DNA of 38,958 bases from Candidatus Omnitrophota bacterium (GCA_016180575.1 JACPAY010000011.1:1-38958); one strand, 5' to 3'. Counted from the first letter of the stretch, positions 1-38,958 are shown. Program-made: numbers and translations. The notes: generated from the letters alone by a model not told the origin.

Positions 1-275
1 CTCTCCACCAAGGGGATCCAGCCGCTGAGGCCCGCCTTGTCCGGGTACCGCTTGCCGTCCGTGCGGAAGATGTACGGCGGCGACTGCGGCTCGACCTTCA
101 GGACCTTGACGAGCGATTCGAGGAAGTCGTAGCACAGGCCGAGGTCGTCGCAGGCGCCGGGCTTGCAGTCGTAGAGGTCCAGCAGGAGCTGGAACCCGAA
201 GGGCGCGGGCCGCCGCCTCGGACGAGCCGCTTCCGTCGCGGCCGGGACGTCACAGACCTGCGCCTGCGACGCCAT
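1..275 (-). CDS. S-adenosylmethionine decarboxylase-like protein (partial, N-terminal 91 codons)
   Basis: The minus strand reads from an ATG at 273-275 off the left window edge. After a basic, Ala/Arg-rich N-terminal stretch of about 22 residues comes FGFQLLLDLYDC, then CYDFLESLV, then PPYIFRTDGKRYPDKAGLSG followed by WIPLVE. This spacing matches the start of the adenosylmethionine decarboxylase (SpeD-like) fold, in which the G-[FW]-[IV]-x-[LI]-[VA]-E strand leads up to the ESH self-cleavage site; that site would lie just past the window edge. The family decarboxylates AdoMet to supply aminopropyl groups for spermidine. No clear Shine-Dalgarno sequence precedes the ATG: a terminator-like hairpin with a U-rich tail sits there instead. 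Recognition is by motif memory and the catalytic serine is not visible, so a SpeD-related protein without decarboxylase activity remains possible. Confidence 0.7.
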   Translation of the reverse strand, partial: MASQAQVCDVPAATEAARPRRRPAPFGFQLLLDLYDCKPGACDDLGLCYDFLESLVKVLKVEPQSPPYIFRTDGKRYPDKAGLSGWIPLVE

Positions 276-375
276 TACAAGAGAAACCCCGACGATAACT
301 CGTCGGGGATGGAGGATTGCTGGCCATGCAAGTTGTCGGCACTACACTCGTCCATCCTACCTCAACGCGACACTG
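276..375 (-). promoter_or_regulatory. Structured 5' leader of the speD-like gene (candidate riboregulator)
   Basis: The roughly 100-base leader predicted from the promoter at 382-409 contains two overlapping structures. A 7-bp stem pairs 351-357 with 307-313 (GGATGGA/TCCATCC on the minus strand) and encloses a small TTGC/GCAA hairpin. A perfect 9-bp hairpin lies at 287-308 (CCCCGACGA, 4-base loop, TCGTCGGGG) and is followed on the minus strand by TTTCTCTTG and then the ATG. The two stems share bases 307-308, so they compete in the way an aptamer stem and a terminator or sequestor do. I do not recognise a named riboswitch class. Confidence 0.4.
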
Positions 376-381
376 TCTCGC

Positions 382-409
382 ATTGTATCGCACCGCCGGC
401 CCAAGTCAA
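382..409 (-). promoter_or_regulatory. Sigma-70-like promoter for the speD-like gene
   Basis: On the minus strand, TTGACT (404-409) and TACAAT (382-387) are separated by 16 bases. Each hexamer matches consensus at 5 of 6 positions. Transcription would start near 375 and give a leader of about 100 bases. Confidence 0.6.
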
Positions 410-446
410 CAACAATTCATAATTTCTGCTATGATAACGGGAGCTG

Positions 447-2098
447 ATGACTGAGCCTTCCGGACGCCCCCGAAGCCTGAAGCGGTTCCTGGCCTACGTG
501 CGGCCCCACCGGCGCTACCTCGCCGGCGCCATCGCCTTCGGCGTCGTGCGCTACCTCGTGCCGCTCGCCCTGCCGTGGAGCATCAAGATTGTGGTCGATG
601 ACCTGCTCCCGCAGCAGGGCGGCCGGTCCCATCTCCAGCTCCACCTGCTCATGGCGGGGCTGTGCGCCCTCTACGGGGTCTATGCGCTCGCCAGCTACTG
701 GCGCTCCTACCTCGCGGGCTGGGCCGGCCACCGGGTCATCTTCGACCTGCGGTTGGCGCTCTACCGCCACGTCCAGCGCATGAGCCTGAGCTTCTTCGAC
801 CGCCAGAAGATCGGCGCCGTGGTCTCGCGCATGACGACCGACATCGCCTCGGCGCAGAACTTCGTGGGGGCCGCGTTCGTCAACACCGCGATGGACCTCG
901 CCCTCCTGGCGGTCATCGTCGCGCTGCTGTGCGCCATGAACCTGACGCTGGCGCTCGTCTCGCTCTCGGTCCTCCCCTTCTACGCTTTCATCAGCTACCG
1001 GCTCCAGAAGGGCATCCGGGCCAAGAGCCGCGCCATCCACCACCAGCTCCAGGAGATCTCCGGCGAGCTGCACGAGCAGTTCGCGGGGATCGCCACCATC
1101 CAGGCGTTCACCCAGGAAGCGGCGGCCGCGCGCCAGGTCCAGGCGCAGAGCGAGCAGTACTTCGACACGGTGATGGGCAACGTGCGGCTGCAGTCGCTCG
1201 CCCTGGGGTCGACCGGCTTCCTCACGGCCCTGGGGCCGATCCTCGTGCTGTGGTTCGGCGTGACCGAGGTCTGGTCCGGAAGGCTCACGGTGGGGACGCT
1301 CATGGCGTTCTACGGGTATCTCGGGATGCTCTACCAGCCGATCCAGCGGCTGACCGAGCTCAACCTGATCGTCGCCAACAGCCTGGCCGCCATGGACCGG
1401 ATCTTCGAGGTGTTTGACACAGCGCCGGAGGTGCGGGAGCGCCCGGGCGCGGCCGCGCTGGGGCGCGCGCGGGGAGAGCTGCGGTTCGAGGAGGTCACCT
1501 TCCAGTATGACGGCCGCGAGCCGGTGCTCGAGGGGGTGACCCTGACGATCCCCGCGGGCACGACGGCGGCGCTCGTCGGGCCAAGCGGCGCCGGCAAATC
1601 GACGCTCGTCAAGCTGCTGCCCCGCTACTACGACGTGACCGGCGGCCGCATCACGCTCGATGGCTCGGATATCCGCGACCTCACCCTGGCGTCCCTGCGG
1701 GACCAGGTGGCGCTCGTCTCGCAGGAGCCGATCCTCTTCAGCGGGACCATTGAGGAGAACCTGCGGTACGGCAGGCCCGAGGCGAGCGACGCGGAGCTGC
1801 GGGCGGCGGCGCGCGCGGCCTTCGCGGAGGCGTTCATCGAGCAGCTCCCGCAGGGCTACCAGACCGAGATCGGCGAGCGCGGGGTGCGGCTGTCGGGCGG
1901 GCAGAAGCAGCGCCTGGCGATCGCGCGGGCGTTCCTGAAGGACACCGGCTCTCCACCATCGAGCACGCGGACCTCGTCATCGTGCTGGACGGCGGCGAGA
2001 TTGTCGAGCAGGGACGGCACGAGGAGCTGCTCAAGGAGGCGGGCGGCCTCTACCGGCGCTACGCGGAGCGCCAGCTGGCCTCGCTCCTCACCGACTGA
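447..2098 (+). pseudogene. Type I ABC exporter half-transporter (MsbA/MDR-like), internal deletion and frameshift
   Basis: The start ATG at 447 follows GGGAG at 439-442. Residues 1-320 form a six-helix ABC transporter transmembrane domain, followed by an ATPase with Walker A GPSGAGKST (residues 378-386), Q-loop VSQEPILFSG and signature LSGGQ (482-486). The normal frame runs to AFLK (codon at 1938-1940). The sequence then jumps, out of frame, to [10 protein letters not shown] (from 1943), which is the H-loop region, and continues as [20 protein letters not shown] to the TGA at 2096-2098. About 40 residues, including Walker B (ILDEATS) and the D-loop, are missing with a net frameshift. Read straight through, the first frame instead ends in unrelated low-complexity sequence at 2372. 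The product would be unable to hydrolyse ATP. The stop overlaps the next start (TGATG), so the natural C-terminus is known. This is either real decay or an assembly deletion. Confidence 0.85.
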
Positions 2099-2352
2099 TG
2101 TGGCTGAAGATCCTGCTCGTCAGCGTCCTGTGCCTGCTTGTCAACATCCCGCTCGGGGCGATGCGCGAGCGCTCGCGCAAGTTCTCGCTCCAATGGATCT
2201 TCTGGGTCCACGCCTCCATCCCGCTGATCATCGCCCTGCGCATCGGGCTCCACCTGCACCTGATCGCCATCCCCATCAACATCGCCGCGGCCATCCTCGG
2301 CCAGTTCATTGGCGGCGCCCCCGAAAAGCGACGGCGCAAAGCCGCCTCGTGA
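2098..2352 (+). CDS. Small membrane protein of unknown function (84 aa)
   Basis: The ATG at 2098 overlaps the TGA of the ABC exporter remnant (TGATG), the usual sign of translational coupling. The protein has about three hydrophobic segments (residues 2-20, 30-49, 52-74) separated by short charged loops (AMRERSRKFS) and ends in the basic tail EKRRRKAAS. It resembles short conserved membrane proteins found beside lipid and drug exporters, but I do not recognise a named family. A role with the exporter is inferred only from the overlap. A 23-bp inverted repeat begins 1 base after its stop codon. Confidence 0.6.
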   Translation: MWLKILLVSVLCLLVNIPLGAMRERSRKFSLQWIFWVHASIPLIIALRIGLHLHLIAIPINIAAAILGQFIGGAPEKRRRKAAS

Positions 2353-2353
2353 A

Positions 2354-2416
2354 AATCGGGGACAGCCACTAATTTCTCCTTGGCTACCGCTAGGAAATTA
2401 GTGGCTGTCCCCGATT
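2354..2416. repeat. REP-like palindrome, family GGGGACAGCCACTAATTT, copy 1
   Basis: Perfect 23-bp arms (2354-2376 and 2394-2416) flank a 17-base loop. The arm core is GGGGACAGCCACTAATTTC. It begins 1 base after the stop of the small membrane gene and overlaps the first two bases of the convergent REC-kinase stop codon (TAA at 2415-2417). A second copy with the same arms lies at 15045-15100. Confidence 0.9.
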
Positions 2417-3551
2417 ATTGGCGTGGGAAGTAGAGGTGGAACGTCGTCCCCCGCCCTGGGGCCGTCTCGACCTCGATGCATCCCTGGTGCTGCTGCACGA
2501 GGCCGTAGACCACCGCAAGGCCCAGCCCCGTCCCCTGCCCGAGCTGCTTCGTCGTGAAGAAGGGCTCGAACAGGTGCGCCGCGACCGCCGGGTCCATGCC
2601 CTGCCCACGGTCCTGGACCGAGAGCCCCACGTAGTCGCCCATCGAGAGGCCGGGGTGCGCGTCCAGGAACGGCTCATCCGCGGTCCGGCGCGCGGTGCGG
2701 ATCGTCAGCGGCCCGCCCTGCGGCATCGAGTCGCGGGCGTTGGCGCACAGGTTCATCAGGATCTGCTCAAGGCCCGTGCGGTCCATGCGGACCATGAGCG
2801 GCTCGGGCAGGAGCTCAAGCTGCAGCCGGACGGGCTCCCCCACCAGCTGCTGGAGCAGGCGCGAGATCTCCCGCACGGCCTCGTTCAGGTCGAAATGCGC
2901 CGGCTCAAGCGGCTGCTGCCGGCTGAAGGCGAGGAGCTGCTGCACGAGGCCTGAGCCGCTCTCGGCCGCATGGACGAGCTCCTCGACGTTGGCCATGAGC
3001 TCCCGGTCATCCTGACGGTGCGAGCGGATGAGCCACGCCAGGCTGAGGATGACCTGCAGGACGTTCTTGAAGTCGTGCGCGATCCCTCCGGCGAAGCGGC
3101 CGATGGTCTCCATCTTCTGGGCCTGGCTCAGCTGCCGCTGCAGCCGGGCCCGCTCCGCCTCGGCCCGGCGCCGCTCCAGGGCGTAGCGGATGGCCCGCGC
3201 GAGGAGGCTGGGGTAGACCTGGACGTAGCCCTTGACGAGGTAGTCCGCCGCCCCCTTCTGCACCGCTTCCACCGCGAGCGCCGTGTCATCCGACGCCGTC
3301 AGCACCACGATGGGCACGTGGGGCGCGCGCGCGCGCACCGCCACGACCGTCTCGATCCCCTCGCTGTCCGGCAGCTTCAGGTCGAGGAGGACCACGTCCA
3401 CGGGATGCTCGCCGAGGTGCCGCAGGCCGTTCACGAGCCGGTCCACATGGGTGAGCTTGAACCCCGCGCTCGGCTCCGCGGCCAGCGCCTCGCGGATGAG
3501 CTGGGCGTCTTCGGCCAGGTCCTCAATCAGCAGGATCTGCACGGATGGCAT
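2415..3551 (-). CDS. Response regulator-histidine kinase hybrid (REC-HisKA-HATPase), 378 aa
   Basis: Signal transduction protein. Residues 1-125 are a receiver domain with acidic pair E10-D11, phospho-acceptor D57 (VVLLDLKLPDSEG), T85 and K107. A short coiled linker (residues 127-147) leads to a DHp domain with H159 in GGIAHDFKN, then a HATPase_c domain with N-box NLCANARDSM (around 268-275), G1 box DRGQGMD and G2 box GTGLGLA. It has no transmembrane segment, so it is probably cytosolic. The ATG at 3551 is preceded by GGAGG (3555-3559), which supports the start. The receiver is clearly paralogous to the N-terminal receiver of the hybrid kinase at 10321-12264 (shared IEDxAEDAQLxREALA and LTASDD blocks). 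REC-first kinases of this type usually relay phosphate from an upstream kinase. No partner regulator is adjacent and the input signal is unknown. Confidence 0.9.
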   Translation of the reverse strand: MPSVQILLIEDLAEDAQLIREALAAEPSAGFKLTHVDRLVNGLRHLGEHPVDVVLLDLKLPDSEGIETVVAVRARAPHVPIVVLTASDDTALAVEAVQKGAADYLVKGYVQVYPSLLARAIRYALERRRAEAERARLQRQLSQAQKMETIGRFAGGIAHDFKNVLQVILSLAWLIRSHRQDDRELMANVEELVHAAESGSGLVQQLLAFSRQQPLEPAHFDLNEAVREISRLLQQLVGEPVRLQLELLPEPLMVRMDRTGLEQILMNLCANARDSMPQGGPLTIRTARRTADEPFLDAHPGLSMGDYVGLSVQDRGQGMDPAVAAHLFEPFFTTKQLGQGTGLGLAVVYGLVQQHQGCIEVETAPGRGTTFHLYFPRQ

Positions 3552-3645
3552 GGGCCTCCTAAAAGAAGAAAGCGGCGGGCATCCCTGCCCACCGCTTCAA
3601 CTGTACCTGCTCCCGCGGCCCCGCTGCAACTGCCGCAGGATAAAA

Positions 3646-3697
3646 AGTGCCAGGCACTTCTGGGAGCGCGAGATTGCGCGGGGAAGTGCCTGGCACT
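3646..3697. repeat. REP-like palindrome, family AAGTGCCTGGCACTT, copy 1
   Basis: Perfect 15-bp arms (3646-3660 and 3683-3697) flank a 22-base loop. Each arm is itself a palindrome (GTGCC-A/T-GGCAC), so it can fold either as one long hairpin or as two small ones. The right arm overlaps the TAG stop (3696-3698) of the MoeB-rhodanese gene. The same core recurs at 27779-27805 and 27950-27959. Confidence 0.9.
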
Positions 3698-4639
3698 AAT
3701 AGCGGGCCATCTCCTGGTCGACCTCGCAGGCCCAGGCGTCGATCCCGCCGCGCAGGTGCTTGAGCTTCTTGAAGCCGAATTTTTCCAGCGTCTTGAGAGG
3801 TCGTGCTCACCGGACGCGGCTGCGGCCTCCTCGCCGCGGCCAAGCCCGCAGAACTCCTCGTAGTCAATGAGCTCGGTGATGGTGGGGCGGTCGCCGCAGA
3901 CAGGGCAGGACGGGTCCCGCTTGAGCCGGACCTCGCGGAACTCCATCTTGAGCGCGTTGTAGATGAGGAGCCGGCCGATGAGCGGCTCGCCCTTCCCGAT
4001 GATGAGCTTGATCGCCTCGGTCGCCTGGATGACCCCGATGATCCCTGGCAGGACGCCCAGCACCCCGCCCTCGGCGCAGCTGGGGACCATGCCGGGGGGC
4101 GGAGGCTCCGGGAAGAGGCAGCGGTAGCAGGGGCCCTTGAAGGGAGCGAAGACCGTGGCCTGCCCGTCGAAGCGGAAGATGGAGCCGTAGATGTTGGGTT
4201 TCTTCTGGAAGACGCAGGCGTCGTTCACCAGGTACCGGGTCGGGAAGTTGTCGGTGCCATCGATGACCACGTCGTAGCCCTTGATGAGCTCGACGATATT
4301 CTCGCGCGTCACCTTCGTGTTGAACGCGGCGACCTCGACGTCCGGGTTGATGCCGGCGATGCGCTCCTTGGCCGACTCGACCTTGAGCCGCCCGACGTCC
4401 TCGGTGCGGTGGATGATCTGCCGCTGGAGGTTGGTGAAGTCCACCGTGTCGAAATCGACGATGCCCAACCGTCCGACGCCCGCCGCCGCGAGGTAGAGCC
4501 CGAGCGGTGAGCCGAGGCCGCCGGCCCCGATGAGGAGGATGCCCGCGTCCTTGAGCTTCTGCTGCCCCTCGATGCCGACCTCCGGCATGATGAGGTGGCG
4601 GCTGTACCGCAGGATCTGGTCTCGCGTCAGTTGGGCCAT
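3696..4639 (-). pseudogene. MoeB/ThiF-type sulfur-carrier adenylyltransferase with deleted rhodanese domain
   Basis: Residues 1-265 are a complete E1-like adenylyltransferase domain: nucleotide loop GAGGLGSP (38-45), D130 in GTDNFPTRY, zinc cysteines C171/C174 and C245/C248 (CPVC), and a PSCAEGG loop with C188. The family adenylates the C-terminal glycine of a MoaD/ThiS-like carrier before sulfur transfer. After SGEHDL (near 3797) the frame breaks. A different frame continues with LKTLEKFGFKKLKHLRGG, IDAWACEVDQEMARY and a TAG at 3696-3698, which is the C-terminal end of a rhodanese domain. Some 60-80 residues of the rhodanese, including its active-site cysteine loop, are absent with a net frameshift. 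The adenylyltransferase half could still fold. The upstream DsrE-like stop overlaps this start (TGATG), so the two genes are coupled and fit a sulfur-trafficking unit with the reductase above them. Confidence 0.85.
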
Positions 4640-5052
4640 CAGAACGTCAGCACCTTGTCCGCCGTCGCCACGTCTTCCAACAGGAACGCCGGCAGCCCCC
4701 GGACCTCGTCGATCTCCGGGATGAGGTCTTCCCGCTTCATCCCGCAGATGGCGAGCGAGGAGCTGCAGACGTAGTATCGCACATCCCCCGAGGCCTTGAT
4801 GTCGCGGGCCAGCTTGTGCAGGTCCACCAGGTCCAGCTTCGCCAACCGCTGCGCGACCCCGGCGGCGTCCGGGACGTACGCGGCCGACAGCTCCTGCCGG
4901 TTGATGGCCGCCGGCGTCAGCCGGAAGACCGACTCATCCCGGAAGAGCACCCGCGCCTTCACGTCCGAATGCACCGCCGCCATCAGCAGCGTCAGCACCT
5001 GGATGAGGTTGTTCGTGCTCCCTCCCGACACAATGATCGCCAGCGACGTCAT
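4639..5052 (-). CDS. DsrE/DsrF-like sulfur-relay protein, 137 aa
   Basis: The N-terminus MTSLAIIVSGGSTNNLIQ, followed by a helix, and the YYVCSSSLAICGMKRED segment with C96 and C103, resemble the DsrE/DsrF/YchN fold of small cytosolic proteins. These carry or reduce persulfide, or act as peroxiredoxin-like subunits. Length is typical of the family. The TGA at 4639-4641 overlaps the MoeB start, and the siroheme reductase gene ends 40 bases upstream, so reductase, DsrE-like protein and adenylyltransferase probably form one transcription unit for sulfur handling. Which of the two cysteines is active is not certain. Confidence 0.75.
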   Translation of the reverse strand: MTSLAIIVSGGSTNNLIQVLTLLMAAVHSDVKARVLFRDESVFRLTPAAINRQELSAAYVPDAAGVAQRLAKLDLVDLHKLARDIKASGDVRYYVCSSSLAICGMKREDLIPEIDEVRGLPAFLLEDVATADKVLTF

Positions 5053-5064
5053 GTCGAAAAAAAT

Positions 5065-5082
5065 AATGGTACCGGTCCCATT
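5065..5082. repeat. REP-like palindrome, family AATGGGACCGGTCCCATT, copy 1
   Basis: AATGGTACCGGTCCCATT pairs 9+9 with one mismatch, between A-rich and T-rich flanks. It fills most of the 40-base gap between the reductase stop (5093-5095) and the DsrE-like start (5052). Related degenerate copies lie at 14690-14710, at 23105-23124 and at the ABC ATPase start (31833-31854). Confidence 0.7.
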
Positions 5083-5092
5083 TTTCGCGGCT

Positions 5093-6745
5093 TCATGTCG
5101 CGAAGGGGCCGTCGGACTCCGGCACCTTGGGCACGGGGACGTCCTCCGCGTCCGCCAGCGGGTGCGCGTGCCCGTCGGTCAACAGCTTGGCGAGCTCCGC
5201 GTCGCCGACCCGCGCGCACCAGTCGTTGAACGGCTCCCCCGCCTTGCGCCGCTTGGTGTAGCCAAGCAGCAGCGACTCAAGCCGCTTGGCGCACTCGCTC
5301 GCGGGGATCTTCCGCAGGATGGCGTGGTTGAACGCCGCCCCCTCGCCCAGCCGGCCGCCCACGAAGACATCGTAGGCGTCCACGATCTGCCCGTCCACCT
5401 TCGTCTTGGACCCCATCAGGCCGATGTGGCCGATCTGGTACTGGGCGCAGGCGTTCGGGCAGCCGGTGATGTGGAGGCGCAGCGGCTCATCGAGCGGCAC
5501 GCGCTTCTCCAGGTACTCGACGATCTGCCGCGAGCGCGCCTTGGTCTCGGTGATGGCGAGCTTGCAGAACTCGGTGCCGGTGCAGGTCACGACGCTGCGG
5601 CGGACCGGATGCGCGTTGATGGAGAGGCCCACCTCGGCCAGCGCGCCCAGCACCTTTTCCACGTTGGCCTCCGGGACGTTCAGGAGCAGGATGTTCTGCC
5701 GGACGGTCAGCCGGATCGCCTGCCCATCGCCGTAGCGGCGGGAGAGGTCCGCCACCTTCTTCATCTGCGGGCTCGTGATCCGGCCGACCAGCACCGGGGC
5801 GCCGATGTAGAAGAGGCCGTCCTGCTTCTGCGCGTGGACGCCGACGTGGTCCCGGTAGGTGTCCGGCGGCTCCCGGTAGTCCGCCGGCGCATCGTCGAGC
5901 TTGCGGCCGAGCCGCTCCTCCAGCGCCTGGCGGAGCTTGGCCGCCCCCCAGTCGTGGACCAGGTACTTGATGCGGGCGTGGTGGCGCTTCTCCCGGTACT
6001 CCGGCGCGTCGCGCCAGATGTCGGTGATGTGCCTGATGACCTCCACGGCCTCCTCGGGCTTGATGAAGGCGCCGAGGCGCTGGCTGACGAACGCCTGGGT
6101 GGAGAGCCCCCCGCCGACCCGCACGTCAAACCCCGCCTCGCGGCGCCCCTCGACGGTCCGCGCGGCGCCGACGAGCGCGACGCACTGGATCTCCGGATGG
6201 GAGCACCACGTCGTGCAGCCGGAGATGCCGATCTTGTACTTCCGCGGCAGGTTCGCGTAGGCGGGGTTGCCGAGGAAGAAGTCGCTCACCTGCTTGGCGA
6301 CGACGCTTGCGTCCAGCAACTCTTCCTTGTCCACGCCCGCCACCGGACATCCGACCACGTTGCGCGCGATGTCGCCGCAGGCGCCCATGGTGGAGATGCC
6401 GGCCGCTGAAAGCATCCGGATGATCTCCACCGCCTGGGTGTGGTGGATCCAATGGAGCTGGAAGTCCTGCCGCGTCGTGATGTCGGCATAGCCCTTGTTC
6501 TTCGTCTCGGCGATCTCGGCGACGGTGTCGAGCTGCTCCGGCGTGACGAAGCCATTTGGCTGCTTCGTGCGGAGCATGAAGTAGCCCTTCTCATGCCGGT
6601 GGGTGTAGAGCCCGATCCACTTGCACATGAAGAGGTCATCCTCTGAGAGGCTCTCGTAGCCCTGCACGGCGGCGCGCTCCACCGCCTTGAGCACGTCGAA
6701 GGGGTTGCCGTAGCGCTGCTTGATCAGCTCAGCCGTATTCGCCAT
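5093..6745 (-). CDS. Siroheme [4Fe-4S] nitrite/sulfite reductase, ferredoxin (NirA) type, 550 aa
   Basis: This is a full-length haem-protein reductase with two ferrodoxin-like/NiR-SiR repeats. The C-terminal half carries the cysteines that bridge the 4Fe-4S cluster and siroheme: C388 and C394 (TCTGTEFCKLAITETK) and C429 and C433 (HITGCPNACAQYQIG). The N-terminal half has the substrate-binding TTRQDFQLHWI motif and GACGDIARNVVGCP. Reactions in the family are six-electron reduction of nitrite to ammonium or sulfite to sulfide, with electrons from ferredoxin. Sequence alone does not choose between them; the DsrE/MoeB neighbours favour sulfite, while the TTRQ..L.W context is shared by NirA. A ferredoxin gene lies at 16676-16990. 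The start ATG at 6743-6745 is the first in the conserved frame. A TATAAT at 6805-6810 on the minus strand could be the -10 element, with no good -35. Confidence 0.9.
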   Translation of the reverse strand: MANTAELIKQRYGNPFDVLKAVERAAVQGYESLSEDDLFMCKWIGLYTHRHEKGYFMLRTKQPNGFVTPEQLDTVAEIAETKNKGYADITTRQDFQLHWIHHTQAVEIIRMLSAAGISTMGACGDIARNVVGCPVAGVDKEELLDASVVAKQVSDFFLGNPAYANLPRKYKIGISGCTTWCSHPEIQCVALVGAARTVEGRREAGFDVRVGGGLSTQAFVSQRLGAFIKPEEAVEVIRHITDIWRDAPEYREKRHHARIKYLVHDWGAAKLRQALEERLGRKLDDAPADYREPPDTYRDHVGVHAQKQDGLFYIGAPVLVGRITSPQMKKVADLSRRYGDGQAIRLTVRQNILLLNVPEANVEKVLGALAEVGLSINAHPVRRSVVTCTGTEFCKLAITETKARSRQIVEYLEKRVPLDEPLRLHITGCPNACAQYQIGHIGLMGSKTKVDGQIVDAYDVFVGGRLGEGAAFNHAILRKIPASECAKRLESLLLGYTKRRKAGEPFNDWCARVGDAELAKLLTDGHAHPLADAEDVPVPKVPESDGPFAT

Positions 6746-6820
6746 GGGACAGTTAGCCTCTCATATATGAACGATTTAGTCAAGAAAAAAGAGGGAGTGG
6801 AGCGATTATATCCTACTAGA

Positions 6821-7879
6821 TTACTTCCCTAGCTGGACCTTGCTGCCGACCTCGCTCCACCAGGCGTCGAGCGCTGGGGTGAAGTACTTCACGCGGACCT
6901 TCTTGTACTCCTTCGTGCTGAAGAGGCTCTTGTGGGGGAAGCGGCCGATGCGCTCCTCGATGCGCCGGACCACGTCCATGCAGGCGGAGTGGGTCTCCGC
7001 GTGGATCATCGTGAAGAGCGGATAGGGCCAGTGGGGGTAGACCGGGCGCCGGTAGCAGTGGCTCACTTCCCTGAAGAGCGCCATCTGCTCGCCGCAGGCG
7101 TCCACCTGCTCCTGCGGCACCTGCCAGACGACCATCGCGTTCGCCTTGAACCCGGCGTTGCGGTGGTGCAGGATGGCCGCGAACCGCCGCAGGTAGCCCA
7201 GGTGCTCCATCTTCCGGGCCCAGGCGAAGAGCTCCTCCTCCGTGGCCTCCGCCTGCTCCGCCCACACCGCGTAGGGCAGCTCGAGGATGGGCAGGTCCTC
7301 CTGCATGATCCGGATGAACTTGATGTCCTGCTCGGTGAGCGGGGGCTTGGCGCTCATCCGGCGCTGCTCGTTGTAGATCTCCTCGGCGCTTTCGAGCGGC
7401 GCCTCCTGGCCGGTGAGGTCGAGCTTCACCCCGATCTTGTAGAGCCGCAGCGTCGGGAGGATGATGGTCTCCTCCCCCTTGGCCAGCGTGTGGAGGATCT
7501 GGATGACCTGCTCCAGCGAATCGCTCGGCGGGACCGCCACCGTGAACCAGATGTTGAATGGGTCGTTGCGCTTGTAGTTGTGGGAGACGCCGGGGTGGGC
7601 GCTGATCACCTCGGCCGCCTCGTCCACCCGTGATTCATCCACCTTCATCGCGGCGAGCGTGCTCTGGTAGCCCAGGGCGCGCGTATCGAAGATGGCGGAG
7701 AGCTGCCGGATCACCTGGTCCGCCTTCAGGCGGGCGATGCGCTCGATGCATGCCTGCTCGGAGATGCCCAGCTTCTCGCCGAGGATGAGGAACGGCCGGT
7801 GATCGACGGGAAACCGCTTCTGGACCTCCGTCAGCAGCGCCTTGTCGACGTCGTCGAAGGTCTGCGTCACCGCGTTCAT
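6821..7879 (-). CDS. Fused siroheme decarboxylase (AhbA-AhbB / NirDL-like), 352 aa
   Basis: Two Lrp/AsnC-type modules lie in one chain: residues 8-150 ([23 protein letters not shown] and GEKLGISEQ helix-turn-helix, then an [10 protein letters not shown]-like [10 protein letters not shown] core) and residues 180-345 ([17 protein letters not shown], then [19 protein letters not shown]). The [10 protein letters not shown] and CYRRPxYPHWPYxLFTMIH signatures are those of AhbA/AhbB and NirD/L/G/H. These proteins decarboxylate siroheme to didecarboxysiroheme for alternative haem b or haem d1 synthesis. Fused forms are known as NirDL. The start at 7879 overlaps the aldo/keto reductase stop (ATGA). 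Adjacency to the siroheme reductase is consistent with siroheme sharing, but no NirJ/AhbC/AhbD is in the window, so the pathway end product is open. A plain Lrp regulator is less likely given the double module. Confidence 0.85.
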
Positions 7880-8934
7880 GCGGGCTGCGCCTCGAGGCCT
7901 GCCTGCGCCGCGCCCTTTGCTGCAGTGGAAGGCGCGGCAGGCAGGCCGAATGACTCGGCGTAGAGCCGGTTGACGCGCGCGAGGTCCTCCGCGCTCAGCG
8001 GCGGCAGCTCGGAGGCGGCCGCGAACTCGCGCAGCGCCTGCTCGCTGTAGATGTTCGGCAGGACCGAGGCGACCGCGGGCTCCGCGAGGATGTACTGGAG
8101 CGCCGCCTGAGCCAGCGTCCGGCCCCGATCCTCCCAGAGGAAGCCAAGCCGCGCGGCCTTCTTCAGGCCGTTCTCCTGCCACTGGCGCTTGCGGTCCTCG
8201 GTGGAGACGCGGTGGAAGCGATGGTCGCTCTCGGCGAAGACGGTTTCAGGCTTGACCGTACCGTCGAGCAGCCCCGAGGCGTGGGGGACGCGCACGAGGA
8301 AGCTTGCGCCGGATGCCCGGCCCAGGGGAAAGAGCGACTGGCCGAGCATCTGCTCGAGGAGGTTGTAGATGATGTAGACGACGTCCGCCCGCCGGCGCTC
8401 GATGGCGAAACGGCCCTCCTCGATCTGCCGCTCGGCGATCGCCGGGCCGAGGGCCGGCCCGTAGGCGCGGACCTTGCCATCGCGCTTCAGCGCGTCCAGC
8501 TCCGCGAACAGGTCGTCGCGCTGCATCGCGTCCAGGCGCGGGTTGTGGAGCTGGTAGAGGTCCACGTGGTCGGTCTGCAGGCGCTTCAGGCTCTCCTCGA
8601 GGGCGAAGCGGACGTACTCGGGCCGCCAGTCGTGGGGCAGCTCCTCATGGCCGCGGCGGGTGGTGTGGTGGTAGAAGTCATAGCCGAACTTCGTGCCGAT
8701 GGTGATGGAGCCGCGGCGGTCGCCCAGCGCCTTGGCGAGGATCGTCTCGCCCAGGCCGTTGCCGTAGGTGTCCGCGGTGTCGAAGAAGGTGATCCCCAGG
8801 TCGTGGGCCTGCCGGAGCAGCCGGATGCCGACCGCCTCGTCCGTGATGCCCCACCACGTCGTCGAGACGGTCCAGACTCCGAAGCCGATCTCGGAGACGC
8901 TGACGTCGGTTGTGCCAATGCGTCGCTGTTTCAT
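7876..8934 (-). CDS. Aldo/keto reductase family protein, 352 aa
   Basis: TIM-barrel oxidoreductase using NAD(P)H. Visible motifs are [10 protein letters not shown] with catalytic D52 and Y57, K82 (GTKFGYD), H130 (LYQLHNP) and the C-terminal cofactor region [11 protein letters not shown]. The start ATG at 8932-8934 was chosen because the longer frame runs back into the 96-base repeat element at 8941. The C-terminus after YAESFG is extended by about 23 residues; 16 of these (L331-G346, [16 protein letters not shown]) are encoded by a palindromic repeat that also occurs twice in the ABC ATPase at 31835. The stop overlaps the siroheme decarboxylase start by 4 bases. Substrate is unknown. Its position between a radical SAM gene and siroheme genes says little about function. 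Confidence 0.85.
7896..7947 (-). repeat. In-frame coding palindrome LPAAP...AQAG, copy 1 (in aldo/keto reductase)
   Basis: The left arm (7896-7914) and right arm (7931-7947) are complementary except for a 2-base bulge. On the coding strand the unit starts CTGCCTGCCGCGCC, has 15 variable bases, and ends GGCGCAGGCAGGC. It encodes residues 331-346. Copies in the same phase with the same 16-residue length lie at 32557-32609 and 32686-32736. Confidence 0.85.
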
Positions 8935-8940
8935 GTCGTA

Positions 8941-9038
8941 GGGCCGCGGGTCCTGCCGCGCCGCCACCCCGTCGGCTGTCCTCGGCCTTCGCCTGCGGGC
9001 AGGCGACGGGGTCCCCGGCTCCGCGTCACCCGCGGCCC
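8941..9038. repeat. GC-rich structured repeat (about 96 bp core), copy 1
   Basis: The ends are 11-bp inverted repeats (GGGCCGCGGGT at 8941-8951, ACCCGCGGCCC at 9028-9038). Inside is a second stem CCCCGTCG/CGACGGGG that encloses GCCTGCGGGCAGGC. It fills the whole gap between the radical SAM stop (9041-9043) and the aldo/keto reductase start (8934). Nearly identical cores are at 23146-23241 (inverted), 27827-27922 and 37698-37784. Confidence 0.9.
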
Positions 9039-9040
9039 GA

Positions 9041-9808
9041 TTAGTCGAACACCTCGGCGGGGATGCCGGTCGCGGCGATCAGCCGGTCCGCGATGGCCTG
9101 GAGCGCCTCGCGCGGTGTCTCGGTGATCCCCGGCGCGGCGGTCCCCCGGTCCACGGTGTAAACGTGGACCGAGCGCGGCCGGATGAGCCCGACCGCCTCC
9201 ACCCAGGCCTGGACATGCGCCTCGCCGGTGTTGTCGTAGGCGCCCTGCATGAAGAGGCTCTGCAGGACGATGTCGGGCAGCGCGGCCAGCGCCGCGACCA
9301 TGGCCCGGAAGTCCGCGCGGCCGAGCGGCTGGTTGATGCGCCGCCACGTCGCCTCGTCGGCGGCATCGAACTTCATGTAGCGCGCATCGAGGAGCGCAAG
9401 GGCGCGGCGAACGGGCGGCCGGTCGAGCTGAGTCGCGTCGCTGAGGATGCCGACCGCGGCGCCGGGGAAGCGCGCATCCCGCAGCCGCTTGATGCCGATG
9501 ACCAGCTCCTCCAGGTCCGGGTGGAGCGTCGGCTCGCCGTTGCCGGCCAGGGTGATGCAGTCCACGCGCGTGCCCTCCTCCGCGTGGCGCCGGAAGGCCT
9601 CGGCGATCTCCTCAAGGAGCTGGGGGGCCCGCTTGAGCCGCTCAGGCGAGGGCCCCGGCAGGGTCCAGCCGTACTGGCAGTAGACGCAGTTCGACGAGCA
9701 CACCTTGTGGCTGGACGGCAGCACGTTGATGCCCAGCGACCAGCCAAGGCGCCTCGAGGGGATGGGGCCGTAGACGGTTGTGTCCTGCAAGGGGATGGTA
9801 TCCGGCAT
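9041..9808 (-). CDS. Radical SAM enzyme (COG0731-like), 255 aa
   Basis: The radical SAM cluster motif is [13 protein letters not shown] (C-x3-C-x2-C, near residues 36-43), preceded by the characteristic [38 protein letters not shown] follows as the AdoMet-binding GNGEP strand. The 4Fe-4S cluster and S-adenosylmethionine generate a 5'-deoxyadenosyl radical; the substrate is not predictable. The ATG at 9806-9808 was chosen because it directly precedes the conserved block and the longer frame reads into a palindromic repeat. TACAAT lies at 9821-9826 on the minus strand, so the leader would be very short. The stop codon is 2 bases from the GC-rich repeat at 8941-9038. Confidence 0.85.
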
Positions 9809-9860
9809 GAGCGAACCAGTATTGTAGCACGGCCGGACGGGACGCGCGACAGGCAGCGTA

Positions 9861-9905
9861 AAAGTACCGGGTACTTTTCCCGCTTTGCGAAGTACCCGGT
9901 ACTTT
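9861..9905. repeat. REP-like palindrome, family AAGTACCCGGTACTT, copy 1
   Basis: Perfect 16-bp arms (9861-9876 and 9890-9905) flank a 13-base loop. It abuts the TAG (9906-9908) of the response regulator gene with no gap. Read on the minus strand, the whole 45-base unit, including the loop AAAGCGGG, is about 90% identical to the copy at 18455-18499. Confidence 0.9.
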
Positions 9906-10307
9906 CTAGGCGGGCGGGGCGGCCTTGCGCTCGGCGTCACGCTGCTTGAGCGCCCGGTCGATGCGGGTCAGCAGGTCCTCGTGGTCGAACGGCTTGACGA
10001 CGTAGTCCGCGATCCCCTCCAGATCGAACAGGTCCTTCATGCGGTCGCGGGCGGTCAGGATGATGATGGGGATCTTGCCGCGGCCGTAGCGGCTGTTGAT
10101 CTCGCGCATGCACGAGTAGCCGTCCATGACCGGCATCAGCACGTCGAGGATGACCAGGTCGGGCTGCTCGGCCTCGATCGCCGCCAGGGCCTGCTGGCCG
10201 TCGTTGGCGGTGGACACCTGATACCCGCGGGACTGCAGCCGGATCTTCACCGCCAGGGCCAGCTGCTGCTCGTCGTCCACGACCAGGATCTTCCGTCCCT
10301 CTGCCAT
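9906..10307 (-). CDS. Single-domain response regulator (CheY-like), 133 aa
   Basis: A stand-alone receiver domain: acidic pocket D11-D12 (VVDDEQ), phospho-acceptor D55 (LVILDVLMPVMDGY), T86 (IILTARD) and K109 (VVKPFD). It has a short charged C-terminal tail and no output domain. It starts 13 bases after the stop of the hybrid kinase gene, with GGAGGGG in the gap as ribosome binding site, so the two are almost certainly co-transcribed. It is the likely phosphate acceptor or relay partner of that kinase. Its stop codon abuts a palindromic repeat. Confidence 0.92.
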   Translation of the reverse strand: MAEGRKILVVDDEQQLALAVKIRLQSRGYQVSTANDGQQALAAIEAEQPDLVILDVLMPVMDGYSCMREINSRYGRGKIPIIILTARDRMKDLFDLEGIADYVVKPFDHEDLLTRIDRALKQRDAERKAAPPA

Positions 10308-10320
10308 CCGCGTCCCCTCC

Positions 10321-12264
10321 TTACGGCTTCACGGGCTGCTGCACCAGCACCTCACGGACCTTCGCCAGGAGCGTCTCGATCTCGAACGGCTTCGCGACGT
10401 AGTTGTAGGCGGCCCCGTTGATGCCGAGCTGCCGGTCCTTGCGCTCGCCCTTGGCGGTGACGATGATGACGGGGATCTCCTTGGTCTTGGGGTTCTCTTT
10501 GATGAGGTGATAGACCTCATAGCCGTCCATGACCGGCATCATGAGGTCGAGCAGCACCAGGTCCACCGGCTGCCGCCGCAGCTGCTCCAGCGCGTCGGGG
10601 CCGCTGGCGGCGGTGAAGACATCGTAGTCCTGCAGCTCCAGCGCCTGCCGGAGGAGCTGGCGGATCTTCGCCTCGTCATCGACGACCATGATGCGGCCCT
10701 TGGCCTGGGCGGGCTGCTGCAGCCGCCGCTCGGTGAGCCGGAGCAGCTCAAGCTCCGTCGTCCCCTCATCCGGGTAGGTGGCGGTGACCACGAGGAACGG
10801 CAGGCGGAGCGTCTCCGAGCCGACGGTGAACGGCCGCTGCTCGAGCACCCGCTTGACGCGCGCGGCCATCGCCTGCGCCCCGTCCCGGTCGGCCTCGGCG
10901 AGGACGACCACCATCTCGCCCCGGCGCCACCGCAGGACGAGGTCGCCGCCGTCCCGCCGGCGGACCACCCCCCGGAGCGCTCCCTCCACCTCGTTGAGGA
11001 GGCGGGCGGTCTCGGCCGCGCCGCAGCGCGCCCGGAGCGCCTGGAAGTTCTGCACCGAGAGCACCACGATGGAAAACCGGCCCTGCTGCTGCTTGGCCTT
11101 CTCGATCCCGGCCTGGAACAGCTCGTGGAAGAGCTCCGTCTCATGGTACTTGGGGAGCGTGAAGGTGAACGTGCTGCCCTGGCCCAGGCGGCTCGCCACG
11201 CCGATCCGGCCGCCGTGCAGCTCGACGAGCCGCTTGCTGATCGCCAGGCCCAGGCCCGTCCCCCGCGTGCCCTCGTCGCCGGCGGCATGCTGCTGGACCC
11301 TGGAGAACTTCTCGAAGAGCTTGGGCACATCGTCCTCCGCGATGCCGATGCCGGTGTCCGCGACGCGGAAGGCGAGGTCGCTTTCCCCCTCCGAGACGCT
11401 CACGGTCACGCGGCCCGGGCCGGAGGTGAACTTGATGGCGTTGCTGAGGAGGTTGATGAGCACCTGGGTCACCTTGTCGGCGTCGGCATAGAGCGGCGGC
11501 AGCTCGTCCGGCACCTGCACCTCAAGCTCGATGCCTTTGTTCTTGGCGAGCGGGCGGATGGACTGGACCGTCAGCTCCACGAGCGGCTCGATCTCCGTGA
11601 CCGCCTTCCGGAGCACCGCGTGGCCGGCGTCGATCCGCGCCATGTCGAGCAGGTTGTCGATCATCCGCGTGAGCCGCTCGATGTTGGACCGGATGATCGC
11701 CAGGTACTCCCGCTGCTCGTCGGTCAAGGGGCCTGAGATCTGGTCGAAGAGGATCCCGGTGAACTCCTGGATGGTCGACAGGGGGGTCCGCAGCTCATGG
11801 GAGACGGTGTTGACGAACTCATCCTTCAGGCGCTCCACGCGGTGCCGCTCGATGGCATAGCGGATGGACCGGCCCAGCAGGTGGCGGGAGGTCTGGAGCG
11901 AGGCCTTGACCAGGTGGTCCTGGGCGCCCTGCTGCAGCGCCTGGACGGCGACCGCCTCGTCGTCCGATGCGGTCAGGATGACGACCGGCACCCGCGGGGC
12001 ATGGTGCCGGACCTTGAGGAGCGTCTCCAGCCCCTGGCTGTCAGGCAGGACGAGGTCGAGCAGGATCACGTCCACGCCGCCCTCGGTCAGGCGCGCAAGG
12101 CCCGTCGAGAGCCGATCGGCGTGGAGCAGCTCGATGGGCAGGTCCTGTTGGCTCGCGAGCGCCTCCCGCACGAGCTGCGCGTCCTCGGCCGCATCCTCGA
12201 TGAGGAGGGCCCTGATCGGGTGCGAGGCGTCTGGCCGCCGCGGGTTCGGGTTGAGTATCTCCAT
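10321..12264 (-). CDS. Hybrid sensor kinase REC-HisKA-HATPase-GGDEF-like-REC, 647 aa
   Basis: The domain order is unusual. Residues 17-135 are a receiver (D70, LDLVLPDS). Residues 142-212 are a DHp domain (H156 in VSHELRTP). Residues 255-372 are HATPase_c (N-box LLSNAIKF, G1 DTGIGI, G2 GTGLGLAISKRL). Residues 395-515 look like a degenerate GGDEF-type nucleotidyl cyclase domain, with RWRRGEMVVVL where GGDEF should be, so it is probably not catalytic. Residues 523-643 are a second receiver (D573, K625). There is no membrane segment. The N-terminal receiver is paralogous to that of the kinase at 2415-3551. It probably integrates phosphate from another kinase and passes it to its own C-terminal receiver and/or the adjacent single receiver. 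A promoter and a 6-bp leader hairpin precede the ATG. Confidence 0.9.
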   Translation of the reverse strand: MEILNPNPRRPDASHPIRALLIEDAAEDAQLVREALASQQDLPIELLHADRLSTGLARLTEGGVDVILLDLVLPDSQGLETLLKVRHHAPRVPVVILTASDDEAVAVQALQQGAQDHLVKASLQTSRHLLGRSIRYAIERHRVERLKDEFVNTVSHELRTPLSTIQEFTGILFDQISGPLTDEQREYLAIIRSNIERLTRMIDNLLDMARIDAGHAVLRKAVTEIEPLVELTVQSIRPLAKNKGIELEVQVPDELPPLYADADKVTQVLINLLSNAIKFTSGPGRVTVSVSEGESDLAFRVADTGIGIAEDDVPKLFEKFSRVQQHAAGDEGTRGTGLGLAISKRLVELHGGRIGVASRLGQGSTFTFTLPKYHETELFHELFQAGIEKAKQQQGRFSIVVLSVQNFQALRARCGAAETARLLNEVEGALRGVVRRRDGGDLVLRWRRGEMVVVLAEADRDGAQAMAARVKRVLEQRPFTVGSETLRLPFLVVTATYPDEGTTELELLRLTERRLQQPAQAKGRIMVVDDEAKIRQLLRQALELQDYDVFTAASGPDALEQLRRQPVDLVLLDLMMPVMDGYEVYHLIKENPKTKEIPVIIVTAKGERKDRQLGINGAAYNYVAKPFEIETLLAKVREVLVQQPVKP

Positions 12265-12273
12265 GATGTTTTA

Positions 12274-12292
12274 AGCGGCCTTCACAGCCGCT
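12274..12292 (-). promoter_or_regulatory. Small hairpin in leader of hybrid kinase mRNA
   Basis: AGCGGC (12274-12279) and GCCGCT (12287-12292) form a 6-bp stem with a 7-base loop. It ends 9 bases before the ATG and no Shine-Dalgarno sequence is visible, so it may limit or shape initiation. Confidence 0.35.
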
Positions 12293-12302
12293 ATTACCAG
12301 CA

Positions 12303-12332
12303 AGTATACCTGAGGGGGGAAGCCGAGGACAA
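12303..12332 (-). promoter_or_regulatory. Predicted promoter for hybrid kinase-regulator pair
   Basis: On the minus strand, TTGTCC (12327-12332) and TATACT (12303-12308) have an 18-base spacer. It lies in the only gap upstream of the kinase gene, just downstream of the small basic protein gene. Confidence 0.5.
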
Positions 12333-12344
12333 ATGCGCTGGGGG

Positions 12345-12572
12345 TCAGAGCGAGGCCGCCCACCGCAGGAACCGCAGCAGCGCGGCGCGGTGGCGGAGCG
12401 TGAAGCGGACAAGATGAGCCGGGGTGACCTCTTCCGCGTGGAGCGGGCGGCCATGCGCCCCCAGGAGGCCGTAGGTCGCGACCCGCCAGCGCAGGAGCGG
12501 CGAGCGCCACGGCGCCAAGAGGTCGGGCCAGGTCAGGCGGAGGGCGACGAGGACCATGCGGAGCCACAGCAT
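12345..12572 (-). CDS. Small basic protein, 75 aa, unknown function
   Basis: The ATG at 12570-12572 opens a frame beginning MLWLRMVLVALRLTWPDLL, with a hydrophobic N-terminal helix, then APWRSPLLRWRVATYGLL, then AEEVTPAHLVRFTLRHR, ending in FLRWAASL. It is rich in W, R and L with regular amphipathic spacing, which is not what a shadow frame normally gives. The start lies 8 bases downstream of the thiol peroxidase stop on the same strand, so the two are probably one transcript. I recall similar short proteins as conserved hypotheticals but cannot assign a function. Confidence 0.65.
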   Translation of the reverse strand: MLWLRMVLVALRLTWPDLLAPWRSPLLRWRVATYGLLGAHGRPLHAEEVTPAHLVRFTLRHRAALLRFLRWAASL

Positions 12573-12580
12573 GCGGCGTC

Positions 12581-13081
12581 TTAGCGCGCGATGGAGCGAA
12601 CCGCCGCCAACGCAGCGTCGTAGTTCGGGTGCGAGGCGATCTCCGGGACGTACTCCACGTACCGGACCGTGCCGCCGGCGTCCACGACGAAGACGGCGCG
12701 GCTCAGGAGCCGCAGCTCCTTGACGAGGGTGCCGTACGCCCGGCCGAACGACGTCTCCCGGTGGTCGGAGAGGGTCATGATGCGCTCGACGTTGGAGGCC
12801 CCGCACCACCGCTTCTGGGCGAACGGCAGGTCCACGCTGACGTTCAGGATCTGCACGTTCGGGAGCTTGGCCGCTTCCTCGTTGAACCGCTTGGCCTGCT
12901 GGTCGCAGATGGGCGTGTCCAGCGAGGGGGTCACGCTGATGAGGAGCGTCTTCCCCTTGAAGCGGGAGAGGGTGACCGCGGAGAGGTCCTGCGCGAGCGC
13001 CTCGAACTCCGGCGCCTTTGAGCCGGCCTTGGTGGCACGACGATCCCCATCATTATAGACTAGAGGATGTCTGATGGCCAT
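12581..13081 (-). CDS. tpx: Thiol peroxidase (Tpx, atypical 2-Cys peroxiredoxin), N-terminus unresolved
   Basis: The core is a Tpx: KAGSKAPEFEAL, SLDTPICDQQAKRFNEEA with peroxidatic C59 in TPIC, RWCGASNVER with resolving C93, and the C-terminal TVRYVEYVPEIASHPNYDAAL. It reduces hydroperoxides with thioredoxin. The N-terminal beta-hairpin normally found before the VGDKAPDF block (about 20 residues) is missing. The only in-frame ATG (13079-13081) overlaps the divergent YgfZ start. The better-placed ATGATG at 13048-13053 is out of frame with the core. A small indel near 13030-13045, or an odd start, is therefore likely. TATAAT lies at 13052-13057 on the minus strand. Residue numbers assume the 13081 start. 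Confidence 0.75.
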   Translation of the reverse strand: MAIRHPLVYNDGDRRATKAGSKAPEFEALAQDLSAVTLSRFKGKTLLISVTPSLDTPICDQQAKRFNEEAAKLPNVQILNVSVDLPFAQKRWCGASNVERIMTLSDHRETSFGRAYGTLVKELRLLSRAVFVVDAGGTVRYVEYVPEIASHPNYDAALAAVRSIAR

Positions 13082-14195
13082 CACGCTGCTGCTCCATGGA
13101 AGGCACGGAGGTCCCGCCGTCCGCTACGAGCCGCTCGGGGACTGGCTGGTGCCCTGGCGGTTCGGCGCGTTCGAGGAGGAATACCGGGCGCTGCGCGCAG
13201 GCGTGGCCCTCCTCGACTGCTCGACGCAGGCGCTCGTCGAGTGCCGGGGCGCCGACCGGGTCAGCTTCCTGCACCGGCTGCTCACCAACGACCTGAAGCG
13301 GCTCTCGCCCGGCGGCGGGGCTCGTGCCGCCCTCCTCACCCCGTCCGGAAAGCTCCTCGCGGAGCTGCTGGTGCTGGCGGACGCGGAGGCTGTCTGGCTG
13401 CTCTGCGACCTCCCGCGCGCGGCGGTGGTCGCCCAGACGCTTGAGCACTACCTTTTCTCCGACCAGGTCACGGTGACGAACCATGAGCGGCGCAAGGCGG
13501 CGCTGGCGCTGGAAGGCCCCCGGGCGGCCGAACTGCTTGCGGCGCTGGTAGGCCCCGCCGCGTCGCTCGCAGCACCCGGCGACCATGCGACCGTGTCCTT
13601 CGAGGGCCTGCCCGTATGGCTGATCCGGCACTCCCTCATCGGGGGGAGCGGCGTGCTGTGCCTCGTGGACGCCGACCAGGCGGAAGCCGCCTGGGGCCTG
13701 CTGCAGCGTCGGGGCCGGCCGCAGGGCGTGCGGCCGGTCGGGTGGGAGGCGCTCAACACCGCGCGGATTGAAGCGGGGGTGCCGTGGTTCGGCCTCGACA
13801 TGGATGAGACCACCCTGCTGCCGGAGACCGGCCTGCAGGCGGTCGCGGTGAGCGAGACCAAAGGCTGCTACGTCGGGCAGGAGGTCATCGCCCGGATGCA
13901 GACGTACGGCTCCGCGAGCAAGAAGCTGATGGGGCTGCTCGTCGAGGGCCAGGCGGCGGCGGGATCTGGGGACCGGATCGTCCGGGGCGCAAGCGAGGTA
14001 GGATGGGTCACGAGCGGATGCCATTCCCCCGTGCTCCGGAGGCCGATCGCGATGGGGTACGTGAAGCGCGGGGCCTATGAGCCCGGCACGGCCGTCGAGA
14101 TTGTCCGGGCGGGCGGGCGCGTCGCGGCGACGGTGGCCGAGCGGCCGCTCGTCACCCTTCCTGCCAGTAGCGCACGAACTCCCGCAGGTGCGTGA
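13074..14195 (+). CDS. ygfZ: YgfZ/GcvT-type folate-binding Fe-S cluster maturation protein, 373 aa
   Basis: This is a GcvT-fold protein with DFLHRLLTNDLK-type region (VSFLHRLLTNDLK), ALLTPSGKLLAEL, and the YgfZ signature ETKGCYVGQEVIAR with its conserved cysteine, followed by a C-terminal beta-barrel (GWVTSGCHSP, AMGYVKRG). Family members bind folate and help assemble or repair Fe-S enzymes such as MiaB. That is relevant here because the window encodes several Fe-S proteins. The start ATG at 13074 has GAGG 7 bases upstream; TATAGA at 13054-13059 is a possible -10. The 3' end overlaps the convergent peptide deformylase gene by 44 bases. A T-protein of the glycine cleavage system is less likely because of the KGC.xGQE motif. 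Confidence 0.85.
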   Translation: MAITLLLHGRHGGPAVRYEPLGDWLVPWRFGAFEEEYRALRAGVALLDCSTQALVECRGADRVSFLHRLLTNDLKRLSPGGGARAALLTPSGKLLAELLVLADAEAVWLLCDLPRAAVVAQTLEHYLFSDQVTVTNHERRKAALALEGPRAAELLAALVGPAASLAAPGDHATVSFEGLPVWLIRHSLIGGSGVLCLVDADQAEAAWGLLQRRGRPQGVRPVGWEALNTARIEAGVPWFGLDMDETTLLPETGLQAVAVSETKGCYVGQEVIARMQTYGSASKKLMGLLVEGQAAAGSGDRIVRGASEVGWVTSGCHSPVLRRPIAMGYVKRGAYEPGTAVEIVRAGGRVAATVAERPLVTLPASSARTPAGA

Positions 14196-14685
14196 GCGTC
14201 GCCAGCGTGACCATCCGGTCGAGGAAGACCTTCCCCCCGAGGTGGTCGCACTCGTGCTGGATGATCCTGGCGAAAAACCCCTGCGCGCGGAACCGCACCT
14301 TGTCCCCCTGCCGGTTGTACGCCTCCACCTCGAGCGACTCCGCGCGGGGGACCTGCCCCCGAAGCTCATCGACGCTGAGGCAGCCCTCCCAGTCGAGGCG
14401 CTGCTTCTTCGAGGCGGCGAGGATCTTGGGGTTGATGAGGATGGTGAGGGGGACGGGACCTTCGCCCGGATAGCGGCGGTTGTCGGTGACCTCGATCACC
14501 GCCACCTGAGCCGAGACGTGCACCTGGGGCGCGGCCAGGCCCACCCCGTCGTACTCCCGCATCGTCTCGACCATGTCGTCGAGGAACCGCTGGAACTCGG
14601 GCGAGACGATGCGCTCCTTCGGGATGGGCTCGGCCTGGGCGCGGATGACCGGATGCCCGAGCCGCGCTACTTTGAGAATCGCCAT
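14152..14685 (-). CDS. def: Peptide deformylase, 177 aa
   Basis: All three deformylase motifs are intact: GVGLAAPQ (47-54), EGCLSV with metal ligand C102, and HECDH with H144, E145 and H148. The enzyme removes the formyl group from nascent N-terminal methionine in the cytosol. The N-terminus MAILKVARLGHPVIR is the normal family start. The gene lies directly downstream of the GNAT gene on the same strand; the 25-base gap between them is mostly a palindromic repeat (14690-14710). The last 44 bases overlap the end of ygfZ on the other strand. Confidence 0.95.
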   Translation of the reverse strand: MAILKVARLGHPVIRAQAEPIPKERIVSPEFQRFLDDMVETMREYDGVGLAAPQVHVSAQVAVIEVTDNRRYPGEGPVPLTILINPKILAASKKQRLDWEGCLSVDELRGQVPRAESLEVEAYNRQGDKVRFRAQGFFARIIQHECDHLGGKVFLDRMVTLATLTHLREFVRYWQEG

Positions 14686-14689
14686 GGAA

Positions 14690-14710
14690 AAATGGGACCG
14701 GTTCCTATTT
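14690..14710. repeat. REP-like palindrome, family AATGGGACCGGTCCCATT, degenerate copy 2
   Basis: AAATGGGACCGGTTCCTATTT pairs over 10 positions with one bulged T and one G-T pair. It abuts the GNAT stop codon (TAG, 14711-14713) and ends 5 bases before the deformylase ATG. Confidence 0.6.
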
Positions 14711-15028
14711 CTAGCCGGATACGATGGGGTTTGACGTCGGGCCGCCGCGCTTGGTCAGCGGCTCGTACTCGGGATGCCGCTTGAGGTAGGCGCCTGAGAT
14801 GTAGGAGCAGGAGGGGATGACCGTCAACCCCTCGGCCTTCGCGTGCTCAAAGGCCGCCTTGCACAGCCGCTCCGCCACGCCCTTCCCCCGGAACACCTCG
14901 GGCACGTAGGTGTGGTAGAGGTCAAGCGTCTTGCCGCTTTGCCGGTACATCAGGCAGGCCTCGAACCCCGAAAGCTTCACGCAGAAGCGGCTGCCCGCCC
15001 GGTCGTGGATGACTGTTTCCTCCGCCAT
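14711..15028 (-). CDS. GNAT-fold N-acetyltransferase (YjdJ/GNAT_2-like), 105 aa
   Basis: A short GNAT domain: LDLYHTYVPEVFRGKGVAERLCKAAFEHA contains the acetyl-CoA pyrophosphate loop R-G-K-G-V-A, followed by GLTVIPSCSYISGAYLKRHPEY. This is the pattern of the small COG2388 family, whose substrates are unknown. The ATG at 15026-15028 lacks a clear ribosome binding site. TATAAT at 15037-15042 on the minus strand places the transcription start just ahead of it. It is divergent from elp3 and probably co-transcribed with peptide deformylase. Confidence 0.85.
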   Translation of the reverse strand: MAEETVIHDRAGSRFCVKLSGFEACLMYRQSGKTLDLYHTYVPEVFRGKGVAERLCKAAFEHAKAEGLTVIPSCSYISGAYLKRHPEYEPLTKRGGPTSNPIVSG

Positions 15029-15034
15029 GATGGA

Positions 15035-15046
15035 CCATTATAATGG
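15035..15046. promoter_or_regulatory. Shared palindromic -10 region for divergent GNAT and elp3 genes
   Basis: CCATTATAATGG is a perfect 12-base palindrome that contains consensus TATAAT on both strands (15039-15044 plus, 15037-15042 minus). On the minus strand a TTGGAA lies 18 bases upstream (15061-15066), inside the loop side of the neighbouring REP-like palindrome. Confidence 0.5.
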
Positions 15047-15100
15047 GGACAGCCACTAATTTCCAATGGCGGAGGCGCTGGGAAATTAGTGGCTGTCCCC
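15045..15100. repeat. REP-like palindrome, family GGGGACAGCCACTAATTT, copy 2
   Basis: Perfect 20-bp arms (15045-15064 and 15081-15100) flank a 16-base loop that is unrelated to the loop of copy 1 (2354-2416). The right arm ends 4 bases before the elp3 ATG (15105), so it occupies the position where a ribosome binding site would lie. Confidence 0.9.
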
Positions 15101-15104
15101 GATT

Positions 15105-16679
15105 ATGGATACCGTCGGCACCTTGCTCGAGCAGCTCGCTGAGACGCGGCCGGCCACGCGCGCGGCGCTGCGCCAGCTCAAGCTCCGGGCGGCGGCGCTG
15201 GCGGGAGCGCCGCTCATCCGCAACGACGCGCTGCTCGCCCGCTACCGCGCGGAGGTCGCCCGCGGGCTGCGCGCGCCAGATGAGTCGCTTGAGCGGGTCC
15301 TGACGCTCAACGGCATCCGCTCACAGTCCGGCCTCGCCACCGTCACCGTCATCACCGAGCCGTACGCCTGCCCAGGCCGGTGCGTCTACTGCCCGACCGA
15401 AACACGCGCGCCGAAGAGCTACCTGACGAACGAGCCGGCGGTGATGCGCGCCCTGCGAAACGACTACGACCCCTATCGGCAGGTGGCCGCGCGCCTTGAG
15501 ACGCTGCGCGACACCGGCCACCCCGTTGACAAGGTGGAGCTGATCATCAAGGGGGGGACGTGGTCGTTCTATCCGGAGACGTACCAGGAAGAGTTCGTCC
15601 GGCGCTGCTTCGACGCGGCCAACGCGTTCGACAGCGCCTCGCTGGAGGAGGCGCAGCAGCGCAACGAGACCGCGGCGTGCCGGCTCATCGGCGTCACCAT
15701 CGAGACGCGGCCCGACTATGTTACAGAGGAGGAACTACGGCGGCTGCGGCGGTTAGGCGTCACCCGCGTGGAGCTGGGCGTTCAGTCACTCGATGAGCGG
15801 GTGCTCGACCTCATCGTCCGCGACCACGGCACCTCCGAGGTCCGGCGGGCGACGCAACTGCTCAAGGACGCCGGCTTCAAGGTCGCCTACCACCTGATGC
15901 CTAACCTCCCGGGTGCCACTCCCGAGAGCGACCTGGCCAGCGCCCGGACGGTCTTCGAGGACCCGGCGTACCGCCCTGACACGCTGAAGCTCTACCCCTG
16001 CGTGGTCGTCGAGAGCGCCGAGCTCCATGGCTGGTGGCGCGAGGGCCGCTACCAGCCCCACGACGATGAGACGCTCATCGAGCTCCTGCTGGAGATCAAG
16101 CAGCTGGTGCCGCCGTGGGTGCGAATCGAGCGGATCATCCGGGACATCCCGTCCACCTCCATTGAGGCGGGATGCCTGGTAACCAACCTGCGCGAGGAGC
16201 TGCACCGGCGCATGCAGGCGAACGGGCTGCGCTGCCGCTGCCTGCGCTGCCGGCAGGTCCGGGAGGACCCGGCGGGCCGCTTCAGGCTGATGCGCCGCGA
16301 CTACGCGGCCTCGGGCGGCACCGAGTGCTTCCTCAGCTTCGAGGATGATGCTACCGACCGGGTCGCCTCGTTCCTGCGCTTGCGCGTCGCTCCCGCCCGA
16401 ACGTCCCTGACGCCTGGGGCGTGGCCGGCCCTGCAGGAGGCCGGGCTCATCCGCGAGCTCCACTCGTACGGGGTGCACCTTGCCCTGCGTCGACGCAGCA
16501 CGGGGGCGGTGCAACACCAGGGGTTCGGTCAGCGGCTGGTCGCGGAGGCGGAGCGGATCGCGCGCGAGGAGTTCGGCCTGCGGCGGATGGCGGTGATCGC
16601 CGGCGTGGGGGCGCGGGCGTACTACCGGAAGCTGGGGTACGAACTGGATGACACGTACCTGGTGAAGCGGCTCGCCTAG
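15105..16679 (+). CDS. Elp3-type tRNA wobble-uridine carboxymethyl synthase (radical SAM + acetyltransferase), 524 aa
   Basis: An N-terminal radical SAM domain carries C89, C93 and C96 (YACPGRCVYCPTE), followed by ELIIKGGTWSFYPETYQEEF, IGVTIETRPDYVTEEEL and VTRVELGVQSLDERVL, the standard Elp3 blocks. The C-terminal acetyltransferase domain (from about residue 395) ends QHQGFGQRLVAEAERIAREE and VGARAYYRKLGYELDDTYLVKRL. Elp3 makes cm5U34 in tRNA from acetyl-CoA; it is typical of archaea and eukaryotes and present only in scattered bacteria. No other Elongator subunit is visible, as expected for single-subunit bacterial forms. The ATG was chosen because MDTVGTLLEQL is the first start after the palindrome; no ribosome binding site is visible. 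Confidence 0.92.
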   Translation: MDTVGTLLEQLAETRPATRAALRQLKLRAAALAGAPLIRNDALLARYRAEVARGLRAPDESLERVLTLNGIRSQSGLATVTVITEPYACPGRCVYCPTETRAPKSYLTNEPAVMRALRNDYDPYRQVAARLETLRDTGHPVDKVELIIKGGTWSFYPETYQEEFVRRCFDAANAFDSASLEEAQQRNETAACRLIGVTIETRPDYVTEEELRRLRRLGVTRVELGVQSLDERVLDLIVRDHGTSEVRRATQLLKDAGFKVAYHLMPNLPGATPESDLASARTVFEDPAYRPDTLKLYPCVVVESAELHGWWREGRYQPHDDETLIELLLEIKQLVPPWVRIERIIRDIPSTSIEAGCLVTNLREELHRRMQANGLRCRCLRCRQVREDPAGRFRLMRRDYAASGGTECFLSFEDDATDRVASFLRLRVAPARTSLTPGAWPALQEAGLIRELHSYGVHLALRRRSTGAVQHQGFGQRLVAEAERIAREEFGLRRMAVIAGVGARAYYRKLGYELDDTYLVKRLA

Positions 16680-16990
16680 TTCACGAGCTTGTTGCCGGGG
16701 CGCTTCGGGGGGTCGTTCTTGGGGCGCTCAGGCGCCGGCGGGTTGTTCTTGTACGACGGCGTCAGCTCCTTGTTGATCTGGGCGTAGGGCTTGTCCTCGT
16801 CCTCCGAGGCGACGATGGCGCCGACCGGGCACTCCGGGAGGCAGAGGCCGCAGTTGATGCAGACCTCCGGGTCGATGATCATGAACTCCTGGCCCTTGTA
16901 GTCGCCCGGATGGATGCACTCGACCGGGCAGACCGTCGCGCACACCCCGTACCGCTCCCCCAGGCACTTCTCCGTGATGACGTATGACAT
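16676..16990 (-). CDS. Ferredoxin with two Fe-S cluster motifs, 104 aa
   Basis: MSYVITEKCLGERYGVCATVCPVECI gives C9, C17, C21 and C25. CINCGLCLPECP gives C44, C47, C50 and C54. The first motif has the 7-residue spacing of 7Fe (3Fe-4S/4Fe-4S) ferredoxins, the second is a classical 4Fe-4S motif. The C-terminal 45 residues are a Pro/Lys/Asn-rich tail. It carries low-potential electrons in the cytosol and is a plausible donor for the siroheme reductase at 5093, although the genes are 10 kb apart. GGAGG lies 5 bases before the ATG. The stop shares CTAG with the convergent elp3 stop. Confidence 0.92.
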   Translation of the reverse strand: MSYVITEKCLGERYGVCATVCPVECIHPGDYKGQEFMIIDPEVCINCGLCLPECPVGAIVASEDEDKPYAQINKELTPSYKNNPPAPERPKNDPPKRPGNKLVN

Positions 16991-17038
16991 GCCGCCTCCT
17001 TGAGTTGGCGTCTATCCTAGATGAGGGACGCGTGCGCG

Positions 17039-17275
17039 TCAAGCGGATGTATCGAGGACCAGCTGCGAATCCGTGTCCCGCACGCCGTTGATCTGGCGGA
17101 TGGTCGCCACGAGCACCGCGAACTCCTCGTACGGCTCCGCGTCGACGAACGCGATCATGTCGTGCTCGCCGGTCACCTGATGGACCATCTGGACGCCGGC
17201 GAGCTTCGCGACCGCGTCCTGGATCGCGGCCTCGCGCCCCGGCATCACGTCGATCATGATGAACGCTTTCGGCAT
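17039..17275 (-). CDS. Stand-alone Lrp/AsnC ligand-binding (RAM) domain protein, 78 aa
   Basis: MPKAFIMIDVMPGREAAIQDAVAKLAG, VQMVHQVTGEHDMIAFVDAE and INGVRDTDSQLVLDT are the beta-alpha-beta-beta-alpha-beta pattern of the AsnC C-terminal effector domain, with no helix-turn-helix in front. Such proteins form decamers or octamers and may bind amino acids or partner with full-length Lrp proteins. The ATG at 17273-17275 has GGAGG 8 bases upstream and a promoter just beyond, which settles the start against longer in-frame alternatives. Confidence 0.85.
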   Translation of the reverse strand: MPKAFIMIDVMPGREAAIQDAVAKLAGVQMVHQVTGEHDMIAFVDAEPYEEFAVLVATIRQINGVRDTDSQLVLDTSA

Positions 17276-17291
17276 CGCTGACCTCCGCAAT

Positions 17292-17320
17292 ATTGTAGCG
17301 TGGGGCTCGGGAGACTGCAA
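17292..17320 (-). promoter_or_regulatory. Predicted promoter for the Lrp-like small protein
   Basis: On the minus strand, TTGCAG (17315-17320) and TACAAT (17292-17297) are separated by 17 bases. The start site would lie about 10 bases before the GGAGG. Confidence 0.45.
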
Positions 17321-17366
17321 GCCCCTGCCGGTTGCAGCGTCCGCGCGGGCGGCGTATGCTGGGTCC

Positions 17367-18449
17367 ATGATGAAGCGGCTCCGCCAGCGGTCGGCCTCCT
17401 GCCACCCCAGCCACTTCCGCCGCCTGCAGAATCTCTGGGCCTCCTCGATCGGCCTCGGGACCTACCTGGGGGACGCGGACGACGCGACCGACGCGCGCTA
17501 CGCCGAGGCGATCCGGGCGGCGCTCGCGCAGGGCTGCAACGTCCTGGACACCGCCGTCAACTACCGCTGCCAGCGCAGCGAGCGGACCATCGGGCGGACG
17601 CTGGAGGCGCTCTGCACCGAGGGGACGCTCACGCGCGATGAGGTCATCCTGTGCACGAAGGGCGGCTACCTGCCCTTCGATGGCGCGGTGCCGGATGACC
17701 CCGGACGCTGCCTCGTGGAGACGGTCATCACTCCTGGCCTCGCATCGTATGAGGAGATCGTCGCCGGCTGCCACTGCCTGGCGCCGGCCTACCTCGACCA
17801 CATGCTGCGATTGAGCCTCGCCAACCTGCGGGTGGCGGCGCTCGACGTCTACTACCTGCACAACCCGGAGCAGCAGCTCGACGAGATCGGGCCGGAACCG
17901 TTCCTGCAGCGCCTGGAGGCGGCCTTCGCCCTGTTGGAGGCCCGTGCGCAGGAGGGGGCGTTCCGCTACTACGGCGTCGCCACGTGGAACGGGCTGCGGG
18001 GCCGTCCCGGCGGGCGCGGCCAGCTTTCGCTCGAGGCGCTCGTCCGGCTCGCCGAGCGCCTGGGGGGCGACGACCACCATTTCCGCGTGATCCAGCTGCC
18101 CTACAACCTCGCGATGCCGGAGGCGTTCACGTTCGCCAACCAGGTGGTGGGCGGCGAGCCGATGACGGTGCTCCAGGCGGCCGCCCGGCTCGGCCTCTCC
18201 GTCGTCACCAGCGCGGGGCTGCTGCAGAGCCGGCTCACGCGCCTGCCCGCCAGCTTCGAATCGCACATCCCGGGCCTTGCGACCGCCCCGCAGCGGGCGC
18301 TGCAGTTTGCGCGCTCAACACCCGGCGTCACCACGGCGCTCGCCGGGATGTCGCGGCGCGCCCACGTCGAGGAGAACCTCTCGCTCACCCGGCAGCCGCT
18401 GCTTGACGAGGAGTCCATCCGCCGCCTGTTCGATCGGACCAAGTGGTAG
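17367..18449 (+). CDS. Aldo/keto reductase superfamily protein, 360 aa
   Basis: The barrel begins SSIGLGTYLGDADDATDARYAEAI, then NVLDTAVNYRCQRSERTIG, with D and Y of the AKR active site; CTKGGYLPFDG supplies the lysine and DVYYLHNPEQQ the histidine. GVATWNGLRG and TTALAGMSRRAHVEENL are the C-terminal cofactor-binding blocks. It carries an insertion (VPDDPGRCLVETVITPGL and neighbours) compared with short AKRs. NAD(P)H-dependent carbonyl reduction is the family reaction; the substrate is unknown. The ATG at 17367 (second ATG at 17370) was chosen because upstream alternatives overlap the divergent Lrp-like gene. The next gene starts 2 bases after the stop. Confidence 0.82.
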   Translation: MMKRLRQRSASCHPSHFRRLQNLWASSIGLGTYLGDADDATDARYAEAIRAALAQGCNVLDTAVNYRCQRSERTIGRTLEALCTEGTLTRDEVILCTKGGYLPFDGAVPDDPGRCLVETVITPGLASYEEIVAGCHCLAPAYLDHMLRLSLANLRVAALDVYYLHNPEQQLDEIGPEPFLQRLEAAFALLEARAQEGAFRYYGVATWNGLRGRPGGRGQLSLEALVRLAERLGGDDHHFRVIQLPYNLAMPEAFTFANQVVGGEPMTVLQAAARLGLSVVTSAGLLQSRLTRLPASFESHIPGLATAPQRALQFARSTPGVTTALAGMSRRAHVEENLSLTRQPLLDEESIRRLFDRTKW

Positions 18450-18451
18450 CC

Positions 18452-19471
18452 ATGCAAAGTACCGCGTACTTCCCAAAGCGGGCAAAGTACCCGGTACTTG
18501 TTTCCTTCCTGCTGTCCGGCTGCGCCTCCGCGCACCACATGGCCGTCAACGTCCCGGTGGCCGACCTCCGCGCCCGTCCCAATACCCAACCCCAACCCGC
18601 CGTCCACGATCCGCTGCAGGAAACCCAGCTGCTGTACGGCGAGCAGGTCCGGGTGCGCAAGCGCCAGGGCGACTGGGTCTATGTCGAAGCGGTCGAGCAG
18701 CCGGAGCTCACCCACACCCGGCGCTGGCAGGGCTACCCCGGCTGGGTCCAGGCATCCGCCCTGACGGCGTCGGAGCCGCTCGAGGCGCCGAACATCGTCG
18801 TCACCGAGAAATGGGTCGTGTCCTGGAAGGACTGGTACGTCCGCGCGCCGTCGCCGTGGCGGTTTGCGCTCGGCACGCGGCTGCAGGCCATCGAGATGGG
18901 CGAGCAGGTCTGGCGGATCGAGCTGCTCGACGGCGAGGTGGTGTGGCTGCCGTATCGCGCCGCCCGGGAGCTTGAGGCGCTGCGCGCGCTGCCGCCGGAG
19001 GAGCGGCGCCGCCTCATCATCCGGAACGCGCAGCTCTTCCTCGGGGATGCCTATTACTGGGGCGGCCGCTCGCCCGCCGCGACATCGCCCCCCCGCCACC
19101 CGTTCGGACCTCCGGGCCCGCCCGCGGGGGAGGGCGTGACGGGCGTGGACTGCTCGGGCCTCATCAACCTGGCGTATCGGGCCGCCGGCGTCGACATCCC
19201 GCGCGATGCGCATGAGCAGTTCCTGCGCGCGCGGCGGGTCACCACACTCCAGCCGGCCGACCTCATCTTCCTCTCCGAGCGCGGCAACCCGGAGCGGATC
19301 GTCCACGTCATGCTCTACGCCGGCGACGGGGAGCTGATCGAGGGGCCGGGGACCGGGGAGGCGGTGCGGCGCATCCGCGTGGCGGAGCGGCTGGGGTGGC
19401 CGGCCGATCGCCTGGCGCCGGGCAGCGTCGTCGACGGGCAAACGGTGTCGTTCGGAGCCTACCTCCCGTGA
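18452..19471 (+). CDS. NlpC/P60 cell-wall peptidase lipoprotein with SH3 domain, 339 aa
   Basis: A lipoprotein signal peptide ends in LLSGC (lipidated C24). An SH3-like region (about 30-110) leads through a linker to an NlpC/P60 domain with DAYYWGGRSP, catalytic C234 (GVDCSGLINLAYRAAG), H285 (IVHVMLYAGDG) and a C-terminal GPGTGEAVRRIRV. Family members cleave the D-glutamyl-diaminopimelate bond in peptidoglycan. The n-region of the signal peptide (residues 2-17) is encoded by a palindromic repeat. A Pro/Gly-rich insert of about 20 residues sits between GGRSPA and the catalytic cysteine. The ATG at 18452 follows the aldo/keto reductase stop by 2 bases; a GTG at 18443 is also in frame. The stop overlaps the next GTG start. 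Confidence 0.88.
   Translation: MQSTAYFPKRAKYPVLVSFLLSGCASAHHMAVNVPVADLRARPNTQPQPAVHDPLQETQLLYGEQVRVRKRQGDWVYVEAVEQPELTHTRRWQGYPGWVQASALTASEPLEAPNIVVTEKWVVSWKDWYVRAPSPWRFALGTRLQAIEMGEQVWRIELLDGEVVWLPYRAARELEALRALPPEERRRLIIRNAQLFLGDAYYWGGRSPAATSPPRHPFGPPGPPAGEGVTGVDCSGLINLAYRAAGVDIPRDAHEQFLRARRVTTLQPADLIFLSERGNPERIVHVMLYAGDGELIEGPGTGEAVRRIRVAERLGWPADRLAPGSVVDGQTVSFGAYLP
18455..18499. repeat. Palindrome, family AAGTACCCGGTACTT, copy 2, inside a signal-peptide coding region
   Basis: Arms 18457-18471 and 18485-18499 pair over 15 bp with one mismatch; the loop contains AAAGCGGG. The unit matches the minus-strand reading of the intergenic copy at 9861-9905, including the loop. It starts one base after the ATG and encodes residues 2-16 of the NlpC lipoprotein. 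Confidence 0.9.
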
Positions 19472-20622
19472 TCGCGTGGCCGGCCGCGGTACTCGGGCTC
19501 ATCGTGGCCGCCGTCCTGCTCGCCGAGCGCCGGCCCGCCCTCCAGCATTTCTTCCGATGGCTGCCGGTCCCCCTCTGGTGCTATGCGCTGCCGCTGCTCG
19601 CGGCTGAGCTGGGGTGGCTCCCCCGCGAGCCGGCCCCCTATCGGCTGCTCACGGATCAGCTCCTGCCGCTTGCGCTGGCGCTGTTGCTGCTGGGCGCCGA
19701 TCTCCCCGCCGTGATGCGGACGGGCGCCCGGGCGCTGCTGGCGGCGCTCGTCGGAGCGGCGGGGATTGTCGCCGGCGTGGCGCTCGGCGCTCTCCTCCTG
19801 CGTGATGCCCTGCCGCCTGACGCCTGGAAGGGGGCCGGGGCGCTGGCCGGCACCTGGACCGGCGGCACGATGAACCTGCTCGCCCTGCGCACCCTCCTCT
19901 CGATGCCCGACCCGCTGTTCGCGCCCCTGATCGTCGTCGATGCGGTCATCGCGTACGGCTGGATGGCGCTCCTCATCGCGGCCTCAGGGTTCCAGCGCCC
20001 GCTCAACGCGTGGCTGCGCGCATCCGCAGCACCCGACGCGGCGGAGCGGCTCTCGACGGTCCCGGGCGCCCGCGCGGGCTCATCCCGCCTGCGTCCCCTG
20101 CTCCTCTGCGGCGTCGGCGCGATGGCGCTTGCGCTCGGCTCGCGGCTGGCGGCCCGGCACCTGCCGACGTTTCTGCTGGTCAGCTCCGCAACCGGCTGGA
20201 CGGTCCTGCTGGTAACGACGGCGGCGCTGGCGTTCTCCCTTGCGCCTGCCGTCCGGCGCGCCGGCGCGCACGGAACGCTCCTGGGCTATCCGCTGCTGTA
20301 TCTCGTGCTCGCGGCAACCGGGGCCCAGGCGCGGCTGGACGCGCTGTGGTCCACGCCGGCCTGGCTCGCATTGGGGGTGATCGTCGTCCTCGTGCACGGC
20401 GCGCTGTTGCTCTTGATGGGACGGGCGCTGCGCATTCCGCTCGGGACGCTGGCGACCGCCAGCCAGGCGAACATCGGCGGGGTGGTGTCCGGCCCGCTCG
20501 TGGGCGCGATCTACCATCGCTCGCTTGCGCCGGTCGGGCTCCTGCTGGCGGTGGCCGGGAACGCGGCGGGCACGTACCTGGGACTGCTCGCGGCTTCCCT
20601 CTGCCGCCTTATCGGGCGGTAA
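19468..20622 (+). CDS. DUF819-family integral membrane protein, 384 aa
   Basis: A polytopic protein with roughly ten hydrophobic segments. The repeated motifs GAGALAGTWTGGTMNLLAL (about 125-145) and LATASQANIGGVVSGPLVGAIY (about 325-350) are typical of the DUF819 transporter-like family, in which each inverted half carries a G-[ST]-[WQ]-[TA]-G-G-[TV] element. The substrate is unknown. The GTG at 19468 overlaps the NlpC stop (GTGA), so the genes are translationally coupled. Longer in-frame starts inside nlpC would add a basic non-membrane extension and are unlikely. An association with cell-wall turnover is inferred only from the coupling. Confidence 0.82.
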   Translation: MIAWPAAVLGLIVAAVLLAERRPALQHFFRWLPVPLWCYALPLLAAELGWLPREPAPYRLLTDQLLPLALALLLLGADLPAVMRTGARALLAALVGAAGIVAGVALGALLLRDALPPDAWKGAGALAGTWTGGTMNLLALRTLLSMPDPLFAPLIVVDAVIAYGWMALLIAASGFQRPLNAWLRASAAPDAAERLSTVPGARAGSSRLRPLLLCGVGAMALALGSRLAARHLPTFLLVSSATGWTVLLVTTAALAFSLAPAVRRAGAHGTLLGYPLLYLVLAATGAQARLDALWSTPAWLALGVIVVLVHGALLLLMGRALRIPLGTLATASQANIGGVVSGPLVGAIYHRSLAPVGLLLAVAGNAAGTYLGLLAASLCRLIGR

Positions 20623-20645
20623 CCGGGGCGCGCGGCGGAAGGAGG

Positions 20646-20843
20646 CTAGCCGCGGTCGACGTGCCAGCGCGGCATCGGCTGGAAATCATGCTGCTCGGCG
20701 GCGGGCAAGAACGGCCGCCAGCGGTGGCGAAGGCCGCGCCCCACCTTGCCCTGCCAAAGCGTCAGGGCGATGGCGACGAGCGCCAAGGCCAGCGCGAATC
20801 GCCGGCACCAGAGGAGAACCCGTCGACTGCGGCGGACGTCCAT
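20646..20843 (-). CDS. Small single-span membrane protein, 65 aa, unknown
   Basis: A basic N-terminus (MDVRRSRRVLLWCRR) leads into one hydrophobic helix (FALALALVAIALTLW), then a basic/aromatic tail ending MPRWHVDRG. The topology follows the positive-inside rule with an N-in anchor. It starts 22 bases after the lexA stop on the same strand and could be read through from the LexA promoter; TATACT lies just upstream, so a leaderless transcript is also possible. No family recognised; a shadow frame cannot be excluded. Confidence 0.5.
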   Translation of the reverse strand: MDVRRSRRVLLWCRRFALALALVAIALTLWQGKVGRGLRHRWRPFLPAAEQHDFQPMPRWHVDRG

Positions 20844-20865
20844 GGGTCAAGTATACCCGACCGCA

Positions 20866-21498
20866 TCAGGCGAGTTTGCGGAAGACCGCGACGACCTTGC
20901 CGAGAATGGCCGGTGATTTGTCCGGCGTCACGATGATCGGCTCCATCGTGGGGTGCTCGGGCTGGAGCCGAATCTGCTCCCCGTCCTTGACGAACCGCTT
21001 CACGGTGGCCTCATCGCCCAGGAGCGCCACGACGATATCGTTGGGCTCGGCCGTCGGCTGCTGCCGGATGATCACGTAGTCGCCGTCGAGGATCCCGGCA
21101 TTGATCATGCTGTCGCCGTGGACCTTCAGCGCGAAGTGCTGCGGCGCCTCGGGCGCCGATGAGGCCCCGATCCAGGCCCCGTCCACGACGAGATGGGCCT
21201 CCACCTCTTCCTGCGCCAGGACCGGCTGGCCGGCCCGGATGCGCCCGACGATGGGCACGCGCAGCGCCTGCTCAAACGGGGCCAGGAGATCCGAGAGGCT
21301 GATGCTGCGCGCCCGCGACTCGCGCTTGAGGAACCCCTTCTTGGCGATGGCGTCGAGGTGGGACGTGACGCCCCGTAGGCTCTTGATGCCGAGCCGCTTG
21401 CCCAGCTCCCGGATGGTCGGCGGGTAGCCCCGCTCCCGGATCCAGGCCCGGATTGCGTCCAGCACCGCGTGCTGCCGCTTCGTCAACTGCTTCGCCAT
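20866..21498 (-). CDS. lexA: LexA repressor, 210 aa
   Basis: The N-terminal winged helix-turn-helix (LTKRQHAVLDAIRAWIRERG, YPPTIRELGKRLGIKSLRGV) is joined to an S24 peptidase domain. Self-cleavage site A89-G90 (RIRAGQPVLA), nucleophile S130 (HGDSMI) and K167 (ATVKRF) are all present. LexA represses SOS genes until RecA-stimulated autocleavage. The ATG at 21496-21498 is preceded by GAGG; the TTG one codon upstream is not needed. The recognition helix (IKSLRGVTSHLDAI) differs from E. coli, consistent with a non-standard operator. The promoter and palindromic operator are directly upstream. Confidence 0.95.
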   Translation of the reverse strand: MAKQLTKRQHAVLDAIRAWIRERGYPPTIRELGKRLGIKSLRGVTSHLDAIAKKGFLKRESRARSISLSDLLAPFEQALRVPIVGRIRAGQPVLAQEEVEAHLVVDGAWIGASSAPEAPQHFALKVHGDSMINAGILDGDYVIIRQQPTAEPNDIVVALLGDEATVKRFVKDGEQIRLQPEHPTMEPIIVTPDKSPAILGKVVAVFRKLA

Positions 21499-21517
21499 CA
21501 ATCGCCTCAGACAGAGC

Positions 21518-21548
21518 CTAGTATACTAGACAACAGTCTAGATAACAA
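21518..21548 (-). promoter_or_regulatory. lexA promoter with embedded palindromic operator (candidate SOS box)
   Basis: On the minus strand, TTGTTA (21543-21548) and TATACT (21520-21525) have a 17-base spacer. That spacer is almost entirely the inverted repeat CTAGAC-N4-GTCTAG (21526-21541). A second perfect palindrome, CTAGTATACTAG (21518-21529), covers the -10. Both are ideally placed for LexA autorepression. Confidence 0.7.
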
Positions 21549-21552
21549 CTGG

Positions 21553-22062
21553 TCATCTTGCATTGTGGGGAATTCTAATCTTCGGCAGCCTCGACGAAGG
21601 ATCGTGAACGAATTTGTCAAATTCGTCGTTGTCAACCACGACTTTTCTGAGAGTTGCCTCGATCAGGTTCATCGCCAGCTCCTTTTCATCAGGCTGTTTG
21701 CTGCCAGCCACCCATTTGGCAAGGTCGTAGAAATCTCGTGCACGGATTTTGACCCACTTGTCATTCTTCCCAAGAAAGTGCAACAGGGAGGTGATCGCAA
21801 TTCGCTTGTTTCCGTTCAGGAACGGATGTCCTTTGATGAGGAAATAGAAGAGGGCTGTCGCTTTTGGAATCAATCCGGGGTAGGCGTCCTTTCTACCAAA
21901 TCGCATAAACGGAGTTTCAATGCAGGCTTCGAGCGCGTGCGGGTACCGCGTTTCAAATGGAGGAATAGGCTCATTAAATTCGGCGAACCACTCACGTGCG
22001 AGTTCGACTGCGACGTACTGGACTTCGGCAACAGTGAGAGGAGTTACTCTTTTGCCAGCCAT
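21553..22062 (-). CDS. Doc/Fic-family toxin (death on curing type), 169 aa
   Basis: The Fic active-site motif HPFLNGNKRIA (about residues 78-88) fits H-x-F-x-[DN]-[AG]-N-K-R of Doc-type Fic proteins, with supporting IETPFMRFG and KATALFYFLIKG before it. Doc proteins phosphorylate EF-Tu; other Fic enzymes AMPylate targets. The start overlaps the end of the upstream antitoxin-like gene by 19 bases, the classic toxin-antitoxin arrangement. The base composition is clearly more AT-rich than the flanking genes, suggesting separate acquisition. The stop lies just downstream of the lexA promoter region. Confidence 0.88.
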   Translation of the reverse strand: MAGKRVTPLTVAEVQYVAVELAREWFAEFNEPIPPFETRYPHALEACIETPFMRFGRKDAYPGLIPKATALFYFLIKGHPFLNGNKRIAITSLLHFLGKNDKWVKIRARDFYDLAKWVAGSKQPDEKELAMNLIEATLRKVVVDNDEFDKFVHDPSSRLPKIRIPHNAR

Positions 22063-22301
22063 TTCAGTACGTCGCCGTAGTCCCGAAAGGTCTTTTTTAC
22101 ATGCTTTTCCACCTGGCGCTTATCTGCCTCTGTCAGTGGTCTCTGTAGTGGATTCGCTTGATCTTTCGGGACAAGGTAATTTCTTCCCATCCGAACGGCA
22201 ACCAAAGTTCCGATCTTAATTCTCTTATAGACCGCCACTTTGCTAATCTTCAGTAGCTCAGCGACTTGTGGAACTGTTAGATATTCTTCCTGTATCCGCA
22301 T
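22044..22301 (-). CDS. Antitoxin-like helix-turn-helix protein (excisionase/MerR-type HTH), 85 aa
   Basis: EYLTVPQVAELLKISKVAVYKRIKIGTLVAVRMGRNYLVPK is a DNA-binding excisionase-family (HTH_17) domain, with a helical, charged C-terminal tail (residues 52-85) suited to neutralise a toxin. It begins after GGAAGGG upstream of the ATG and overlaps the Doc gene. It probably represses its own operon through the TAGGTTA-type repeats upstream. This differs from the usual Phd antitoxin but HTH antitoxins paired with Doc-like toxins exist. Confidence 0.8.
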   Translation of the reverse strand: MRIQEEYLTVPQVAELLKISKVAVYKRIKIGTLVAVRMGRNYLVPKDQANPLQRPLTEADKRQVEKHVKKTFRDYGDVLKWLAKE

Positions 22302-22337
22302 TTTGTTCCCTTCCTTCGTCAGTTAACGTGACACTAT

Positions 22338-22376
22338 TAAGGTTATCTCAAATAAACCTAATAGTCAATAGGTTAA
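22338..22376 (-). promoter_or_regulatory. Toxin-antitoxin promoter with three operator half-sites
   Basis: On the minus strand, TTGACT (22363-22368) and TAACCT (22340-22345) have a 17-base spacer. Three copies of one 8-base site, TAAGGTTA (22338-22345), TAAACCTA inverted (22353-22360) and TAGGTTAA (22369-22376), bracket both hexamers. The last two form an AACCTA/TAGGTT inverted repeat around the -35. Confidence 0.6.
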
Positions 22377-22395
22377 TTTAAGAACACCTTACCGT

Positions 22396-23106
22396 TTAGA
22401 TGGATGGCGCCGGGACGCGGGTTTGGCGGAGGCCCTGCAAGGTCTCGCGCAGCTGCGCGCGCACGTCGCGCAGCTGCTCGTCGGTGAGCGGGTGGTCGAA
22501 GAGCCGCTCCAGCACCTGGAGCGCCTGGCGCAGGTCGGCGATCCCGTCGGTGAGCGAGCCGTCGGCCAGGCGCTGGCGGCTGAGCGAAACGAACAGCCGG
22601 CTCACGTGGAGCGCCGTGGCGGTGTCCGTCGGCACGTTGTGCAGCCCGTTGAGGTACGCCTCGAGCGCCTCGGCGGGCTTGCCCGCCCCCTCGAACCCCC
22701 TGCCCAGCCGGCTCCAGTAGTCCAATCCCACTCGCGGTTCGGCGAACCGAAGGTCATGGTCCGGCACCACCTCGAGGCCCCAGGTCTGCAGCACCGGGTA
22801 GCTGTAGAGATGGAGGGTGAGCTCGCGCGGCGTGCCGTTGCGGAAGACGAGCACCGGGACGGCGACGGCGCGCCCGCGCAAGGCGCCTGAGACCACCGCG
22901 AACTCGTCGATGGAGCGGATGTCCGCATCCCGCACGCGCACAAGGATATCGTCGGGACGCAGGTCGGCCAGCTGCGCCTGGGAGGCCTCCTCGACGCTGA
23001 TGACCCGCACGCCGAGCGGGCTGTCGGCGACGACGACCCCGCGGAACACCGAGGGCTGCGCCGCCATCGCGGCCCCCTGGCCCGCCAACCACACGACGAG
23101 CGCCAA
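22396..23106 (-). CDS. PDZ-domain exported protein with helical C-terminal half, about 236 aa
   Basis: After a short hydrophobic N-terminus (ALVVWLAGQGAAMAA, probable signal peptide) comes a PDZ domain: GVRVISVEEASQAQLADLRPDDILVRVRDADIRSIDEF, with the G-L-x-x-G-D-I-I-like LRPDDILV core. Residues 130-220 are helical and TPR-like (GFEGAGKPAEALEAYLNGL, GIADLRQALQVLERLF). No protease triad is visible, so it is more likely a scaffold. The start is uncertain: the frame has no ATG before the mature part; TTG at 23104-23106 gives a signal peptide, while ATG at 23067 removes it. It is the last gene of the MoxR/BatA operon. The upstream gap is entirely a repeat element. Confidence 0.72.
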   Translation of the reverse strand: MALVVWLAGQGAAMAAQPSVFRGVVVADSPLGVRVISVEEASQAQLADLRPDDILVRVRDADIRSIDEFAVVSGALRGRAVAVPVLVFRNGTPRELTLHLYSYPVLQTWGLEVVPDHDLRFAEPRVGLDYWSRLGRGFEGAGKPAEALEAYLNGLHNVPTDTATALHVSRLFVSLSRQRLADGSLTDGIADLRQALQVLERLFDHPLTDEQLRDVRAQLRETLQGLRQTRVPAPSI

Positions 23107-23279
23107 AAAATAGTACCGGTTCCTGCTCTGTCGAATACCTCGCTCGGCCGCGGGTGACGCGGAGCCGGGGACCCCGTCGCCTGCCCGCAGGCGAAGGCCG
23201 AGGACAGCCGACGGGGTGGCGGCGCGGCAGGACCCGCGGCCACACGGAAGTATTCGACAGAGCAGCCGGTGCCTTTTTG
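23105..23279. repeat. Composite repeat element with GC-rich core copy 2 (inverted) and nested flanks
   Basis: The 96-bp core (23146-23241, opposite orientation to the others) is bracketed by a perfect 14-bp inverted repeat, GCTCTGTCGAATAC (23125-23138) and GTATTCGACAGAGC (23250-23263). Further out is an imperfect AAAAA...ACCGG / CCGG...CCTTTTT pair. The unit fills the gap between the vWA gene stop (23283) and the PDZ gene start (23106). Confidence 0.88.
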
Positions 23280-23282
23280 CTC

Positions 23283-25865
23283 TCATAGCATGGAGCTGCC
23301 GCGGGCAGCGATGTCGAGGAGGAGCGCGACGATGACGACGGGCAGCCACCAGGACAAGAGCGGCTCGGCCACCGTGGCCGTGGCCGTCGGAGGCAGCAGC
23401 GCCCGGTCCGGCGCATCAAAGGCGCCTCCCGTCGCGCGCGCCAGCTGCCGCAGCAGCGATTCGCGGGGCGGCTGCCCGGGCAGCTCCTGCGCCGCCGGCG
23501 GCGTGCCGACCTGCACCCACCGCTTGGCGAGGAGCGGCCCGTGGTCCGCATCCGCCGGGCTGGACTCGAGCATCACCTCGTACCATCCGCTCGGGACCTG
23601 GTCCAATGACGCCTGCCAGCGCCAGGCGCCCGTCTGCACAAGCGAAAGCGGAAGCGAGCTACCCCCTTCGCCGGCCGCGAGCGTGCCGCGCGGCGTCTGG
23701 AGCGCGCCCTCGACCACGAGCTGCGGCACCGCGCGGCTCTCATCGACCCACACAAACAGCTCCTCCGTCATCCGCGGCCGCATGGCCCAGCGCACGACCT
23801 GGCCCCACGCCCCCTCGAACCCCGGCCAGCGGATCCACTCCGGCGACCAGCGCGTGTCCGCATCGGAGGTGAACGAGACCACCCGCCCCTGCCCGACCGT
23901 CCAGCGGACCAGCAGCGGCTCCTCGCCCTCGCCCCCGTCGACGGTCAGCTCCACGCGGCTGCCCGGCTTAGCGGTGGCGGTCACGTAGCCGCGGAGCCTG
24001 GGCCACTCGTCGGTGCCCTCGAACCACTCGGCGGTCGGCGTCTTCGAGGGGCGGAACAGCCCCTCGGCGAAGGGCAGGCGGCCCAGCTCCTCCTGGGTGT
24101 CGCGGGCGATGAGCTGCGGCAGCTCCTCCAGGCTGCGCATCTGGTAGAACGTGCCCCCGGTGGATTCGGCCAGCCACCTGAGGTAGTCCTCGTTGATGAA
24201 CGCGGCGCCGATGCCGATGGTGCTGACGGTGACGCCGCTGTGGCGGAACGACTCCACGAGCGCGGTGTACGCCGCGCGGTTGAACGGCGTGTTGCCGTCC
24301 GAGAGCAGGATGATGTGCTTGAGCGTGGCGCCGGTGAGCTCCAGGCGGTCGGCCGAGGCGGTCAGCGCGGGGAAGACGTCTGTCCCGCCGCTTGAGCGGA
24401 GCTTGACGAGCTTCTCCACCAGGCGCGGCCCGACCTGCTCGGCCTGCTGGACCTCCGCCACGACGTACGGCTGGGTATCGAAGGCCAGGATGCCGACGAG
24501 GTCCTCCGGCGAGAGCTGCTTGACCAGCGCGACCGCCGCCCGCTTGGTCGCCGCGATGCGCGGCCCCAGCATGGAGGCGGAGCGGTCGATCAGCAGGATC
24601 ATGCAGACCCGCCGCTTCGCTTCCCGCAGCCCCTTCGGCTCAAACTGCACCGGCAGGAGCGCGTCCAGCGGCGACGGGGTCTGGATCTCCTTCGCCAGGT
24701 CGCCGCCCAGGCCGACCATGACGAGCCCGCCGCCGAACCGCTCGACGTAGGTCCGGATCGCCTCCACCTGGCCGTCGGCCAGCGACGACTTGGGGAGGTT
24801 GAACAGCACGAGCGCGTCGTAGTCCAGCAGCGCGCCGTCGGCCAGGTCCGCGGGACGCAGGACCGCCAGCTCGATCTCCCGGCGCTTCAGCGCCGAGGCG
24901 AACGGGGACAGGGCGGCGGCGCGGTCGGTGACCAGCGCGACGCGGGGCGGCCCCTCGACCTCGGTGTACGCGCGGCGGCGCTCGGCCAGCCGCTCGTCGG
25001 GGATGGCCAGGCTGACGTCGAGGGCCATCGTCCCGCGCCCGATCGCGGGGATGTCCAGGGTGAGCACCTGCCAGCCGGGGCGCACCGTCATCCGCTGGCG
25101 CTTGATGACCACGCCGTGCAGGGCGACGGCGACCTCCGCCCGCTTGGGGCGCGGCGAGCCGTTCGCCACCACGAGCTGGAGCGGCACGGGCGAGCCCTGC
25201 TGGACGACGGGCGGAACCGCCAGCTCCTCCCAGACGGTCCTTGCCTCGCCGAAGAGCGGCGGCGGCACGGGGAAGACGGCGAGGCCGAGGCGCCTCACGG
25301 CGGCGGCGATGCCGGCGGCGCTGCCGTCCGTCTCCCGGCCGTCGCTGAGCAGCACGACGCTGCCGCGGGGCTCCGCCGCCCCGCTCGGCTGGACGGAGAG
25401 GTGCCGGGGCGGCAGCCACGCCGGCACGGAGAGGAGTGCCGCCTCCACATTGGTGCGCGCCGGGTCCGCCCCGGCGCCCTCCAGGGCGCGCCGGATGAGC
25501 GCCGGGTCGTCCAACCGCTCGCGGCCGAACGGCACGACCAGGCGCGCGTCGGCGCCGAAGGACACGACGGCGCGCTCCATCGCCTGGGGGCGCAGCGCAT
25601 CGACCGAGGCGATGCGCCGCGCGAGCCACTCGCGCTGGCGCGCGTCGATGCTGGATGAGCCGTCCACGAGGTAGAGCAGGTACCGCGGCGCTTCCGTCCG
25701 GCGATGGCGCGCGCCGCCCGCGAGGGCCATGAGCAGCGCGCCGACCGCTGCGAGCCGGCAGCCGACGGCCAGCCGCCTGCGCCATCCGGAGAGCGGGATG
25801 CGCCGGCTGCGCCAGAGGATGAACCCGAGACTCGACAGGATGAGGAGCCACCCCGTGAGATTCAT
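23283..25865 (-). CDS. Large von Willebrand factor A / GATase-like membrane protein, 860 aa
   Basis: Two N-terminal membrane helices (GWLLILSSLGFILW, LAAVGALLMALAGG) precede a divergent first vWA domain (YLLYLVDGSSSID). A glutamine-amidotransferase-like fold follows (VALVTDRA to GGLVMVGLGGDL), then a second vWA domain with an intact MIDAS (ILLIDRSASM, GGTDVFPAL, LLSDGNT), a beta-rich region, and a final helix (WWLPVVIVALLLDIAA). Such proteins lie downstream of BatA in MoxR operons and may sense or scaffold at the cytoplasmic membrane; the biochemical role is unknown. The ATG at 25863-25865 overlaps the BatA-like stop (ATGA). The longer frame upstream of it is antisense to nothing useful and includes palindrome sequence, so it was rejected. 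Confidence 0.85.
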   Translation of the reverse strand: MNLTGWLLILSSLGFILWRSRRIPLSGWRRRLAVGCRLAAVGALLMALAGGARHRRTEAPRYLLYLVDGSSSIDARQREWLARRIASVDALRPQAMERAVVSFGADARLVVPFGRERLDDPALIRRALEGAGADPARTNVEAALLSVPAWLPPRHLSVQPSGAAEPRGSVVLLSDGRETDGSAAGIAAAVRRLGLAVFPVPPPLFGEARTVWEELAVPPVVQQGSPVPLQLVVANGSPRPKRAEVAVALHGVVIKRQRMTVRPGWQVLTLDIPAIGRGTMALDVSLAIPDERLAERRRAYTEVEGPPRVALVTDRAAALSPFASALKRREIELAVLRPADLADGALLDYDALVLFNLPKSSLADGQVEAIRTYVERFGGGLVMVGLGGDLAKEIQTPSPLDALLPVQFEPKGLREAKRRVCMILLIDRSASMLGPRIAATKRAAVALVKQLSPEDLVGILAFDTQPYVVAEVQQAEQVGPRLVEKLVKLRSSGGTDVFPALTASADRLELTGATLKHIILLSDGNTPFNRAAYTALVESFRHSGVTVSTIGIGAAFINEDYLRWLAESTGGTFYQMRSLEELPQLIARDTQEELGRLPFAEGLFRPSKTPTAEWFEGTDEWPRLRGYVTATAKPGSRVELTVDGGEGEEPLLVRWTVGQGRVVSFTSDADTRWSPEWIRWPGFEGAWGQVVRWAMRPRMTEELFVWVDESRAVPQLVVEGALQTPRGTLAAGEGGSSLPLSLVQTGAWRWQASLDQVPSGWYEVMLESSPADADHGPLLAKRWVQVGTPPAAQELPGQPPRESLLRQLARATGGAFDAPDRALLPPTATATVAEPLLSWWLPVVIVALLLDIAARGSSML

Positions 25866-27772
25866 GGACGGGCTGCGAGGGTCGTGGGACCGCTTCTCTT
25901 TTCCTGTCGGGTGAGGGTAGGAAAAGGGAAGTGGTCCCGCTTTTCTGTGTAGCGCCACCACTCGATGAGCAAGACGACGAGCATCGCGAGCATCAGGGCG
26001 CGGGAGAGCGGCTGGGCCGTCCGGCCGGCGCTCGAGATAGTCCCGGGACCGCTTTCCTTTTCCCACTCTTGTCCGATAGGAAAAGGGAAACGGTCCCGAT
26101 TTGTACGCCAGGTGGACGCGCGGTGCAGGAGGTTGGATTCCACCGGGTCGAAGAAATTCGCCGCCACGCTGACCTCCGTGGCTCCCTGGAGAAAGCGATA
26201 GAGGCCGGCTGCCGTCGCCGCGTCATAGCTCACCGTCCCGCTGGAGGAGTCCACCTGGTCCGACGAGCCGTCCGGGCGGCGCACCGTGACGCGGCCCGGC
26301 AGAAAGCCGCCGGCCGACAGCGGCCCGCCCATCGTGTCGGCCGATGTCCCCATCAGCCAGCGCAGGCTGTTGAAGAACGCCAGGAGCACCGGAGTGGAGC
26401 CGGGGTCATGGGAGGGATCGAGCCGCATCACGACGGTCCGCAACCCCTCCCGCTCATCGGCCACGACCACGGGCACCTTCCGGCCGTTCACCAACGCGGC
26501 GACGACCACCACCCCGGAGCCGGTCCACGGCGACAGGTTGAGCGCGGCGGACGCCGTCTCGACCGGGGCCAGGTACGAGCCGATGGGATGGCCCGACGCC
26601 ACCACCCAGCGGCTGAGGAGGGGGCGCGAGGGGCTGGGAGGCTCGAAGACCATCGACGCGGCAGCGCCCTGCGCTGCGTCCCAGCGGTCTGTGATGACGA
26701 GCGGCTCCCCGCCCGGCGCGGCCGGCGGGCCGTTTCCGTCCTCCATCGTCCAGGTGAGCGTCTCGCACGCCCCCAGCCACGACGAGAGGGTCTCCTTGAA
26801 CGCCGCGGTGTGCGGGCGCAGGGCGATGGGCGCGGTGGCGCCGCGGAAGAGGTTGATCCAGGCGCGGTTGTCCGCCTCCAGGCCGTCCCGTTTCGCGGCG
26901 AGCGCGATCTCCACCCAGCCGGCCGCGTCATCGGGAAGCGCCAGCGCAAGCGACTGCCGCTCGCCGGGGGCGAAGGCCGCGGCGGTCTCGGCGAGGCGGC
27001 GGCCGCCCTGCGAGGCGGTGAGGGTCGCCCCCGCTTCCTCGTCGGAGAAGTTCTGCACCGTCGCCACGACGCTCGCCTCGGCCGCGCGGCACAGCGGGCC
27101 CTGCGCGTCGAGCCCCACCAGCGCCGCGTTGGGAGCCGGCGCGCCCACCGTGGCCCACTGGAGGCGATCATTTCCCTGCTCGGCCGGCCGCGCTTCATCG
27201 GTCGCCACCAGCGTCCGGTCGGGCTCGGCGGCGAGGAGCATCCGCCCAATGTGGGCGGCTGTGGCCAGGTTGCCGCCGAGATGAGCCACCCGCGCGCGCT
27301 CGATCGCCTGCCGGAGTGTTGCCGCATCGCTCGTCGGCTGCGGCGTCAGCGACGCCACCGGGGCGGTCGTCACGACGAGCCACTGATCCGCCGGCGATTT
27401 GCGCGCGAGGCGCGAGAGGAGCGCGCGCTGCGCCCGCTCAAACGCGGTGGCGCCTCCGCCAAAGAGCCCCGGGGCGCGGGCCCCCATGCTGGCGGAGGTA
27501 TCGAGGAGGACGAGGACGGTCCTCGCGCGGGGGCGCATCAGCACCGGGCGGGCGAGCGCGGCGGTCAGGCCGAGGAGCGCTGCAAGCTGCAGCCAGAAGA
27601 GAAGGGTCACCACCAGGCGGCTGCGCCGCTTCGGCGCGCGCCGCAGCAGGTGCTCAAACGGGATGAGGCTGGGGATGAGCGACTGGCGCCGGGTGGACGC
27701 GAGGCGCCAGAGCCACAGGAGGACGGGGATGCTGGCCAGCCAGATGAGCGCCCCCGGCGCGAGGAAGGTCAT
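25862..27772 (-). CDS. BatA-like N-terminal double-transmembrane vWA protein, 636 aa
   Basis: MTFLAPGALIWLASIPVLLW and a second helix (VVTLLFWLQLAALLGLTAA) form the BatA double-TM domain. A vWA domain follows with MIDAS-like VLLDTSASMG. The middle is beta-rich, and a C-terminal helix (ALMLAMLVVLLIEWW) returns to the membrane. Two palindromic repeats lie in the coding sequence either side of that last helix and encode R559-P576 (RDRFPFPIGQEWEKESGP) and R612-P629 (RDHFPFPTLTRQEKRSGP). Between BatA-type genes and MoxR/DUF58 the order here is standard. The ATG at 27770-27772 is 7 bases from a repeat element that fills the gap to the DUF58 gene. The stop overlaps the next start by 4 bases. Confidence 0.85.
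   Translation of the reverse strand: MTFLAPGALIWLASIPVLLWLWRLASTRRQSLIPSLIPFEHLLRRAPKRRSRLVVTLLFWLQLAALLGLTAALARPVLMRPRARTVLVLLDTSASMGARAPGLFGGGATAFERAQRALLSRLARKSPADQWLVVTTAPVASLTPQPTSDAATLRQAIERARVAHLGGNLATAAHIGRMLLAAEPDRTLVATDEARPAEQGNDRLQWATVGAPAPNAALVGLDAQGPLCRAAEASVVATVQNFSDEEAGATLTASQGGRRLAETAAAFAPGERQSLALALPDDAAGWVEIALAAKRDGLEADNRAWINLFRGATAPIALRPHTAAFKETLSSWLGACETLTWTMEDGNGPPAAPGGEPLVITDRWDAAQGAAASMVFEPPSPSRPLLSRWVVASGHPIGSYLAPVETASAALNLSPWTGSGVVVVAALVNGRKVPVVVADEREGLRTVVMRLDPSHDPGSTPVLLAFFNSLRWLMGTSADTMGGPLSAGGFLPGRVTVRRPDGSSDQVDSSSGTVSYDAATAAGLYRFLQGATEVSVAANFFDPVESNLLHRASTWRTNRDRFPFPIGQEWEKESGPGTISSAGRTAQPLSRALMLAMLVVLLIEWWRYTEKRDHFPFPTLTRQEKRSGPTTLAARP
25886..25938 (-). repeat. 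In-frame coding palindrome RDxFPFP...SGP, copy 2 (in batA-like gene)
   Basis: The 19-bp arms (25886-25904 and 25920-25938, two mismatches) flank a 15-base loop. The arm core is GGGACCGCTT-N-CTTTTCC. It is in the same phase as the copy at 26044-26098 and has the same loop length. Confidence 0.88.
26044..26098 (-). repeat. In-frame coding palindrome RDxFPFP...SGP, copy 1 (in batA-like gene)
   Basis: The 20-bp arms (26044-26063 and 26079-26098, two mismatches) flank a 15-base loop. It encodes R559-P576. The loop sequences of the two copies differ, while the arms are conserved. Confidence 0.88.
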
Positions 27773-27778
27773 GTCGTC

Positions 27779-27959
27779 AAAAAGTGCCGCGAAGTGCCTG
27801 GCACCGCTCTGTCGAATACCTCGTTGGGCCGCGGGTCCTGCCGCGCCGCCACCCCGTCGGCTGTCCTCGGCCTTCGCCTGCGGGCAGGCGACGGGGGCCC
27901 CGGCTCCGCGTCACCCGCGGCCACACGGGGGTGTTCGATGGAGCAGTCTGGCACTTTTT
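27779..27959. repeat. Composite repeat element with GC-rich core copy 3 and nested flanks
   Basis: The outermost pair is AAAAAGTGCC (27779-27788) and GGCACTTTTT (27950-27959). Next is a GAAGTGCCTGGCAC tract (27791-27804), then GCTCTGTCGAATAC (27806-27819) against GTGTTCGATGGAGC (27931-27944, 3 differences), then the 96-bp core (27827-27922). It spans almost exactly from the DUF58 stop codon (27958-27960) to the BatA-like start (27772). Confidence 0.9.
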
Positions 27960-28893
27960 ACTCAAGGAAGCCATGGATGGGCAGCGTTCTCGTAATGAAG
28001 GTGGCGAGCGGCTCGTCCAGCCGGTGCTGGGCGAACGGGATCCCGTGCCGCTTGCAGAACCGGACCAGCAGCTCGTTATGATCCGCGACCGCCCGCTCAA
28101 GCTCCGCCGGGCTGTAGGCGAGCTGGTGGGTTTGGCCCGTCTCGACGTCGACCAGCAGCCCTCCGCGCAGCAGCCGGGCGGGGTGGAGCTCCTGCGGGCT
28201 CAGGACCTGGATCACCTTGATCTCGAGGTTGCGCATCATCAGCACGTGGAGCGCCCGGAAAAAATCGGCCGGGTGCGCCATCCCGTCGGTGAGCAGGATG
28301 GCCTGGCCGCCGCGGATGCGCAGCCCGATCGCGGCCCGGCGCATCCAGTCGGCCATGGCGGTCTGCCCTTCGATCCGGGCGGCGTCGGCGAGCTCCGCCA
28401 TCCGGAAGATGTCGCGGCGCTGGTGGCACCACGGCGTGGCCGCGAGGCGCCCCGGCCGCAGCCAGCTCAGGCGCGCGTGATGGCGCCCGGCCACGGCGAT
28501 GTAGCCGAGGCTGACCGCCAGCTGCTTGGCGCGCGCGAACTTCTCGGGGGTGGGGAGCCCCATCGAGGCGGTCGCGTCGACGATCAGCTCGACGGAGAGG
28601 GTGATCTCCTCGCGGTAGGTCTTCACGAACAGCCGCTCGAGGCGCGCGTAGAGGTTCCAGTCGATGGCGCGGATGTCGTCGCCCGCGCAGTACGCGGCGT
28701 AGTCGGCGAACTCCACCGAGGAGCCGCGCCGGTTGATGGGGAACCGGCCGCCCAGCGACCGGCCGGCCCGGACCCATCGCACGGAGAGCTGGAGTGTTTC
28801 CAGGCGATTGATCAGCTGAGGGGTCAACCACGTCGTCGGCATCGCAAAGGCGTGCGCCGCGCGCGAGGGCGCGGCGCCGTCAGCGGCGCTCAC
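27958..28893 (-). CDS. DUF58 (vWA-fold, YeaD-like) protein, 311 aa
   Basis: The DUF58 signature is complete: GRFPINRRGSSVEFADYAAY, then GDDIRAIDWNLYARLERLFVK, then a vWA-like strand SVELIVDATASMG. These soluble proteins act with MoxR AAA ATPases and BatA-type membrane proteins, perhaps as adaptors in chaperone or metal-insertion systems. The GTG at 28891-28893 overlaps the MoxR stop (GTGA) as at other junctions in this operon; an ATG at 28842 is the alternative and would remove a 17-residue Ala-rich lead. The TAA stop overlaps the composite repeat. Confidence 0.88.
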   Translation of the reverse strand: MSAADGAAPSRAAHAFAMPTTWLTPQLINRLETLQLSVRWVRAGRSLGGRFPINRRGSSVEFADYAAYCAGDDIRAIDWNLYARLERLFVKTYREEITLSVELIVDATASMGLPTPEKFARAKQLAVSLGYIAVAGRHHARLSWLRPGRLAATPWCHQRRDIFRMAELADAARIEGQTAMADWMRRAAIGLRIRGGQAILLTDGMAHPADFFRALHVLMMRNLEIKVIQVLSPQELHPARLLRGGLLVDVETGQTHQLAYSPAELERAVADHNELLVRFCKRHGIPFAQHRLDEPLATFITRTLPIHGFLE

Positions 28894-29894
28894 GCGGGGG
28901 CGTCGCGCCGCAGGGGAGCGGTGAGCTCCGTGAGGATGTCGGGGGCGGTCCGCTTGTCCGCCTCCGCTTCGAAGGAGAGGATGACCCGGTGGCTGAGCGC
29001 GGGCAGCAGGACGCGGTCGATGTCCCCCACGCTGACGTTCACCCGCCCGTCGAGCAGCGCCGTCACCTTCGCGCCGAGGAGGATCGCCTGGGCGCCGCGG
29101 GGCGAGGCGCCGTAGCGCAGGAACCGCCGGGCGGGGTTCTCCGCGCCGTCCTCGCTGGGGCGGGTCGCGGTGACCAGCTTCACGATGTACGCCTCGATGG
29201 GGCTGGCCACCAGCACCTCGCGCACGAGGCGGCGCGCGGCGAGAATCCACGCCTGCGCCTTGGCGGCGGGCAGCACCGGTTCCACCACCGCCGAGTGGGC
29301 GGAGGTCGTCTGCCGGATGATCGTCGACAGCTCCTCCGAGGAGGGATAGCCGACGAAGATCTTGAAGAGGAACCGGTCGAGCTGGGCCTCGGGCAGCGGG
29401 AAGGTGCCCTCCATCTCGATGGGATTCTGCGTCGCGATGACGAAGAACGGCTCCTCCAGATGGAAGGTGCTGCCCGAGATGGTCACCTGCTGCTCGCCCA
29501 TCGCCTCCAGCAGGGCCGACTGGGTCTTCGGGGTGGCCCGGTTGATCTCATCGGCCAGCAGGATGTGCGTGAAGACCGGCCCCTTGGAGAACTCAAACAC
29601 CTTGCGGCCGTCCCGGTCGACGACAAGTTGGGTGCCGAGGATGTCGGCGGGCATCAGGTCGGGGGTGCATTGGATCCGGTTGAACGAGAGGCCCAGCGTC
29701 TGCGCGAACGACTTGGCCAGGAGCGTCTTGCCCAGGCCCGGCACGCCCTCCAGCAGGACGTGCCCGCCGGCGAAGAACGCGACCAGCAGCCGCTCGATCA
29801 CCTCGTCCTGCCCGACAATCGCCCGGTGCAGCTCATCGCGGAGCGCACCCACCGTCTTGCTGAACTCATCCGGACGCACCACAAGCTCCGTCAT
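28890..29894 (-). CDS. MoxR-type AAA+ ATPase, 334 aa
   Basis: Walker A is GVPGLGKT (50-57) and Walker B is ILLADE (111-116); MGEQQVTISG, sensor-1 VIATQNPIEMEGTFPLPEAQLDRFLFK and the sensor-2 region GASPRGAQAILLGAK are the usual MoxR blocks. Members of this family remodel or mature partner proteins together with vWA proteins. Here the partners are evidently the DUF58, BatA-like and vWA proteins encoded directly downstream. It starts with an ATGA overlap on the preceding gene and ends with a GTGA overlap on DUF58. Confidence 0.95.
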   Translation of the reverse strand: MTELVVRPDEFSKTVGALRDELHRAIVGQDEVIERLLVAFFAGGHVLLEGVPGLGKTLLAKSFAQTLGLSFNRIQCTPDLMPADILGTQLVVDRDGRKVFEFSKGPVFTHILLADEINRATPKTQSALLEAMGEQQVTISGSTFHLEEPFFVIATQNPIEMEGTFPLPEAQLDRFLFKIFVGYPSSEELSTIIRQTTSAHSAVVEPVLPAAKAQAWILAARRLVREVLVASPIEAYIVKLVTATRPSEDGAENPARRFLRYGASPRGAQAILLGAKVTALLDGRVNVSVGDIDRVLLPALSHRVILSFEAEADKRTAPDILTELTAPLRRDAPA

Positions 29895-31348
29895 TGGACC
29901 CTCGTCTTCTGCAACCGGTCAAACACCTCTCGATATTCGGGCGGCACGACCTGGCGTCCCGTGGCGCGCTCATCCAGCGGTACCTCGGAGAGCTGGGCAT
30001 CCTCCGCCTGCGCGGCGGGGGCGTCGGGAGCCACGACCTCGGAGGCCTCGCCGACCCCGCCTCCCCGGCGGGTGGAGCGGGTCTCGGCCGCGTCGGTCCC
30101 CAGCGACATCGGCAGCGCTGAGCCGTCTTTGCCCTCCGGCCCCAGCGGCTCTGGCGCCTCGTAGAGATCGGGATCTGTGCTGGTCCCCGCGTCCGGGGCG
30201 GTATCGCCCTGCGCCTCGGCGAGCTGGGACTGCAGCTGCTTCAGCTCGCCCGACACCTCTTGCAGCAGCTCCTGGATCTCCGCCCTCAACGCTGCCTGAT
30301 CGCCGGAGGACTGCCCGCCGCCGCTGCCGCTCTGCGCCTCGGCAGACGCTGAGGCCGCCTGGTCCTGCTGGGCCCCGCCTGATTGTGCCTGTTGGGCCTG
30401 CCGCCCCTCTCCGGCGGCGCGCTCGCGCGAGCCATCGGCTCCCTGCTTCCCCTGTCCTTCCTGGCGCGACGAGCCCTTCTGCGACGCATCCGCTCTCGTC
30501 CCCTGGCCGCTCTCCTCGCCTGGGCGGTCGCCGGGCTGACCTGAGTCGCGTCGCTGGTCCGCGCGCGCTCCCTGCGGACGCGCGTCTTGCGACCCCTGAT
30601 TTGCGGACGAGCCCGACTGCCCCTGCCCGGAGGGGTCCTGCTGTCCCTCTTCCCCTCCGCTCGGCGACTTCGACGAATCCGACGCCCCGGACGATTGCTG
30701 ATCCTGCTGGGATGATTGGTCCCGGTTCCCCGACGAGCCCCCGGGCTGAGGCTGCGAGGCGCCTGACTCTTGGCGCTCACCCTGCTGAGGCGGAGGCGGT
30801 GGCTCCGGTTGGGGCGGCGGCTCGGGCTGTGGCGACGGCGGGGTCGGCCGAGGCAGCTGGGCGAGCTGCTGCAGAACGGAGCCGCCCCGCATCGGCCACA
30901 AGAGCAGCACGAGCAGCAGCGCCGCCAGCGCCACGGCCGTGCGATCCCATGGCCTCGGGAACCGCACGCCCTGCGCGATGACCCGGTGCGAGACGTCCTC
31001 GACGAGGAGCGGGTACAGGAGGGGCGGCTCCGCCGCGCGGGCGAACTCCTCGGCGGTGATCAGCCGCTGCTTCAGGCCGAGGATCCGGTCCAGATACGCG
31101 GCGCCGCCTTGCCGGGAGATCCAGCGGCGGCGCAGCCAGCCGCCCAGGGTCGCGGCTGCCGCGAGGCCCAAGAGGCTTGGCGCGCCGACCGCCCAGACCG
31201 GACTCACCTGCAGCCGGTGGAGCCGCCAGGCGAGGACGGCGGCCACGCCGGCGCCCAACGCGGCCAGCACCACGGCTTTCAGCAGCAGCCGCGCCCGGTA
31301 GCGCGCGGTGAATCGCCGGAGGACCTCGGAAAATGTCGGAGTGGTCAT
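29891..31348 (-). CDS. Membrane protein with long Gln/Ser/Gly-rich region (DUF4175-like), 485 aa
   Basis: Three hydrophobic segments (about 20-42, 50-70, 137-153) are followed from residue 160 by Pro-rich then Gln/Ser/Gly/Asp-rich low-complexity sequence up to about 365. A short coiled coil (ALRAEIQELLQEVSGELKQLQSQLAEAQ) and an acidic C-terminal tail follow. This shape is that of the DUF4175-type proteins at the head of MoxR/BatA operons. The low-complexity part is probably a disordered extracytoplasmic or cytoplasmic tether. It is first in the operon; its ATG (31346-31348) lies 5 bases from a palindromic repeat. Confidence 0.75.
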   Translation of the reverse strand: MTTPTFSEVLRRFTARYRARLLLKAVVLAALGAGVAAVLAWRLHRLQVSPVWAVGAPSLLGLAAAATLGGWLRRRWISRQGGAAYLDRILGLKQRLITAEEFARAAEPPLLYPLLVEDVSHRVIAQGVRFPRPWDRTAVALAALLLVLLLWPMRGGSVLQQLAQLPRPTPPSPQPEPPPQPEPPPPPQQGERQESGASQPQPGGSSGNRDQSSQQDQQSSGASDSSKSPSGGEEGQQDPSGQGQSGSSANQGSQDARPQGARADQRRDSGQPGDRPGEESGQGTRADASQKGSSRQEGQGKQGADGSRERAAGEGRQAQQAQSGGAQQDQAASASAEAQSGSGGGQSSGDQAALRAEIQELLQEVSGELKQLQSQLAEAQGDTAPDAGTSTDPDLYEAPEPLGPEGKDGSALPMSLGTDAAETRSTRRGGGVGEASEVVAPDAPAAQAEDAQLSEVPLDERATGRQVVPPEYREVFDRLQKTRVQ

Positions 31349-31353
31349 CGGTA

Positions 31354-31386
31354 CCGGTATCAGATACCGCCGGTATCTGATACCGG
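31354..31386. repeat. REP-like palindrome, family GGTATCTGATACC, encoding a protein C-terminus
   Basis: Perfect 16-bp arms (31354-31369 and 31371-31386) flank a 1-base loop. Each arm is itself a palindrome (GGTATC-A/T-GATACC). On the minus strand it encodes PVSDTGGI followed by TGA, the end of the lipoprotein gene, and stops 5 bases before the next gene start. Confidence 0.92.
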
Positions 31387-31758
31387 AAGAGTAGCGAAAT
31401 GGCCGGCGATCAGCCGACCGTCGTGGACGGTTTCATCGACCCACACCCGCACGGGCTCGCCCTGCGGGGGCATGCTCGCCTCAGCCGGCGGCATCGGCCC
31501 GGCGCCGGTCGCAAGCTCCTCGCTGAGCACCTTGCGCTCGCGCTTCTCGGTCACCTTATCCACCTCGCCCTGCACGAGCAGGCCGGCGAGGAGGCCGACG
31601 AGGGCGCCGAGCGGCGCGCCCACCCCCGGCGCGATCGCGGAGCCGGCGATCGTCCCCACCGTCTGCCCCATCTGGGACGGCGAGATGCCGGCGCAGCCGG
31701 CACAGAGGGTGCCGCTGGCCATCACACCGACGAGGAGATACGTGGACCGGCGAGGCAT
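31360..31758 (-). CDS. Glycine-zipper lipoprotein, 132 aa
   Basis: The signal peptide MPRRSTYLLVGVMASGTLCAGC ends in a lipobox-like CAGC. A glycine-zipper helix pair (VGTIAGSAIAPGVGAPLGAL, VGLLAGLLV) is typical of SmtA/YmgG/Rick_17kDa-like outer-membrane-associated proteins. A charged stretch (EVDKVTEKRERKV) and a proline-rich segment follow. The last eight residues (P125-I132, PVSDTGGI) and the TGA stop come from a palindromic repeat, so the original end has been replaced or extended. The ATG at 31756-31758 was chosen for the signal peptide and for its promoter at 31772-31800. Confidence 0.78.
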   Translation of the reverse strand: MPRRSTYLLVGVMASGTLCAGCAGISPSQMGQTVGTIAGSAIAPGVGAPLGALVGLLAGLLVQGEVDKVTEKRERKVLSEELATGAGPMPPAEASMPPQGEPVRVWVDETVHDGRLIAGHFATLPVSDTGGI

Positions 31759-31771
31759 GGAGATATCTGTT

Positions 31772-31800
31772 ATAGTACCTGAAACGCCTCCCCTTGACAA
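31772..31800 (-). promoter_or_regulatory. Divergent promoter region, lipoprotein side
   Basis: On the minus strand, TTGTCA (31795-31800) and TACTAT (31772-31777) have a 17-base spacer. The plus strand has a perfect TTGACA at 31794-31799 toward the ABC operon, so the two -35 elements overlap; the plus-strand -10 is poor (AATACT with a 20-base spacer). Confidence 0.5.
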
Positions 31801-31834
31801 GGCGCGGCGCTGTTGAAAAAATACTACAGAACAA

Positions 31835-32896
31835 ATGGACCCGATCCCATTTTCCCAGCCTGCCATTGACGTCGCCAGCCTCACGAAGCGCTACGACGCC
31901 GTCACCGCCCTTGCCGATGTCTCGTTTCAGGTCCAGGCAGGCGAGATCGTGGGATTTCTGGGCCCGAACGGGGCGGGCAAGACCACGACGCTGCGGATCC
32001 TGACCGGGATGCTCGCGCCCACCGCCGGCACGGTCCGGATCGACGGCCTGGACGTCACCGAGCGCCCGCTCGAGGTGCGCCGGCGCATCGGCTACCTGCC
32101 GGAGCACGTCGCGCTCTACCCGGAGCTGCGCGTGCAGGAGTACCTGTACTACCGCGCTTCCATCAAGGGGGTCCCGGGCCGGGCGCGGCGCGAGCACGCG
32201 CGGGACGCCATGGAGCGGTGCGCCGTCACGGACGTGGCGCGCCAGCTCATCGGGCGGCTCTCCAAAGGGTACCGGCAGCGGGTGGCGCTGGCCGACTGCC
32301 TCCTCGCGCGGCCGCCGATCCTCATCCTCGATGAGCCGACCGTCGGCCTCGACCCCCACCAGATCCGGCAGACCCGCGAGCTCATCAAGGCGCTGGGGCG
32401 CAGCGCGACCATCCTGCTCTCCACCCACATCCTGCCGGAGGTGGAGATGCTCTGCCACCGGGTCGCCATCATCGACAAGGGCCGCATCGTGGCCGTTGAC
32501 ACGCCGGCCCAGCTCGGGCAGCGGCTCCGGGGGACGCAGATCGTCCGGGTGGAGCTGCGCCTGCCTGCCGCGCCAACCGCGAACGCGATGGGCGTGGCGC
32601 AGGCAGGCGGCGATGACACCGTGATCGAATCCGCCCTGCGGGAGCTCCCGGGGGTGGCGCGCGTCACGGCGCAGCGCCGCGAGGACCTGCCTGCGCCGAG
32701 CCAGGCGGATGGCGGCCAGGCGCGGCAGGCAGGCGGCGCGGCGGCCTTCGAGGTGGAGGCCGACCAGCAGCACGACATCCGGGAGGCGATCTTTCGCCTC
32801 GCGGTCGAGCGCCGGTGGGCGCTGCGGGAGCTCTCGCAGCAGCGCGCGTCGCTCGAAGAGGTGTTCATCCACCTCACGACGCGGGAGGACACATGA
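31835..32896 (+). CDS. ABC transporter ATP-binding protein (NatA/GldA-like), 353 aa
   Basis: The ATPase has Walker A GPNGAGKTT, signature LSKGYRQR, Walker B ILILDEPTVGLDP and H-loop LLSTHI. The C-terminal regulatory extension (residues 225-353) is longer than usual because two copies of a palindromic coding repeat lie in it: L243-G258 (LPAAPTANAMGVAQAG) and L285-G300 (LPAPSQADGGQARQAG). It powers the permease encoded next, with an ATGA overlap. The operon (ATPase, ABC-2 permease, GldG, DUF4340) is like gliding or cell-surface export systems. The ATG lies in a degenerate AATGGGACCGG-type palindrome and has no clear ribosome binding site. Confidence 0.92.
   Translation: MDPIPFSQPAIDVASLTKRYDAVTALADVSFQVQAGEIVGFLGPNGAGKTTTLRILTGMLAPTAGTVRIDGLDVTERPLEVRRRIGYLPEHVALYPELRVQEYLYYRASIKGVPGRARREHARDAMERCAVTDVARQLIGRLSKGYRQRVALADCLLARPPILILDEPTVGLDPHQIRQTRELIKALGRSATILLSTHILPEVEMLCHRVAIIDKGRIVAVDTPAQLGQRLRGTQIVRVELRLPAAPTANAMGVAQAGGDDTVIESALRELPGVARVTAQRREDLPAPSQADGGQARQAGGAAAFEVEADQQHDIREAIFRLAVERRWALRELSQQRASLEEVFIHLTTREDT
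32557..32609 (+). repeat. In-frame coding palindrome LPAAP...AQAG, copy 2 (in ABC ATPase)
   Basis: The left arm GCGCCTGCCTGCCGCGCC (32557-32574) and right arm GGCGTGGCGCAGGCAGGC flank a 15-base variable centre. Length and phase are identical to the copy in the aldo/keto reductase. Confidence 0.88.
32686..32736 (+). repeat. In-frame coding palindrome LPA...QAG, copy 3 (in ABC ATPase)
   Basis: CCTGCCTGCGCCG (32686-32698) pairs with CGGCAGGCAGG (from 32723). The centre is more diverged than in copies 1 and 2, but the encoded length (16 residues) and phase are the same. Confidence 0.78.
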
Positions 32897-33639
32897 GCAG
32901 CCTCGCGGCGCTGACGGCGCGGGAGCTCAAGGCGTTCTGGTACTCGCCGGTCGCCTACGTCGTCGGGGCCCTCTTCCTCGTCCTGCAGGGGTTCGTCTTC
33001 TGGCTGCTGGTCGCCGCCCTCAACGACCCCGGCACGGACCCCTCGTTCACGATCGCCCAGGCCTTCTTCGGGCCCACGTTCTTCAATTCGATCGCCGTGC
33101 TCATCACGGTGCCGTTCCTCACCATGCGGACCTTCAGCGAGGAGAAGCGCACCGGCACCATCGAGTTCCTGCTGACCGCGCCGGTCCGCGACAGCCAGGT
33201 CGTCCTGGCGAAGTTCCTGGGCGCGTGGCTCGCGTACATCGCGCTGTGGAGCTCGACCATCGTCTTCTTCCTGTTCCTGCGCGCCTTCACGCCGTTCGAC
33301 TGGGCGCCGGTCCTGACCGGCTACCTCGGCACGTGGTGGCTTGGCGGGGTGCTCATCGCCATCGGGGTCCTGGCCTCGAGCCTGACGCGCAACCAAGTCA
33401 TCGCGGCGTTCCTCTGCTTCGTCGTCATCCTCCTGCTCTTCTCGGTCGGGATCCTCGACTTCTTCTTCCGCGACCCCGAGACGAGCAAGCTGATCGGCTA
33501 CCTCTCGCTCCTTGACCACCTGGTTGATTTCTCCAAGGGGATCCTCGATACGCGGCCCCTCTGCTACTACGCGAGCCTGACGGTCCTCGCCCTCTTCCTG
33601 ACCGGACGCGTCATCGGCCATCCGCGGTGGAGGTCCTGA
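32893..33639 (+). CDS. ABC-2 type permease (GldF-like), 248 aa
   Basis: Six hydrophobic segments begin with FWYSPVAYVVGALFLVLQGFVFW. The conserved cytoplasmic loop MRTFSEEKRTGTIEFLLTAPV is diagnostic of ABC-2 permeases. It pairs with the ATPase gene (ATGA overlap) and with the GldG-like gene downstream (TGATG overlap). Export substrate is unknown; in gliding Bacteroidetes the homologous proteins are needed for motility-related secretion, but here motility cannot be inferred. Confidence 0.92.
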   Translation: MSSLAALTARELKAFWYSPVAYVVGALFLVLQGFVFWLLVAALNDPGTDPSFTIAQAFFGPTFFNSIAVLITVPFLTMRTFSEEKRTGTIEFLLTAPVRDSQVVLAKFLGAWLAYIALWSSTIVFFLFLRAFTPFDWAPVLTGYLGTWWLGGVLIAIGVLASSLTRNQVIAAFLCFVVILLLFSVGILDFFFRDPETSKLIGYLSLLDHLVDFSKGILDTRPLCYYASLTVLALFLTGRVIGHPRWRS

Positions 33640-35048
33640 TGGCTCGACCGGGACGACGGCTGCTGGCGTCCACGAACGCCGCCGCGACGCTCGCCCTCCT
33701 CGGGGCGCTCTTCATCCTGGTGAACTTCATCGCCAGCCGCCGCTACGCGCGGGCGGACCTCAGCCGCGTCAAGCTCACCGCCCTCTCCGATCAGACGGTC
33801 CAGGCGCTCCAGGCGCTTGAGGAGCCGGTGCGGGTCATCGTGTTCTACCAGCCGGCCCACCGGCTCTACGGGCTGGTCAAGGACCTCCTGGACGAGTACC
33901 AGCGCGTCGCGCCCAAGCTCCAGGTGGAGTTCGTGGACCCCGAGCGGGACATCGCCAAGGCTAGGCAGCTGGCGAAGGACTTCGCCATCGAGAGCCTCAA
34001 CGTCGTCGTCTTCCAGTCGGGGGACCGCCGCAAGCCCCTTTCGGACACGGAGCTGGCCGACTACGACTACGGCGCGATGCAGCTCGGCGGCGAGCCCCGC
34101 GTCGCGGCGTTCAAGGGCGAGGACGCCTTCACCTCGGCGCTCATCACCGTCACCCGGCAGGCCTCCCTGCTCGTCTGGTTCACGACCGGCCACGGCGAGA
34201 AGGCGCTGGACGCCCAGGAGCCGGAGGGGCTGTCGAGCCTGAACGAGATGCTGCAGCAGCAGGGCATCTCGACGGAGGCGGTGACGATGGCGGAGCGCCC
34301 CGCGATCCCGCCGGAGGTCAAGCTCATCGTCATCGTCGGCCCGGCGCGCCGGTTCCTCGACCATGAGCTGGACCTGCTGCAGGCCTATCTGCAGGCGGAC
34401 GGCCGGCTGCTCGCGCTCCTCGATCCCCTGGAGGAGACGGGCCTGGACGGCCTGCTCGACCGCTGGGGGGTGGCGCTGGGCCGCGACATCGTCGTGGACC
34501 CCTCCCGACAGCTGCCCTTTGTCTCCGCGGCGAACCTGCTGGTCACCGACTACACCCAGCATCCCATCGTCGACAAGATGCAGACGCTCGTGACGCTCTT
34601 CCCCATGGCCCGTTCGGTGCGCCCGGCTCAGCCGGCGCCGGAGGGGCTCAGCGTCACCCCGCTCGCCGTGACCTCGCCGGCCGGATGGGGGGAGACGCGG
34701 ACCGAGATCGACGCGTTCAAGTTTGACGAGGGCGAAGACGTCAAGGGGCCGGTCCCCATCGCGGTGGCGGCCGAGCGCCAGGCGGGACGCCTGGTCGTCA
34801 TCGGCGACTCGGATTTCGCCATGAACGCGCAGCTGGGCAACGCCGGCAACCGCGACCTCGTGCGGGGCGCCCTCTACTGGCTCATCGAGCAGGAGCAGCT
34901 CATCGGCATCGGGCCCAAGCCCATCGAGTCCATCCGGCTCAACCTGACCGCCCCGCAGCTGAACCGCGTCTTCTGGTTCAGCTTCCTCGCCATGCCCGGC
35001 GTCGTCGGCCTGGTGGGTGTCGGCATGTGGCTGGCCCGAAGACAGTGA
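33639..35048 (+). CDS. GldG-like ABC transporter auxiliary protein, 469 aa
   Basis: An N-terminal membrane helix (ATLALLGALFILVNFIA) is followed by a large extracytoplasmic region: DLSRVKLTALSDQTVQALQALEEPVRVIVFYQP, then a GATase-like fold (FTTGHGEKALDAQEPEGLSSL, LIVIVGPARRFLDHEL) and a C-terminal helix (FSFLAMPGVVGLVGVGMW). This is the GldG/DUF7088 layout. The ATG at 33639 overlaps the permease stop and has GGAGG 5 bases upstream; the in-frame GTG at 33627 is less favoured. A palindromic repeat begins 9 bases after the stop. Confidence 0.88.
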   Translation: MARPGRRLLASTNAAATLALLGALFILVNFIASRRYARADLSRVKLTALSDQTVQALQALEEPVRVIVFYQPAHRLYGLVKDLLDEYQRVAPKLQVEFVDPERDIAKARQLAKDFAIESLNVVVFQSGDRRKPLSDTELADYDYGAMQLGGEPRVAAFKGEDAFTSALITVTRQASLLVWFTTGHGEKALDAQEPEGLSSLNEMLQQQGISTEAVTMAERPAIPPEVKLIVIVGPARRFLDHELDLLQAYLQADGRLLALLDPLEETGLDGLLDRWGVALGRDIVVDPSRQLPFVSAANLLVTDYTQHPIVDKMQTLVTLFPMARSVRPAQPAPEGLSVTPLAVTSPAGWGETRTEIDAFKFDEGEDVKGPVPIAVAAERQAGRLVVIGDSDFAMNAQLGNAGNRDLVRGALYWLIEQEQLIGIGPKPIESIRLNLTAPQLNRVFWFSFLAMPGVVGLVGVGMWLARRQ

Positions 35049-35057
35049 CGTTTGCGC

Positions 35058-35112
35058 GTTAGCGTGTTTGCGCGTTAAACGCGCCAACGGGCCAACGCGT
35101 AAACGCGCTAAC
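35058..35112. repeat. Palindrome GTTAGCGYGTTTRCGCGTT between gldG-like and DUF4340 genes
   Basis: The 19-bp arms (35058-35076 and 35094-35112) have two mismatches, and the loop contains a further GCGCGTT/AACGCGC palindrome. It lies 9 bases after the GldG stop and 7 bases before the DUF4340 ATG, in the only gap of an otherwise overlapping operon. Confidence 0.85.
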
Positions 35113-35119
35113 CATCCTC

Positions 35120-36547
35120 ATGCATTGGAAAACCACCATTGCGCTCCTCGCGTTGACGATCGGCGTCGGCGCCTACGTCTCCCTCTACGAGCTGAAACAG
35201 CCGACGCCGGAAGAGCGCGCCCGGCGCCCGCTCGAGGTCGTCACGGTGTCCCCCGCGTCGGTCACGCGGCTTGAGCTGGCGCTCCCCCAGGCCGCCGTCA
35301 CCGTGACCCGCGACGGAACGGTCTGGCGCCTGGACCCCGCGAAGGTCCTGGCCGACCCGGAGCGGATCGAGCGCATCCTGCGCAGCGCCGCCCCGCTCAT
35401 CGCCGAGCGCACCCTCGATAGCGCCTCGGACGCGCCGCTTGACCCAAGCCTCTTCGGGCTCTCGCCGCCCATCGGGCGCGTCCGCCTCCAGGCGGATGGC
35501 GCGACGACGGCGCTCCTGTTGGGGGAGAAGACGGCGGTCTACAAGAACCGCTACCTGCAGGTGGAGGGCCAACCCGAGATCTTCGTGGTCCCGCCAGCCC
35601 TCTTTGAGGAGGCCAACCAGCCGGCCGAGGCGTTCCGCGACCCGCTGCTCATCCGGCTCGACCCGTGGACCGTGGACGGGCTGACCGTCGCCGCGCCATC
35701 CGGCACGCTGTCGCTGGCGCGGACGGAGCACGCCTGGTCCCTGACGCAGCCTCTGCAGGACCTCGCGGACCGCGCCGAGGTCGAGGGACTCCTCCGGACG
35801 CTGGGCGAGATCCGGATCCGCCGGTTCATCGACGACCATCCACAGACTGAAGGATCCGCGTCGTGGGGCTTCGAGGCGCCCGCCCTTGAGGTAGCCATCA
35901 TTCGCGGGACGCCGGCCGTCTCGACCACGCTGGTCTTCGGCGGTCCCCTGCCCGATGAGCCCGCGCTGGTCTACGCCAAGCGCAGCGATGAGCCGCCGCT
36001 CTACGCGGTGGCCGCGCAGGACCTTGAGCCGCTCCGGCGCGATCCGCACGGCCTGCGCGAGCGCGCGTGCTTCCAGTTCTCCCCCGGCCTGGTGAGCCGT
36101 GCCGAGGTGACGCGGGATGGCGCTGCGTGGGTGATCGAGCGGGTGGACAGCCGGTGGCGGACGGCGTCGGGTGAGGCGCTGAACACGGAGCGTGTGGAGG
36201 AGTGGCTTCGCAAACTATCGGAGCTGCGCGCAAGCGGCTTTGAGGATGACGCCCCGTCGGACCTGGCCCGCTACGGCCTTGAGCCGCCGTACGGCGCCAT
36301 CGCCGTGCAGACCACCGACCGGATAGAGCCGCAGCGGCTCCTCATCGGCTCGCCGGTGGAGGGCTCCGGAAGCCGTTACGGCCGCATCGAAGGCCGAGCG
36401 GCGGTGGTGCGGCTGCCTGGGTCGGCGGCAGGGTTCTTAGCCCCGCTCGCGGATGAAGCGGCGGGCCCGCAGGGCGCGCTGCAGGACGGTCAGGTGGGTC
36501 AGAAGGGCGAGCAGGGCGAGCGTCCACCAGAAGAGGTCGCGCCCTAG
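35120..36547 (+). CDS. DUF4340-family protein, 475 aa
   Basis: One N-terminal membrane helix (TIALLALTIGVGAYVSLYEL) leads into repeated beta-sandwich DUF4340 modules (VTRLELALPQAAVTVTRDGTVWRL, ARYGLEPPYGAIAVQTTD, LLIGSPVEGSGSRYGRI). Proteins of this family usually accompany GldG-like genes, as here, and are thought to be extracytoplasmic subunits of the same export complex. The last 37 codons (after AAGFLAPLA) are low-complexity and antisense to the 3' end of the convergent CDP-alcohol phosphatidyltransferase gene, suggesting the original stop was lost and the frame ran on. Confidence 0.82.
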   Translation: MHWKTTIALLALTIGVGAYVSLYELKQPTPEERARRPLEVVTVSPASVTRLELALPQAAVTVTRDGTVWRLDPAKVLADPERIERILRSAAPLIAERTLDSASDAPLDPSLFGLSPPIGRVRLQADGATTALLLGEKTAVYKNRYLQVEGQPEIFVVPPALFEEANQPAEAFRDPLLIRLDPWTVDGLTVAAPSGTLSLARTEHAWSLTQPLQDLADRAEVEGLLRTLGEIRIRRFIDDHPQTEGSASWGFEAPALEVAIIRGTPAVSTTLVFGGPLPDEPALVYAKRSDEPPLYAVAAQDLEPLRRDPHGLRERACFQFSPGLVSRAEVTRDGAAWVIERVDSRWRTASGEALNTERVEEWLRKLSELRASGFEDDAPSDLARYGLEPPYGAIAVQTTDRIEPQRLLIGSPVEGSGSRYGRIEGRAAVVRLPGSAAGFLAPLADEAAGPQGALQDGQVGQKGEQGERPPEEVAP

Positions 36548-37048
36548 CGGCGCCCAGGGGACCACCGCGCCGGCCACGAGGCCAGCGCCGAAGAGGAGGC
36601 TGCGCTCCGCGCGCTCCATGAGATCCGGCCATTCTAGGTTCGACACGGGCACTTCCATGGCGGCCCGGGCCTTCGCGTAGCTGACCAGCAGCGCCCCGGT
36701 CAGCGCCGCCATCGACAGCAGCCAGTAGCCGGTCACGGCGGCGGCGGCGAGCACCACCATCCCCTCCACGTAGCGGTCGCAGAGCGCATCGAGGTAGGCC
36801 CCGAACTTCGTGACGCGCCCGCCGGCCCTGGCGAGCGCCCCATCCAGCCCGTCGAGGCAGCCGACGACGACCATCGCCGCGCAAAAGGGGAGGACCGCGC
36901 GGGTCCGGACGAACCAGAGGCAGACGAGCGAGGTCAGGAGGGGTCCTGCGAGGGTGATGGCGGCGGGCGGGATGCCGGCCCGCGCGAGGCCAGCGGCCAG
37001 CGGCTCAAACCCGCGGTTGATGACCGCCTTGTAGCGGCTCGTCAGCAT
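36437..37048 (-). CDS. CDP-alcohol phosphatidyltransferase, 203 aa
   Basis: The CAP motif D66-x2-D69-G-x2-A-R-x8-G-x3-D87-x3-D91 is intact (DGLDGALARAGGRVTKFG, AYLDALCDRYVEG). About six hydrophobic helices follow. The enzyme transfers a phosphatidyl group from a CDP-linked lipid to an alcohol headgroup in the cytoplasmic membrane; the acceptor is not evident, with phosphatidylinositol-phosphate or phosphatidylglycerol-phosphate synthase both possible. It is transcribed toward the DUF4340 gene and overlaps its end by 111 bases. Confidence 0.92.
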   Translation of the reverse strand: MLTSRYKAVINRGFEPLAAGLARAGIPPAAITLAGPLLTSLVCLWFVRTRAVLPFCAAMVVVGCLDGLDGALARAGGRVTKFGAYLDALCDRYVEGMVVLAAAAVTGYWLLSMAALTGALLVSYAKARAAMEVPVSNLEWPDLMERAERSLLFGAGLVAGAVVPWAPLGRDLFWWTLALLALLTHLTVLQRALRARRFIRERG

Positions 37049-37069
37049 CGCGCCACCGCCCCTGAGCGG

Positions 37070-37606
37070 TTATGAGGCGGGGACCGGCGTGATGTCGAGG
37101 ATCTTGACCTTGAACGTGAGCGTCTTGCCGGCCAGCGGGTGGTTCAGGTCCAGCACCACGTTCTCCCCCTTCAGCTCGCTGATCCTGGCCCGGAACTGCT
37201 GGCCGTCCGGATTGACGCCGCGCAGGACCATCCCGATCTCCGGTGAGGCGTCCGCCGGCAGCTGCGCCTTCGGGATCTCCATGAAGGCGGTCGGATCCAC
37301 CGCCCCGTACCCATCCTCGGGAGCGACCGTCAGCTCGGCCGAGTCGCCCGCGTGCATGCCGGCCAGCTGGCGTTCCAGGCCCGGGATCACTTGCCGGCGG
37401 CCGTGGATGTAGTGAAAGGGCTCTTTCCCCTCGGTGGAATCGACGACGGCGTCGTCCACCGTCAAGGTGTACTCCATGCCCACATCCATGTTGTCCTGCA
37501 CGGCGGCCGCCATCGCCCCCTCCTCCGCATCGCCCCCTGGCTGAAGGGCCGCAACCACCGCGATCGCCCCGATCAGCCGCCACCCCGGACCCCGCATCTG
37601 CTTCAC
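37070..37606 (-). CDS. SlyD-like FKBP-type peptidyl-prolyl isomerase, exported, 178 aa
   Basis: After a signal-peptide-like N-terminus (WRLIGAIAVVAALQPGG) comes an FKBP domain with a SlyD-type insert-in-flap: YTLTVDDAVVDSTEGKEPFHYIHG, QVIPGLERQLAGMHAGDSAELTV, APEDGYGAVDPTAFMEIPKAQ and the strand NHPLAGKTLTFKVKI. It catalyses proline cis/trans isomerisation or acts as a chaperone, probably in the periplasm. GTG at 37604-37606 has GGGAGG upstream and is preferred over ATG at 37597. It lies 22 bases upstream of the phosphatidyltransferase on the same strand. Confidence 0.9.
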   Translation of the reverse strand: MKQMRGPGWRLIGAIAVVAALQPGGDAEEGAMAAAVQDNMDVGMEYTLTVDDAVVDSTEGKEPFHYIHGRRQVIPGLERQLAGMHAGDSAELTVAPEDGYGAVDPTAFMEIPKAQLPADASPEIGMVLRGVNPDGQQFRARISELKGENVVLDLNHPLAGKTLTFKVKILDITPVPAS

Positions 37607-37697
37607 GGCCCCCTCCCTGGTTGACCCATCCCTCTGATAATCGCCCTACCTTAGCTTATCCACCCCCGGAAAGCAAGCCTTGGTGGTGTCTCAATTT

Positions 37698-37784
37698 GGC
37701 GGGTCCTGCCGCGCCGCCACCCCGTCGGCTGTCCTCGGCCTTCGCCTGCGGGCAGGCGACGGGGTCCCCGGCTCTGCGTCACCC
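37698..37784. repeat. GC-rich structured repeat core, copy 4, directly before rpoN
   Basis: The core reads as in copies 1 and 3 but the terminal arms are shortened and diverged (GGCGGGT...ACCCATGGCG instead of GGCCGCGGGT...ACCCGCGGCC). The rpoN ATG (37785-37787) lies in the residual right arm, so the element occupies the ribosome-binding region of rpoN. Confidence 0.85.
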
Positions 37785-38958
37785 ATGGCGCTCCAAGCCA
37801 GGCAAACCACCCAGCAACGCCTCCTGCTGGCGCCCAACATCACGTTGGCGCTGGAGGTCCTCCGCATGCCCACGATGGAGCTCCACGCCTTCCTGCGGCA
37901 GCAGGTGGAGGACAACCCGCTCCTGGAGATGGATGAGCCGGAGCCGGAGAGCGCCGCCGAAGAGGCGGAGCCAGCTGAACCGGCCGAACCGGGGCTGGAT
38001 GAGGAGTGGTCCGCCCATTGGCAGCAGTCAACGTCGGTGGAACGGGAAAGCACGGATCCGGACCGGGAGCTGGACGGCTTCCTTGAGCAGCAGCCTGCCA
38101 AGCCCCAGTCGTTTCCTGAGTGGCTCCTCCTCCAGCTCGGCTGCCAGCCGCTCTCGCCGGAGGAGCGGCGGCTGGGGGAGGCCCTGCTCCTGCGCCTGGA
38201 TGAAAACGGCTACCTGGACGGCCCCCTGGAGGCGCTCGCCGCCGAGCTGCGCATTCCCCTGGCCCAGGCAGAGGCGGTCCTGAGGCTCATCCAGCAGCGG
38301 CTGGACCCGCCCGGCGTTGGCGCGAGGGACCTCCGCGAGTGCCTGATGCTGCAGATGGAGCGCGCCGGCTCGTCCGGGGGCCTGGCCTACCGCATCCTGC
38401 GGGACCACTTCAAGCTGTTCATCCACCATCACCTGAGCGCCCTCGCGAAGGCGACGGGGAGCCTCCTCCAGGACGTGGACGCGGCGTGCGCCGAGCTCAA
38501 GCGGCTCGATCCGAAGCCCGGCCGCCTCTTCTCCGGCGACCTGCCGCCCGGCATCGTGCCGGACCTCGTCATCGTCAAGGGGGAGCAGTACGACGACGTC
38601 GAGCTCAACGACCAGGCGATGCCGCACCTCAGCCTGAGCCGCACCTACGCCCGGATGCTGAAGAGCCCGCACACCCCGGAGGACGCCAAGGCGTTCCTGG
38701 CCTCCAAATTCCGGCAGGCCAGCTGGCTCATCAAGGCGATCGAGGAGCGCAACACGACGCTCCTGGCCATCGGCCGCTGCCTCATCAGCCTCCAGCGGGA
38801 GTTCGTCGTCCACGGGCCAAAAGCGCTCAAGCCGCTGACCCAGGCGCAGGTCGCCTCGTTCATCGGCCGCCACGCCTCGACGGTGAGCCGCGCCATCGCC
38901 GGCAAGACCATCGACACGCCCTACGGCATCTTCCGGCTCGAGCAGCTCTTCCCCAGCG
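37785..38958 (+). CDS. rpoN: RNA polymerase sigma-54 factor (partial, N-terminal 391 codons)
   Basis: The frame from ATG 37785 runs off the window end without a stop. Region I is glutamine-rich (MALQARQTTQQRLLLAPN, LEVLRMPTMELHAFLRQQVEDNPLLEM), followed by an acidic region II. The core-binding domain has LDENGYLDGPLEALAAEL and LDPPGVGARDLRECL. The central DNA-binding region has KFRQASWLIKAIEERNTTLL, GPKALKPLTQAQVASFIGRHASTVSRAIAGK and TPYGIFRLEQLFPS, just short of the RpoN box. It directs transcription from -24/-12 promoters with AAA+ activators. The gene starts inside the right end of a GC-rich repeat element and has no visible ribosome binding site. Confidence 0.93.
   Translation, partial: MALQARQTTQQRLLLAPNITLALEVLRMPTMELHAFLRQQVEDNPLLEMDEPEPESAAEEAEPAEPAEPGLDEEWSAHWQQSTSVERESTDPDRELDGFLEQQPAKPQSFPEWLLLQLGCQPLSPEERRLGEALLLRLDENGYLDGPLEALAAELRIPLAQAEAVLRLIQQRLDPPGVGARDLRECLMLQMERAGSSGGLAYRILRDHFKLFIHHHLSALAKATGSLLQDVDAACAELKRLDPKPGRLFSGDLPPGIVPDLVIVKGEQYDDVELNDQAMPHLSLSRTYARMLKSPHTPEDAKAFLASKFRQASWLIKAIEERNTTLLAIGRCLISLQREFVVHGPKALKPLTQAQVASFIGRHASTVSRAIAGKTIDTPYGIFRLEQLFPS

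Follow-up and report, generated by a model that had tools for sequence, protein, structure and literature searches.

Rickettsia palindromic elements (RPEs; Ogata 2000, 2002) are about 150 bp long and fall into ten families, according to a review (PMC10969869), and their sequences have a CGTC end according to a second source (PMC3733652). The review treats Rickettsia as the extreme of in-frame palindromic insertion, which is only conjectured for other prokaryotes. We describe here a hairpin of Candidatus Omnitrophota that is, like RPEs, a dispersed palindrome lying in frame in unrelated functional proteins, with coding copies that favour one frame (PMC10969869). It shares with REP and REPIN sequences an invariant-ended, non-autonomous hairpin form with a variable spacer and compensatory changes, and intragenic cases of these are known (PMC3116915, PMC3733652). 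Like the coding palindromes of Nematomorpha mitochondria (PMC6649704), it consists of inverted repeats in functional protein genes that are gained and lost between species, and like bacterial MITEs (PMC10969869) it is short, dispersed and non-autonomous with inverted ends. Our literature search found no paper naming this hairpin sequence or in-frame palindromes in Omnitrophota.

The differences are equally specific. The RPE comparison, made on tag and length only, separates a unit of 30-57 nt from elements of about 150 bp, and flanks without the CGTC tag, showing only a purine (R) at -1 and a pyrimidine (Y) at +1, from flanks that carry it; the Omnitrophota unit further departs from RPEs in its R^Y target without duplication, its near-invariant arms and variable centre, and its other host phyla. 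A first-pass annotation, made from the sequence alone, had likened the unit to RPEs, and the likeness extends to the in-frame palindrome and the preferred frame but not to length or the CGTC tag. The unit is built like a miniature REPIN (PMC3116915), yet it is far shorter than a REPIN, lacks the GTAG/CGTC tag and any tie to Y1 transposases, and in its own genome is mainly intragenic with a strong phase preference. The Nematomorpha palindromes are long perfect repeats of an animal organelle, with arms of up to 142 bp, whereas the Omnitrophota copies form one short recurring bacterial family. Unlike MITEs, the unit makes no target-site duplication and measures 30-57 nt only; no autonomous parent sharing its termini turned up in the source genome, an assembly 84.6% complete. 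Because RPE length and tag fail, and REPIN tag and RAYT linkage fail as well, we class it as an intragenic (coding) palindromic element belonging to neither family.

The window, meaning the whole 38,958-nucleotide stretch analysed (GCA_016180575.1 JACPAY010000011.1:1-38958), holds three copies in two host genes:

7876..8967, minus strand: host gene 1, an aldo/keto reductase of 363 aa (Pfam Aldo_ket_red, residues 26-336)
7898..7945, minus strand: element copy 1, 48 nt, CCTGCCTGCCGCGCC-centre-GGCGCGGCGCAGGCAGG on the minus strand, 16 residues in the aldo/keto reductase tail
7931..7945, minus strand: 5' arm of copy 1, CCTGCCTGCCGCGCC, from the alignment of 19 copies
7915..7930, minus strand: variable centre of copy 1, which with its edges matches 15/18 bases of the centre of the L25 copy (G000:C13:75192)
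7898..7914, minus strand: 3' arm of copy 1, GGCGCGGCGCAGGCAGG, with 2-nt bulge, from alignment and fold
31835..32896, plus strand: host gene 2, an ABC transporter ATPase of 353 aa (Pfam ABC_tran, residues 26-169)
32560..32607, plus strand: element copy 2, 48 nt, in sense orientation in the ABC ATPase gene, encoding LPAAPTANAMGVAQAG
32686..32733, minus strand: element copy 3, 48 nt, inverted in the ABC ATPase gene, whose plus-strand protein gains LPAPSQADGGQARQAG

By Pfam, the aldo/keto reductase insert lies downstream of the Aldo_ket_red domain, close to the C-terminus, and both ABC ATPase inserts are C-terminal of the ABC_tran domain. The peptides themselves occupy 7897-7944 (minus strand), 32561-32608 (plus strand, LPAAPTANAMGVAQAG) and 32687-32734 (plus strand, LPAPSQADGGQARQAG), the palindrome CCTG...CAGG being offset by one base from the codon register. 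All three copies, 48 nt each, share one codon phase (xxC CTG CCT GC...), as the first-pass annotation had recognised. It had also described a single 16-residue peptide encoded three times by a 48-base palindromic unit; three 16-residue inserts and three 48-bp units are indeed present, but copy 3 is inverted, so its peptide reads LPAP...ARQAG and not LPAAP...AAQAG, only the ends are common, and unit length varies elsewhere. Copy 1 is absent from the aldo/keto reductase orthologues of a same-genus genome, G001 (L365), and of G024 (L371), and copies 2 and 3 are both absent from five ABC ATPase orthologues. Folding the window copies as DNA and as RNA gives z-scores of -2.4 to -4.9 relative to shuffled sequences, and an Rfam search of the window gave zero matches to known structured RNA.

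These three copies belong to a larger set. The source genome (G000), a Candidatus Omnitrophota assembly of 1.31 Mb in 28 contigs, is 84.6% complete and has a G+C content of 69%. The pattern CCTGCCTGC-N{20,40}-GCAGGCAGG occurs there in 19 exact copies, 16 of them 48 nt long and the remaining three 45, 51 and 54 nt, with no hit to the reversed control pattern. A covariance model built from these 19 recovered shorter forms of 30, 33 and 36 nt, and inspection left a total of about 35 copies, some 32 more than in the window, so that the possibility of there being no further copies in the genome fell away. Across the family loci read, about 80 copies have lengths of 30, 33, 36, 45, 48, 51, 54 or 57 nt, mostly 48 or 33. 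Copies in the source genome are mostly intragenic, some lying outside genes. The model matches the majority of same-family genomes, as well as the one other family searched in the order; many same-family genomes searched gave no match to it, and the rest of the class gave weak, short matches only. Taken over all genomes, host proteins include PGK, DnaE and HisRS, several repair enzymes, and the ribosomal proteins L3 and L25. Identities are based on Pfam for AKR, the ABC ATPase, OGG, HisRS, Der, L25, ScpA and two chorismate-binding enzymes, on solved-structure matches for PGK, DnaE, IspA and HsdR, and on sequence reading alone for NadE, PriA, RNase Z, NuoC, UvrC, L3 and HsdM.

One hairpin fits all forms. 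Its outer stem, CCTGYCTG/CAGGCAGG, is 8 bp long. The 3' arm bears a 2-nt bulge (CG, CA, GA or GG), the inner stem measures 5-7 bp, and loop length ranges from near zero to more than 20 nt; the 48-nt form can be read as the 33-nt form with about 15 additional loop bases. The first 14 arm columns are invariant across the 19 aligned copies from the source genome and the centre varies, which bears out the conserved arms and variable centres of the earlier description. The inner stem varies on both sides (CCGCG/CGCGG, CCGTG/CACGG, CCCCG/CGGGG, CCGTC/GACGG, CCGAA/TTCGG), with Watson-Crick pairing at 80% in 147 distinct elements versus 68% (maximum 71%) when partners are shuffled.

Why should near-identical arms enclose almost unrelated centres? 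The combination is unusual, being odd for ordinary copy-and-paste spread, and is only partly explained. Centres of 48-nt copies are mostly unrelated, with a mean pairwise identity of 0.36. Similar centres recur at unrelated loci: UvrC and PriA in G023 (16/18), AKR and L25 in the source genome (15/18), a chorismate-binding gene of the source genome and the C17 copy of G001 (14/18), and NadE and HisRS in the source genome (13/18). The G001 C17 copy was considered as an orthologue of a source-genome copy and rejected, its flanks being unalignable beyond about 45 nt. In column-shuffled sets the best centre pair averages 0.68 and reaches 0.89, a range that takes in each single similar pair; the NadE and HisRS copies also have a common T in their arms. 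None of the pairs is conclusive singly; only the whole set together with the shared arm T is persuasive. This recurrence makes it probable that the element is copied along with its centre. Within these pairs, which were picked afterwards, differences number 14/72 in the centre and 2/120 in the arms (p = 3e-5), a comparison biased on the arm side because copies were found via their arms.

The sites themselves speak to how the unit arrives. Fourteen host proteins of the source genome, including OGG, L25, HisRS, ScpA, NadE and PriA, were aligned with orthologues from the same genus (G001) and the same family. In most of the 14, the relatives join exactly at the codon where the source-genome protein has 12-18 extra residues, as at RWKAH|DGW in OGG, LED|GKAW in L25 and ILAR|NRV in NadE, and also in ScpA and at both ABC ATPase sites. 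The joins are exact at the DNA level, with zero bases lost or duplicated. The peptide is missing at the same sites even within the genus, contrary to the alternative that orthologues would have the same peptide. At the sites in NuoC, RNase Z and an AAA_33-domain protein (L025), relatives carry other inserts, some visibly palindromic, and in PriA both G000 and G023 have an element at one and the same position, their centres differing, and G001 has none; these sites are therefore shared insertion-tolerant loops.

Among 75 family copies, base -1 is a purine in 69 (G 58, A 11) and base +1 a pyrimidine in 59 (C 48, T 11), and the two are complementary, with G-T counted, in 52. Insertion thus falls within R^Y dinucleotides, mostly G^C, and the preference is present also among copies that are not clearly coding. 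At A[CCTG...CAGG]T sites the terminal C and G are part of the element, which excludes target duplication; together with the exact DNA joins, these A^T sites led us to reject a target-site duplication.

Reading phase was called with a codon model trained on the source genome and scored on both flanks. Phase 1 (LPA...QAG) is used by 32 of the 38 clearly coding copies, 26 sense and 6 inverted, which supplies the count of phase conservation that the first-pass annotation had proposed. A bias of this size has a probability of 1e-10 if one third is expected, and of 6e-9 if the expectation is the 0.38 given by R|C steps in codons; since it exceeds the R|C expectation, target choice is not its source, and loss of harmful insertions would be the natural explanation. 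The favoured phase encodes LPA(A/P)...QAG, rich in Ala, Pro, Gly and Gln and without Cys. The other phases, which are rare, encode Cys- and Arg-rich peptides (PACRA...GAGR, ACLPR...RRQA).

The hairpin is not confined to Omnitrophota. Two cross-phylum scans covered named species genomes, from which matches were listed, and viral contigs. Among the matches listed, the hairpin is carried by contigs of Verrucomicrobiota, Kiritimatiellae, Lentisphaerae, Planctomycetota, Patescibacteria and Methylomirabilota, and by Nitrospirae, several Deltaproteobacteria, Bacteroidota, an ANME-1 archaeon and the isolate Thiorhodospira sibirica. Length is divisible by three in 146 of the 181 matches listed, mostly at 30, 33, 36 and 39, and about half of those listed lie outside called genes; a minority, such as symmetric 40-nt ones, are probably other palindromes. 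A DnaE copy is in frame, with a gap at the insert in the solved Thermus chain 2hpi, and IspA has an in-frame copy in another phylum. HsdR contains in-frame copies in two genomes, one of a Nitrospira and one of a Syntrophaceae member, at a common site in proteins 70% identical, and in HsdM the same site is occupied in two organisms in different phases. Within the Omnitrophota family, the PGK copy (locus L076) adds 12 residues opposite a gap in the solved chain 1vpe. In ORF copies from outside the family, phase 1 is found in 29 of 60 among the matches listed (p = 0.01), a weaker bias obtained with rough ORF calls. This occurrence across phyla would make the hairpin a Rickettsia-like coding palindrome far outside Rickettsia. 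The other-phase and non-genic copies, the R^Y target and the spread into many other phyla all go beyond what the first-pass annotation had described.

The observation itself is confirmed. As its explanation we favour, with a probability of roughly 0.84, a non-autonomous mobile DNA hairpin whose survivors have been filtered for a tolerated peptide, a reading built on sequence comparison, which supports the mobile palindrome first proposed: phase is kept in 32 of 38 copies, and mobility is inferred from presence and absence and from spread across loci and species. Weighing against it are the failure to find an enzyme gene flanked by the hairpin among the Y1 loci examined, one adjacent case apart, and the near-identical arms around almost unrelated centres. 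The imperfect inverted repeat was inserted as one block within R^Y, neither duplicating nor losing target bases. In the mechanism we propose, the arms would be recognised in trans by a host- or phage-borne enzyme, which may work on the strand in its folded, single-stranded form; the absence of target duplication, the palindromic R^Y target and the bulged hairpin would suit a single-strand mechanism. Insertions of other phase, length or place would mostly be purged. The arms would be kept constant by their role in movement, and the centre, dispensable for movement, would travel with the element, remain free to change and, after copying, change faster than the arms.

Could a known mobiliser do this work? 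A REP/REPIN family moved by a RAYT (a Y1 tyrosine transposase), its coding copies being by-catch of an extragenic repeat, strikes us as unlikely. The shared architecture of invariant inverted ends, a less conserved fixed-length spacer and compensatory changes speaks for it (PMC3116915), as do the intragenic REPs on record (PMC3733652) and a lack of target duplication that is compatible with a single-strand route. We searched for Y1_Tnp (PF01797), and scanned the flanks of its genes, in 28 genomes from the class and in 18 from other phyla that bear the element; the domain is present in 21 of the 28, including one gene in the source genome, and in 16 of the 18. A protein search added a second Y1 subgroup (RLKGYDY) in 11 of 27 genomes, and zero relatives in the viral contigs searched. 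Essentially no hairpin stands beside a Y1_Tnp gene among the loci examined in the Omnitrophota family and other phyla; the sole adjacent case, which favours a RAYT, is a WOR-3 contig (L137/L417) where a hairpin lies about 60 nt past the stop codon of an RLKGYDY-subgroup Y1 gene. We therefore reject a RAYT/Y1 as linked mobiliser. The absence of the GTAG/CGTC tag at element flanks and the mostly genic copies of the source genome also count against this origin, as does G001, which has the element and no detected Y1 gene in an assembly about 73% complete. A larger element enclosed between two such arms is likewise disfavoured: in the source genome, at its 84.6% completeness, unpaired left arms are no commoner than chance, and nothing longer with these termini is evident.

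Readings that dispense with mobility or translation fare worse. That the hairpin is a selected DNA or RNA signal placed in genes, such as a protein-binding site, a translation pause or an mRNA stability element, would fit arm identity extending to synonymous positions, co-varying inner-stem pairs and a stable RNA fold, and we hold it to be improbable given that most sites are empty in family relatives, host functions are unrelated and many searched same-family genomes lack a match. Still less credible is a segment that is never translated, being skipped by the ribosome, like the byps of Magnusiomyces mitochondria, or excised from RNA or protein. Copies do sit within essential enzymes, and translational bypass is known to include palindromic hops, as cited in PMC6649704; yet a segment that is skipped or spliced out could lie in any phase, whereas 32 of 38 copies share one, and the rarity of Cys- and Arg-rich other-phase copies is what translation predicts. 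Convergence on low-complexity Ala/Pro/Gly loops in a 69% G+C genome, where such linkers are common, can be dismissed almost entirely, as the first-pass annotation had anticipated: the arm DNA and not just the peptide is identical, both orientations and phases 0 and 2 occur, empty sites are clean and the reversed control is 0. Arm DNA identity and the inverted copies suffice to refute it.

The preferred reading, a mobile hairpin filtered for a tolerated peptide, might extend further. We put forward tentatively, at somewhat less than even odds, a cross-phylum family of mobile coding hairpins, reaching at least one archaeal genome, that would move by an undescribed, probably single-strand route without duplication at R^Y, keeping its arms while its centre is renewed or changed, and repeatedly adding loops of 10-18 residues to enzymes. 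After Rickettsia, Omnitrophota provides a second and clear case from a phylum unrelated to it, where empty sites are exact, the target is defined and the phase filter is strong. Two questions become testable: by what route short palindromes move when no transposase is linked to them, and at what frequency mobile DNA inserted in frame yields new protein segments. The sequence CCTGYCTGCC...GGCRCAGGCAGG, or its gapped search form CCTGYCTGCC-N-GGSRCAGGCAGG, is a marker for such loops in gene predictions from environmental genomes.

Several sites at which proteins of this genome hold the hairpin (the 30-57 nt coding palindrome inserted in frame) carry different, longer inserts of 20-35 residues in relatives, at loci L364 and L357 of the same-genus G001 and L366 of the related G022. 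The proteins concerned are the AAA_33-domain protein of locus L025, RNase Z and NuoC, and some of the inserts are visibly palindromic, with arms unlike the hairpin's; the same loops may thus be common to several coding-palindrome families. In type I restriction subunits of unrelated bacteria, HsdR and HsdM, the hairpin lies at the same loop (L155 and L175; L116 and L191), and the HsdM hairpins are in two different phases despite the shared loop. Longer versions of the hairpin contain a second palindrome nested inside the loop (L163, L148 and the two loci below), and they look as if one hairpin had been inserted in another's loop.

L385 (genome G026, contig C28), element at 1668: nested longer version
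L400 (genome G017, contig C27), element at 22527: nested longer version

The window also holds palindromes distinct from the hairpin. A 47-bp imperfect one, ACCCCGTCGGCTGTCC...GCAGGCGACGGGGT, is present in three copies with no mismatches, and about 25 bp of flank on either side is largely conserved too. Another, AGTGCCAGGCACTTC, lies at 3646-3697, within the C-terminal part of a MoeB/ThiF-like adenylyltransferase, which looks like an unusual tail rich in Arg and Ser and is possibly a frameshift.

8966-9012: 47-bp palindrome
23171-23217, inverted: 47-bp palindrome
37719-37765: 47-bp palindrome
3527-4639, - strand: MoeB/ThiF-like adenylyltransferase

Two long palindromes (2354-2416 and 15045-15100; stems of 20-23 bp) have GGGGACAGCCACTAATTTC in common, differ in their centres, and are apparently intergenic and REP/TIR-like. 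The palindrome AAGTACCGGGTACTT...AAGTACCCGGTACTT, at 9861-9905 and again in G001 (L412:12927-12967), is REP-like. Near Y1 transposase loci of relatives (L269, L285) stands yet another palindrome, GGTGCCAGGCACC or GTGCCTGG..CCAGGCAC; alongside the hairpin, this Omnitrophota family thus seems to have a REP/RAYT system of the ordinary kind.
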